A DNA stretch of 64,000 bases. It comes from Microbotryum silenes-acaulis (Eukaryota; Basidiomycota; Microbotryomycetes; Microbotryales; Microbotryaceae). A model generated the notes under the pieces. That model searched no databases and was not told the DNA's origin. It was given only the letters and a program-made list of their open reading frames with translations. Positions 1 through 64,000 of the stretch are shown here, in pieces. The stretch's first letter is position 1; every line of letters starts with the position of its first letter. The stretch is taken from positions 1,240,001 through 1,304,000 of the forward strand of contig QPFY01000009.1 in NCBI GenBank assembly GCA_003665825.1, in the 5' to 3' direction. The position numbers and the translations under genes were made by a program.

Positions 1-173
1 AGAACGACCCTCATGCTGGCCATGGCGGCGGGGATGACTTCGGGTTTGGCGGCGGCGTCGATCTTTCGGATCTATTCGGTGCTGCGGGTGGCTTTGGTGG
101 AGGAGGTGGAGGAGGTGGCTTTGGTGGGGGTGGACGGCGACAGTACCATTCTCATCAGCAGTACGGGTTCTAG
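1..173 (+). CDS. C-terminal end of a DnaJ-like co-chaperone (partial)
   Basis: An open frame enters from the left edge (first full codon at 3) and stops at 171-173. The visible 56 residues begin NDPHAGHGGG, continue with a Gly/Phe-rich stretch containing VDLSDLFG, a poly-Gly run, and end HSHQQYGF. Tails of this kind close fungal DnaJ/TPR co-chaperones of the DNAJC7/DNAJC3 type, which stimulate Hsp70. The J domain and TPRs would lie outside the window, so the assignment rests on composition and ending only. Another Gly-rich protein is possible. Confidence 0.4.
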   Translation, partial: NDPHAGHGGGDDFGFGGGVDLSDLFGAAGGFGGGGGGGGFGGGGRRQYHSHQQYGF

Positions 174-497
174 GCAAGCGTGTACGAGCGATAGAAGCCG
201 ACAGTCTGGTCGCAGGTCATGCAATGTATTTCTTCCTTTGGACACAGTCTACCGCCAGTCTCTTCGTTGTCATGAATGATACGTTACTTCTCAGTGATCC
301 CAAGAAATGCTGAGAAGTCCGGGAAAACAAAAGGGGGGTCGCACGAGGAGTCGCACTCTAGAAAACTCTGTGTTCACCATTCTGAACAGGCAGCCGAGTA
401 GCTCACACGGGAATTGGTCGACACAGCATTGCAACATCTATAAAGTTTCGACTTCTACCATTGATTAACCTACCCAAAACAAGCCTCTTTATCCACT
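174..497. other. Intergenic, between convergent genes
   Basis: This holds the 3' flanks of the DnaJ-like gene and the siderophore transporter, which converge. I see no coding pattern, RNA gene or repeat. Confidence 0.6.
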
Positions 498-2818
498 TCA
501 ATTCTTGACGACCTTCGCATCACTCGCAACTACACCTGGCGCGCCGGCCTTGTGGCCGGGCGTGCGATCCGAGATGTAGTTCCCATTCTCGTCCCTCTCA
601 ATCGAGCTGGAGTCGGTCAATCTGACGTTCTCGAGGAAGAGGGCGGCAATTAAACCCAGTGCGGCGATACATGTTCCGGCGATGACGATGATGCGTTGAG
701 TTTCATCGTGCGCTCGAGCGACGGCGAGACGCTCGGACGTGCCGGGCGGGAAACGAGCGATGAAACCGATCGGGTTCTGGTATGCCGAGGTGACGAGGCT
801 TTGGTCCGGCATGTATTGCGCGAGCTTTTCGGGGACAAGGTTCGTCCAAATACCTGAAAGGAAGATAGAACGTGGGAGGAACGGTTCAGTGTACTGTTTT
901 ATTTCACGTCGGGAAGCTCATTTGACTGCGGAGTGGGGGGACCCGGGAAGAGCTTACCACCACCGATTGCGGATCCGATACCACTCGAGAGGTAGTAGAT
1001 GGTCAGGTACCCAGCTGTGATTGCAGCGATGTGTTCGTGTCTTGAAACGGTCTGGATCGCAGCTTGGACGGGGAAGCCAATGCATCCGACACCGAAACCG
1101 CGAACGATTTGGACCATCGCGAGGTCGGCCTGCGAGTTCGTCGATTGGCGGTAACGGATCATGAGGCCGAAGGAGAGAACCTCGATCGCGAATCCGAGGA
1201 GAATTATAGGCTTTAGGTAACGGATGTAACGCGCTGCGACACCCGCCACTGCGGCGGTGAGCGTGCCCGTGAAGGATGCGAGGTTGACGATGCGAGTCGC
1301 CGAGGTATTGGACTGGTTCGCGGCGACGCGGAGGAAAGTGAAAAAGTAGGAACCGATCGCACCTCCTGCAGCGGGATGGACGACGGCGATGATCAAAGCG
1401 ACGATGACAGTGCGGTTCGTCATCAACGAGAAGGGGATCAAAGGGTGACGAGCGCCGTAAGCCTCCCAAAGAACGAAGGCGATGACGCAAAGACCACCAA
1501 CGGTTAGAAGCGCGATGCAGTGCGGGTCCGACCACTTAGAGCCTCGGCCGTTCGCAATCGTGATGGTGACGAGCACCATACCCGCACCGGCGACGAGGAA
1601 GAGAAGACCAACGAGATCGAGCGACCAGAAGACGGCGACCGTCTTGGTCCACAAAGTCTTGTTGTCCGAGATGGTCGGGCCGTTGACGATCGTCGAAGCG
1701 ACGTCCTCCTCGTCGTCCTGGAGCGACTTTTCGGACTTGGTCGGGGTGCCATCGATATGCTTCTTGTGAGGACGCATACCGTAGGTCAGTGTAAGGATAA
1801 TTGGCGTCGCCATCGCTGGTACGAGAATGCAGAACATCCCGAGACCCCATCGCCAGGTCGTCGTCTCGAGCACGGACGCCGTGATGTTACCAGAGACCCA
1901 GACGTTGATCGTCCCGGGAATCGAGGGGAAGATGGACCAGAACAGACGGTTTCGCGTCGACGAGATTTCGGAGATGATGATATTTTGGAGGAGGAAGAGA
2001 CCTGTGATTCCGAGGACGTAAATGGAGTTGCCGACGGCGTACGTGTAGATGCTATTGGCACTTGCAGCGACGGCGTAACCTGCTCAGGTTAGCGAGAAAA
2101 TTCATCAGGATCTCGATTACGGCAATGAAACGACAAATATACCTCGACTGACCAACGGCGTAAAGAACAACACACATCACATAGGCTTCGACACGACCGG
2201 CGACATCGGAGATCTTAGCGATCGGCGGCTGCGACACGGCCTGGAAGACGGACTTGAGCGTTCGGATCGTCGCGAGCGTCGAGTGGGCCTTGAACGACAT
2301 CGATGTTGCTGTGGTGAGGTAGGTTCCGGAGGTGCTGACGGGGAGTACAGGAGCAAAGATCAGATAACGAGTTTTAACCATACGAGTAGAAAAAGCCAAT
2401 GGACTCACTATTGATCTGTCACATTAATATCAAACAACCGAGCGTATGGCGCAAATCGAACGAGAAAGATCGGACTTGTTAGTCCTCCTCGTTCCCTCGA
2501 GCGCCTGACGGCCTCCGATAAAAGAGCTTCCTTCGCTCGACACTCACCCAAACTCATGACGAAAGCCAACAACGCGAAACCACCGTACAGCAACGACAGA
2601 TACTTGAAGTTCAAGCGACGTTGCAGAGCTTGCATCTTGCGCACCCCTCGCGAGATGGAAGGGACGATCACGGTCATGTTTTCGACGCCGGCGCTCGTGT
2701 CGAGGTCGCCACCCGCGCCGGCGCTGGGTCCGACGCCGTAAGCGACCGAGCTGGAGCGCTTGCCCTCGTGCGACGAGGAACGCGAGTCGTGGAGCGTCGT
2801 CAAAGTCGGACTCGGCAT
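498..2818 (-). CDS. Siderophore-iron transporter, major facilitator superfamily (SIT/ARN type)
   Basis: Five exons: 2818-2548, 2415-2409, 2334-2153, 2079-958, 853-498; 645 residues. After a polar Ser-rich N-terminus, the first membrane region runs into LDQYTSGTYL, matching the conserved segment of fungal siderophore transporters. The family signature GIWTNLVPEKLAQYMP starts the last exon, and DETQRIIVIAGTCIAALGLI precedes a cytosolic tail. Length and about 14 hydrophobic segments fit the DHA-type SIT family, which imports ferric siderophores through the plasma or vesicle membrane. Exon 2 is only 7 nt yet supplies the Asp-Gln-Tyr of the conserved motif. The start at 2818 is the first ATG of the frame. 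The upstream region has an iron-responsive GATA-type site. Substrate cannot be told from sequence. Confidence 0.88.
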
Positions 2819-3761
2819 GATGATCAACTAGAGAAATGTTTTTTTCCTTTTGAGGTGGGGATTCGAGGAGAAAGAAGGAGAGAAGGCCTGAACCGACGGC
2901 TTGCGAGGAAAAAAACGGCATGCTCTCGGGTGCCACATGTGGGGTGCGGTGATTATGCGGCACGAGCGCTCAGAGATCTTGATCAGACTATCCTCGCGCG
3001 CGACAACGATGGCCGGAGCTGCTGCGAGGTGGTGAGATCAGATAAAAAATATCTGGAAAGAGCTGATTGTGCGAACCAGTCCTGATCAAGGGTCTCTCTG
3101 CGACGAGACAAGGTTTCGGGAACGACGTCAGACTTTGGGTGAGGTGTGCGCGGCAAGGTCGGAAAGCAAGCTCTTGGCATCCGGGCTCGGCGAGCCGCTA
3201 GCGAAGCAATTGGTGAATGGAAAAAAACGAGCCTTTCGTCGTCGCCCTACAACACCCAGTTGTAGCTCGCGAAGAAGGTAGGAGGATTCATTACACCGAC
3301 CATAAACACACCCTACCGTCTTCACCACCCGTAGCAACAGTTCCCGTCTGTGCAGAAGCATGAAAAATTCCAAAAAAAGAACGGAAGGTCAGCCGCCGAG
3401 GTCGTGGTGCGCGAAGGCTAGCCAAGCTGGGGTTAGGCTCGGCGCGCTGTTTCGGCTGTGCTCGTGCTGTGCTCGGCGGAGGGAGCTTGGCAATCCGAAA
3501 TAGCGATTCGTGGGGCAGTTAAAAATGAAGATGTACACTGACCTGGGTATTCATAGTCGCGCATCGGACGATGTCGGCATGCCCCTTGCCCCCAAGTGTT
3601 CGACCACCAACGCCGGGCAGATTTTGCTCGAGGATCCACCGCCTTGGGTCCGACAGATTCAACAAAGCTGCGTCACCTCTAAGCAAAAAAAAAGTTTCGA
3701 ACGAAGACTTTTGAGTGGGATGACGACTTTCAGTTAGCTTTTTGCCTTCCCTGCCTTTTGC
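2819..3761. other. Intergenic: promoter of the siderophore transporter
   Basis: Between the transporter start and the 3' end of the WD40 gene, both on the minus strand. It holds the GATA-type site above. I see no convincing gene. Confidence 0.55.
3036..3045 (+). promoter_or_regulatory. Putative iron-responsive GATA-factor site
   Basis: GATCAGATAA matches the RATCWGATAA consensus known for fungal iron repressors of the SreA/Sre1/Urbs1 family. It lies about 220 bp upstream of the siderophore transporter ATG. A second GATA core on the other strand (TATCTG) follows within 12 bp. Function is inferred from motif and position. Confidence 0.5.
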
Positions 3762-4951
3762 TCACTTTTGCGTGCCAACGAAAATAGCTACGCCGCCCAA
3801 GTGGGGGCAATAAGTTGCAGAGATGAGGTAGTCCGATCGCCATGGTTGTAACGCGACCTCCCGAATGTCTCCAAGATCCTTGATCAGGGATTGCTGAAAG
3901 AGACAAAAAGGATCCCCGGTTGTCAGCTTCGAACATGTAGAGGCACACGCGGGCAAGTGAAGGCGACTCACATCTTCGACGTCCCACAATTGCATCGTCT
4001 CGATCGTCGTCGTTGCCCACACCCCCTTCCATTCCCCCGAAGCGACCTCCTCCCCATGCCCAATCCTCGCCATCCACCCCGCATCAATCAAAGACGTCCC
4101 GACTTGACTCGTACTGAGAACCGAGTCGTCCTCGTCTTGTATCCGCACGTCGTAGGTGTTGAGGAGGCCGTCGACGGACGCGGAGAGGAGGACGTGCGGG
4201 AGCGAGGGGGAGGGGTGGAATTTGAGGGAGGTGATATCATCCGAGTGGGCTTCCGTATAGGTGTGTTGTAGCTTTAGGGTGGCGAGGTTCCTGGATGAGA
4301 TAGCAGTTGAGGGGACACGATTGGGGTGAGCGCCGAGGTTGAAGAATGGGTCGAGGTTTTCGCATTGGCGTCTAGGAGAACGTACCACAGATCGATTGTC
4401 GTTTCGTAATGGTGCAGCTCACCGCCGACTGCGAGACAAGAGAGATCACTACTCTGACTCGCGCATAAGAGTCCGGCTCCACTACTACCTGCACGTGATC
4501 AAAGAAACCCCTATCAGCCGACGATCCTCCTTCTGCGCGCTTCGCAACCCTCCGTGATTTGCTATCACTCACTTCTTAGTTTAAAAACCTCCTTGGATAA
4601 ATCGTTGGTATCCCAGCCCGTGACAGTCCCATCTCTCGCCGTTATGAATACGGCCGTACTCCCCTCCCCAGCTCCACGGGTCATCGACGTGATCCCCCTT
4701 TGCGACGACGTCAACACCCGTAGTGGCTGTAGCTCGGCGGAGAAGTGTTGGATCGTGTCGTCAGAGGAGGCGAAGAGGTAGCCTCCGCCTGATGAGGTCG
4801 GGAGGGGTACGACATGGAGGACGTAGGGTGCGGGGTCGGAGGTGGAGAAGGGTGCTTGGGCCACGAGACGGAGTGAGGAGGATGGCGCGGAGCTCGACGG
4901 AAGGAGAAGGGGTGGGGACTCTTGCCGGATCCGGGTCGGAAGACTGGCCAT
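3762..4951 (-). CDS. WD40-repeat protein, WDR89-like
   Basis: Exons 4951-4573, 4488-4386, 4290-3972, 3893-3762 give 310 residues. WD-type blades are recognisable: YLFASSDDTIQHF near residue 60, a blade ending TTIDLWNLATLK across the second intron, ITSLKFHP with LLSASVDGLLNTYDVR, and IETMQLWDVED. The small size, a single beta-propeller and repeat spacing resemble WDR89. Such proteins are scaffolds without enzymatic residues. Splice sites are consensus and the joined frame is open. The family name is tentative; the WD40 fold is well supported. Confidence 0.65.
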
Positions 4952-5371
4952 GTTGCACGATCAAACGATGTTCAGGTTTGCTGGAATAGGGCAGATGAGG
5001 CGGCAGAAGCCAGAGCGGGAAGCAAGTGGAGCTCGACTTCGACTCCAGGCGCGGCTGCGAAACCCGGTAATGACGGTGATCGTTGGCCCCCAAGTTCTGA
5101 TTGGCCGCTTCAAGCTCGAATTAGGGACCAAAAATACACACATCGTCCGCTGTTGGAGTCATCACATCAAGATGATTTCAAAAGGCGAGTTCCACTACCA
5201 ATCCAAAGCTGAATTTCCAAAAAAAATGGGTGGCAGAATAGGGGCTAAAGAACGAGAAACGTCCGAACGTCCTTACCAAAATGAGGAACGACGTCCTTGG
5301 ATTCCCATGCATTATACTACACCTTTCCTCAACTCCCTTCTCCACTCTCATAGCCCACCGCTACCTCCTTC
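4952..5371. other. Intergenic: promoter side of the WD40 gene, 3' side of the TLDc gene
   Basis: About 420 bp. I see no additional gene or repeat; pyrimidine-rich stretches occur around 5310-5460, overlapping the TLDc gene end. Confidence 0.45.
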
Positions 5372-7303
5372 TTACAAGCCCACCGCCCAACATTCAAACT
5401 GCACGACCTCGAACTTACTCCCCACCTCCCCCGACAGCCCCTCTTCCCCACCAATCGATTCCCACTCCCTCTCATTCGTCAAAGGCTCATTATCAAAACA
5501 CGGACATCTCGTCGTATACCCTTTTTCAAAAAGGCCATCTATCCAAAGTCCGAATTTACCGTCGCCTCCGCCGATGGAGAGGAAAGAGGTTTCGGTCAAG
5601 GCGAGGTAATCGTTACGCCCTGTCCAGCGGAAGGATTGAACCGACGCGCCGAGGCGAAAGTCAGATGAGGAAAAGGGGGTAGCTTTCCATAGGAAACTGG
5701 GGAGATGTTCGAGCGTCGTTAGTGCTCCTTTTCCGGTCGGAGGAAGGGGCCGAGAACACGAGCGGGGGAAAACTGACCAGGTTCCATCGCCGTAATAATG
5801 ATTGCTCTCTTTGAGAGGCTCATTAACGTACGCTCCAAACGTTGAGCCTTGAACGTCCTTGACGACCAAGACGACACCACCATCGACGCCTTTGAGGGCG
5901 ATGCGCATGCGGTCGTACATCGTGCCGATCGAGATGCCGTGTTGGTCGAGCGAATAAATGAGAGTCCAGCGGTGCGAGATGCGTAGCCGTGGTGGAAGGC
6001 TGGGTCGAATCTGAACATGGAACGAGTGTGAGATCGTAGCACATAATTAGTCATCGGAGCACTCCTCGCGTTGAAACCACTCTGCACCTCAACTCACCCC
6101 ATCAGCAATGTCCTCATCCAACGCCCTCTGTACCCCCGGTCTGACCCCCGCCAGCGTGATCGGCTGCACCGCATCCGGTGCCCTCGGATCATACACATGT
6201 TCAGGTTTGGCCGCCGGGATCGTAGGTGGTGATAAAGGCGGTAGGGTGCGCGATCGGGATGTCGTCGTTGAAGTTGTGGGGATGGCGTGCCGAGGTGGAA
6301 GCGATTTGGTTCGGTTCGATTGGGGCAGGCCGTCAAGGTGGGAATCGTGGGATCGTTCTTCGTGAGGTGATCCTGAATGAAAGTCGCCCCAGTCGTCTTC
6401 GATGGCCGAAGAAGAAGGCGAAGAACTGGAACCGGCGCGGGAGGAAGTCGTCCGAGCGAACCTGATCGCAGACGATCCGGCGTTGGACATCTTTCTGACG
6501 AGGTTGAAGGTTCTTTCGAACGAATTCGCATTCGGAGAGGTAGGATGGAAGGTGTCGATTTCGGGTCTTGAGGTCGTAGAGGTGGGTCCGGATCCAAACG
6601 AGACGGGTTCACTGATTATCTGCGCCGAAGTCGACGAGGAGGGGACGAACCCGTTCGAGACGATTGAGGCTGGTTCCGTCATCAGGCCCGAGAGTCTCCG
6701 GGGCGGGGAAAAGGATGATCCCGAAAGCGAGGCACGGCGTACGCATGGTCTTTGAGTCGCCGTCGGTATCGGTAGTGGTCCCTGGGTGTCGTCCCGTTCG
6801 GTGGGGGTGATCGAGGTCGAGAGCGATGTGAAAGGGGCGACGCTGCTCCATGGGTCACGATGCAGGTCGTTCCAGATGTGTTCTTGGCGCTGATTCTGAG
6901 CCTGCACTTGATCTCGCAAGGTGATTCCCACTGGGGCGACTCTTGGAACGCTCTGTGTGGTTACTGACCCCGTCTCACCCGACGCAGGGGATGACGATGA
7001 CGAGGGGAACGAAGTCGGAGAAGGTGTTTGATCAATCTCGAGTGCCGAGAAGAGGTCCAGAGGGTCTTGTCCTTGCTCGACAGGCTGAGAAGGCAAGGTC
7101 GGTGGCTTGGGAAGCCCAGGCACACCTGCGCCGGATGACGAGGTGGAGGCAGCCAACCCGGCGGACGATGACGATGACGATCCTGCCGACGGTGACGGTG
7201 ACGGAGCGGGTTTGGGCGCAAAGATGCGGGGTGAAGCGACGCGCAGTGGCGCATGGAACGGGTCAAAGTCCGACAGATCAATTGCAGGGCGCTGTGCGGC
7301 CAT
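5372..7303 (-). CDS. TLDc-domain protein, OXR1-like
   Basis: Exons 7303-6098, 6010-5778, 5696-5372 encode 587 residues. The first ~400 residues are low-complexity Ser/Pro/Thr-rich with short acidic motifs. The C-terminal TLDc domain follows: LPPRLRISHRWTLIYSLDQH, a GTMYDR segment, VVKDVQGSTFGAYVNEPLK, GDGTCFLWK joined across the last intron, and FGLWIDGLFEKGYTTRCPCF. TLDc proteins of the OXR1 family act in oxidative-stress resistance, and the yeast member promotes V-ATPase disassembly. The ATG at 7303 is the first in frame. The intron inside the domain has an ACTAAC branch point. OXR1 orthology is likely but other fungal TLDc proteins share this layout. Confidence 0.85.
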
Positions 7304-7916
7304 CTTGAGGTGGTCTCGACGTGGTCGTACCGCAGGTGAGAGGGGCAGAGAGCGAAGCGGAGGGGCGAGCGCGGCTGGCCGAGCAAGAGCTTGTGGGGGT
7401 TCCCGAACTCGAACTCGCGCCGGGCGACCGCTAGCAGCTGAAAAAGTCCGAGAGGGGGCCGCCTTCGAGTGGTTCACAAGGAAAGGTGCTGTTTCTCAAC
7501 GCTGATCAAATTCACTGCTCCCAACTTGCTTCACTCATTCTCACTCCTTACCGAGTCCAAGCGCTCCTCTCGGCGCTCGGGGTTACAGCCACGGAAAGGA
7601 GCGAAGCATCGGACTCGGCTCCTTGTATTACTGGTCGTGCGATCGAGCGGTGCACCACGAGCACCATGGGAAGCTGTCAAACTACTCAAAGAGGCTCACC
7701 ATACCTATCGAATCGTTTTGATGCTCTCACACTTCTCGGTGTCCCATCGAGCTATGCTTGTCGGTGATGATGAAAAGAGCGACAAAAAAAAAGGGGGCTA
7801 GAAATTTCAACAAGGTCGCACGAACGTCAAAGCAACTACACCTCCAATCCTTCAAGCAACTGCCAAACCCGGAAAGAATGGAAGCGAAAGAATGTCCACA
7901 CCTCAAACATACACGA
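7304..7916. other. Intergenic: OXR1-like promoter and 3' flank of the NT-C2 gene
   Basis: About 600 bp between two minus-strand genes. No supported gene, repeat or RNA seen. Confidence 0.5.
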
Positions 7917-10900
7917 CTACTTCCAACTCTCGTTCCACACCAACTTGCCCGTGCCCATGCCCGTGCCCGTTGGACCCGCGCCGGTCGAACGAGTACCTTC
8001 CGACTTGTTCTCCCTCTCCTTCCCCTTAGCCTTCTTCGGACTACTCCCAAATCCGAACGCATCCTTTCCAACTTCCTGAACGCGCAACTTCATCGACTTC
8101 AACCCCGCCGGGCCACCGTACAAAGGGTTCGAACTAGGGGCTCGGGCCAAGCGAGCTATTCGAGTCAAACCACGGTTGCCAGAATCGTCGACGTCAAAGT
8201 TCTCGGAGCCTTCGTCTTCGGAGTGAGAGTGCGTCGAGGATGACGCAGAAGAGGAGGAAGTCGTACCGGACGAATAAAGACAATGTCCTTGAGTTGTCGT
8301 AGAGTGGTACGATGACGCGCCCGTTGATGTACCCGAGGGGTTCCTCGTCGGCCCCTTCTTCGACAAAGCTTGACCCGACGTTGCAGCAGCACCTTCAGGT
8401 CGGACTTGACCGCTCGTCATCCTCTCGCTCGACGTCACGACATTCAACTTCGGTCGACCACTGATTGACGAACCCGAAGAATCTTCTTTCTTCGATCGAT
8501 CGAGGTATTTGGGATCTCCGATCGGTCGGGTCGCACTCGTTGCTCCCGCGTGGGCTTTCGGTTCGGCATCCTCTGTCGACTCGTGCTTCGGCTCGTTCTC
8601 TCCAGCATGCCATGGATGCCTCGTCGCACTCGTATCACTGCGCATACTCGATTGTCGGGATGAAGAGGGTCGTAAACTGCCGTTACCTGGGAACGTTCCC
8701 AATAAATCGTCGGAGCGAGTTACAGGTGAAAGTGACTCGGGCGTCCCCGTCATGGGGATCTTACGACTCAGCGGCATGAATCGCCAAGTCTTCTTGTCCC
8801 TCTTGGTTTGCATCGTCGCTTCGCCCGTCGAAGAGACGTCCCCGTTCGTCGAACTTGAGTGTCGCGCTCCATCATTCGTGCCATGGAGTAATTCCTCGGC
8901 GGACCGATTCAGGAAGTTCATCTGCTGATGCAGGCCCGCGCGCTCGTAATGGGGTGTCGTTGGGAAGGGCGACTTCCAGTGATCGGCGGGCGAGAAGATG
9001 ACGTCAATGATCTCGTTCGCTGAACGCTCGCTCTCGTGTCGGATCCCGAGCGATCCGGCGGAAGGGGACATTGATGGCCATTGCGCAGACACCGTCGGCT
9101 GCGCGCGGACATAGAAGGAAACATTGGTCAACAGAAAACACTAGGATCGACAAAACAAGATGCGTGCACTTACTCTCCAGCCCTTTTTGGGGTTCGAGCT
9201 CGTAGCTGGCGACGTTGATGATCGACCACCATGCGTACTGATCGACGTGACCGAATTCGTTCTCGACATCGCCGGCGTTCCCATCATACTCCCGCCATTG
9301 GTGATCGATCGAGCGACGTTCTTGTTGTCCTTGGTCACTGTGAGTTTGTCACCATCTTTACGATCAGCTTCGTCCTGTTTGGGATGGAGCATGGACCACA
9401 CTCACGGGACGTCGTTGATCGACTGAAGGGCGAATTCGTCGAGCTCGCCGCCCCATTCGTGCTTGAAGCGGCGATCTGGCCCGTCTTCAGTGGTGGTCTG
9501 CCAGAGGATCATAACATCAGTACATCGAAGCGGACTTGATGGGTGGCTGATCCCTTTGCATGAACTCACGCGACAAAGGACCTCTCTCCGGCAAGAAACT
9601 CCATCCGCACCGTCACCCTCAACGTTGCGTTCGTCTTGCAATCCCTCAACAAGTACCTCCTTGCCGTAGGCTCCTTCCCTTTGGCCAGCGTAACGAATTG
9701 ACTGAGGTCAAGTACGACCTGACCCGTTTTCACTTCCTTCATCTTGCCCTCTTCGTCGCCGGGCACTTCTTGGCGAACGCGTAGCTTGAGTGAAGAAGGT
9801 TGTAGGATGTGGCGGGGGGTCGCTGCTGTTGTCGTCGAGGGGAGGGAGGAGGAAGATGACGGAGATCGGATCGATTTGAGAGGAATTGCAACAGGGCACG
9901 AGACGAGTCGGTTGAAGGTCGCGGTATGTGCTCGTAGGGGGGCCCAGGTCGTCGATCCCTTCGGTTCGGTGTGATCGACCGAGACGTACGACACGGTCGG
10001 GATCGACGCTCGGCGTCCATGCCCACTTGCGGAAGGTTCATCCTGGTCTTGGTCATCACGATCGTTCCCTCCCGGACTACCGAAACTCTGCTGTGCCGAT
10101 GCTCCCGAGGCGTATCGTTGGAACGTCTGGGCGTAACTTACGACGGGTGTTCGGTTCGGATTCGGGGTTTTGGCATAATCGCCTAGGCCGGGTGTGGTCG
10201 GCGACTTGAGTGTGTCGGATGCGAACGAGTGACCACTCGTACTTCGTGGTAGAGGTGATCTTTCTTTGTACGCAGTTGGGGTGGGTCTGGAGGTGGATGT
10301 CGAGACCGAGGAGTGGGATTCGATTGAAGGAGGAGCGCCACGTTCCGTCGAGGCCGTTCTCGTCTGATGCAATGCGCTCAAAGGATGAAGCATGTTGGAA
10401 GGATGATTGAGTTCACCCCTCGGATTCAACGGTGTCGGAGTCATGGGTGATCGAGCATCGTTGATGTTGGCTGCGGGTGCGAGGCCCGACGAGCTCGTCC
10501 CCGATCCGGATACGGATCCAGCTCCAGCTCCTGCTCCTGCACCAGCTCCAGATGTAGATGTAGATGCAGCTCCAGCACCAGCTCCAGGTTTGGTCGACTG
10601 GGCATGGTGGTGGTAGTCGAATGCGGAACCTATTTTGTCCGATGTAGCGCCCTTGTACTTCCAGTCGACCTTGAAGCGACCCGAGACCAAGGGGACTGCG
10701 GTGTTGGGGGGTATTTGGTCGGAATAGGAGCAGAGACGGTGTTTCCGATCGCACCGGTGCGGTGACGGGTGGAAGATGGCGGAGAGACGTGGCGCGGCGC
10801 GTTTCGGAACGGGGAAGGCAAAATCAACGGCGTGTCAGTTATCGCAGTAAGGCTTTATTGTAGACGACGAGGATGTGATCGTACCTTGGGAGAGTTCATG

Positions 10901-10966
10901 GATGGTCACATGGGCGATAAAGGTGGTGGTGCGACCTAGACCGAGTCGTTCAGCCAGCCGTTCCAT
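7917..10966 (-). CDS. NT-C2 domain protein (EEIG1/EHBP1-type N-terminal C2)
   Basis: Exons 10966-10885, 10695-9570, 9497-9406, 9337-9174, 9098-7917 encode 881 residues. The N-terminus (FIAHVTIHELSQVPLVSGRF, then KVDWKYKG) and the later blocks HTATFNRLVSCPVAIPL, LKLRVRQEV and RRYLLRDCKTNATLRVTVRM form an NT-C2 domain interrupted by a ~250-residue low-complexity insert with Ala-Gly dipeptide repeats. After the domain comes FVAPPLKTGQIA, typical of fungal members, then a long Ser/Thr-rich, probably disordered tail containing NEIIDVIF. NT-C2 domains bind membranes or proteins in EHBP1/EEIG1. The cellular role in fungi is unclear. All exon joins keep frame and use consensus sites. Confidence 0.8.
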
Positions 10967-11566
10967 GCCTGTTCCTCTTAGCGGTGACCGTCGTCGTGTC
11001 GTCACGGGTCCGGGCGGGTGGATTCGCGCGCTGTCGTCACCGAGGCCGAGCTCCCCGAGCGCGCGCCGTCGACCGTTGCAGGCCGAGCGCAGGGTAAAGC
11101 GCAGCGTGCGGATCAACCTCAGATGGTGGTGCACGGATCGTCGTCAGGTTCGAGTGAGGGTAGCATGCGAGGTAGGCTCTGGTAGTGTGGTGTGGGCTGG
11201 GTAATCAGATCGGACGAACGACAAGCGAGCTTCGATTCACAGTCGAGAGCGCGTGGCAGCCTACAAGTTATGCGCGCGCCACAAAAGACATTCGGTAATT
11301 CGGTAAGTGACAATAAGTGACAAATCGGCTTTCTCGCAAACGCGCTGAGCGGCACAGGTCCTCTCCCGCCTGCTCCCGCCAGCTCCTCATCCTGCCCTCT
11401 ACGGTCCGGGTGTCTTACCCCTTCACTGTCCTTCTTGCCCTTTCTTGCCCCACTGCAGACTCCACCGTTTGCACGCCTTCAACAGCACTCGACATTTGGC
11501 AAAATAACCTACGACTCCACGCTCACCCACGCTCCCAAGTCATCTCTCCCGCCACCTTCGTCCTCG
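10967..11566. other. Divergent promoter region between NT-C2 and HNH-like genes
   Basis: Contains copy 1 of a promoter-like repeat (11274-11337) shared with the region upstream of the acireductone dioxygenase gene, and pyrimidine-rich tracts near 11350-11450 as often found before fungal start sites. Confidence 0.5.
11274..11337 (+). repeat. Promoter-like direct repeat, copy 1
   Basis: Shares GCGCGCC, ATTCGGTAATTCGGTAAGT and CGGCTTTCTCGC with copy 2 at 16173-16226. It differs by a few substitutions and an extra 12-bp segment that duplicates AAGTGACAA. The pair brackets the accessory island and sits before two genes. Confidence 0.65.
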
Positions 11567-12655
11567 ATGAGCGGCACCAACGCTGCGTTCCTCAAGGCGT
11601 GGCCAGACCACGCGACCCTGACCGTCTCGGCCGTCACCACCAACGCCCCGCACGCGCTCGACCTCGTGACAATTCCAATGATCTGGCTTCAAACTCTCAA
11701 GTCGTCTCGCAAATGGGATTATATTCTCGATGCCGCTACTATGTGCGTTGATCAACCAGGGTACTTGTGCGACGATCGCCATACACCCGTCGACATGGCC
11801 ACGACGCCCCGCGCTGGCGCGTACACGTTCGTCCCCCATGACGATGGTGAGCAGTAGCTCCTGCATGTTTTTGCGTATGCCCCGTATCAACACTGACCGA
11901 GAGCTACTCCAACTTCTGTGCGACTCAGACACATCGCGTCCACTCTCGACGACAGCGATAGCTCGATGAGTACGTCATCGCATTCCTCTGGAAGTGACTA
12001 TGTGAGTCGAGATACAAGACACCAGACACGAGCAGGGATCTGCCTGTTCGCCTCTGCCAATTATCTACTGACCATGTTCGCCGCGTTTCAGTCTTCATTC
12101 TGTGCCGCCGTGTTTGCTCGTGACGGGCAATGCCTGGTCACCGGCGCAGTTTCCCGCTTCTGCGTTGCATGCCCCATCATCCCTTTCACGCGCCCAGAGG
12201 TCAGTACGCCCATGATGCGTAGAGCGCCCGTCATGGCCGCACAACCGATCATGTTATCGCACCGCCACAGGTCTGGGCTCACTTCGGCGTCGAGCAACTC
12301 TACGGAGCTTCTTGTGGTATCACTCTGAGTCCCGATTTGCATGCGATGTACGAGCGCTACGCCTTTTCCTTCTACCCCAGCGGAGTAAGTGTCTTCAGCT
12401 CTCTCACTCTCCTGTGTGCTCATGCTGCTCCCCCTGGCGATCCCGCTTCCGGCCGCCTGCCCACAGAACGGCCGATATACTCTGCATTTTTTTGAACCGC
12501 AGTGCGACATATACCACTGCTTCCATGGGAAGGAGATCTCTCGCGACGCGTTCCACACCGTCGATGACTATGAAATTCCCTCCGACGAATATTTCCGTTG
12601 GCATTACGCCCAGTGCGTGATGCTTCACCTCCGAGGCATCACGGTCGACCAGTGA
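11567..12655 (+). CDS. HNH-nuclease-like protein (HNH_2 type), active-site His replaced
   Basis: Exons 11567-11846, 11904-12001, 12092-12199, 12271-12384, 12467-12655 encode 262 residues. An N-terminal region (MSGTNAAFLKAWPDHATLTV...) leads to an HNH core: RDGQCLVTG (136-144), CPIIPF (153-158) and LSPDLHAMYERYAFSFYP (181-198). Fungal relatives have AHIIPF where this one has CPIIPF, so the first catalytic His is Pro154; the later His186 is kept. The protein may be inactive or the family role may not need cleavage. All joins keep frame. It lies in an island with transposon remnants; its promoter carries the same repeat as the dioxygenase gene. Confidence 0.65.
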
Positions 12656-13273
12656 GCTTCTCCCTATCGTCCGACTGATCGACATCCCAGACGCTGACAC
12701 CATGCACCATTCTTGTCTCGTCCTCCACGGCTGTGATGGGCTCCAGTGCTTGATGACCGGCACTTGCGGGCTTCGCCGTGTCTGCGGACACCGTCTGATA
12801 GCGTTCAGCCTCGACTTTCTGTGCTCCAAATCAGTTCGACCGTCTCGCACGATTGCGCCCGGACCATTCAAATCTCAGTTCTATGTTAACGTACACCTAT
12901 TCTTTCGTAGCTTGAACATAGTAGGCTCGGGCCATCCGCGGCCGTGCGCTGAGTCTGATTGTCTTTTTACCCATTCTATTCATTTCGGTGACGTGACGCA
13001 CCAGTTGCTTTTTCTGTGAAATCTGATTCAAAGTGTGACTGCATGCGTCCCATCAAGGCTTCCTGGCCCTGGGGGGCGCGCGCTTGGGAAATTGGCGACG
13101 GTCTCACTTAGTAATCCTCGTTGGCGGGGGGCGCTCTGAGGGTCTTCGGGCACGAGGCACAGTGGGTCGCGGAGAGCGCTCTCAAGTGCAGAAATCGCGG
13201 CATCCTGGAGGTGCTCACAGATGTTCATTTGCGCTCTGACTTGCGGCCTACAACGTATGATTTCGAGGAATAG
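12656..13273. other. No gene seen
   Basis: Open frames here are short and show no recognisable motif. The right part may be the 5' end of the degraded element that follows. Confidence 0.4.
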
Positions 13274-13810
13274 CGTGCTGCAATCATTGATCCGCGTGGT
13301 TTACATCGGCGGAACGACCTAGAGGGCCAGCCCATCATCTACTTCGCCACGGACCGGAGTTCTCCGTCCAGTGTTCGCTTTGCCCCGGCTGTTATCAAAG
13401 TCTCTTTACCTGTAAAGCTGCGCCGACTAAGCCCGCTCGTTCATTGAGTAATCGTCTTTACCGGGTCATCGATCATCTGCCTCCGGATGTCAAGGGTTGT
13501 TTCTCAGGTGCAAGTCAGCTCGAACTGTTGGTCACTGCCCGGGCCCGCGCCTATAAAATCGTCTACAAGATTACAAAGTTTGGCGACCCAAAAGCGCAGC
13601 AAAAGTGTACTCGGGGAAATACCTTAATTTTCAGTTAGAATACTGCCGCGTTCACGGACATTCTTCCGATGTCAGTCGAGCAATTAGCCGACACTGCCAT
13701 GTGCGTATTGTTTTGCGGCGCTAAAGCCGATTTGACCGAACCAGACAAGTGTCGACCAATGATTGTGAGGCAAGGGAAGGTGAAACGAATGTTGGAGTGG
13801 TTTATCCACG
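13274..13810 (+). pseudogene. Remnant of a Helitron-type protein (DUF6570 region)
   Basis: Translation across frames gives, in family order: IIDPRGLH...EGQPIIYFA, LSNRLYRVIDHLPPDVKGC, AYKIVYKITKFGD, CTRGNTLIFS, then VLFCGAKADLTEPDK and PMIVRQGKVKRMLEWF. This matches the DUF6570 region found upstream of the helicase in fungal Helitron proteins (LPPEL..., IVRREKVR.ALEWL). Stops and frame changes break it, and no helicase part follows. It is a decayed fragment, recognised by motif order only. Confidence 0.5.
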
Positions 13811-14888
13811 TTTGTGTGTTCAGTCGCGAGCACTTGCCTCTGGAAAGGCAGCAGCCGGAGCATTTGATCCGCGAGATCGGCCTCGAGCTCGTGACGTCCG
13901 AGGCGCTTGCGACTCCGAGTCAGGGCATGTCCAGCGATCCTTGTTTTCTGAACATGCGGCAACGGCGTAGAACTTGGGGAACGTTCAATGTAAGCTGTGG
14001 TACCTCCCATCTGTTTGTATTTGAATTCTTTGCACAGACAGAAACCTGACTCCTTCCCCTTTCTCATCCTCACCCGGCCCGCCGGCCAGCGATCACATTC
14101 AATACGCGAAACCTAACGGCGAAGCCGCAGATGGTCTTCATCCACCACCAGTTAATCACCCCCAATGTGTAAGTAGTAATTTACATGTTTGATTTTGTAG
14201 GCTCCAGCGTGGGCTGATAAGCGTGTGTGCAGTCATTGGGAAGATGTCACAGGGGGCGAACCGCTTGGGAGAACATTCTTGACCTGCCCGATTGGCTTTT
14301 TACCGGTCGCAAGTGCGCCGAAGGATATCCGACGCCACTCCCCGTGACTGTCGATGGGAACCCTGGGTGATTTTCACACACCATCCTCCGTGATGGTGAT
14401 CTGTGTGCGGTTGTCTGCACCGTCGAGGACTCGAGGGTTGCGCTTGGAGGGACAGGTCCTCCGGCAAATGTCACGGGCGCCTAACCTTTGTGCCCCTCAG
14501 GATTCGCGTGCACGGCCAGAACGAGGTGAGTACTTCTTGAATGTATCTTTTGTGCATATTACATGTGCCTGGTGTATTTTTCTTTGCTGATGTGCGGCAG
14601 ATGACACGCCAGACCACGCCCCCGCCGACCGTCCAACTCAGTCCAGGCCGGTCATCGCCTCCCCTGTCAAGCGCTCGGCAATGGACGTCGAGCTGAATAT
14701 TGACTTGTCGGGCACCGATGGTCAAGGTGGTGAGTTCAAGCCCGCAAATCACGACGACACCTTTTATACCGGCTCACTACTGCCGGGGTTTGTTTCTTAG
14801 CGTTTTACAGTCACTGACAACTATCGCAGAAAACATGCGAGCGCAGAAGATAGACTTCCGATAGGAGAGAGGTAGCGACGCCGAGAAG
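13811..14888. other. Unresolved, possibly degraded coding sequence
   Basis: Around 14270-14480 a plus-strand reading contains LPDWLFTGRKCAEGYPTPLP and DGDLCAVVCTVEDSRVALGG, which look protein-like but carry a stop and match no family I recognise. The rest shows nothing clear. Confidence 0.3.
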
Positions 14889-15080
14889 TCAGGACCACTG
14901 TTCGAGAATCAGTCCGCGGGCGGCTGAAAGGCCGACGACGAACAAGATCGTCGTGATCGACGAGACAGGAGCAAACGTGTTGTTGTAGTCGATCCCCAGT
15001 CGTGGAGCAAAGTCTTGGACGACTAGCCGAGCCTTGTAGCTGATGATGTTGCCTTCGGCGTCTTCCTTTCGAGTAAACAC
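14889..15080 (-). pseudogene. Ty1/copia reverse transcriptase fragment
   Basis: The minus strand reads [20 protein letters not shown], then [20 protein letters not shown] and ARGLILEQ, the start of the copia RVT_2 domain (usual form: KARLVAQGF...GIDY.ETFAPV). It ends at a stop before the catalytic YVDD region. No LTRs or integrase are visible, so this is a small retroelement fragment. Confidence 0.8.
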
Positions 15081-15750
15081 CCAACGACATCAGCAACTTT
15101 ACCATTTCCCGTCTAAATTTGTCTAACTGACTTTACCGCTCACAAAATGCCCGAATCGTCTGAATCGTTCTGAATTGTTCTGGATCGTGTCTAGATCCAC
15201 CACTTCGTCACACTGAAGTAGCAACTTGTGCAATGAATTGTCTTCGCTGTCACGGTCTTATACACACTAGTCAGAGTCGTGTACCACAAGGCAGGCAGTA
15301 GTGCTCACATCCTGATGTAGTCATTGCAGTCACAAATTTTCCCCAGCAAGTGACACATTATGTACTGACATTTCAAATGCTATATAGGGGCTCCTTTATT
15401 CGTCGGCCCACCCGCCGCACGTTGCTTCGCATCACCGCTCCCTCTGATCTTTGAGGATATTGACAAAACTCTCACCAATGTACCAATGCAAAAAGAATTG
15501 AAAGAGATTTTTGGGTTTGCATTGTACAGAAAAAGCATCGAAAGTAAACTGGCCCTCGCGGACCGACTTGAGCGCCGCCCTGTCCCTTAGTCTCCGGCCA
15601 CTTTGTTCTCGTCCCTGTTTCATTGGACTGAGTCGTGGTCATCATCAGGTCAGCTCTTTGAAATCTTACCTCACTCTGTTCTCGTCAATATATATATATA
15701 TGCTAAGATAGATATCTAGACATCTAATGGGGAACCCTGCGGGCCGCGGT
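15081..15750. other. No gene seen
   Basis: Relatively AT-richer, with a TA dinucleotide run near 15690-15702. No recognisable coding sequence. Confidence 0.4.
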
Positions 15751-15875
15751 GCGTTAATACCGTCTGCTTGGGTAATACCATCGTCACGTGGGTAATACCC
15801 AACCAGCGGGTATTACCCATTTTGGTGGGTAATACCGCAGCCCAGGGAATACCCATTCAGATGGGTATTACCCGC
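15751..15875. repeat. Array of GGTAATACC / GGTATTACC motifs
   Basis: At least six copies in both orientations within ~125 bp (near 15771, 15790, 15808, 15827, 15845 with one base changed, and 15863). Neighbouring opposite copies can form hairpins. It resembles clustered subterminal motifs of a DNA transposon or a regulatory array; no transposase is present. Confidence 0.65.
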
Positions 15876-15898
15876 CAAAAACGTCGCTCAGTGGATTT

Positions 15899-15989
15899 GA
15901 AACGCATTTGGGATCGATTCGAGATGCATTTGGGATCGCTGCGCCGATTTCAAACGCATTTCAAATCGCTCCGCCGATTTCAAATCGGG
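15899..15989 (+). repeat. Short degenerate tandem repeat
   Basis: Units of the form GCATTTGGGATCG and GCCGATTTCAAA are repeated four to five times with variation, directly after the palindromic motif array. Confidence 0.6.
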
Positions 15990-16172
15990 GGCCCGATACC
16001 GGGATCATCCCGGGATCGTCCCATTTCAGGGGGGAGTTTTTTGCTATGTATTCTGCTACCATTGGTAGCAAGGTTGCAACCCGCCGAAAGTGCGGCTCTT
16101 GTGCCGTCTGGACGTCTGGGCGGGCGCCTTACGAGTTACGAATGGTACTTTCTATGTGAGCCTGAGGTGACT

Positions 16173-16226
16173 GCGCGCCAGAAATGAAATTCGGTAATTC
16201 GGTAAGTCGCAATTCCGCTTTCTCGC
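16173..16226 (+). repeat. Promoter-like direct repeat, copy 2
   Basis: Counterpart of 11274-11337, 70-120 bp upstream of the dioxygenase ATG, so probably its native promoter element. Contains ATTCGGTAATTCGGTAAGT and CCGCTTTCTCGC. Confidence 0.65.
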
Positions 16227-16293
16227 CGCGGTCGTGCTCATCGCGCGCGGCCGCTCTTCTCCGTCTTTCTCCACATATACCCCGACTAGCACC

Positions 16294-17259
16294 ATGAAGG
16301 CCTACTACTTGTGCGTACGCAGCGTCGCACTGTTCCCACTCAGAGCTCCACTTTACTGACATCACCCGAACTGCGCACGCTGCAGCGACGACATCCCCGG
16401 CGACCAACGTCTGCCCCACCACTCGGGCCAAGAGGTCTGTCTCGCCAGCCTCGAGGCGCTCGGTCTGTTGCCCCACCCCGACATTGGCATCGACAAGGTC
16501 GAGCAGATGTGAGCGCCAGTTGAATCCATTGTGGGGGATGCATCGACCGGATATAGGGATGGCTGATGCTCTGCGGTCACTGCTGGACTTTGGCAGTGCG
16601 AGAGACCGATCGTACAAGAACAATGACGAGATCAACGTCTCTCGTGCCGGATTGGGCGACGCGTACGAGACCAAAATCAAGGGATTCTTCTCGTCAGTCC
16701 TAGTCCTGTTCAGACGATCCACACATCTTTCGTCAGCCTTCGTGATGCCTTCGTGATGCCGCTGTTGGAAGCAGCCGAAAGCGAAAGGGGGACGATGACG
16801 TGATCCGCGCGCTCGCACGTTCGGCTCTCCCTTCGCTGACTTTTTGAAACGTGCTCGATCGAACAGCGAGCACCTGCACGAGGACGAGGAGATTCGGTAC
16901 ATCAAGGAAGGCTCTGGCTTCTTTGATGTGCGAGGTACGTTGCGTTGCGGCCTTTTTCGCTCTCGAGACCAAATCCCTAGTTCAGGATCTGACTCTGAAC
17001 TTCGCCCCTTGCCGGCCTTGCCCTCGGCGGAATGACAGACCGCTCCGACGAGCGCTGGATCCGCATCGCCGTCGAACCGCGTGACCTCATCGTCCTACCC
17101 CCCGGCATCTACCATCGGTTCACTCTGGATGAAGGTGATTACATCAAGGCGATGAGGTTGTTCAAGGATGAGCCCAAGTGGGTCCCCCATGATCGGTCGG
17201 ACAAGACGGAGGAGAATCCGTTTAGGAAGCAGTACGTCAGGGAGGTGGTGATGGCTTAG
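16294..17259 (+). CDS. ADI1: Acireductone dioxygenase (methionine salvage)
   Basis: Exons 16294-16310, 16386-16508, 16597-16692, 16867-16934, 17039-17259 encode 174 residues, the usual family length (about 180). It begins [17 protein letters not shown]; the metal ligands of this cupin enzyme are all present as H81, H83, E87 (HLHEDEE) and H127 ([10 protein letters not shown]). The enzyme oxidises the acireductone of the methylthioadenosine cycle to the methionine precursor 2-keto-4-methylthiobutyrate and formate, in the cytosol or nucleus. The first exon is only 17 nt. The promoter-like sequence just upstream also occurs 4.9 kb to the left, before the HNH-like gene. Confidence 0.95.
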
Positions 17260-17396
17260 GAGGTTGTGTATTTGTGTGTTTGTATAAGATCATTCTTCTC
17301 TCTTCACCCTGTCTGCTGGCTTCTCAAAACTCGAGAAAACCTTGGGGGACAAATTCACCCGACTCGCAACATAGCAGTACAAAAAAAAAACCCCAT

Positions 17397-19741
17397 CTAC
17401 AAATCCCCCTTCTTGGCCCTTTTGCCCGTCCGATTCCCTTCCTTGACCCTCTTCTTCTCCTTCCTCCTCCTCAACTCTCCCCTACTCTCCCTCCCTAAAA
17501 TACCCGCGCCGCTCTTCTCCAAATTCGCCATCTTGCGCTCGTACCGCTCACTGAGCACTTTTTGCTTCTTCTTCTCCGCTCGACGGGCCAAACGATCCGG
17601 GTCGAGCGCTTTGATCTTTTTACGATCAGAGGCGGGTAGAGACGCCAATTGTGCCGCTTGAGCCGCTTGTTTTTCAACGAGCGCGGCTTGGGAAGCCAGT
17701 TTCGAACTGGAGATGATTGGACGATTCCCGAGACGTAGAGAAGGGTCCCGAGGAGCGGCGAGAACTTGCCCCCCCACTTTTTGGGTCGTTGGTTTAGAGG
17801 TGTTGGAGAGGGAAGAAGGGTTTTTGGCGTTCGCAGAGGCTTTCGCTCGAGCGGCGGCGATACCCGTTTTGCAGCGCTCGAGACGGACTTTGCGTTTCGA
17901 AACTTTGAGGAATTTGCCGGGGGGAAGAGCGAGCAGTTCGTCGACGCATGAAGGGTCCTGCGCGAAAAAAAGAGAGTTAATGACAAGGCAGTACCTTCTT
18001 GTAGAGAACTACCGCGACCGACCTGAAGCAAAACGTATCCGAAACCTTTGCCCAATCCCGAACTCGCATCTCGAATCAAACGAACCCCTTCGACCCATCC
18101 CTTCGCACCCGAAGGCTGTCCCTTCTCCCTCACCAAAACAGGTTCGATCGCCTTTCTCACATTTTCCTCCGTCTCGCCGAAATCCAACCCACCGATGAAG
18201 ACCGTTCGACGTGCTTCGGCGGCGGGGACGACATAGACGGGTCCTTTGGGGGCGTTCGCGGGAAGCGGGACTGAGAGATCCGGTTTGGCGGCGATCTGAG
18301 CGGCTGCGATCAGGGCTGCTGTCGAGCGTGGCCGAACGATGTCGGCTCGGAGGGTGTAACCTTCGAAATGGGTCGCGTCGACGGATTGCACGATCAGCTT
18401 GAGCAGATCCGCGTCGGAGAGAGAGGAGACCGTGTTCTTGAGCGGTTCGAGAACGAGGTAGGCGTTGCAGGTCGATTTGCCTTGGTTCAGATCACCTCGG
18501 AATAAAGCCACACGTCGCTTTTGACCGTCCGTGAGGGCACCGGAGGACCCTCGGTTCGAGGACGAGGAAGGTACGGGCTCTTTGGCGTGGAAACCACCTC
18601 GAACACCGCGTTGGTCCGAACCTTCAGCGTCGCGCCATTCTCGCGCTCGCTTGCGGTTGCGGCCACCCTCCGGGCTCGCGTCGGGGGCATCGGGATCGTT
18701 GGTTTGCGACTCCTTGCGGCCGAAGACGGTCGAGGCAAAAGCGATGGAGCGGAAGCGAATCGAGTCGCACTTGAGCGCGGGGAAGTCGGCGGGCAGAAGT
18801 TGGAGCAGGGTCGGCGATTGCAGCACGTGTCGGATCAGCGCCTTCTTCATGGGCTGTGGGGGTTAGACGACTTCGGGCGTTAGTTTTCGCGGTCGACATC
18901 GTTCACTCTCCCGTCTTAACCGACCCTGGAAGTAGCACACGTCGCGGGAACGTTGCCGAGGAAGACGGTGCGCGCATCCCTCTGTTCGGGTGTGTCGTCA
19001 CGTTCGAGGCGCTTGTCCTTTTTACTCGGCTTCTTCTTTGAGGTGATAGTATCTTCGCTAGTGGTCGACTTGCTTTGTTTGGTGGCGAGGATCGTGCCCG
19101 CTGTCAAGTCGTCGACGTCAATCATCTCTTCGTCTTCTTCTTCGTCTGTATGCTCGTCTTCGTCTTCTTCTTCATCCGAGGCCTCCGAGTCTTGCTTATC
19201 AGATCGCTCTGCTTCGACCTTGCGCTTCTTGTTCTTGACTGGCACCTCCTTGATCCTCCGAGCGGCCAACTTGGCTGCATACGCCTGCTCGACACCGTCA
19301 TCATTCTCATCGTCATCTTCATCATCGTCGGAGGAAGGCAGCTCGAGCGAAGCGTCCGAGTCGATCTCGAGCGGTTCGAGAATCTCATCGTCGACTTCTT
19401 CTTCTTCTGTCTCAGCTTCGGGCGCTTCGTTTACGGGTTCGGGTACGACGACGGATTTGCGCTCGTCTTTGCCCTTGCTGGACTTGTGTCGCTTGTCCTT
19501 TTTCTTCTCGATCGGGATCAACGAAGGCGCGGTGACGGAGGTGGAAGGGCCTTTCTGCTCGTAAATACACGATATAAAGAGATGAGTACCACTCCCAAAC
19601 AAGCGTCAAGTCAAGGGAACGAACCGAATTGGCAAAGACGGCATCGAGCTCATTATCCTTGGAGCCTTCGCGTTGAGCTAGAAGGAACGAAGATAGACCT
19701 GCTTCGGCTGAGGTCGATTTGGAGGAGGCTTTCTTGCCCAT
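17397..19741 (-). CDS. NOP12: Nucleolar RNA-binding protein NOP12 / RBM34 homologue
   Basis: Exons 19741-19625, 19554-18925, 18853-18023, 17957-17397 encode 712 residues. A Lys-rich and then strongly acidic N-terminus (Asp/Glu/Ser runs, residues ~90-220) is followed by RRM1 (RTVFLGNVPATCATSRPMKK with the long insert typical of NOP12, IRFRSIAFAS) and RRM2 (RRTVFIGGLDFGETEENV..., GKGFGYVLLQDPS). The C-terminus is a basic, Lys/Arg-rich nucleolar-type tail. NOP12 acts in large-subunit pre-rRNA processing. Two introns use the less common donor GTCGGT but joins are in phase 0. Frames antisense to the acidic tract are composition artefacts. Confidence 0.88.
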
Positions 19742-19985
19742 GCTGATTGGTGCGAGCGCGCGGTTGGGTTGGGTTGGGAGGCGAGAGGAGTGGAGAAGCG
19801 CGTGTTGATGATCGCCGGCTGCGAAGTTGATCTTGATCGCGCAGCCGAGGCGTGGCGTGTCTACGCTCGGACCGCGTGCGGAGGTGTTGAGGTGGAGCCG
19901 ACCGGCGCAAAGGGGGCGCGAAGTTCCTCCCGGGACAACAGCTTCACGGTTTGATTACCGAACGAACGCTTACCTTTCTCGTCGC

Positions 19986-21606
19986 ATGAGTCTCGGCCAT
20001 GAAGGCGCCCAACTACCATCGCCTCTTGCGACGACCGCCACGACGATCGCACCCACCACGATGACCATAGATCCCCGCCTTGACTTTCTCGCGGGCACCG
20101 TCGCAGGCGTAGCTAGCCTCTTGACCGGACAACCGTTCGATACGATCAAGGTACGCTTTACGGGAATACGTTCCCTTGGCCAAGCTGACTTGTCCCTCTT
20201 CATCGACGAGTACAGGTCAGGTTGCAGTGTCAGGATCGGAGCCACAAGACGTATCGCAATGCCGTGCATGGCTTCTTCAAGATTGTCGAGGAGGAGAAGG
20301 TCCGTTCAGTAATCGGCGACGGCCGGAGCGGAGCTTAGCGAGCAAAAGTTCGGGCTGATCCAATCTTGAGGTCTTTTCGGTCTTTCGGTCTTTCGGTCTT
20401 TCGGACGTGCCTTGCGTCGATCCGAGTAGCTCAAGGGGCTGTTCAAAGGAGTGGTCAGTGCGATCAACGGACGACTCGTGGAGGAATAACTAGATTCACC
20501 GCTGAAAAGAAGAACCTTTCGTCATCCCTGTATCCCCAGACCTCGCCGATGGTAAGGACCTCTTTGCGATCGAACCCCCTCTCTCTTGGAACCGACCCGC
20601 TCTTTCAGTCGTTTCGAGCGAACAAAAGACCCACTTGGATTTAACTGATCGCTTCGTCTCTGTCTTCATCTCTCTCGCGCAGCTCGGTGTCGCCGCCATC
20701 AACGCCTGCGTATTCTCCTCCTATGGCCTCGCCCAACGTCACCTCGCACCTCTTTTCGATAACTCCAACCCCTCCTCAACACCTTCACTCCTCGTCATCG
20801 TCCTCTCCGGATCCGCTTCTGGTCTAGTCACTTCCATCGTCACGACCCCAATCGAGCGTCTCAAAATCTTACAGCAATCCGCGAGGGGTAGACAACCGCG
20901 TTTGGTCGAGTTGGTGAACAAGGTAGGTGCGAGGGGACTTTATAGGGGTTGGAAGGCGACGTGTTGGAGGGATTTAGGGTATGGTCCGTATTTTGGCGTT
21001 TATGAGGCCGTGATTAGGAGTCGATTTGGGAGGGGCGGGAGAGGTGGGGAAGGAGCGGAGGAGGATGGGAGAGAGGTGCCAGGCACGGCGAAGGTTTTGA
21101 TGGCCGGTGGGATGGCGGGTATTGCGGGATGGGGTAGTACGTGAGTTTGACCCTCTTTTCAGTGAAGAATGGTGCATGTTGCATTCGCTTCCGAGGGGAT
21201 TTTCGGTTTCGAGACATCGATTGCTGAATCGGTTTAGGTTGCGAACAAAAATAAAATCCTTCGCTCTACCCTGAAACCTCACGCAGCTTCGCAATGGACG
21301 TGGTCAAAACGCGTATACAAGCCTCGGAAGCCTACGTTGATCAAGCTCGAACGATACCCCATCCTTATCGCACCATCTCATCGATGTTTCGGAATTCTTA
21401 TCGAGCGGAAGGGGCCAAGGTGTTCTTTGTAGGGTTGGGGCCGACGTTGCTGAGGAGCGTGCCGGTGAATATGGTGAGTTGGAGCCGAAGTGGTCGATGG
21501 TTGGGTTCGGAGCAGGTAGACTGATTTTTACGCCAACAACGTATTTTGTTGGGTGATTCAGGTGTGCTTCTTTGTTTTTGAAGCGGTCGTTTCGACGTTT
21601 CGGTGA
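19986..21606 (+). CDS. Mitochondrial carrier family protein (SLC25)
   Basis: Exons (19986 or 20061)-20150, 20216-20299, 20430-20453, 20540-20551, 20683-21140, 21287-21473, 21562-21606. From the ATG at 20061 the product has 299 residues, the classic carrier size; the in-frame ATG at 19986 adds 25. Three repeats carry PFDTIKVRLQ, PIERLKILQQ and MDVVKTRIQ; the third lacks the usual Pro before x-Asp. Each is followed by a Gly-rich half-repeat (LFKGV, LYRGWKATCWRD, FVGLGPTLLRSVPVN). It is a six-helix inner-membrane transporter; the overall pattern recalls acylcarnitine or basic amino-acid carriers, but the substrate is not assignable. Exons 3 and 4 are only 24 and 12 nt. Confidence 0.85.
20371..20404 (+). 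repeat. Tandem TTTCGGTC repeat in an intron
   Basis: About four units of TCTTTCGG in the second intron (20300-20429) of the mitochondrial carrier gene, close to the acceptor of the 24-nt exon. Confidence 0.8.
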
Positions 21607-21931
21607 AGAAACGAGTTCGGTTCGAACATTTTCGCATATCAGGTCAGAATAGAGTTTGAAGAATGATTGGCGCATATTCTGGAGTTTTATTATTAGGTTT
21701 ATTTTGTTGTATTGAATTCCGACTGAGCAAAAAAACTCGAACTCCCATGATGAAGTTTTTTGACCCCAAGGTCGACTCTGCGTAATAAATGTCCCCGCGC
21801 GATCAGGTTAAAATGTGATGGATCGATCCGGACCGCCCTGGCTCGCTTGCGCTTTGACCGCACCCATCGTCACACCTCGTCGTTCGCGCGCCGTTTTACC
21901 TCCGCGCTCCCCTCCCTCCTCTCCCTCCAGT
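21607..21931. other. Intergenic: CENP-A promoter
   Basis: About 325 bp. An in-frame ATG at 21818 could extend CENP-A by 38 residues, but the stretch 21895-21930 is pyrimidine-rich like a 5' UTR. Confidence 0.5.
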
Positions 21932-22946
21932 ATGGCCGTCACACCGCAAAGACCGACCACCGGAGCAGCGGTCAAGACCAATCGACCACCCGGACAAGTT
22001 GGTCTTGCGGGACAGGCGTTGGGGGGTAGTGCGACGGGAGGAAAGGGGAGAAAGTCGGTACCTACTGGAGCTGGAGTGGCCGCCAAGGGGAGAGCATCGA
22101 CGGTGGGGAGAAAATTCATCGGTGGTAAGACGAGACGTGAGTCTTTTTTTGAGGAGGGCGGTGTGATGTGGGGCGTTGGTGAGGCGTAGAGGGCGAGGGT
22201 GCGACGCGTCGAGCGACGAGGCGAGAGTCGGGCTGAGGCGACGAAATAACCGAGGGGCGTCTACGCGTCATCATAGTTGAAATGTACTAACCTTCATCCC
22301 TTACCTTACAGCGGGCCAACAAACCGCCGGCGGGAAACCCAAACGGTTCAAACCCGGTACAGTCGCCCTACGCGAAATCCGCAAGTACCAGAAATCGACC
22401 GATCTCTTGCTCAGAAAACTGCCTTTTGCGCGAGTGGTACGTTCAGGAAAAGTTGAGATGCAAAAACTTGACCTGTCGCTGATTCTTCGCGGCGGGGAAT
22501 TGGTGCTTAGGTTCGCGAGATCGCTTCGGACTTTTTTGACGACGATGGCCAGCGCGTCGGGTTGAGGTGGCAGGCGTCGGCGTTGATGGCCTTGCAGGAG
22601 GCAACAGAAGCGTGAGTTTTCGAATCAGTCTGGTGGGGACAGTAGCCAAGTGATATCGAACGAGGCGTGACGACCATGACGGTGTGGATCTTCCCGAGCT
22701 GATCGAGAGGAGCTGATGTTCATTGCTTTTCATGCGATCAGATATCTCATCCATCTCTTCGAGGACGCCAATCTGTGTAAGCCCAATCATCCAAGATCGC
22801 AATACCGAATCGATGTGGAGCCAACTCGACTGACTCGCCCCATCTTCCGGATCTCTTCTTTCACAGGCGCGCTCCACGCACGGCGAGTTACGATCATGCA
22901 GAGGGATATGCAGCTCGTGCGACGATTAAGAGGCGACTTTATGTAA
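21932..22946 (+). CDS. CENP-A: Centromeric histone H3 variant CENP-A
   Basis: Exons 21932-22136, 22312-22436, 22511-22611, 22742-22776, 22867-22946 encode 181 residues. A divergent basic N-terminal tail (~80 residues) leads to the histone fold: [53 protein letters not shown] and [18 protein letters not shown]. The loop-1 stretch [15 protein letters not shown] (117-131) is longer than in canonical H3, and the H3 Gln-Thr-like residues are replaced, which marks CENP-A/Cse4. It replaces H3 in centromeric nucleosomes and seeds the kinetochore. Four introns interrupt the gene; all joins are consensus. Canonical H3 is excluded by the tail and loop. Confidence 0.95.
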
Positions 22947-23434
22947 AGAGGAACTCCCGAGGGACGCGATCCGTCCCGAGTAACGGGGTCGGGTGTAATT
23001 GTAAAGATTCGGATGGAAGTGTTTAGGTACAATTTTTGTAGGATTTCGTTTTTTTCGTCTTCTTTTGAGTACGTAGGGTGGTCATGTGTAGAGTAACCAA
23101 CGGATACCCCTTTTCTTTCGAGACTTGAAAATGTGGTTCGAGAGAACTAGTGAATCGGAGAGGACTGAATTTTCGCAAAGCATGATCACGAGCGACTTGC
23201 ACGGGTTATCGTCTCAGGGATTGAATCTGGTAGAACTTCAACGCACGCTCATAGTAAGATTGCACAACAGTGTCTGATTCTGCAAACAACATAAAAGGGA
23301 CGACTGCTCTCCCGAATAACGTATATGTGCCGCGAGTCATCAAGACTCGCTCGGTCGGAAAGCACCAGCCTTTCCAACGACGCCCAGCGCGAGTAAGGAA
23401 CGTGTTTCCTCGAGAAGAGAGCACCCCACACCTA
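22947..23434. other. Intergenic with one doubtful short frame
   Basis: A minus-strand frame at 23206-23424 contains RGNTFLTRAGRRWKGWCFPT and ERVLMTRGTYTLFGRAVVPF and looks protein-like, but I recognise no family and see no upstream exon. It may be a gene fragment. Confidence 0.35.
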
Positions 23435-23971
23435 TTAGAACAACGTTGAGAGTCCTAAGATGGCGACCACACCACCCATCACGCGACCCGAAACACCACC
23501 GGGAAGGACGAAGCGCAACTCGCTGCCGGACTTGGCTTTGGCGCTCACGGAAGGGGTGATCGTGTTGGAAGACTTGGTCGTGTTCGTGTTCGTGTTCGTG
23601 TCCGTGTCGACGGTCGTTCCTGTCGCGTTGGCGACGATCTGTGCGATCGAAGGCACGCCACTGTTGGAGTTGCTCGAAGCGTTGCGAGAGGCGCCGGCCG
23701 AGGCTCGCGATGGGGCACCTCCGGTGGTGGTTGAGCGAACAAGCGAAGCCGACGCGGTCGCGCTGGCGACCTTGGTGGTCACTTTGGCGGCGGCGGCGAC
23801 ACCCTTGAGGGCTTGTTGTTGAGCGGCGGTGAACTTGCCTGTCATGGATTTGAGACTGGGAGTCGAGCGCAGGAGACGTCCAGGGTCAGCCGCGCTCATG
23901 CTGCCGGAGGGAGAGGGAGAGAACTCACGTGAATCGAGACGAGAAGGACTGGAGAGCGGAGCCTTTGGCAT
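23435..23971 (-). CDS. Ser/Thr-rich protein with hydrophobic C-terminus, probably 5'-truncated
   Basis: The frame ends at 23435-23437 and reaches the ATG at 23971, which directly abuts a transposon end. A likely intron runs from a GTGAGT donor near 23931 to an acceptor near 23847, joining SPSRLDSR to KFTAAQQQALKG. The product is rich in Ser, Thr, Ala and Asn (TNTNTNTT) and ends GRVMGGVVAILGLSTLF, a tail like that of GPI-anchored wall proteins. There is no signal peptide, which supports loss of the 5' end by the insertion. Function unknown. Confidence 0.35.
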   Translation of the reverse strand: MPKAPLSSPSRLDSREFSPSPSGSMSAADPGRLLRSTPSLKSMTGKFTAAQQQALKGVAAAAKVTTKVASATASASLVRSTTTGGAPSRASAGASRNASSNSNSGVPSIAQIVANATGTTVDTDTNTNTNTTKSSNTITPSVSAKAKSGSELRFVLPGGVSGRVMGGVVAILGLSTLF

Positions 23972-24064
23972 CTTACATGTGTCGACATGTGTAAGTACGT
24001 GGGTTGACATGTGTAAGGACACGCCCGCGCGCGGACGTGACATGCGTAAGGATACGCCCGCGCG
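23972..24064 (+). repeat. Left terminal inverted repeat of the MULE-like element
   Basis: Starts CTTACATGTGTCGACATGTG. Inside it the motif ACATGTGTAAGKACRCG is repeated about three times; the copy at the other end lacks about 9 bp (a CG-rich piece). Confidence 0.8.
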
Positions 24065-26041
24065 CGCACGTGCCATGTGGAACGACAGGAGGCGCACTCA
24101 GCTCGAAGCCTTTGTTCACCTAATTGTCCCCCACACCGCCCATCGACGTCAACACCGTGGCACTGTTTGACTTTGCGAACCAGCCAATTGTGACCTCCAG
24201 CACGCTTCATTTTGTGCCAGCAGGCACGGACTCAAATCTTTCACCAATGAGATTGCGGAACCGCCAACTTCCCGACCGTGACGCCGGGCCCTGGGTTCGG
24301 ACTCGTTCCGCAGCTGGAGAGGGGCCCCGACGGCGGACTCCCAAGTCGAGATCCAAAGTTCCAAGCATCAAACGCCGATCAACGGTAGGAACCAATCGTC
24401 GAATCAGGAAAGGAAACGGCCAGCCGGTCCCCGAGTCGGCAAACTCAGCGCATCCTCAGGACGATTTTGGCGACCTTCAAGCTGAAGCATTGACCTGCAC
24501 GGTGTCCGCGCCGCGGCTATCAAAATCCCGACTCCAACAGGAGATTCTCCTATCTCCGACCATACAAGCGACTTGCCTAATCGCATCAAGTCCGCAGAGG
24601 ACTGCGAGGAGAACTATGACAAGAATGTGGACCATAAAAAGCACAACGATCACAAGGACGACCGTAACAATGACTCACCTTGTTCCACTCGGATCGCCGA
24701 CCACACTCCCTTCCACCACACCATCGAGCACGAGAAGTCAACAATGCCCCTCCTGTGTTCCCAGAACAGCGATCCCGGGTGGCCGTCGCTGCGCAGTCAA
24801 AGCAGTGTTGAGAGTGGGAATCCCGCTTCTACCCTCCAAGTCGGCTCGTTTTCGTCAACATTAGCTCCGAACCTCCCCCGCCTAAGCGTTTCACAACCCA
24901 AGGCTATTCCAAAGGACAGCTCCATTCACCCCAATCATCAACATACGACTCTTAAGCTTGAAGGTACGCCACATGCTCTCTCCCGGTCTGCTTAACAAAC
25001 GGCTTCACTGAAAATTGATATTGTCCACTCGCCTTTCCTAGTTTTGATGGTCAACACTGAGGTGTCCTTGAAACCTCTCTTGGCGACTAACGTGCTGATG
25101 ATATTTACGCTCTTAATCCCGGTCAACTTCACGGAGACAGGACGTCGTTTCGTCTATCTACGAGGTATTTTGGAAGAGGTTGCTGGAGAAACTGGCCTGG
25201 CTCTCCAAGGTATGCAAGACAAGATTTGATCGATTCCCGAGCAGTGTCGCCATGCCACTCAGGCAGTTGCTGACCGTTTAATTCGGCGACTTATCTGTGC
25301 CTTTGTACAGAGGACTCCTGCTTCGACTACTGGGTGGTCGACGACGCGGCTACGTCATCTGCTCACTCGACTCCATGTTCTGGCTCCTGCCGGTACGACA
25401 AACTCGCAGCATTTACTGCTGCGACCGACTCTTCAGACAAGGTTCTCGGATCGACCGGATTGGTACTCGACATCGACTCGTTGCCAACAGAAGCAACCAT
25501 TACCTTGAGAGTGCGTTCAGCTTCATGAGTTGACGGATTCTATGTCGTTGAGCTTCAGTCGCTGAGCTGACTCTTGATTGCAAATGTCACAGGTCTACGA
25601 GCACATCAAGGCTCGACTCCCATTCGTAAATGACACTGCAAGACCTCAAGGCCGGGTAGATGTCACTGACTCAAGTGGCGCACCTTCTGCTTCCAAGCAC
25701 GACTTGCTTGTCAGGGAAAAGCGTCAAGCATCTCCAAGCGACGGGATTTCCGACAATCCACGTCCGAACACCGAACCAGATTCAACGGATGTCAAGCTCG
25801 TCAACAGTAAAGATCATGCACCTTTACCAACGTATAGTGAAGGAAGGACAACGCTGACGGACCTGATGCTCGAAGCATACCCACAAGAGATTGTTCTTGA
25901 TCCTTGGCGGCCCAACGGACTTGGGACGACGTCCTCACTGTTCGTATGGATTCAGGCTCGAGCGGTGGCTTGTCACACATGTGGGCTTTCTCGGCGTAAT
26001 CATCTCGAACCGATTCAAAAGGGCGATGGAAAGGCCCGCGT

Positions 26042-27631
26042 TTGGATGCGAACGTCGAGTACATCAGGTACAGCAAAAGACGTGGCATGGGCGTGTTCGT
26101 CTGTTGTGATCAATCGTGCCCTGGCAAGCGTCGACCTCACACATCGCTGTCGATGGCGAGTAGGTCAAAGTTTTTTCAGGAGGAGACTCCACAGCTCGTC
26201 ACTGGACGCCCCAAGAAGGCTGCAACCCGCAAGCACCTCGCTCCGAACGTTGAGAGGCCTTCAGACGAATTACCGCCGTGTCCAATTACAAGTTGTAACG
26301 GACCGATGAAGCACATCCTGTGCTCCGCTACGATCGTCCGAGGGCAGCGTGAGGAATGCCCGGGGGAAATATATATCTGGCATTCGGGGTACCATTTGCA
26401 TCCTCCGCCCCCGGTGTCGCGTCCGTCGCCGCAACATCTGGAAGAGCTGCGACAATTGCGTAAAGCCGCTCCACAAGCATCGGCGGCCGAGCTGCGTATG
26501 GGACAAATGACCGCTTTTCCGCAGGACCCTCGTCATCGGCCGTCCGCCTCCGAGATTTGCCCTGTATTCGACAGCACTCGATCAATCTCGAGATACGCGC
26601 CAAGAGTGGGCCACAGTAAGCGTAATGGAGCCCCGCCCGACACGCTGATGTCAGCTATTGAAGCTGTTGCCAATGCCGGTTGCCTCGCGTACATCGAAAT
26701 GCCGGGACAGCGTCAAGGAGAGCCACTTTCCGAGCAAATACACGACCCTGACCCTCGGAAGCAACCCAGGAACGATGGGTCGCGGTCAAAGTCGAAGATC
26801 ATCTCGGATTCCCTAACCGACTCTGAGACGTCATTTGGCATCCAGACTCCTCAAATGAAAGCGAGGCTCTCGGAATCAATTGGCGAGCGGCTGGTCGAAG
26901 GCAGTTTGGGATGGCTTACCGACGCTCACAACACCTATTTTTGCGACAAGTGGGTCTTGCTCGCCACGGTCTGCTATTCGCCAAGCGCTCGTCGCTGGTT
27001 TCCGATCTTGTACTCCGTTGGCAACCACGAGCGATCGGGCTTCTACCGCCAGAATTTTACGCAATTATTCCAGATTCTTGACGATGCCAATTATAGCGTG
27101 GTGGACATCGTCAACGGAGTCGCATTTGTTGTTGATTATTCAAGCGCGCAGATTTCGGGTCTTCGCCAAGCCATTTCGGATTGGTACGTGGCATGCAAGA
27201 CCGCAGATGTGGGACGCTTGAACGTCACACCCGATCAGGTGTCACAGTGGATTGTAGCGGCTATTCAGATTGGCGAGAAGGCGGCAAGCGGGTGCGCCTT
27301 TCACTTCATTGAGCAAGTCAGGAGGTTCGGGGTCCGACATCTCAGTACGCAAACCGAGCGCGAACGATTTGCAATGCTGGTCAACACCATGCGCAATGCA
27401 AAGTCCCATGCATCGATTGAGTCCATGGCGAAGCGCACAATCGACGAGTTTCCTGTGGCAGAGAATTGGATCAAATGGTGGACACGACCGGCGATTCGAA
27501 ATGTGGTATTCAAGGAACTAAATGGATCCGCAGAAAGAAGGTCAATACAACTGACGAAGCTCTCATCTTACAATGTTCTCCAGCGGTGCAGTCTTCCTGG
27601 AGGAAGTTACAGTAGGGAACATTCATGTTGA
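26042..27631 (+). CDS. MULE-like transposase, main exon, 3' end probably damaged
   Basis: The frame reads KRRGMGVFVCCDQSCPGKRR, CPITSCNGPMKHILCSA and GYHLHPPPP, a Cys/His pattern like the GCM-type DNA-binding part of fungal MULE proteins, then LRQLRKAAPQASAAELRMG. The catalytic region follows: WLTDAHNTYFCDKWVLLATV with RRWFPILYSVGNHERSGFYR (first Asp), a second Asp in AFVVDYSSAQISG, and CAFHFIEQVRRF (Glu). WIKWWTRP fits the family's later segment, but about residue 495 the frame departs; a neighbouring frame continues with VNTTDEALILQ, suggesting a frameshift near 27510. Upstream exons probably lie in 24.2-26.0 kb (polar, Lys/Arg-rich). Likely inactive. Confidence 0.65.
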   Translation: MDANVEYIRYSKRRGMGVFVCCDQSCPGKRRPHTSLSMASRSKFFQEETPQLVTGRPKKAATRKHLAPNVERPSDELPPCPITSCNGPMKHILCSATIVRGQREECPGEIYIWHSGYHLHPPPPVSRPSPQHLEELRQLRKAAPQASAAELRMGQMTAFPQDPRHRPSASEICPVFDSTRSISRYAPRVGHSKRNGAPPDTLMSAIEAVANAGCLAYIEMPGQRQGEPLSEQIHDPDPRKQPRNDGSRSKSKIISDSLTDSETSFGIQTPQMKARLSESIGERLVEGSLGWLTDAHNTYFCDKWVLLATVCYSPSARRWFPILYSVGNHERSGFYRQNFTQLFQILDDANYSVVDIVNGVAFVVDYSSAQISGLRQAISDWYVACKTADVGRLNVTPDQVSQWIVAAIQIGEKAASGCAFHFIEQVRRFGVRHLSTQTERERFAMLVNTMRNAKSHASIESMAKRTIDEFPVAENWIKWWTRPAIRNVVFKELNGSAERRSIQLTKLSSYNVLQRCSLPGGSYSREHSC

Positions 27632-27838
27632 TGGCAAGTTTGACTCACGAAGTTTTGCCCCAGTGGTCCAGTGAAGTTCCGGCCTTGTCAATCACTAATG
27701 TAGTGTACAGTAGGGGCTATGATAGCGGCCAGCAATAGTATAATTCACAAAAATTAGTACAAAAATGGGCATGGCGATACTTTGACAACCGCTGGTGTGC
27801 GCAAAGAGTCAATTCACCAGCAGCAGCCTGCCAGTGCT

Positions 27839-27927
27839 CTTTGCGCGCGGGCGTATCCTTACGCATGTCACCGGGCGTGTCCTTACACATGTCAACCCAC
27901 GTACTTACACATGTCGACACATGTAAG
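27839..27927 (-). repeat. Right terminal inverted repeat of the MULE-like element
   Basis: The reverse complement matches 23972-24064 over about 85 bp with one indel. Beyond it, GTGCGGTAARKACAC occurs twice within 35 bp. Confidence 0.8.
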
Positions 27928-29398
27928 GATACGAGGGTGCGGTAAATACACGGGAGGTGCGGTAAGGACACAGAAATTTTGAATCACTATAAGTCTTGCA
28001 ATACACATGCTATCATGTAGTCCTTGCAGACACCATCCAGAAATAGGTGTATGTTGATGTTACATTATCAAGATGAACAGATTTGGTCGTGTATTGACCT
28101 TAACTCATGTGTAAGGATGCATCCTTACATGTATACAAGCCGCTCGCGCGACGTGTAGCGGTAAAATGAATCAAGTTGCAGCGGGATGAGGGACAACTAG
28201 CGGTGTGTCCAACCGTTCAACAAGAACGAACTATCCAAGGGCGTCTGACAACGAAAGACGAGATTGAAACCCAGCGAGTGTAGCGGGATGGAAGCCAAGA
28301 AGAAACGGAAATGAACGTAGTGGGAAGGCAGACTGAAAACCGAAGAAGAGAAAGGAAGAATTTAAGTAGTTTTTCACGCGAGTGACAAGGGATCGAGGGT
28401 GGGGTCAATCAGATGGAGCTTTGCAAGAACAAGCTCAGGGTGATGTCAGTTGGCTGCAACTGGTGAGAGTGGGGATAGCTACCTTTGTCCTCAGCATACC
28501 TTTGCAAGAACAAGCGAAACTCTGAGATGCGGCAGGCAGGCAGAGGCAGCGTTTCGAGCGAGAGGGGTTCGGCAAAGGGACTGCTGAGAGATGCAGGGGG
28601 TGCGAGTCAGATAAGTGGTTCAACAAGGACTACCGACTAACTGCCCGTACAAGTTGGCAAGATCCCTGTAGGAACCAAAGTGGTAACTTCACCGTGCAAC
28701 AAGCTTGGGTGACTAAAAACACTTACTCCGAGGTACTCTAGGACAGAGCCGCGTCCGACGAGGATTTGGAGAAGCTAGTGGCGACTAGCTGAGAATGTCC
28801 TGCCAGATGAAACGCTCGGTCAGCGACCTCGTCACCTGTGAGGTGATCTTGGGAGTGAGGAACGCACCCGTCTCTACAGGTGGTGAACGCACCGGCAGAG
28901 GCTGGTAGAGACGTCGACGGTGCAGCGAAGGCCCTGAAGAGAACAGAACGTGCCGCGCGAGTAACTGCCTGTGAGCCGGCGTGTGTGGGTGTGGGAGAGT
29001 GTGGGAGGGCTCAAGCAGGGGAAAGAGGAGAGGGGAGGCCCGAGCGCGCGAGCTCGATCGGCGCGTCAAATCCTTGCAGCAAGGCCGAAAAGAACATCAG
29101 TGGACTCTCCTGTCGACGACGAGCGGTTGCGCGCAGCAACAGTGATCGCTCTCCCTCTCCCCCTCTCTCTTGTCTCTCTTGTCTTCCCATTCGCCTACCC
29201 CTCAGCAAATCGCCTTTGCTGAGGCATCGGATCATGGAGGGAGATCTCCCCCCACTCGACACGGTGGCCGATCTCCGGGGCCACCATTTCTGCCGGGTCA
29301 ACTTTGCCGATCGGGCAAAGACCCACAGCACCCACGGCTACCCTCGGAGAGAGCGGGCCAATCGTCGCCATTGGGCCCTTCCACCCAAACCCTGAGGT
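27928..29398. other. Repeat-rich stretch without recognised gene
   Basis: Contains a 20-bp perfect palindrome at 28110-28129 and two copies of CTTTGCAAGAACAAGC (near 28424 and 28501). A plus frame at 28880-29395 has skewed composition and no motif, so I do not call it. Confidence 0.4.
28110..28129. repeat. Perfect 20-bp palindrome
   Basis: TGTAAGGATGCATCCTTACA. Each half equals the core motif of the MULE-like terminal repeats, as if two element ends were fused head to head. Confidence 0.8.
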
Positions 29399-29402
29399 TC
29401 GA

Positions 29403-30208
29403 GAACGGTCGATCTCAACCTGCTTCCTCGCATCCTCGGCGGATTCGACCGAGGTGTGGCTCATCAAGGTCCTCCCGACGTGCCAGCATCTCGTCCCACA
29501 AGTGGCCATCGAAGTCGCTAGGCTTCTCGCGCGGGGTGTTGGCCCATATATTGGAGTAGCTCTCAGGGGGCTCGAGCAAAGGTTGGGCCAACAAGGCGAC
29601 GGTGTCTTTGAGGTGTAAACGGGGCCGAGGGCAGGAGGGAGCGAACAGGAAAAGGAGGTGGTGGCGACAATCGCGCTCGAAAGAAAGACTGCGAGAAACC
29701 TTAAACCGATCTATGACAAGTCACACACAGCCGCTGGCCTTGTATGGCCTGCGCTCAAGAGCACTCTCAATATTTGCATCTTCAAGGGTTAGCCGATCCG
29801 CATTGCAAGGTCTCCACAAGATTGGCCTCTTTGAAGATGCGAATATCGAGAGTGCTCTTGAGCGCGGGCCATATAAGGCCAGCAGCTGTGTGCGACTTGT
29901 CATAGAGCGATTTCAGGTTTCTAGCAGTCTTTCCTTCGAGCGCGATTGTCGCTCCTGCCCTCGGCCCCGTCCACACCTCAGAGACACCGTCGTCTTGTTG
30001 GCCCAACCTTTGCTCGAGCCCCCTGAGAGCTACTCCAATATATGGACTAGCACCCCCGACACCCCGCGCGAGATGCCTGACGACTTTGATGGCCACTTTC
30101 GATTCTGGCACGTCGGGGGGGAGGGCCGAATTGTGATCGAGATCTTGATGAGCCACACCTCGGTCGAATCCGCCGAGGATGCGAGGGAGTAGGGTCAGGT
30201 CGACCGTT
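29403..30208. repeat. Inverted repeat (snap-back), arms about 385 bp
   Basis: Left arm 29403-29786, right arm 29829-30208, with a 42-nt spacer. The arms are diverged. The right arm read on the minus strand is open for ~150 codons (contains SPYIGVALRGLEQRLGQQDD and KTARNLKSLYDKSHTAAGL), while the left arm has a stop after the LGQQ...GVFEV part and an extra ~27-bp segment. No start ATG is seen and no family is recognised. Confidence 0.75.
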
Positions 30209-30829
30209 GACGCTCGGATGTCCGGGTCATAGGTATCCACAGCTCCGTCCGGGCTCGTCCGGGTTGTGTTGATTGTTTACTTGGCCCTACCGACCGGGCC
30301 ACGTGCTCGACCAACGACGACGCGCCCAGACCGCGCACAATGAGCCATTAGACCACGAGCGCTCGCTTGCGACTTGCGCTCTTTGCTGATGAGAGCAAGA
30401 TATGCCGTGTTACCGCACACTGCAGACTGTTGGTTACGGACGACCCGGAATGGGACCGCTTGCTCGCATGGAACTCCGCAACGATTCGGTCACTGCTCAC
30501 AAGCTCGCACGCCCCACATCCTAGCTCGCAATTCACCCTCCCACGATACCTCTCGCGACCAGTTTCAAGCACGATTGCGTCGATGTCGAGACGGAAGACC
30601 CGCAATGCCTCAAGCACTATCACCCCGTCTCGACCGCGCCGCGAATCACTCAACCGCCCGCCCTCGTGATCCGACTCGTCGAGTCATCCGTCCAAAGTCA
30701 CAGACCGTCTACGTTGCACCTCATGGCACCTCAACATCCCACATTCCCGCTCGTCTCCTTTCCGTTCAACTTGATCGGACTTGCTGGCTTTCAACCTTGT
30801 CGATCGCACCATCCAATCGACTTTCCGAC

Positions 30830-33330
30830 TCAACTCTCGAGATTTGCTACGGAACACCTCATCGTTTTACCTTACTCGATCACCATCCTACCTTGCGCAC
30901 GTTGAACCATACAGTCACAACTCGGGCTTCTCCGGTCCACTCGGCGCTCGAATTGGGCCTCGGACTGTGACGAACTTTCGCACTGTCAATCGATCTCGGC
31001 GATTCGCTCGACCAGCTTGTTACGTGCGATCAGCATCCCACATCTCCGACTTGCACGTTCGTACACGCTTCCGCAACTCTGGTCATACGGTCATGGACTG
31101 CGACCAGTGTCGCACGGTGTTCCATCTCCCCTCGCTTGGTGTCGAGGAACTCATTTGGCATTTACTTAGCAAGCAAAAGTCCAAAAGGTCAGTGTGTATT
31201 TTCAACCTGAAGGCCGTTCCTTCCTTCACACTTCGTGTTTCGAGCAAGTGCGTTCTTGCTCATGTTTAACGTTTCAATCGCTCCACCAGGTCTCGGATTT
31301 CCGCGTGCGCTTAACTCGGCTCTTTAGACTCCGACTCCTTGAAACCGTTTCTCGCTCTTGCAGATGACTGAGCGTCCAGACTTTTCTGGCGAACTTGCTT
31401 TGCTCGGCCTCGATCTCCTCTCCGTCGTCCCCGACCTCAAAAATCAACTCGGTGCGAGGGATCGCTCGTTGGGGAGGGTGGGGGTTAACCCCACGTCGAT
31501 GCATCGCTCGAGCGTTCTCGGTCGGACACGTGCTCGGTCAGCGCATCGCTTCGATCACCCCGATCGCCCCCTCGCTACTCGACGGATGAGTGTGGTGAGC
31601 TCTTCATTAAGATAGTTTTCAGCGGGAACTGCATTCGCTCACCTCATGATCGTCTTTGCTGCGCATCACTCTAGTTCAGATCGCGCGTGGGCCGACTCGC
31701 TGGCATCCGAGCTTCGCACCGAACCGCACGACCATACTCTACGATCACGATGCGACTCCTTCATCAGCACCATCGAGGAGATACTCACCCTTCCTCAGGC
31801 CTCGCATCGATGCACACATCGCTCGACCCACATTGCCGCACTGTCGACCTGTGAGGATCACCTTGGCCACCCCCACATCGTTCACTCGCGTTGTCAACGT
31901 CGACCGATAACACGAATGCAACCACTCGCTGTCACTGCCATTCTTGATCGAACCGACGGGTCTCATCGACGAGTCTTACCGACGGGTCTCATCGACGAGT
32001 CCCACCGACGCGGCAAGCTCGGAGTTTGTCGGAACATCTGTTGCTCGACTCGGCGACCATTTGATCGATGCCGTCCGAAGCTTCGCACCCACCATCGACC
32101 TTCGGTCCGATCTACCGTTCGACCGACCGAACTGACAAACCTCTGTAGCTCGATCTCGCCCCCTGTCCTTGCCGATCCCATCACCACGACGTGCGAAGTA
32201 ACAACTCGGTCGCCCCTCGCGATGGCTTCCTCGACCGCCTCAACCGTCGACCTTCCACCCTACTCGTGCTCGATCGCCATATACTCACTATCATCAACTG
32301 ACCTACTCACCGTGAATGCCAACCCCACGATCGCCTCATTCTCGACCGGTCTGTCAAGCTCACCTATCGACGCAATCTACATCACCTTGTCTTGATCTGT
32401 GTCGTCGCACCCAGCTCCACACTCTTTTCACCGGCGAATCAGCTCGATCAATCAGGACCCCAGTCTGGTATGCTCTTCTCTCTGACCTGGGTCTCCATCG
32501 TCTCAAGTCCCTTCAATATTGACGCTATTTCAAACGCTCATCTGTGTTCCACAGCATTGCGTGACCATCCCTGGCGCTAGATCCGACTCGCACGTCACCC
32601 GTCGTCAGCTTCGCACCGACTTGCTCGATCACCGCTCGCACCCGATTTCAGAGCTTGCCATTCAATACTGCGATCGCCAATACGATTTTTCTCGATCCGA
32701 GTTCTGTCATTTCCCTGGTATCTGCTTGACTCTTCGGCGTTCTTCTTGGGTGGTTCGGCACTCGAGCAGCTTTGTCGAGCAGCATCATCTCGACTCGAAC
32801 CGCTCGGCACTCGAACGATCGACGATCAGCTGGACCCTGCCATTGCATTGGCGATGCTCGATGGACGGTCAAGCACCCGAGTGGACGACTGTTGCGCTGA
32901 CCGCTGACATGATCGGCGTGAAAATCGTCAAAAGACGTGATGGTGCGGTCCGTGGCGGTGTTCACATGAGGTGTAAGAGACGGTGTTGGAACATGACGAA
33001 GGAGCGTAAGGGTACACGGAAAGGACCGTTTGTGATGTAATGCACGTCAACCCCAACATGCAATGTAACACCATTGTATGAACCCCAACACACGTTGTCG
33101 CATGATCATGTGAACGTGAAGCTCAACACACATTGTCGCAACATTGTGTGGACCGTACCGTCTCCGGGTGAGCGCTTGAACATGTGATCGCCGTGTGGGC
33201 GGTCCTTTGCTCCGCCAGCTCGAAACCGCTCCGAGGATGGATGTATGATGTGTCGTGATGAATCAATTGCATTTGATCATTTTTCATTTCGGAGATCGCG
33301 AGCGCTCTTGGTCGAAGGCTGCGCGGCTGC
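30830..33330 (+). repeat. Unidentified dispersed repeat family R1, copy I
   Basis: The first part (30830-31480) resembles the reverse complement of 39157-39930; the second part (31490-33330) resembles 44093-46040 and its inverted copy. Shared landmarks include GATGCATCGCTCGAGCG, GAGTGTGGTGAGCTCTTCATT and GGGAACTGCATTCGCTCACC. It is rich in TCGA and short repeats, with no intact long frame. It could be a non-autonomous transposon or a decayed retroelement; it ends next to kinase gene A. Confidence 0.6.
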
Positions 33331-33658
33331 GAGTGCCGCCGCCCTCCCATAGCACCTTCAGGGCGTGTCTTTTCTGCACTATTCGGCGCCGCGCAAGTCG
33401 CCTCAGTGTGGCTGAGTGCTGCTGAGTGACGCGACGCAGTCGCGACGTATACACGGAGCTTCACAAGCCCCCCACCGACGCGCCCGTCTGCATCGTAGTC
33501 TTCTTCTCTCCCCGTCAACTCAACTCTGTGGCTGACCTAAATCCGTGGGCTTTCCTCAATTTCGACCACCTTCGATTCCGACCTTAGCATTTGTCTGGGA
33601 TCTGCTGTCGCCCCAGTCTGCCAAGCAAGCACCAAGCAAGCAGCGCATCAGCGGCCCA

Positions 33659-36340
33659 ATGGCTGATCGCTACGCTCAAGGGGAAGCCCCGCTACTAGGC
33701 GACGACGAGGAAGTCTTTGGCGCTGTTGGAGGCCTTGCCGCCGATTCTGCTGGCGGACGGGTGTATCGAGGAGCCGAAGCCAATCTCGATCCCACTCTGC
33801 GTGGTCTCTTTTGCGACTCCAGCAGCGTCCCATCCTTGAGTCATCGGGGCGAGTTGCGGTCGAGTCACGTGCACCAAGGCGCATCCTTCGTGCGGCCCGC
33901 CGAGACGTCCTTGGAGAAGGATCCCCATCGATTATTGATGGTGGGAATGACGAGAAAGGATGCGCTTGCGTGGGTGCAGCGCATGAAGGACCACGGAGGC
34001 AAGCGCAAAATCATCTCCAGCCTTTCGAAGGTGGACATCAAGCTCTTGGCGACGAATTTGAATGTCGAGGCGGCGTCGCGGAGGCTGCCGATGGACAAGA
34101 AGTTGAGCTGGGAACAGGAGAAATGGTATGCAGATACCCGCAAATCGATGATCGACAGTATCCAGAGGATGTGTGAGGTGAAGAAGAAGAAGGATGGGTC
34201 CAACTCGGCGCGAGCGCAAAAGGAGCGGTCGAACAAGGTCAGTCGGCGGACGAGTCGACCAGGCACAGGTCGCATTCGTCGCGTCGCGTTGGAGCTAAGC
34301 TTCAGCTCAAGCACTGGCACTCTCGAATTTCCCCACCCTCGTTGTGCTCGACAGAAAAAAATTATGGAAGGAGCGGATCCGAACGAGCTTAACACCGAGC
34401 TCAATGTTGATCCCGAATTCGATAAACACGCTGACGACCCGGACCTCGAGAACGTCAACGACCCAGGTTCGGGCGGGAAGCCTGCCTCGATGAAGTCGAG
34501 CCCCTCAGTGTCGATGACGGCCACGGCGGAAGCGAGGGAGCAACAGCTCTTTGCCCACATGGGCAAACCTCTACTCTCGAAGGCGATGGACAAGTACTTT
34601 CTTGCCACGCCTTCGAAGTACGAGGCCAAGATCCCCCAGCCCACCAGACAATTGGGGATGGAGGCTGCGATGAGAGAGATCGCTAACGCGATCAAGGATG
34701 TGGTGAGTGCCCCGGTGCTATCGCTTGGCTTCGACCGCACGAGTATGACTGACCACTGTCTCCCGATCATTGATGTACCCGGGGGTAGACTGGCGATCGA
34801 CGTCTGGTCGGATGCGGCAACTCGGGTAGCCCCATTAAGCTGGCGCCCGATCGCGGGGAGCAGGAGAAGACGCCCGACGCCGTCATATTGACGCATGCGG
34901 CGGTGGCCGCTTCCCCCGATCTTCCGTTCGTTTGGGCGCAGTCAGAGCACCCAGCGTCGATGGAAGGCACGCCCTCGTCGCCTCAACGCGCATACTCGCA
35001 GATTGCAGTGGCGATTGAGGTGAAAGAGAGCGACACGAAGAGCGCGACGAACGAGGTCGACGATGGTTTCGGCAATTTTGTCGTCTCGGACAAGTTTCTC
35101 CCACCCCGCGCCCACGACTTCGAGTCCGAGCTCGGCGATATCTCAGATCTCGAGATCCAGGAGCTCCTCTTCCGACGCCGAAGCTGCTTGGGTCGCGCAA
35201 CTTCCGCTTTTCGCGTCATCGCAAGACACGCGCCTGTCGACCCCACGTCATACACCTCGCCTACCCCTGCCGCCGAGTACGCTATGACAGTCGCATGGGT
35301 CGAGCAATCCCGCCTCGACGATGCGATTGCCCTACGTCGCAAGATGCACGCTGCGTCGCGTATCGACACCGAGGGTTTAAGCCTTAGCGCCGGCATCTAC
35401 CGGGACGACTTCCGCACGCTTCCAACTTTCCTCGGTGATGATGAAAGCTTCGATGATATCGGGCCCCGGGCACTCGAGGTGGTCTTCCACCGACAGTGTT
35501 ATCGGCCCCTCAACACGGCGACCACGACCAGGGAACTCGCCCAGGCCGTACTTGGAGTCGTCAAAGGTGAGCACGGGAATCAACTGGGCGGCCTTGCGTT
35601 TGCGCTCCCTAGCCGACACGCCTATTCCCATGACAATGCAGGACACCGAAACCTCTACAAGCTGGGGTATATGCACCGGGATATCTCGTACGGTAACGCC
35701 GTCATCGACCGCGACGGTGTCGGCGCCCTCATCGATTATCACCTCGCCGTCCCGCATGATCGACCTTGCACCGAGCTGCACCACAGAATACGATCCGTGC
35801 GTCCTCCCCTCTGTATGTGTCTCCGAATGAAGCTTCTGACCAGCACTAACCTTTGGACTATACGACGTCTGACAGGGCACCTGGCCCTACCTCGCCTGCT
35901 CGATCCTCGCCCAGCCACAACAGCCGCTCGGTGTCGTCCACGAACGGTGGCACGACATCGAGTCGCTCTTTTACGTCATAATGGAAGTCTCGTTCCGCGA
36001 GCCGTACCAGGGCAACACTGAAGAGCTTGTCATGACGCCAAAGGGTCAGACTACTTGGGAGGATTGGAACGAACCATCTGCGCGCAGAGCCTATGTCTTC
36101 AAAGTTGTGCTTCGCAAGGACGAGGCATACGAACCTGTACTCGAAGGCTGCGCACATCGATGGACGAACATCAAGCAACTGGTCGATATCTTGCGACACC
36201 ATTGTGGTCTTGATAACCAGTTCACTATTTTCAAGTTGGCTGCGGAAGAGGCCAAGCTGGGGGAGTTGTGGGGTCCGTCCGGAACGATGTCGCACGAGTC
36301 CATCATCTCGGACATTGAGCAGCTGCTTCCCTTGCTCTGA
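33659..36340 (+). CDS. FunK1-type fungal protein kinase, gene A
   Basis: Exons 33659-34702, 34789-35566, 35642-35796, 35876-36340 encode 813 residues. A gene-specific N-terminus (~280 residues, with a basic Lys/Arg part) joins the family region AREQQLFAHMGKPLLSKAMD. The kinase part has HRDISYGN (H619-R620-D621), LIDYHLAV (D639, replacing DFG as usual in FunK1), GTWPYLACSIL and HERWHDIESLFYV. The family is a fungal-specific branch of the kinase fold, often expanded in basidiomycetes; substrates are unknown. Compared with B, C and D it lacks 77 codons between DTKSA and TNEVDDGF, an in-frame 231-bp deletion in the pre-kinase region. It converges with gene B across a spacer. Confidence 0.8.
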
Positions 36341-37639
36341 AGTGAGCACCTTTGCGCTGAGCTTAAATATAGTTGCTCGTTGTTAGTTCAGAATATTGCA
36401 ATAGATACCCCAGGTCAATTTCCGTCCGTTCCAGTATAATTCCAGGCTGGAAATAGGACTGCGCCAGTGGTGCCTTCATTCGGCTCGACTGCGCAGAGTT
36501 TTTGGGCTAAGCCGTAGTCTGGGATGGCCGTACGTCATTCAGGCTTCGTTCATAGAAAGTTTCTTCTGAAAATCAAGGTTGTTGTCATACCATGTGAAAA
36601 AACGCGTAGCCTTGAGCCAACCAAATGAAAACTAAAGCCCCGCCTCAGAATCCTGTCTCTGATCTCACTGACCCTGCAGAGGGCCGAGCCAACTTTTACC
36701 TAGTAGGTCAAGTGTGAGGACGGTCACGTTCAAGATACGCAGCGCTCGAACGAGACCCCATCATCACCAACTATTCATGCTTATGCTCTTTCGCAACATG
36801 ACCGACTCCCAAAGTCCGTTGATCTCTAGATGCGCTGAGAACTCGGTGGGCAACTGGGCAGGGTATTCGATGAGCTTAGCTCGGGGGGCGCGACGCGCCC
36901 ATAACCCTGCGTAAATGCCGTAAATGAACGTCGTTGCGAGCTCCGCCGCGGTGCACCGCCCGCACCTCCCGGACCTTGGGTGAAAAGAAAAGATCGGCGC
37001 GCGCGCGCGTCTGAGAACCTTATTTCATGGAGGCGTTTTGTCGTGCGATCCATTATATGCAGATGTAGATAGATAGAAAGATAAGTTCCCAGCTCCCAGT
37101 TACAAAACCTAAGCTACAAAATGTCAAGTGATTGCTTTTCCAGTGCAATCTAAAGGCCCTCCGGCGAGAGGTCACGCCGAAGGCCGCTGAAATTAGGCTA
37201 AGATTGTGTCGAGATTTGCAAATGGTCCCAGAACCTCGACTTTCACAAAGGCGCCTCGACCAGATTCAGGATTCTGGGTCCTAAACCGGTCCAAATCGCG
37301 CACGCGCCTAGAAATGATTTCGGCCCAGCTGCAGAGTACTGCAGCAGACTGCAGCGCGACAGAGCGCGACGGACTGCGATGGCGGAAGGCGACCTGCATC
37401 CCTTCCTTTGACCAGCCACTGCAGTACATCTTCGCGCTCCCCCCATCCACCATTCTTCGTCCTGAACCACAGAGCTCCAAGTGGATCGACACTCGAGTCT
37501 CAACAGACTGCACCAACAGTGAGTCAGAATGCCCTCCTACTGTTCGTTCCGCGTGGTCTGGCTGCTCAGTGTTGACCCAACATTGACCCATGGACTGGAC
37601 CCGATGGCAATTGCAGTGCCTAGTCAGGACGCCCGGCGC

Positions 37640-37880
37640 TCGGGCCAAGCCGTCTCAGGCGAGGTGTCGTCGGGGAGACCAGCCGAAGTGACGCGCGCGG
37701 CAAGCCACTCTCGATCGGCCGCCACGCGCCCGCAAACGCTCGGAACGCGTTTTCGACGACTCTTGAGCAACTTTTGAAGCATGTAGAACAACTTTTGGTG
37801 ATATTTTGAGGCGCATGTGTAAAGCCGACATCTTTGGGCTAAAAGAGGGTGTAAAAATGCGACAAGCACTTCAATAAAGA
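37640..37880 (-). repeat. Short repeat shared with 43120-43345
   Basis: Both copies translate to GPCGRTLF, then KYHQKLFYMLQKLLKSRRKR and VPSV; the inverted third copy is 63284-63509 and a fourth lies in spacer 2 (52668-52908). The conserved reading frame is notable but flanked by stops. Confidence 0.6.
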
Positions 37881-39156
37881 GTGTTCTTCCACATGGTCCT
37901 CTGGCTGGCTTTCGGAGTCCTCGCGGGGGGAGTATACGGCGCTGATCACAACGACTACAAGAAGCTACCCTCTTGGTTATGAGCTGATATATCAAGTATT
38001 ACAGAAGTCGAGAATCCCGAGGACAGATGTTTCTCACTCTCACAGCACTCGAATATAAAACCCTGGTCGATACGTGCGGTGCTAAATTGTGAGGTTGATG
38101 CAGTATTTTCATCGGGACCCGGCCGGCATCCTCCGACTGAGATCACAAAGCCAAACTGACACCGCAGCACACATGATCTAGGCCGATCTGGTCCTTTCGA
38201 ACGGGTCACTGCTGCAAGCCATATGCCTCGAATTCTGGCATATTTATTGTATCACTACGGTTGAGAGACTTAGAACACGATGACCACTGGGGTGAGGTCA
38301 ATTTCCACTTCTGATCAGGAGTTGAAAGATCGCACAAGGACTCGGGGATCCTCTCGATCGCGCAAACTCGGCTCCTTTTATTTTTTCGCTGGTCGATCGG
38401 ATAGTGATCCTCCGACGCTCCGCAACGCACTGTCAAATTAAAAGATCTCCACGTTGGGGAAGAATTGATGTCGTACTTTGCAGTGTTAAAGCATACTTTC
38501 AGTCAGGATCGTCGGCCGGGTGAGGGATGCGGGTCGCACAGGTTCGACCAGGCTTAGCGTGAAAGCTGGAAACAATTTGGTGTCGAACCACGGCATGCGG
38601 CCCCAAGCAGCTCTCCTACACACACAAGTCAAGTGCTAGAGTCCGAAAGAGCCTATAGAAGAAAACTAGGGATGCAACTACAAGGTTGAAGCCAACTCCG
38701 AATGGACCACGGCAGCATGCCATCAGCTCGGTCGGCGTGACTCGGAGCGGCGACTCGGAGGAGTACAATCGATCCAGTGACTCTGCAGAAATCACTGCAA
38801 CGTGCTCAGGCATCCAGTTTTTATTGCGTTCAGCAGTCAGTAGTCCAGTTCTCATGTTGGATTCAATACAAGAACACTCCGTTCAGGTCCTGCCCAGAAG
38901 CACCAAATCGGAGGCCGCAGGAAAACCCGGCAAGGATGGGTCAAGAAGATCAGATACGCACATATGAGCTCAAAGACCAAATGCCATTGCATCAAGGAGC
39001 ACCTACTGACATATGTGTACGTCAGATATGTAGGGAAAGGAGGAACGTTGCTCGCAAAGAGTCAAGGTGGTCCTTCGTTCTCAATCTCGAGGAGAGCGGA
39101 CAGGGCGTGGGTGGCCCAGAAGAGTTCGGATGGTTGGAGAAGCCTCCTCACACAAC

Positions 39157-39930
39157 TCATCGGCGAATGTCAAGTCTTGGGTGGCGAAGGCAGCAGCGGC
39201 AAAGATGAGAGCCTGCATGCTCATTGACGAGCGATGATCGGTCCCACCAAGTTGGGTTGAGGTCCGGGTCGATGGAGAGGAGATCAAAGTCGAGCAGACC
39301 AAGTCCCGCCGAAGAAGTCTGAATCCTCAATTGGAAGAGACGATGATCATTCATCCATGAGAGCGAGAAACGGTTTAGAGCGAGTCGAAGTCTAAAGAGT
39401 CGATCTAAGCGCAGGCCGGAATCTAAGACCTGGTGGAGCAAATGAAAAGTCGTACATAAGCAAGAGTGCACATACTTGCAACGCAAGGTGTGGAGGAAGA
39501 TAAGGCCCTTAGGTTGAAGGCACGCACTGACCTTTCGGACACGTGCTCGCTTAGTAGATGCCAAACGAGTTTGTCGACACCAAGCGAGGTGAGTGCAAGA
39601 AGAAGCGAAGCGAGAAGAGATGGAACACCGTGCGACGCTGAGCGCAGTCCACGACCAAATGACCAAGCTTACTGCCGCGTGTATGATCGTGCAACTCGCA
39701 TATGTGGGATGCTGAACGCACGTATCAAGCTGGTCGAGCGAATCGCCGAGATCGATTGAGAGTGCGAATGATCGTCACGGTCCAACGCAGAAGGGTGTGG
39801 AGAAGCCCGAGTCGTGGCTGTATGATCCAGCGTGTGCACCGTAGGATCGAGTTCGAGTAAGATATGAAGCAATGAGGTGGTGTTGTGTGGCAAATCTCGA
39901 GAGGTCAATGAGATCAAAGACAAGATTTTG
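39157..39930 (-). repeat. Partial copy of repeat R1 in spacer 1
   Basis: The reverse complement resembles 30830-31480, e.g. CGCACGGTGTTCCATCTC and GATCTCCTCTCC. Repeated in spacer 2 at 54185-54958. Confidence 0.6.
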
Positions 39931-40238
39931 GTGCGGGGCTATTCATTTCGTTGGTTCAAGGCCACGCGTTTTGATACAGGGGACAGGACAATAAACCTGA
40001 TACATTTCCAAAAACAACACTCCTATGAGCAAAACGTGAATGATGTAAGGGCCCTCCCAGATTACAACTTAGGCCAGAAACTCTGCACAGTCGAGCCGAA
40101 TGAAGGCACCGCTGGCGCAGTCCTATTTCCAGCCTGGAATTATACTGGAACGGACGGAAAGTGACCTTGGGTATCTATTGCAATAATCGGATCTAAAAAC
40201 GAGCAACTATATTTAAGCTCAGCGCAAAGGTGGTCACT

Positions 40239-42892
40239 TCAGAGCAAGGGAAGCAGCTGCTCAATGTCCGAGATGATGGACTCGTGCGACATCGCCTTGG
40301 ATGGACCCCACAACTCCCCCAGCTTGGCATCTTCCGCAGCCAAATTGGAACCAAAAAACCGGCTGTCAAGGCCGCAATTGCATCTCAAGATGTCGACCAG
40401 TTGCTTGATGTTCGTCCATCGTTGTGCGCAGCCTCTCAAAAGGGTGTCATATCTGGTGTCCATGCGAAGCATATACTTGTGATCATAGACTCTTTGCGCA
40501 AATGGTTGGTTCCAGTCCTCCCAGACAATCTGACCCTCTGGCGTCATGACAAGCTCTTCATTGTTGCCCTGGTTAGGTTCGCGGAACGAAGATTCCATTA
40601 TGACGTAAAAGAGCGACTCGATGTCGTGCCACCGTTCGTGGACGACACCGAGCGGCTGTTGTGGCTGGGCGAGGATCGAGCAGGCGAGGTAGGGCCAGGT
40701 GCCCTGTCAGACGTCGTATAGTCCAAAGATTAGTGCTTGTCGGAAACTTCATTCGGAGAAAACATACAGAGGGGAGGACGCACGGATCGTATTCTGTGGT
40801 GCAGCTCGGTGCAAGGCCGATCATGCGGGACGGCGAGGTGATAATCGATGAGGGCGCCGACACCGTCGCGGTCGATGACGACGTTGCCGTACGAAATATC
40901 CCGGTGAATATACCCCAGCCTGTAGAGGTTTCGGTGTCCTGCAATGTCGTGGGAATAGGCGTGTCGGCTAGGGAGCGCAAACGCAAGGCCGCCCAGTTGA
41001 TTCCCGTGCTCACCTTTGACGACTCCAAGTACGGCCTGGGCGAGTTCCCTGGTCGTGGTCGCCGTGTTGAGGGGCCGATAACACTGTCGGTGGAAGACCA
41101 CCTCGAGTGCCCGGGGCCCGATATCATCGAAGCTTTCATCATCACCGAGGAAAGTTGGAAGCGTGCGGAAGTCGTCCCGGTAGATGCCGGCGCTAAGGCT
41201 TAAACCCTCGGTGTCGATACGCGACGCAGCGTGCATCTTGCGACGTAGGGCAATCGCATCGTCGAGGCGGGATTGCTCGACCCATGCGACTGTCATAGCG
41301 TACTCGGCGGCAGGGGTAGGCGAGGTGTATGACGTGGGGTCGACAGGCGCGTGTCTTGCGGTGACGCGAAAAGCGGAAGTTGCGCGACCCAAGCAGCTTC
41401 GGCGTCGGAAGAGGAGCTCCTGGATCTCGAGATCTGAGATATCGCCGAGCTCGGACTCGAAGTCGTGGGCGCGGGGTGGGAGAAACTTGTCCGAGACGAC
41501 AAAATTGCCGAAACCATCGTCGACCTCGTTCGTCGAGGCCAGCATCCCGAGCCCGCTGTCGTCGAGTTCGATGAGGTGTGACAGCACGCGCCGGAGCAGC
41601 ACGGCTTCCTGACCGCACTTGCGGGCGCTCGTCGTGAACACCCCACACGCGTTGACGAGGTAGACTTGAAGTACGTCCCCGCAAAGGGTGACCCCGATCG
41701 CGTGGGCGCGGAGTGCGGTCGTGCAGATCATGTGTAGCCGCCTAAGCACTTGGTTACGCGCTTCTGCGCTCTTCGTGTCGCTCTCTTTCACCTCAATCGC
41801 CACTGCAATCTGCGAGTATGCGCGTTGAGGCGACGGGGGCGTGCCTTTCATCGCCTTTGGGTGCTCTGACTGCGCCCAAACGAACGGAAGATCGGGGGAA
41901 GCGGCCACCGCCGCATGCGTCAATATGACGGCGTCGGGCGTCTTCTCCTGCTCCCCGCGATCGGGCGCCAGCTTAATGTGGCTACCCGAGTTGCCGCATC
42001 CGACCAGACGTCGATCGCCAGTCTACCCCCGGGTACATCAATGATCGGGAGACAGTGGTCAGTCATACTCGTGCGGTCGAAGCCAAGCGATAGCACCGGG
42101 GCACTCACCACATCCTTGATCGCGTTAGCGATCTCTCTCATCGCAGCCTCCGTCCCCAATTGTCTGGTGGGCTGGGGGATCTTGGCCTCGTACTTGGAAG
42201 GCGTGTCGAGAAAGTACTTTTCCATCGCTTTGGAAAGTCGAGGTTTGCCCATGTGGGCAAAGAGCTGTTGCTCCCTCGCTTCCGCCGTGGCCGACATCGA
42301 CACAACGGGACTCGACCTCATCGGACTCGAGCGTGGCAAGGCATCGTCGAGGTCCGACATGCCTGACAGGCCTACGGCCTCGCGTGAACGACCTGCTCGC
42401 CCTGCTCGAGTCTTGTCGCGGATGATGGGCGCGCGTACCGGCGTTGATGGGGCGCGAGCCGACGAGCTGGGTAGGTGTGTCGGTAGCGATTGGGTGGCGG
42501 CGGGGGCAGGCTGCTGTCGTAAGGGGGTCGACGACGAACCGACGGGAGGGAGCGCGGCGCTGAGTGGGGCACAGTCGTATAGGTTGGGGTTTGCGCTTGA
42601 GCTTGCGCTTGTGCTCGATGTCGGGCCCGAATTTGTCGCGACTGAGGTCGAGGGCGGGGTCGAGGGCCGGGTCGAGGTCGAGGTTGAGGTTGAGGCCGAG
42701 GTAGGACCTTGAGCGGCGAGGCGCGCGCTCCTGCGCACTGGCACGGTCGACGCGGCGGCGCTCGGGCGCGCGGGGTTGGTGTCGGCGCGGGCGGTCACTG
42801 CAACGGCCCCAATTCGAGCGTGGGCCAGTGGCGTCAGTCATACAAGTCAGAAGGCCAAGCTCGGTCCATTATAAATTATAGGCCAACTCACT
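40239..42892 (-). CDS. FunK1-type fungal protein kinase, gene B
   Basis: Coding exons: the single base 42892, then 42797-42109, 42022-41014, 40938-40784, 40703-40239; 772 residues. The splice CCTA/TG-ACC assembles the ATG, so the start codon is split by an intron (donor GTGAGT at 42891, acceptor TTGCAG). The N-terminus MTARADTNPARPSAAAS leads into Ser/Thr/Pro low complexity, then the family region and kinase motifs: HRDISYGN (H578-D580), LIDYHLAV (D598), GTWPYLACSIL and HERWHDIESLFY. It keeps the 77-codon stretch that gene A lost. The middle of the last exon has NQPFAQRVYDHKYMLRMD, the B-type variant. It is the fullest version of this subfamily in the window. Confidence 0.8.
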
Positions 42893-43119
42893 AGGACAAG
42901 GACTCGACGCGTGATGGGTCACGGGGCAAGTCTTGAATACGAGCAGGGAGTGGGAGGAGGGTGAGGGAGAGCAAGAGTTGAAGCGACTTTCACTTTGTTG
43001 CGAAAGGTCTTTGCGAAAGGTCGAGACTGGTCGAGACGTGTCAATTACCTGACATGAATAAGCATTCCGCAACTCCCAACTCTGGACTCCGCGCGCCTGC
43101 GGCCGAAAGCGCGCCCGGA

Positions 43120-43345
43120 AGCCCATGCCAGCCCGAGGCCCATGTGGAAGAACGCTCTTTTCTGAAGTTTTTGTCGAAATTTTACACCCTCTTCTAGCAG
43201 ACGTCGGCTTCACCCAGAAATATCACCAAAAGTTGTTCTACATGCTCCAAAAGTTGCTCAAGAGTCGTCGAAAACGCGTTCCGAGCGTTTTGCGGGCGCG
43301 CGGCGGCCGATCGAAGGTGGCTTGCCGCGCGCGTCACTTCGGCTG
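43120..43345 (+). repeat. Short repeat shared with 37640-37880
   Basis: Upstream of gene B; translates to the same KYHQKLFYMLQKLLKSRRKR segment. It contains GAACAACTTTTGG-like stretches in the complement. Confidence 0.6.
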
Positions 43346-44092
43346 GTCTCCCGGCCTCAAAAGCTGGGCGGCCTGGGCCGCGGTTGAACGATACGTAGTC
43401 GTCGCGGTTGAACGATACGCAGTCGTTGACGGGCCCAATGACTCAATGACCTGTCGACCATCAATCATGTGGAACGGCACAGTACCATAAATAAGGTGGG
43501 TGGAATAGCATCCCTTCTTGCTCAATGCTCGGTCGTATTGCGACCACAGGCGGTCGGCGCCGAGCGGCAGACGCGTCGACGCGTCGACGCGACAGCCAAC
43601 GATCGAAATCCGTTTCGGGCTTGGCCGTTCGCCGCGGGTGAGGCTCGGCCGACTCGAGGACTTGTAGACGGCGATAGGTTTATTGCGACATATTCACAAT
43701 TACGATACGCCTAATTTGTGCTATCCTGCATCGTGCTTTCGAATATACTCAATCACGCTAGGTGCGTTGTGGCCTCGACGACTTTGGCGCGCGCGCGACA
43801 CGGCTCCTTTGCCTCTCCCCACTCGCCCACCTGATCCGACTTGACTCGACTCGGCTCTGATCCCACTACACCACACCTCTACGGAACAACGCTATCTCTA
43901 CATCGCCCAATCGGCAAGATGCAGCTCGATCACTCTCGACGGGCGCTCGACGTGTGCCTTTGTGCGGGTTCACGCGGGCGGTGCGACGTCGCACGACACG
44001 ACTATCAACGACTCCAACCTGGTCATTTTCGGCACGATACGATGGGCAGCTCTTGTCTGAGAGGCCGTCGTCACTTTCAGCAGCGTCCTAAC

Positions 44093-46040
44093 TACGTCGA
44101 TGCATCGCTCGAGCGTCCTCGGTCGGACACGGGCTCGGTCATCCTGATCGCACTCGCTGCTCGACCGATGAGTGTGGTGAGCTCTTCATTCAGATAGTAT
44201 TCAACGGGAACTGCATTCGCTCACCTCATTGTTGTTGGTTTCTGCTGCTCACCACTCTAGTTCAACTCGCGCGTTCGACATTGACCGACTCGCTGGCATC
44301 CGAGCTTTGCACCGAACCGGTCTGTAACATGTACGACCATACTTTGCGCATCCCTCATCAGCACCATCGAAGAGATGCTCAGCTTTCCTGAGGTCTCGAA
44401 TTGATGCACATGTTACTCGACCCACATCGCCGCACCCTGAACACCCCTTTCGACCAGTGACGATTTCCTCCGCCACCCCCACATTGTTCACTCGCGTCGT
44501 CAACGTCAGCCAATCACACGAATGCAGTCACTCGCTGTCACATCTCTTTCTTGATCGAATCGAAGAGTCTCATTGACGCCGCAAGCTCGGGGGTTGTCGG
44601 AACATCTGTTGCTCGACTCGGCGAATATTTGACCGATGCCCATCCGCACCCATCACCGACTTTCAATCCGATCCACCGGTCGACCGACCGAACCGACAAA
44701 CCTTCAAAGCTCGGTCTCCCCCTGCCCGTGCCCATCTCATCACCACAACGTGCGAAGTAACAGTCTGCTCGCCCCTCGTGACGGCCGCCTCGACCACCTC
44801 GACCATCAACCTTCCACCGCACTCGTGCTCGATCGCCATGGACTCACTGTCATCAACTGACCTACTCGCCGTGAGCGCCAACCCCAGGATCGCCCCATTC
44901 TCGACTCATCTGGCAAGTTCACCTATCGCCACGCTTGACCTCAGCTCGTCTTGATCTGTGTCGCCGCCCCCAGCTCGACACTCCCCCGTGATCTTCGCAT
45001 CCACACCGGCGCATTAGCTCGATCAACCAGGTCCCGAGTCTGGTATGCTCTCCTCTCCAACCCAGGCATCCTCTCCGCAAGTCCCATCAATACTGAAACT
45101 ACTTCAAACGCTCATCTGTGTTCCACAGCATTGCCCGACATCCCTGGCGCGCAAGATCCAAATCGCAGGTCACTCATCGTCAGCTTCCCACCGATTTGCT
45201 CAATCATCGCTCACACCCGATTCCACGAGCTTCTGGTTCGATACTGCCATCGCGAATACGACTTCTCCCGACCCGAAGTCCGTCATTTCCTTGCGATCAG
45301 CTTGACTCTTCAGCGCTGTTTTCGGCTGGCTCGGCACTCGAGGCACTTCATCGAGCAGCGTCGTCTCGACTCGGACCGTTCGGCACTCCGACGATCGATG
45401 ATCAGCTGGACCCGTCCATCTCCCAGGCAACTTGCTTCGGCCATACTTGATGGACGATCAAGCCCCAACTGACATGTGTCCGCCTCGATGTGCCCACCTT
45501 GCCCAAATTGCCACTCCAACTCGTCCGGTCAACTCGAGCTTCAACTCGACGATACTTCTAACATCGACGGCTCTACCTCTCTGACACCGTGTTTGAACGC
45601 GACCCGATACGCCAGTCGATACATTTCAATTCGACCGATTCGACTCGGACCGCGTGGCGCTAACCGCTGACATGATCGATATGAAGATTGTGATGGTGCT
45701 GTCCGTGGACGGTGTTGGAACATGATGAAAGAACGCACGGGTACATGGAAAGGCCGGTTTGTGATGTAATGCACGTCAACCCGAACATATTTTCACATCA
45801 TCGTGTGAACCCCAACGCACATTGTCCAATGATCATATGAAGCCCAACTTCCATGATCGCTGACCGTCATCATCTCCGGGTGAGCGCTCGAACACGAGAT
45901 GGTGTGGACGGTCTATGGCTTCGCCAGCCCGAATAGCGCTCCGATGATGGATGTATGGTGTGTCGTGATGAATCCCATTCGATCGTTTTCCATCTTGGAG
46001 ATCGCGAGCGCTCTCAGTGGCCGAAGGCAGCGGGGGCCGC
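44093..46040 (+). repeat. Repeat R1, copy III
   Basis: Diverged relative of 31490-33330, same orientation, ending near the 3' side of gene E as copy I ends near the 5' side of gene A. Inverted twin at 60589-62536. Confidence 0.65.
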
Positions 46041-46432
46041 CGCCCTCTCAAATACCAGAGGGCGCTCGGCCAAGCATCTTTGCAAGGATCGCGCTCGACA
46101 GCGCGCGCAGAGCTGGCGGGCAGCTGGCGGGGGGGATTTGGTATTTGGTATTTGAAAAGTGCGCATATAAACAGGTTGAAAAACACTACTGAAGCTTCGG
46201 TGCTCCTGTCTGGTCACTGGAGGCTTGCTTTCGTTATAGCCGGGCCGTCGTAATCCCACCGAAGCTCGCCCCACTCCTGTCGTCGATTGTATCGGGTTCG
46301 GCAGGATGATGTCGATTGGTCTGCGCATGCAGGATCTAGGAGTTTGATCATAACGCGCAGTACGAAGTCTAGTATTACAGTCACATTCGTCCATAGAAAT
46401 GCAAAACAGGAACGCGGATGTCGAGCACGGTT

Positions 46433-49005
46433 CTACTCGCAAAGTGCCTTCAAAGCCGCCTGGACGTGTTCATACGACATCTGACCGGAGTTCCAAAGCG
46501 ACGCAAGTTCTGGCTCTGTATTGATGGGTCTCACCCTTGCGAAAGACTGATCCAGCGAGCAATTTTGCTGCAGGACACTCAGGACCTTCTCCACGCCAGA
46601 CCAATGAGATGCGCATGCGTTCAGGAGCTCCTCGAAGCCGTGTTCCGTAGACAGCCCATTTTTCCTGCCTGCTGCATCGTCGAGATCCTTGGCATTCCAC
46701 ACGTTCCAGATACGCTCGGCTTTCGGCTTCTCGAAAAGGGGCGGGCCGGCAGACTCAGATTGAAAAGCCGTGCGGGACGCCACATAAAAAAAGGACTCGA
46801 TGTCGTGCCAGCGCTCGTGCACCACACCCTCAGTTGCGGGGCTGAGCAAGAGTCGAGAGATATAGGGTCGCGTTCCCTGTGGTTGATCATGGTACAGGGG
46901 AAGGGTGGGAAGGAGTTGGGTGAGTCCAAGAACGTGTTGAGGGCTAGCACGGACGCGAGAACGTACCGAGCGGCTGAGGCGACACTCTTCTTCTGCCGTT
47001 CGAGCCTTCTTCACCGCCAGATTGTAGTCGATCAATATTCCTTTGCCGTATTGGTCCACCATTACGTTGCCATAGGACACGTCCCGGTGGATGAAACCGT
47101 GATTCCAAAGCTGGCGATGCCCTGTCACGCAAGGGCGCAGTCGTACATCGTACACGGAAAGGGTCGTCAGTGCAGGCACACCCTTCAGCGCGCTGTCCCG
47201 CTCTGCTCTGAGCACTCACCCTCAATCGCACCCTCGAGAGCGCGCGCGAGCTGCTTGGTGTTTTCGAGCGTGGCGAGTGAGTTGTAGCACTCTTCGTGAA
47301 CGACGACCTCCCTGGCCCGCGGGGTGACACCTTTCAGGGATTCGTCGCCGGGTAGGAACATGGGGAGGGTCCTGTATTCGGTGCGAAAGACGCCGACCAG
47401 CGGAGCGAGCCCTCGGGGTCTCTTTTTTTGAATCAGGTTGCGTATCTCGGCCAAGTCCGAGTTGCGCGACTGCTCGACCCAGGTGATTGTCATCGCGCGA
47501 GTCCTGACGTTGGCGCCCTCACCAAGGGTGATCTCGTATGTCGATGTCGCACGGCCGCACTCTCTTCGTCGACGGAACAAAAGCTTCTCGATCTTGACGT
47601 TGGACATTGTCGTTGCTCCCCCGCTGAACTCGGAGGCCGCCGGCGGGAAGAAGTCGGGGCAGAGCGTGAACGGGCCGTAGCGGTCGTCGAGCGAGGTCGT
47701 GGTGGGGAGAACGCCGTTAAGCCGATCACTGTGTTTGAGGAGACGGTACAAGAAGGTCGACAGCTCTCCATTTTCTTTGGTGACCGTTCTGTGTTTGGTG
47801 AAGAACATGCCGCAAGAAGTCATAACGTAGACTTTGAGACGGTCGCCGTGCAGGGTAAACCCGATCGCATATTCTCGAATCGGCGTCGCAAGGAGTGCCG
47901 ACAAACGTCTGAACAACTGGCTCTCGGCGTTGGAGTTGTCCGTTTTAGTCTCGCCGACGGCAGCCACGTGCGTAAAGGAGCGTTTGGCCCGGTTCAGGTC
48001 CACCTTGGCCTCGGTCTTGTTTTCGTCGTCGTCGTCGTTGTCGTCCTCGTCGTACTTGTCGTACCCATCGTTGTCGGCGTCCACGGCCTCGGCCTCATCG
48101 TTCTGATGCTGGCCCTTGCCGGTTCCGTTCACGTTGGTGTCGAGATCCGCATCGGGGGCGGCTTCCTTGGCTTGCGGATCGGCGTGACTGGGAAGGGCCC
48201 ATACATTCGGGAGGGTTGGGTCGTGCGCGACCGCAGCGTGGGTCAAGAGCACGACGTCGGCCGTCTTATCGGTCGTCTTTACGCGGTCAGGTGCGACGCT
48301 GATGTACTGGGTCGAGTTCTTGCAGGCGACCAGTCGCCGGTCTCCAGTCTGAGGCCCAAGAGTGAGAAACGACGTCAGCCATCGGAGGCATACATTTCGC
48401 AACTCACGCCGCCAAGCGATCGAGTAGCCCAGGCGTCGACGCACCTGGTTGATGACATCTGCTATAACCTCGCCCAGCGCTTCTTCGGTGCCAATGTTGG
48501 ACTGCTTGGGCCAGATCTTGTTAGCGAGCTCCTCAGCGGTCGGATGGCCGAAGAAGTAGGCCTCAAGGGCCGGACAGTGTTTTTGGTGCATCTGGACCGC
48601 CTGGAAGATCCTTTCGGCTCTGGCTGTTGCTCGCTCTGCCGAGGCCGCCTCCCGGCGCGGTCGTAATGAGGTCGAAGTGGCTCGACGAGTGCGATACCGA
48701 GGTAGAGGGCCCGACGGCAAGTTTGCGGTCGCGTTCCTGGGCGCATTTGCGGTCGCTGTAGTCGCTGTCGTGGCCAGCAGGGAAGCGCGTCCCTCGCGGC
48801 GCCTGGTCGTACGTGTCAGACGTCGAAGGCAGCTGGGGGTCGGCGGATGTAGAAGCTGCGTCAGAACTACCAGCGCTTTAGCTCGACACCGTGAGAGAGT
48901 TCGATGCCATTGCGGTCGAGGTTGAAGATGAGGCGGCGCTAGAACTTTGGCGTGCGAGTCGGCGCCGTGTTGGACGAACTTCGCCTCAGACGCGCGAGGA
49001 CCCAT
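46433..49005 (-). CDS. FunK1-type fungal protein kinase, gene E
   Basis: Exons 49005-48445, 48348-47220, 47121-46967, 46876-46433; 762 residues, the same product as E'. Only distantly related to A-D but with the same intron positions: INQ/TGDRRLVACKN, AIEG/HRQLW and RS/GTRPY. Kinase motifs: HRDVSYGN (H575-D577), LIDYNLAV (D595), HERWHDIESFFYV. A polar, highly acidic insert (Asp/Glu/Asn runs, ~residues 270-300) precedes ETKTDNSNAESQLFRRLSAL. The N-terminal reading frame upstream of QMHQKHCPALEAYFFGHPTA is uncertain: a neighbouring frame (TYDQAPRGTRFPAGHDSDYS) also looks protein-like, so an extra 5' intron is possible. Divergent from gene C, with about 240 bp between starts. Confidence 0.75.
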
Positions 49006-49247
49006 GAAAGCCCAGCCCCAACGCCGCGGAATCGATGCGCGTCAACGGCAGAGATTGCGCGCCAGGCCCGTGAGTTGGCACGTCTACACTTGCGCCCCCC
49101 GCCCCCGCCGCCACCCAATCGCTACCGACACACCTACCCAGCTCGTCGGCTCGCGCCCCATCAACGCCGGTACGCGCGCCCATCATCCGCGACAAGACTC
49201 GAGCAGGGCGAGCAGGTCGTTCACGCGAGGCCGTAGGCCTGTCAGGC

Positions 49248-51368
49248 ATGTCGGACCTCGACGATGCCTTGCCACGCTCGAGTCCGATGAGGTCGAGTCC
49301 CGTTGTGTCGATGTCGGCCACGGCGGAAGCGAGGGAGCAACAGCTCTTTGCCCACATGGGCAAACCTCGACTTTCCAAAGCGATGGAAAAGTACTTTCTC
49401 GACACGCCTTCCAAGTACGAGGCCAAGATCCCCCAGCCCACCAGACAATTGGGGACGGAGGCTGCGATGAGAGAGATCGCTAACGCGATCAAGGATGTGG
49501 TGAGTGCCCCGGTGCTATCGCTTGGCTTCGACCGCACGAGTATGACTGACCACTGTCTCCCGATCATTGATGTACCCGGGGGTAGACTGGCGATCGACGT
49601 CTGGTCGGATGCGGCAACTCGGGTAGCCACATTAAGCTGGCGCCCGATCGCGGGGAGCAGGAGAAGACGCCCGACGCCGTCATATTGACGCATGCGGCGG
49701 TGGCCGCTTCCCCCGATCTTCCGTTCGTTTGGGCGCAGTCAGAGCACCCAAAGGCGATGAAAGGCACGCCCCCGTCGCCTCAACGCGCATACTCGCAGAT
49801 TGCAGTGGCGATTGAGGTGAAAGAGAGCGACACGAAGAGCGCAGAAGCGCGTAACCAAGTGCTTAGGCGGCTACACATGATCTGCACGACCGCACTCCGC
49901 GCCCACGCGATCGGGGTCACCCTTTGCGGGGACGTACTTCAAGTCTACCTCGTCAACGCGTGTGGGGTGTTCACGACGAGCGCCCGCAAGTGCGGTCAGG
50001 AAGCCGTGCTGCTCCGGCGCGTGCTGTCACACCTCATCGAACTCGACGACAGCGGGCTCGGGATGCTGGCCTCGACGAACGAGGTCGACGATGGTTTCGG
50101 CAATTTTGTCGTCTCGGACAAGTTTCTCCCACCCCGCGCCCACGACTTCGAGTCCGAGCTCGGCGATATCTCAGATCTCGAGATCCAGGAGCTCCTCTTC
50201 CGACGCCGAAGCTGCTTGGGTCGCGCAACTTCCGCTTTTCGCGTCACCGCAAGACACGCGCCTGTCGACCCCACGTCATACACCTCGCCTACCCCTGCCG
50301 CCGAGTACGCTATGACAGTCGCATGGGTCGAGCAATCCCGCCTCGACGATGCGATTGCCCTACGTCGCAAGATGCACGCTGCGTCGCGTATCGACACCGA
50401 GGGTTTAAGCCTTAGCGCCGGCATCTACCGGGACGACTTCCGCACGCTTCCAACTTTCCTCGGTGATGATGAAAGCTTCGATGATATCGGGCCCCGGGCA
50501 CTCGAGGTGGTCTTCCACCGACAGTGTTATCGGCCCCTCAACACGGCGACCACGACCAGGGAACTCGCCCAGGCCGTACTTGGAGTCGTCAAAGGTGAGC
50601 ACGGGAATCAACTGGGCGGCCTTGCGTTTGCGCTCCCTAGCCGACACGCCTATTCCCATGACAATGCAGGACACCGAAACCTCTACAAGCTGGGGTATAT
50701 GCACCGGGATATCTCGTACGGTAACGCCGTCATCGACCGCGACGGTGTCGGCGCCCTCATCGATTATCACCTCGCCGTCCCGCATGATCGACCTTGCACC
50801 GAGCTGCACCACAGAATACGATCCGTGCGTCCTCCCCTCTGTATGTGTCTCCGAATGAAGCTTCTGACCAGCACTAACCTTTGGACTATACGACGTCTGA
50901 CAGGGCACCTGGCCCTACCTCGCCTGCTCGATCCTCGCCCAGCCACAACAGCCGCTCGGTGTCGTCCACGAACGGTGGCACGACATCGAGTCGCTCTTTT
51001 ACGTCATAATGGAAGTCTCGTTCCGCGAGCCGTACCAGGGCAACACTGAAGAGCTTGTCATGACGCCAAAGGGTCAGACTACTTGGGAGGACTGGAACGA
51101 ACCATCTGCGCGCAGAGCCTATGTCTTCAAAGTTGTGCTTCGCAAGGACGAGGCATACGAATCTGTACTCGAAGGCTGCGCACATCGATGGACGAACATC
51201 AAGCAACTGGTCGATATCTTGCGACACCATTGTGGTCTTGATAACCAGTTCAATAATTTCAAGTTGGCTGCGGAAGAGGCCAAGCTGGGGGAGTTGTGGG
51301 GTCCATCCAAGGCGACGTCGCACGAGTCCATCATCTCGGACATTGAGCAGCTGCTTCCCTTGCTCTGA
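49248..51368 (+). CDS. FunK1-type fungal protein kinase, gene C (5'-shortened)
   Basis: Exons 49248-49499, 49586-50594, 50670-50824, 50904-51368; 626 residues. Identical in layout to gene B from MSDLDDALPRSSPM on, but the N-terminal ~145 codons of B are replaced upstream by unrelated sequence shared with gene E's start region, with a stop in frame; 49248 is the first usable ATG. Kinase motifs intact: H432-R433-D434 and D452. Mosaic: the 5' half is B-type (EHPKAMKGTPPSPQ, 77-codon stretch kept), the 3' half A-type (NAGHRNLYKLGYMHRD, NEPSARRAYVFKVVLRKDEA). Possibly functional, possibly a pseudogene by promoter change. Confidence 0.7.
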
Positions 51369-54300
51369 AGTGACCACCTTTGCGCTGAGCTTAAATATAG
51401 TTGCTCGTTGTTAGTTCAGAATATTGCAATAGATACCCCAGGTCAATTTCCGTCCGTTCCAGTATAATTCCAGGCTGGAAATAGGACTGCGCCAGTGGTG
51501 CCTTCATTCGGCTCGACTGCGCAGAGTTTTTGGGCTAAGCCGTAGTCTGGGATGGCCGTACGTCATTCAGGCTTCGTTCATAGAAAGTTTCTTCTGAAAA
51601 TCAAGGTTGTTGTCATACCATGTGAAAAAACGCGTAGCCTTGAGCCAACCAAATGAAAACTAAAGCCCCGCCTCAGAATCCTGTCTCTGATCTCACTGAC
51701 CCTGCAGAGGGCCGAGCCAACTTTTACCTAGTAGGTCAAGTGTGAGGACGGTCACGTTCAAGATACGCAGCGCTCGAACGAGACCCCATCATCACCAACT
51801 ATTCATGCTTATGCTCTTTCGCAACATGACCGACTCCCAAAGTCCGTTGATCTCTAGATGCGCTGAGAACTCGGTGGGCAACTGGGCAGGGTATTCGATG
51901 AGCTTAGCTCGGGGGGCGCGACGCGCCCATAACCCTGCGTAAATGCCGTAAATGAACGTCGTTGCGAGCTCCGCCGCGGTGCACCGCCCGCACCTCCCGG
52001 ACCTTGGGTGAAAAGAAAAGATCGGCGCGCGCGCGCGTCTGAGAACCTTATTTCATGGAGGCGTTTTGTCGTGCGATCCATTATATGCAGATGTAGATAG
52101 ATAGAAAGATAAGTTCCCAGCTCCCAGTTACAAAACCTAAGCTACAAAATGTCAAGTGATTGCTTTTCCAGTGCAATCTAAAGGCCCTCCGGCGAGAGGT
52201 CACGCCGAAGGCCGCTGAAATTAGGCTAAGATTGTGTCGAGATTTGCAAATGGTCCCAGAACCTCGACTTTCACAAAGGCGCCTCGACCAGATTCAGGAT
52301 TCTGGGTCCTAAACCGGTCCAAATCGCGCACGCGCCTAGAAATGATTTCGGCCCAGCTGCAGAGTACTGCAGCAGACTGCAGCGCGACAGAGCGCGACGG
52401 ACTGCGATGGCGGAAGGCGACCTGCATCCCTTCCTTTGACCAGCCACTGCAGTACATCTTCGCGCTCCCCCCATCCACCATTCTTCGTCCTGAACCACAG
52501 AGCTCCAAGTGGATCGACACTCGAGTCTCAACAGACTGCACCAACAGTGAGTCAGAATGCCCTCCTACTGTTCGTTCCGCGTGGTCTGGCTGCTCAGTGT
52601 TGACCCAACATTGACCCATGGACTGGACCCGATGGCAATTGCAGTGCCTAGTCAGGACGCCCGGCGCTCGGGCCAAGCCGTCTCAGGCGAGGTGTCGTCG
52701 GGGAGACCAGCCGAAGTGACGCGCGCGGCAAGCCACTCTCGATCGGCCGCCACGCGCCCGCAAACGCTCGGAACGCGTTTTCGACGACTCTTGAGCAACT
52801 TTTGAAGCATGTAGAACAACTTTTGGTGATATTTTGAGGCGCATGTGTAAAGCCGACATCTTTGGGCTAAAAGAGGGTGTAAAAATGCGACAAGCACTTC
52901 AATAAAGAGTGTTCTTCCACATGGTCCTCTGGCTGGCTTTCGGAGTCCTCGCGGGGGGAGTATACGGCGCTGATCACAACGACTACAAGAAGCTACCCTC
53001 TTGGTTATGAGCTGATATATCAAGTATTACAGAAGTCGAGAATCCCGAGGACAGATGTTTCTCACTCTCACAGCACTCGAATATAAAACCCTGGTCGATA
53101 CGTGCGGTGCTAAATTGTGAGGTTGATGCAGTATTTTCATCGGGACCCGGCCGGCATCCTCCGACTGAGATCACAAAGCCAAACTGACACCGCAGCACAC
53201 ATGATCTAGGCCGATCTGGTCCTTTCGAACGGGTCACTGCTGCAAGCCATATGCCTCGAATTCTGGCATATTTATTGTATCACTACGGTTGAGAGACTTA
53301 GAACACGATGACCACTGGGGTGAGGTCAATTTCCACTTCTGATCAGGAGTTGAAAGATCGCACAAGGACTCGGGGATCCTCTCGATCGCGCAAACTCGGC
53401 TCCTTTTATTTTTTCGCTGGTCGATCGGATAGTGATCCTCCGACGCTCCGCAACGCACTGTCAAATTAAAAGATCTCCACGTTGGGGAAGAATTGATGTC
53501 GTACTTTGCAGTGTTAAAGCATACTTTCAGTCAGGATCGTCGGCCGGGTGAGGGATGCGGGTCGCACAGGTTCGACCAGGCTTAGCGTGAAAGCTGGAAA
53601 CAATTTGGTGTCGAACCACGGCATGCGGCCCCAAGCAGCTCTCCTACACACACAAGTCAAGTGCTAGAGTCCGAAAGAGCCTATAGAAGAAAACTAGGGA
53701 TGCAACTACAAGGTTGAAGCCAACTCCGAATGGACCACGGCAGCATGCCATCAGCTCGGTCGGCGTGACTCGGAGCGGCGACTCGGAGGAGTACAATCGA
53801 TCCAGTGACTCTGCAGAAATCACTGCAACGTGCTCAGGCATCCAGTTTTTATTGCGTTCAGCAGTCAGTAGTCCAGTTCTCATGTTGGATTCAATACAAG
53901 AACACTCCGTTCAGGTCCTGCCCAGAAGCACCAAATCGGAGGCCGCAGGAAAACCCGGCAAGGATGGGTCAAGAAGATCAGATACGCACATATGAGCTCA
54001 AAGACCAAATGCCATTGCATCAAGGAGCACCTACTGACATATGTGTACGTCAGATATGTAGGGAAAGGAGGAACGTTGCTCGCAAAGAGTCAAGGTGGTC
54101 CTTCGTTCTCAATCTCGAGGAGAGCGGACAGGGCGTGGGTGGCCCAGAAGAGTTCGGATGGTTGGAGAAGCCTCCTCACACAACTCATCGGCGAATGTCA
54201 AGTCTTGGGTGGCGAAGGCAGCAGCGGCAAAGATGAGAGCCTGCATGCTCATTGACGAGCGATGATCGGTCCCACCAAGTTGGGTTGAGGTCCGGGTCGA

Positions 54301-55266
54301 TGGAGAGGAGATCAAAGTCGAGCAGACCAAGTCCCGCCGAAGAAGTCTGAATCCTCAATTGGAAGAGACGATGATCATTCATCCATGAGAGCGAGAAACG
54401 GTTTAGAGCGAGTCGAAGTCTAAAGAGTCGATCTAAGCGCAGGCCGGAATCTAAGACCTGGTGGAGCAAATGAAAAGTCGTACATAAGCAAGAGTGCACA
54501 TACTTGCAACGCAAGGTGTGGAGGAAGATAAGGCCCTTAGGTTGAAGGCACGCACTGACCTTTCGGACACGTGCTCGCTTAGTAGATGCCAAACGAGTTT
54601 GTCGACACCAAGCGAGGTGAGTGCAAGAAGAAGCGAAGCGAGAAGAGATGGAACACCGTGCGACGCTGAGCGCAGTCCACGACCAAATGACCAAGCTTAC
54701 TGCCGCGTGTATGATCGTGCAACTCGCATATGTGGGATGCTGAACGCACGTATCAAGCTGGTCGAGCGAATCGCCGAGATCGATTGAGAGTGCGAATGAT
54801 CGTCACGGTCCAACGCAGAAGGGTGTGGAGAAGCCCGAGTCGTGGCTGTATGATCCAGCGTGTGCACCGTAGGATCGAGTTCGAGTAAGATATGAAGCAA
54901 TGAGGTGGTGTTGTGTGGCAAATCTCGAGAGGTCAATGAGATCAAAGACAAGATTTTGGTGCGGGGCTATTCATTTCGTTGGTTCAAGGCCACGCGTTTT
55001 GATACAGGGGACAGGACAATAAACCTGATACATTTCCAAAAACAACACTCTTATGAGCAAAACGTGAATGATGTAAGGGCCCTCCCAGATTACAACTTAG
55101 GCCAGAAACTCTGCACAGTCGAGCCGAATGAAGGCACCGCTGGCGCAGTCCTATTTCCAGCCTGGAATTATACTGGAACGGACGGAAAGTGACCTTGGGT
55201 ATCTATTGCAATAATCGGATCTAAAAACGAGCAACTATATTTAAGCTCAGCGCAAAGGTGGTCACT
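51369..55266. other. Spacer 2 between convergent kinase genes C and D
   Basis: Direct copy of 36341-40238. It forms the loop of the giant palindrome; its outer ~200 bp on each side (to about 51580 and from about 55055) are a diverged inverted pair. One visible change from spacer 1: C at 40024 is T at the corresponding site near 55052. Confidence 0.6.
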
Positions 55267-57387
55267 TCAGAGCAAGGGAAGCAGCTGCTCAATGTCCGAG
55301 ATGATGGACTCGTGCGACGTCGCCTTGGATGGACCCCACAACTCCCCCAGCTTGGCCTCTTCCGCAGCCAACTTGAAATTATTGAACTGGTTATCAAGAC
55401 CACAATGGTGTCGCAAGATATCGACCAGTTGCTTGATGTTCGTCCATCGATGTGCGCAGCCTCTCAAAAGGGTGTCATATCTGGTGTCCATGCGAAGCAT
55501 ATACTTGTGATCATAGACTCTTTGCGCAAATGGTTGGTTCCAGTCCTCCCAAGTAGTCTGACCCTTTGGCGTCATGACAAGCTCTTCAGTGTTGCCCTGG
55601 TACGGCTCGCGGAACGAGACTTCCATTATGACGTAAAAGAGCGACTCGATGTCGTGCCACCGTTCGTGGACGACACCGAGCGGCTGTTGTGGCTGGGCGA
55701 GGATCGAGCAGGCGAGGTAGGGCCAGGTGCCCTGTCAGACGTCGTATAGTCCAAAGGTTAGTGCTGGTCAGAAGCTTCATTCGGAGACACATACAGAGGG
55801 GAGGACGCACGGATCGTATTCTGTGGTGCAGCTCGGTGCAAGGTCGATCATGCGGGACGGCGAGGTGATAATCGATGAGGGCGCCGACACCGTCGCGGTC
55901 GATGACGGCGTTACCGTACGAGATATCCCGGTGCATATACCCCAGCTTGTAGAGGTTTCGGTGTCCTGCATTGTCATGGGAATAGGCGTGTCGGCTAGGG
56001 AGCGCAAACGCAAGGCCGCCCAGTTGATTCCCGTGCTCACCTTTGACGACTCCAAGTACGGCCTGGGCGAGTTCCCTGGTCGTGGTCGCCGTGTTGAGGG
56101 GCCGATAACACTGTCGGTGGAAGACCACCTCGAGTGCCCGGGGCCCGATATCATCGAAGCTTTCATCATCACCGAGGAAAGTTGGAAGCGTGCGGAAGTC
56201 GTCCCGGTAGATGCCGGCGCTAAGGCTTAAACCCTCGGTGTCGATACGCGACGCAGCGTGCATCTTGCGACGTAGGGCAATCGCATCGTCGAGGCGGGAT
56301 TGCTCGACCCATGCGACTGTCATAGCGTACTCGGCGGCAGGGGTAGGCGAGGTGTATGACGTGGGGTCGACAGGCGCGTGTCTTGCGGTGACGCGAAAAG
56401 CGGAAGTTGCGCGACCCAAGCAGCTTCGGCGTCGGAAGAGGAGCTCCTGGATCTCGAGATCTGAGATATCGCCGAGCTCGGACTCGAAGTCGTGGGCGCG
56501 GGGTGGGAGAAACTTGTCCGAGACGACAAAATTGCCGAAACCATCGTCGACCTCGTTCGTCGAGGCCAGCATCCCGAGCCCGCTGTCGTCGAGTTCGATG
56601 AGGTGTGACAGCACGCGCCGGAGCAGCACGGCTTCCTGACCGCACTTGCGGGCGCTCGTCGTGAACACCCCACACGCGTTGACGAGGTAGACTTGAAGTA
56701 CGTCCCCGCAAAGGGTGACCCCGATCGCGTGGGCGCGGAGTGCGGTCGTGCAGATCATGTGTAGCCGCCTAAGCACTTGGTTACGCGCTTCTGCGCTCTT
56801 CGTGTCGCTCTCTTTCACCTCAATCGCCACTGCAATCTGCGAGTATGCGCGTTGAGGCGACGGGGGCGTGCCTTTCATCGCCTTTGGGTGCTCTGACTGC
56901 GCCCAAACGAACGGAAGATCGGGGGAAGCGGCCACCGCCGCATGCGTCAATATGACGGCGTCGGGCGTCTTCTCCTGCTCCCCGCGATCGGGCGCCAGCT
57001 TAATGTGGCTACCCGAGTTGCCGCATCCGACCAGACGTCGATCGCCAGTCTACCCCCGGGTACATCAATGATCGGGAGACAGTGGTCAGTCATACTCGTG
57101 CGGTCGAAGCCAAGCGATAGCACCGGGGCACTCACCACATCCTTGATCGCGTTAGCGATCTCTCTCATCGCAGCCTCCGTCCCCAATTGTCTGGTGGGCT
57201 GGGGGATCTTGGCCTCGTACTTGGAAGGCGTGTCGAGAAAGTACTTTTCCATCGCTTTGGAAAGTCGAGGTTTGCCCATGTGGGCAAAGAGCTGTTGCTC
57301 CCTCGCTTCCGCCGTGGCCGACATCGACACAACGGGACTCGACCTCATCGGACTCGAGCGTGGCAAGGCATCGTCGAGGTCCGACAT
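55267..57387 (-). CDS. FunK1-type fungal protein kinase, gene D (5'-shortened)
   Basis: Exons 57387-57136, 57049-56041, 55965-55811, 55731-55267; 626 residues. Mirror image of gene C, identical except for one patch of about 90 bp in the last exon (about 55450-55545), where it reads NQPFAQRVYDHKYMLRMD like gene B instead of C's NEPSARRAYVFKVVLRKD. The flanks of that patch (TEELVMTPKGQTTWEDWN before, GCAHRWTNIKQLVDILRHHC after) are C-type. Catalytic motifs are intact. Same shortened N-terminus as C. Confidence 0.7.
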
Positions 57388-57629
57388 GCCTGACAGGCCT
57401 ACGGCCTCGCGTGAACGACCTGCTCGCCCTGCTCGAGTCTTGTCGCGGATGATGGGCGCGCGTACCGGCGTTGATGGGGCGCGAGCCGACGAGCTGGGTA
57501 GGTGTGTCGGTAGCGATTGGGTGGCGGCGGGGGCGGGGGGCGCAAGTGTAGACGTGCCAACTCACGGGCCTGGCGCGCAATCTCTGCCGTTGACGCGCAT
57601 CGATTCCGCGGCGTTGGGGCTGGGCTTTC

Positions 57630-60202
57630 ATGGGTCCTCGCGCGTCTGAGGCGAAGTTCGTCCAACACGGCGCCGACTCGCACGCCAAAGTTCTAGCGCC
57701 GCCTCATCTTCAACCTCGACCGCAATGGCATCGAACTCTCTCACGGTGTCGAGCTAAAGCGCTGGTAGTTCTGACGCAGCTTCTACATCCGCCGACCCCC
57801 AGCTGCCTTCGACGTCTGACACGTACGACCAGGCGCCGCGAGGGACGCGCTTCCCTGCTGGCCACGACAGCGACTACAGCGACCGCAAATGCGCCCAGGA
57901 ACGCGACCGCAAACTTGCCGTCGGGCCCTCTACCTCGGTATCGCACTCGTCGAGCCACTTCGACCTCATTACGACCGCGCCGGGAGGCGGCCTCGGCAGA
58001 GCGAGCAACAGCCAGAGCCGAAAGGATCTTCCAGGCGGTCCAGATGCACCAAAAACACTGTCCGGCCCTTGAGGCCTACTTCTTCGGCCATCCGACCGCT
58101 GAGGAGCTCGCTAACAAGATCTGGCCCAAGCAGTCCAACATTGGCACCGAAGAAGCGCTGGGCGAGGTTATAGCAGATGTCATCAACCAGGTGCGTCGAC
58201 GCCTGGGCTACTCGATCGCTTGGCGGCGTGAGTTGCGAAATGTATGCCTCCGATGGCTGACGTCGTTTCTCACTCTTGGGCCTCAGACTGGAGACCGGCG
58301 ACTGGTCGCCTGCAAGAACTCGACCCAGTACATCAGCGTCGCACCTGACCGCGTAAAGACGACCGATAAGACGGCCGACGTCGTGCTCTTGACCCACGCT
58401 GCGGTCGCGCACGACCCAACCCTCCCGAATGTATGGGCCCTTCCCAGTCACGCCGATCCGCAAGCCAAGGAAGCCGCCCCCGATGCGGATCTCGACACCA
58501 ACGTGAACGGAACCGGCAAGGGCCAGCATCAGAACGATGAGGCCGAGGCCGTGGACGCCGACAACGATGGGTACGACAAGTACGACGAGGACGACAACGA
58601 CGACGACGACGAAAACAAGACCGAGGCCAAGGTGGACCTGAACCGGGCCAAACGCTCCTTTACGCACGTGGCTGCCGTCGGCGAGACTAAAACGGACAAC
58701 TCCAACGCCGAGAGCCAGTTGTTCAGACGTTTGTCGGCACTCCTTGCGACGCCGATTCGAGAATATGCGATCGGGTTTACCCTGCACGGCGACCGTCTCA
58801 AAGTCTACGTTATGACTTCTTGCGGCATGTTCTTCACCAAACACAGAACGGTCACCAAAGAAAATGGAGAGCTGTCGACCTTCTTGTACCGTCTCCTCAA
58901 ACACAGTGATCGGCTTAACGGCGTTCTCCCCACCACGACCTCGCTCGACGACCGCTACGGCCCGTTCACGCTCTGCCCCGACTTCTTCCCGCCGGCGGCC
59001 TCCGAGTTCAGCGGGGGAGCAACGACAATGTCCAACGTCAAGATCGAGAAGCTTTTGTTCCGTCGACGAAGAGAGTGCGGCCGTGCGACATCGACATACG
59101 AGATCACCCTTGGTGAGGGCGCCAACGTCAGGACTCGCGCGATGACAATCACCTGGGTCGAGCAGTCGCGCAACTCGGACTTGGCCGAGATACGCAACCT
59201 GATTCAAAAAAAGAGACCCCGAGGGCTCGCTCCGCTGGTCGGCGTCTTTCGCACCGAATACAGGACCCTCCCCATGTTCCTACCCGGCGACGAATCCCTG
59301 AAAGGTGTCACCCCGCGGGCCAGGGAGGTCGTCGTTCACGAAGAGTGCTACAACTCACTCGCCACGCTCGAAAACACCAAGCAGCTCGCGCGCGCTCTCG
59401 AGGGTGCGATTGAGGGTGAGTGCTCAGAGCAGAGCGGGACAGCGCGCTGAAGGGTGTGCCTGCACTGACGACCCTTTCCGTGTACGATGTACGACTGCGC
59501 CCTTGCGTGACAGGGCATCGCCAGCTTTGGAATCACGGTTTCATCCACCGGGACGTGTCCTATGGCAACGTAATGGTGGACCAATACGGCAAAGGAATAT
59601 TGATCGACTACAATCTGGCGGTGAAGAAGGCTCGAACGGCAGAAGAAGAGTGTCGCCTCAGCCGCTCGGTACGTTCTCGCGTCCGTGCTAGCCCTCAACA
59701 CGTTCTTGGACTCACCCAACTCCTTCCCACCCTTCCCCTGTACCATGATCAACCACAGGGAACGCGACCCTATATCTCTCGACTCTTGCTCAGCCCCGCA
59801 ACTGAGGGTGTGGTGCACGAGCGCTGGCACGACATCGAGTCCTTTTTTTATGTGGCGTCCCGCACGGCTTTTCAATCTGAGTCTGCCGGCCCGCCCCTTT
59901 TCGAGAAGCCGAAAGCCGAGCGTATCTGGAACGTGTGGAATGCCAAGGATCTCGACGATGCAGCAGGCAGGAAAAATGGGCTGTCTACGGAACACGGCTT
60001 CGAGGAGCTCCTGAACGCATGCGCATCTCATTGGTCTGGCGTGGAGAAGGTCCTGAGTGTCCTGCAGCAAAATTGCTCGCTGGATCAGTCTTTCGCAAGG
60101 GTGAGACCCATCAATACAGAGCCAGAACTTGCGTCGCTTTGGAACTCCGGTCAGATGTCGTATGAACACGTCCAGGCGGCTTTGAAGGCACTTTGCGAGT
60201 AG
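57630..60202 (+). CDS. FunK1-type fungal protein kinase, gene E'
   Basis: Exons 57630-58190, 58287-59415, 59514-59668, 59759-60202; 762 residues, mirror copy of gene E in the right palindrome arm. The first intron (96 nt, GTGCGT...CTCAG) is a multiple of three without a stop, so the unspliced frame also stays open; comparison with genes A-D, which splice at the homologous position before TGDRRLV, supports splicing. Divergent from gene D. Confidence 0.75.
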
Positions 60203-60588
60203 AACCGTGCTCGACATCCGCGTTCCTGTTTTGCATTTCTATGGACGAATGTGACTGTAATACTAGACTTCGTACTGCGCGTTATGATCAAACTCCTAGA
60301 TCCTGCATGCGCAGACCAATCGACATCATCCTGCCGAACCCGATACAATCGACGACAGGAGTGGGGCGAGCTTCGGTGGGATTACGACGGCCCGGCTATA
60401 ACGAAAGCAAGCCTCCAGTGACCAGACAGGAGCACCGAAGCTTCAGTAGTGTTTTTCAACCTGTTTATATGCGCACTTTTCAAATACCAAATACCAAATC
60501 CCCCCCGCCAGCTGCCCGCCAGCTCTGCGCGCGCTGTCGAGCGCGGCAAAGATGCTTGGCCGAGCGCCCTCTGGTATTTGAGAGGGCG

Positions 60589-62536
60589 GCGGCCCCCGCT
60601 GCCTTCGGCCACTGAGAGCGCTCGCGATCTCCAAGATGGAAAACGATCGAATGGGATTCATCACGACACACCATACATCCATCATCGGAGCGCTATTCGG
60701 GCTGGCGAAGCCATAGACCGTCCACACCATCTCGTGTTCGAGCGCTCACCCGGAGATGATGACGGTCAGCGATCATGGAAGTTGGGCTTCATATGATCAT
60801 TGGACAATGTGCGTTGGGGTTCACACGATGATGTGAAAATATGTTCGGGTTGACGTGCATTACATCACAAACCGGCCTTTCCATGTACCCGTGCGTTCTT
60901 TCATCATGTTCCAACACCGTCCACGGACAGCACCATCACAATCTTCATATCGATCATGTCAGCGGTTAGCGCCACGCGGTCCGAGTCGAATCGGTCGAAT
61001 TGAAATGTATCGACTGGCGTATCGGGTCGCGTTCAAACACGGTGTCAGAGAGGTAGAGCCGTCGATGTTAGAAGTATCGTCGAGTTGAAGCTCGAGTTGA
61101 CCGGACGAGTTGGAGTGGCAATTTGGGCAAGGTGGGCACATCGAGGCGGACACATGTCAGTTGGGGCTTGATCGTCCATCAAGTATGGCCGAAGCAAGTT
61201 GCCTGGGAGATGGACGGGTCCAGCTGATCATCGATCGTCGGAGTGCCGAACGGTCCGAGTCGAGACGACGCTGCTCGATGAAGTGCCTCGAGTGCCGAGC
61301 CAGCCGAAAACAGCGCTGAAGAGTCAAGCTGATCGCAAGGAAATGACGGACTTCGGGTCGGGAGAAGTCGTATTCGCGATGGCAGTATCGAACCAGAAGC
61401 TCGTGGAATCGGGTGTGAGCGATGATTGAGCAAATCGGTGGGAAGCTGACGATGGGTGACCTGCGATTTGGATCTTGCGCGCCAGGGATGTCGGGCAATG
61501 CTGTGGAACACAGATGAGCGTTTGAAGTAGTTTCAGTATTGATGGGACTTGCGGAGAGGATGCCTGGGTTGGAGAGGAGAGCATACCAGACTCGGGACCT
61601 GGTTGATCGAGCTAATGCGCCGGTGTGGATGCGAAGATCACGGGGGAGTGTCGAGCTGGGGGCGGCGACACAGATCAAGACGAGCTGAGGTCAAGCGTGG
61701 CGATAGGTGAACTTGCCAGATGAGTCGAGAATGGGGCGATCCTGGGGTTGGCGCTCACGGCGAGTAGGTCAGTTGATGACAGTGAGTCCATGGCGATCGA
61801 GCACGAGTGCGGTGGAAGGTTGATGGTCGAGGTGGTCGAGGCGGCCGTCACGAGGGGCGAGCAGACTGTTACTTCGCACGTTGTGGTGATGAGATGGGCA
61901 CGGGCAGGGGGAGACCGAGCTTTGAAGGTTTGTCGGTTCGGTCGGTCGACCGGTGGATCGGATTGAAAGTCGGTGATGGGTGCGGATGGGCATCGGTCAA
62001 ATATTCGCCGAGTCGAGCAACAGATGTTCCGACAACCCCCGAGCTTGCGGCGTCAATGAGACTCTTCGATTCGATCAAGAAAGAGATGTGACAGCGAGTG
62101 ACTGCATTCGTGTGATTGGCTGACGTTGACGACGCGAGTGAACAATGTGGGGGTGGCGGAGGAAATCGTCACTGGTCGAAAGGGGTGTTCAGGGTGCGGC
62201 GATGTGGGTCGAGTAACATGTGCATCAATTCGAGACCTCAGGAAAGCTGAGCATCTCTTCGATGGTGCTGATGAGGGATGCGCAAAGTATGGTCGTACAT
62301 GTTACAGACCGGTTCGGTGCAAAGCTCGGATGCCAGCGAGTCGGTCAATGTCGAACGCGCGAGTTGAACTAGAGTGGTGAGCAGCAGAAACCAACAACAA
62401 TGAGGTGAGCGAATGCAGTTCCCGTTGAATACTATCTGAATGAAGAGCTCACCACACTCATCGGTCGAGCAGCGAGTGCGATCAGGATGACCGAGCCCGT
62501 GTCCGACCGAGGACGCTCGAGCGATGCATCGACGTA
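60589..62536 (-). repeat. Repeat R1, inverted copy III'
   Basis: Reverse complement of 44093-46040 with a few single-base differences; one lies near 45171/61458. Confidence 0.7.
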
Positions 62537-63283
62537 GTTAGGACGCTGCTGAAAGTGACGACGGCCTCTCAGACAAGAGCTGCCCATCGTATCGTGCCGA
62601 AAATGACCAGGTTGGAGTCGTTGATAGTCGTGTCGTGCGACGTCGCACCGCCCGCGTGAACCCGCACAAAGGCACACGTCGAGCGCCCGTCGAGAGTGAT
62701 CGAGCTGCATCTTGCCGATTGGGCGATGTAGAGATAGCGTTGTTCCGTAGAGGTGTGGTGTAGTGGGATCAGAGCCGAGTCGAGTCAAGTCGGATCAGGT
62801 GGGCGAGTGGGGAGAGGCAAAGGAGCCGTGTCGCGCGCGCGCCAAAGTCGTCGAGGCCACAACGCACCTAGCGTGATTGAGTATATTCGAAAGCACGATG
62901 CAGGATAGCACAAATTAGGCGTATCGTAATTGTGAATATGTCGCAATAAACCTATCGCCGTCTACAAGTCCTCGAGTCGGCCGAGCCTCACCCGCGGCGA
63001 ACGGCCAAGCCCGAAACGGATTTCGATCGTTGGCTGTCGCGTCGACGCGTCGACGCGTCTGCCGCTCGGCGCCGACCGCCTGTGGTCGCAATACGACCGA
63101 GCATTGAGCAAGAAGGGATGCTATTCCACCCACCTTATTTATGGTACTGTGCCGTTCCACATGATTGATGGTCGACAGGTCATTGAGTCATTGGGCCCGT
63201 CAACGACTGCGTATCGTTCAACCGCGACGACTACGTATCGTTCAACCGCGGCCCAGGCCGCCCAGCTTTTGAGGCCGGGAGAC

Positions 63284-63509
63284 CAGCCGAAGTGACGCGC
63301 GCGGCAAGCCACCTTCGATCGGCCGCCGCGCGCCCGCAAAACGCTCGGAACGCGTTTTCGACGACTCTTGAGCAACTTTTGGAGCATGTAGAACAACTTT
63401 TGGTGATATTTCTGGGTGAAGCCGACGTCTGCTAGAAGAGGGTGTAAAATTTCGACAAAAACTTCAGAAAAGAGCGTTCTTCCACATGGGCCTCGGGCTG
63501 GCATGGGCT
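63284..63509 (-). repeat. Inverted copy of the short repeat at 43120-43345
   Basis: Part of the right palindrome arm, upstream of gene B'. Confidence 0.7.
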
Positions 63510-63736
63510 TCCGGGCGCGCTTTCGGCCGCAGGCGCGCGGAGTCCAGAGTTGGGAGTTGCGGAATGCTTATTCATGTCAGGTAATTGACACGTCTCGACC
63601 AGTCTCGACCTTTCGCAAAGACCTTTCGCAACAAAGTGAAAGTCGCTTCAACTCTTGCTCTCCCTCACCCTCCTCCCACTCCCTGCTCGTATTCAAGACT
63701 TGCCCCGTGACCCATCACGCGTCGAGTCCTTGTCCT

Positions 63737-64000
63737 AGTGAGTTGGCCTATAATTTATAATGGACCGAGCTTGGCCTTCTGACTTGTATGACTGACGCCA
63801 CTGGCCCACGCTCGAATTGGGGCCGTTGCAGTGACCGCCCGCGCCGACACCAACCCCGCGCGCCCGAGCGCCGCCGCGTCGACCGTGCCAGTGCGCAGGA
63901 GCGCGCGCCTCGCCGCTCAAGGTCCTACCTCGGCCTCAACCTCAACCTCGACCTCGACCCGGCCCTCGACCCCGCCCTCGACCTCAGTCGCGACAAATTC
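63737..64000 (+). CDS. FunK1-type kinase gene B', 5' end only
   Basis: Mirror of the start of gene B: the A of the split ATG at 63737, donor GTGAGT at 63738, acceptor TTGCAG ending at 63831, then TG-ACC-GCC-CGC. The low-complexity N-terminus runs off the window end. Completeness cannot be judged. Confidence 0.7.

Follow-up and report, generated by a model that had tools for sequence, protein, structure and literature searches.

The window analysed here, a 64,000-nucleotide stretch of contig QPFY01000009.1 from Microbotryum silenes-acaulis, carries part of an array of three tandem units of ~15.02 kb; with the window numbering extended beyond 64000, the array runs from 34488 to 81738. Each unit consists, in order, of a loop (3229 bp), a FunK1 gene termed m (2.6 kb), an inner segment (6.6 kb) and a FunK1 gene termed p (2.6 kb), with m and p forming 2.6-kb inverted repeats that flank the inner segment. 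The loops, which start at 36674, 51702 and 66723, share one orientation and are 100% identical to each other. The copies of the inner segment are 99.9% identical, and the one in unit 2 alone is inverted. The whole array thereby holds seven alternating copies of the outer FunK1 gene, the outermost of which (p0) is truncated, and three copies of an inner FunK1 gene.

At the left border, p0 (34488..36673, plus strand) lacks its first 187 bp and has an internal deletion of ~231 bp. Loop L1 (36674..39902, plus strand) separates it from m1 (39903..42510, minus strand), which is inverted relative to p1 and is the m copy least like it. Inner segment F1 (42511..49097, plus strand, 6587 bp) lies in the forward orientation and contains an inner FunK1 gene on the minus strand (46433..49041, with open frames 47185-49041 and 46433-47215). 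The next copy, p1 (49098..51701, plus strand, 2604 bp), is the inverted partner of both m1 and m2, differs from p2 at one base, and includes a hypervariable C-lobe stretch at 51069..51284 (plus strand; repeat offset about 1972-2187). Loop L2 (51702..54930, plus strand) forms the centre of an apparent palindrome and is followed by m2 (54931..57537, minus strand), whose variable C-lobe stretch occupies 55351..55566 on the same strand. Inner segment R2 (57538..64000, continuing to 64118 beyond the window; minus strand) is inverted relative to F1 and F3, and its inner FunK1 gene is located at 57594-60202 on the plus strand.

By sequence, the array genes are predicted kinases of the FunK1 family (PF17667, FunK1/Pkinase_fungal). 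The outer gene scores 68.9 bits and the inner gene 42.2 bits against a curated cut-off of 24.1, and a homologue from M. saponariae reaches 102.2 bits. Catalytic loops reading HRDVSYGN and HRDISYGN were found in the array kinase genes, wherein serine replaces the usual lysine (HRDxSxxN), a substitution described as a hallmark of FunK1 in PMC3203195. According to the same paper, several fungal lineages have expanded sets of these kinases, the function of which is unsettled. The PF17667 profile also matches at least four of 14 control genomes, at least two of them above the cut-off, and thus is not fully specific. A preliminary description of this DNA had counted seven FunK1 genes or gene parts in 42635-64000, whereas we find four genes there (the inner gene of F1, p1, m2 and the inner gene of R2), with at least eight Pfam matches.

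That description had also presented the region as a giant palindrome with arms of at least 8.7 kb. The arms do exist: 42629-51701 and 54931-64000 are reverse complements with 99.0% identity over 9.09 kb, including the 6-bp indel and the short divergent patch that had been noticed between them. On the contig they extend further (39903-51701 and 54931-66722, 11.8 kb, 98.2% identity), and the outer end of the right arm, which had been sought beyond 64,000, is reached at 66722 after the arm runs through 64118 into gene p2. The loop had been drawn as 3.9 kb (51377-55258), but the unpaired portion is the 3229 bp of L2 and the surplus of ~325 bp on each side is diverged arm (83% identity). However, the data do not support the palindrome as a separate structure. 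Its loop and flanks are also direct repeats (35045-42507 matches 50073-57534 with 99.2% identity, and a third copy lies beyond the window), and the palindrome is accordingly one portion of the tandem array, in which inversion of the middle inner segment alone creates the mirror-like appearance. There is no mirror symmetry about a single-copy centre, since the centre occurs three times in the same orientation and m2 is no mirror of p1.

The divergent patch, previously set aside as an imperfection, corresponds to a hypervariable exon of the kinase C-lobe. Nucleotide diversity among ten of the 14 longer copies (excluding the near-identical p2 and C8_1539554, the truncated p0 and the partial C39_14408) is 0.22 and 0.16 in the two 100-bp windows of offsets 2001-2200, 0.063 and 0.025 in the adjoining windows, and 0.000-0.119 elsewhere. 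Codon analyses were carried out on 43 of 45 C-lobe exons, leaving out L047 and L053 with their frameshifted C-termini, and these 43 sequences represent 34 unique haplotypes. Codons 65-94 show pN values of 0.27-0.30 and dN/dS of 0.93-1.09, compared to pN of 0.03-0.04 and dN/dS of 0.16-0.33 for codons 5-44 and 135-154. Across codons 61-132, which make up the entire variable stretch, dN/dS is 0.64, and it approaches 1 only at codons 65-94. Relaxed constraint would account for these values as well as diversifying selection does. Nine copies of the second, inner-type subfamily, from which outer-type matches (<45% identity) and duplicates were dropped and in which L029 and L030 are nearly alike, vary at the same place as the outer gene.

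Several measures indicate that this exon is a mosaic. A PHI-like statistic of 0.620 falls below the permuted mean of 0.765, with none of 1000 permutations as low, and r2 decays from 0.316 at distances under 10 bp to 0.045 at 200 bp and more. A copying model, in an analysis that included 13 of 18 retrieved proteins, has a cost of 253 versus 417 for shuffled columns (minimum of 20, 393); a donor was skipped if no more than two differences set it apart across the entire exon, and two C8 copies with identical C-lobes were kept as donors because they differ upstream. Most directly, the m2 exon is an exact chimera of p (1-195), m1 (196-284) and p1 (285-477) with zero mismatches, wherein the m1 tract spans 89 bp. 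A mosaic variable region between conserved flanks, with many donors, is the pattern of a variant family diversified by segmental gene conversion.

The variable stretch follows a conserved HDIES motif, after which kinases usually carry helices that dock substrates and partners. It is therefore a candidate docking surface, an assignment based on position after HDIES, as the best of four matches in a PDB sequence search has an E value of 0.65.

An amplified locus near a chromosome end, as suggested earlier, is indeed what the wider genome indicates. The array occupies a zone 30-77 kb from the end of its contig, and the family is mostly subtelomeric: 30 of 31 copies on contigs larger than 100 kb are less than 90 kb from an end, a zone comprising 17% of that sequence under a limit chosen after the distances were seen. 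Nine more copies are on short contigs. Three further large-contig copies counted by hand bring the total to 32 of 34, the exceptions being C15:272234 and C3:2009925 (112 kb). Members of the genus are reported to undergo RIP-like mutation of repeats. We calculated a RIP-like index in our own version, which subtracts TCGA overlaps where the text of the source paper says TGCA. Values range from -0.36 to -0.45 in p0, L1, m1, F1, p1 and R2, are -0.33 in 1-28000, and lie between -0.25 and -0.30 in two stretches to the right of the array; among 1-kb windows, two in the array are non-negative (63001-64000, +0.23; 73001-74000, +0.01). Taken as a whole, these six array segments show no RIP-like excess, and RIP is an unlikely source of the divergent patch.

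We regard it as likely that the locus is a young subtelomeric array of three FunK1 units, in which a crossover between m and p flipped one inner segment and the C-lobe exon became a conversion mosaic. The units would have been multiplied by unequal exchange, and the geometry suggests that in the middle unit m and p, as inverted repeats, crossed over and turned the inner segment around, producing the palindrome. Among the six gene copies that border loops, m-type 3′ ends lie to the right of the loop and p-type ends to the left, implying that only DNA between the repeats was flipped. Offsets 1-1561 are the same in every outer copy except p0 (six copies), a length that leaves room for such a crossover, although identical repeats do not reveal its exact position. 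Counting against this explanation is p3, a copy with no neighbouring loop, in which m-like and p-like 3′ alleles are mixed.

Other origins can be weighed against the same observations. A fold-back or template-switch event centred on loop 2 would create a true inverted duplication, and arms of 11.8 kb with 98% identity around a 3.2-kb spacer are what it would leave. However, the three loops share one orientation, direct repeats of the loop and its two flanks follow at intervals of 15.02 kb, and m2 is m-type at its loop end rather than a mirror of p1; we reject this origin on the basis of loop orientation and direct repeats, and consider it highly improbable. Equally improbable is that the inner segment serves as a programmed invertible element that has a dedicated recombinase and acts as a promoter or 5′-end switch for the flanking kinase genes. 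Inversion does swap the 5′ context of the m and p genes, whose first open frame is 204 or 296 amino acids long according to the orientation, but ordinary recombination needs no more than the long homologous repeats present here. In a scan confined to the longer ORFs, no recombinase was found among 20, of which ten overlap the array (four FunK1, six without a match).

An assembly artefact is unlikely, but deserves more weight than either of these. The assembler might have multiplied a smaller number of true units, and consensus mixing of near-identical repeats could have produced both the orientation of the middle segment and the array's mosaic C-lobes. Individual copies may be misassembled. 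The complete identity of the loops would agree with this, as would the fact that p and m1 alleles explain the m2 exon fully and the m3 exon almost fully, and that the C9 end has no telomere and the contig terminates in satellite. However, a private variant marks each inner copy: F1 has T at 2664, R2 has a 6-bp deletion, and F3 carries G at 5972 as well as a 1-bp indel. Those that affect one base may be errors of the consensus. A base at offset 2486 is common to m2 and m3 and absent from m1, and C-lobes of mosaic type are seen elsewhere too, both in family copies from many different contigs and among the annotated proteins of M. saponariae. Published Microbotryum assemblies were made from haploid cells with PacBio reads, according to PMC5962589, and the present assembly may differ in method.

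If the array formed as we propose, it is seemingly very young, which agrees with the earlier suggestion of a recent event or continuous homogenisation. From unit to unit, the loop and inner segment together (9.8 kb) differ by only two SNVs and two indels, all of them in the inner copies. Substitutions between the adjoining m genes number 47 (m1/m2), 29 (m2/m3) and 74 (m1/m3). The array thus serves as an internal clock, and near-identical spacers beside rewritten gene tails suggest that gene conversion outpaces point mutation at the tail of the outer gene, in a genus for which RIP-like repeat mutation is reported. Ectopic conversion would keep the outer gene uniform over its first ~1.56 kb while patching the C-lobe exon with short tracts of tens of bp to ~100 bp, such that array copies may acquire C-lobe modules in fresh combinations at a pace beyond that of point mutation. 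A diverse repertoire of predicted kinases would be the likely benefit.

The same anatomy is compatible with a mosaic that simply represents long-standing variation, retained in decaying subtelomeric genes where constraint is relaxed and serving no function in diversity, and to this we give appreciable weight, short of even. The dN/dS values of 0.64 overall and about 1, not clearly above it, at the peak are in keeping with decay, as are the frameshifts of L047 and L053 and the stops in eight of 142 FunK1 match rows among the genome matches listed. However, 43 of 45 C-lobe exons are in frame to the conserved C-terminal motif (for most, the C-lobe exon alone was checked), the flanking codons have low dN/dS, and the same stretch varies in the second subfamily.

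In M. saponariae, protein P0015 differs from the m1 C-lobe at two of 129 residues, and g09022, g09026 and g09028, judged to be neighbours by locus number, repeat the outer-inner-outer order. The C-lobe of P0001 is identical to that of the inner gene over 147 residues, which counts against our main explanation. A stretch that is variable in two subfamilies, mosaic, and in one copy almost the same in two species suggests that exchange acts on a particular surface. We tentatively suggest, as a possibility still somewhat doubtful, that anther-smut fungi maintain a combinatorial FunK1 repertoire, in which a C-lobe recognition surface is constantly reassembled by gene conversion from a common, trans-species pool of short modules in inversion-prone subtelomeric arrays. 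This would resemble antigenic variation, but of an intracellular kinase, possibly for recognition of substrates or partners in host interaction or in self/non-self discrimination. The C-lobe pattern makes FunK1 function testable.

In the library searched we found no paper linking FunK1 to Microbotryum, subtelomeres or gene conversion, or PF17667 to subtelomeres, and a search on Microbotryum palindromes seemingly gave none on such a structure, as judged by titles. The array shares with other lineage-specific FunK1 expansions a Pfam match well over the cut-off, the HRDxSxxN motif and growth by duplication, but differs in its subtelomeric inverted and tandem arrangement with a mosaic C-lobe. Ampliconic palindromes of sex chromosomes have near-identical long inverted arms that bear gene copies and undergo arm-to-arm conversion. 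Such arms are also present here, but within a tandem array with one flipped segment, where the gene tail diversifies rather than homogenises. Further parallels in sequence pattern are trypanosome VSG, Plasmodium var and Pneumocystis MSG, subtelomeric families diversified by segmental gene conversion, with which the array shares its location, donor copies elsewhere, and short-tract mosaics in a hypervariable region between conserved flanks. Those families encode surface antigens with monoallelic expression or switching, whereas the product here is a predicted kinase.

Self-comparison of the window aligns 42629-51701 with 54931-64000 in inverted orientation (99.0% over 9.09 kb), and in this respect the giant palindrome reported in the preliminary description is present. 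It does not appear to be a stand-alone structure, however, since its loop is directly repeated and only one inner segment is inverted; the same comparison finds a direct repeat of 35045-42507 at 50073-57534 (99.2%). The full layout was read by joining the window (1,240,001-1,304,000 of the 1,351,983-bp contig QPFY01000009.1; genome 29.85 Mb) to the remaining contig sequence, with window numbering continued. Three units, with loop-to-loop spacings of 15,028 and 15,021 bp, each comprise a loop (L), an outer repeat m, an inner segment (F, forward; R, inverted) and an outer repeat p. Downstream of p0 (34488-36673) lie L1 (36674-39902), m1 (39903-42510), F1 (42511-49097) and p1 (49098-51701), then L2 (51702-54930), m2 (54931-57537), R2 (57538-64118) and p2 (64119-66722), and finally L3 (66723-69951), m3 (69952-72558), F3 (72559-79144) and p3 (79145-81738).

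The loops are identical over 3229 bp and share one orientation. Total variation among the inner segments amounts to two single bases, one 6-bp indel and one 1-bp indel, and only that of the middle unit is inverted. Every inner segment is flanked by an m and a p repeat of 2.6 kb in opposite orientation, and positions 1-1561 of the outer repeat are identical in six of the seven copies, p0 being the exception. At their 3′ ends, the six loop-adjacent copies are of m type to the right of the loop and p type to its left, while p3, with no loop beside it, is of mixed m/p type.

The palindrome is most plausibly a secondary product of one segment having flipped inside a young subtelomeric FunK1 array. 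Crossing-over of m with p in unit 2 would flip the inner segment and leave the 3′ types unmoved, a prediction that matches the observed layout. Fold-back duplication would instead give an m2 that mirrors p1 and no direct loop repeat, and the array shows otherwise. Inversion swaps the 5′ surroundings between both outer genes of a unit; m1, p2 and m3 have a first open frame of 296 aa, and p1, m2 and p3 one of 204 aa. Every inner copy (F1, R2, F3) has a private variant, which argues for three real copies. Other Microbotryum genomes were obtained from haploid cells with PacBio P6/C4, PBcR and Quiver according to the procedure described in PMC5962589, which may not be that used for this genome.

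Relatives of the loop end plus inner segment (73-81%) lie on each side of the array, at 30834-33323 and 96568-99459, and a diverged stretch at 29404-30208 is 76.9% identical to its own reverse complement. Two left-side flanking ORFs had no match to Pfam. Satellite blocks occur beyond the array at 92796-94750 and 109747-111983, and a 63/84/147-bp satellite occupies the contig end (L013, 5849-7984), where no TTAGGG repeat was found; an end of another contig, C8, does carry TTAGGG. TCG-targeted RIP-like mutation is among the processes that published papers report for Microbotryum. The six array segments measured (p0, L1, m1, F1, p1 and R2) show no overall RIP-like excess, although the repeats are nearly 100% identical.

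At least 40 outer copies, counting p0 as one, were listed in the genome. Nine are on contigs shorter than 100 kb, and 30 of the 31 on larger contigs are no more than 90 kb away from a contig end, a limit set after the distances had been inspected; such end zones make up 17% of the sequence of those contigs. Five further copies were found (C3:2009925, C39:14408, C8 near 43 kb, C8 near 1504 kb, and C86). Two of the three on large contigs are within 90 kb of an end and C3:2009925 is at 112 kb, giving 32 of 34 overall. A second inverted pair (C8:1519226-1531018, L015-L017; 4.3-kb arms, 96.1%) surrounds an inner-type FunK1 gene and adjoins 6.4-kb tandem units (98.1% over 10.9 kb). A third pair with the same module is at C3:2008882-2013342 and 2037803-2042260 (L020-L022; 98.7% over 4.5 kb).

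Outer repeat and inner segment each carry one gene with an above-cut-off match to Pkinase_fungal/FunK1. FunK1 expansions are noted in a paper on Paracoccidioides, which also states that no member was predicted to be secreted (PMC3203195).

More interesting than the palindrome is a hypervariable kinase C-lobe, a mosaic probably built by gene conversion. Differences among the array copies of the outer gene are concentrated in its 3′ part. The C-lobe exon was read in 45 known outer copies (7 from the array, 4 from C8, 2 from C3, 1 from C39 and 31 from further stretches), and 43 were analyzed after L047 and L053, whose C-termini are frameshifted within or after the hypervariable stretch, had been set aside. 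These yielded 34 unique haplotypes. In 10 of the 14 longer copies, diversity per site reaches 0.22 and 0.16 at offsets 2001-2200 of the outer repeat. The immediately preceding window has 0.063, the one immediately following 0.025, and the rest does not exceed 0.119. For codons 65-94, pN is 0.27-0.30 and pS 0.25-0.32, while pN is 0.03-0.04 for codons 5-44 and 135-154. Taken together, codons 61-132 have a dN/dS of 0.64; a value at or below ~1 would fit both diversifying selection and relaxed constraint and does not separate them. Kinases usually have helices that dock substrates and partners in the part of the C-lobe following HDIES, and because the varying residues follow this conserved motif we infer that they form a putative docking surface. 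Kinases also usually have an ATP-binding lysine in strand beta-3; none is evident in the outer gene (AMTVAWVEQSR, e.g. window 49586-51049) or in P0001, the M. saponariae match to the inner gene (AMTITWVEQSR), which may bear on the activity of these predicted kinases.

Residues of the C-lobe form recurring blocks whose combinations differ from copy to copy, and linkage between sites drops within tens of bases. A PHI-like statistic (our own implementation) was 0.620, whereas permutation gave a mean of 0.765 and no value that low in 1000 replicates; a copying model had a total cost of 253 against a mean of 417 for shuffled columns (minimum 393, n=20). The m2 exon is reproduced with zero mismatches as p sequence, an 89-bp m1 tract and p1 sequence; for p3, donor patches had to be drawn both from within the array and from a relative of a copy located on a different contig, and three mismatches remained. 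Two SNVs and two indels account for all differences among the three units in their 9.8 kb of loop and inner DNA, whereas the 2.6-kb m genes differ pairwise by 47, 29 and 74 substitutions. We read this near-invariance beside diverged m genes, along with the patchwork exons, as a sign that gene conversion outpaces mutation in the outer genes. A mixed consensus could imitate such a chimera in a single copy, but that it also produced 34 haplotypes on many contigs and the M. saponariae protein mosaics seems unlikely.

Those mosaics come from the species with the closest protein matches to both genes in a database clustered at 90%: P0015 (94% over 86% of the outer query), P0021 (95% over 56%) and, for the inner query, P0001 (87% over 83%). 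M. silenes-dioicae, M. lychnidis-dioicae and M. intermedium follow. By locus number, outer (g09022), inner (g09026) and outer (g09028) genes are near one another in M. saponariae, so the gene order of the unit may predate the species from which the window comes. The P0015 C-lobe differs from m1 at 2 of 129 residues; seven other M. saponariae C-lobes are described by one or two switches among copies of this genome with 5 to 17 residual mismatches, and five from M. silenes-dioicae by one or two switches with 9 to 29. In nine inner-type copies, which represent a second subfamily, pN rises from 0.04-0.06 in columns 1-40, ahead of the HDIES region, to 0.12-0.32 in windows of columns 51-130 beyond it; pS is 0.12-0.37. 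The C-lobes of the array inner gene and P0001 are identical over 147 residues, compared with 87% identity in the N-terminal part aligned, which may reflect constraint or, as for m1 and P0015, a shared module.
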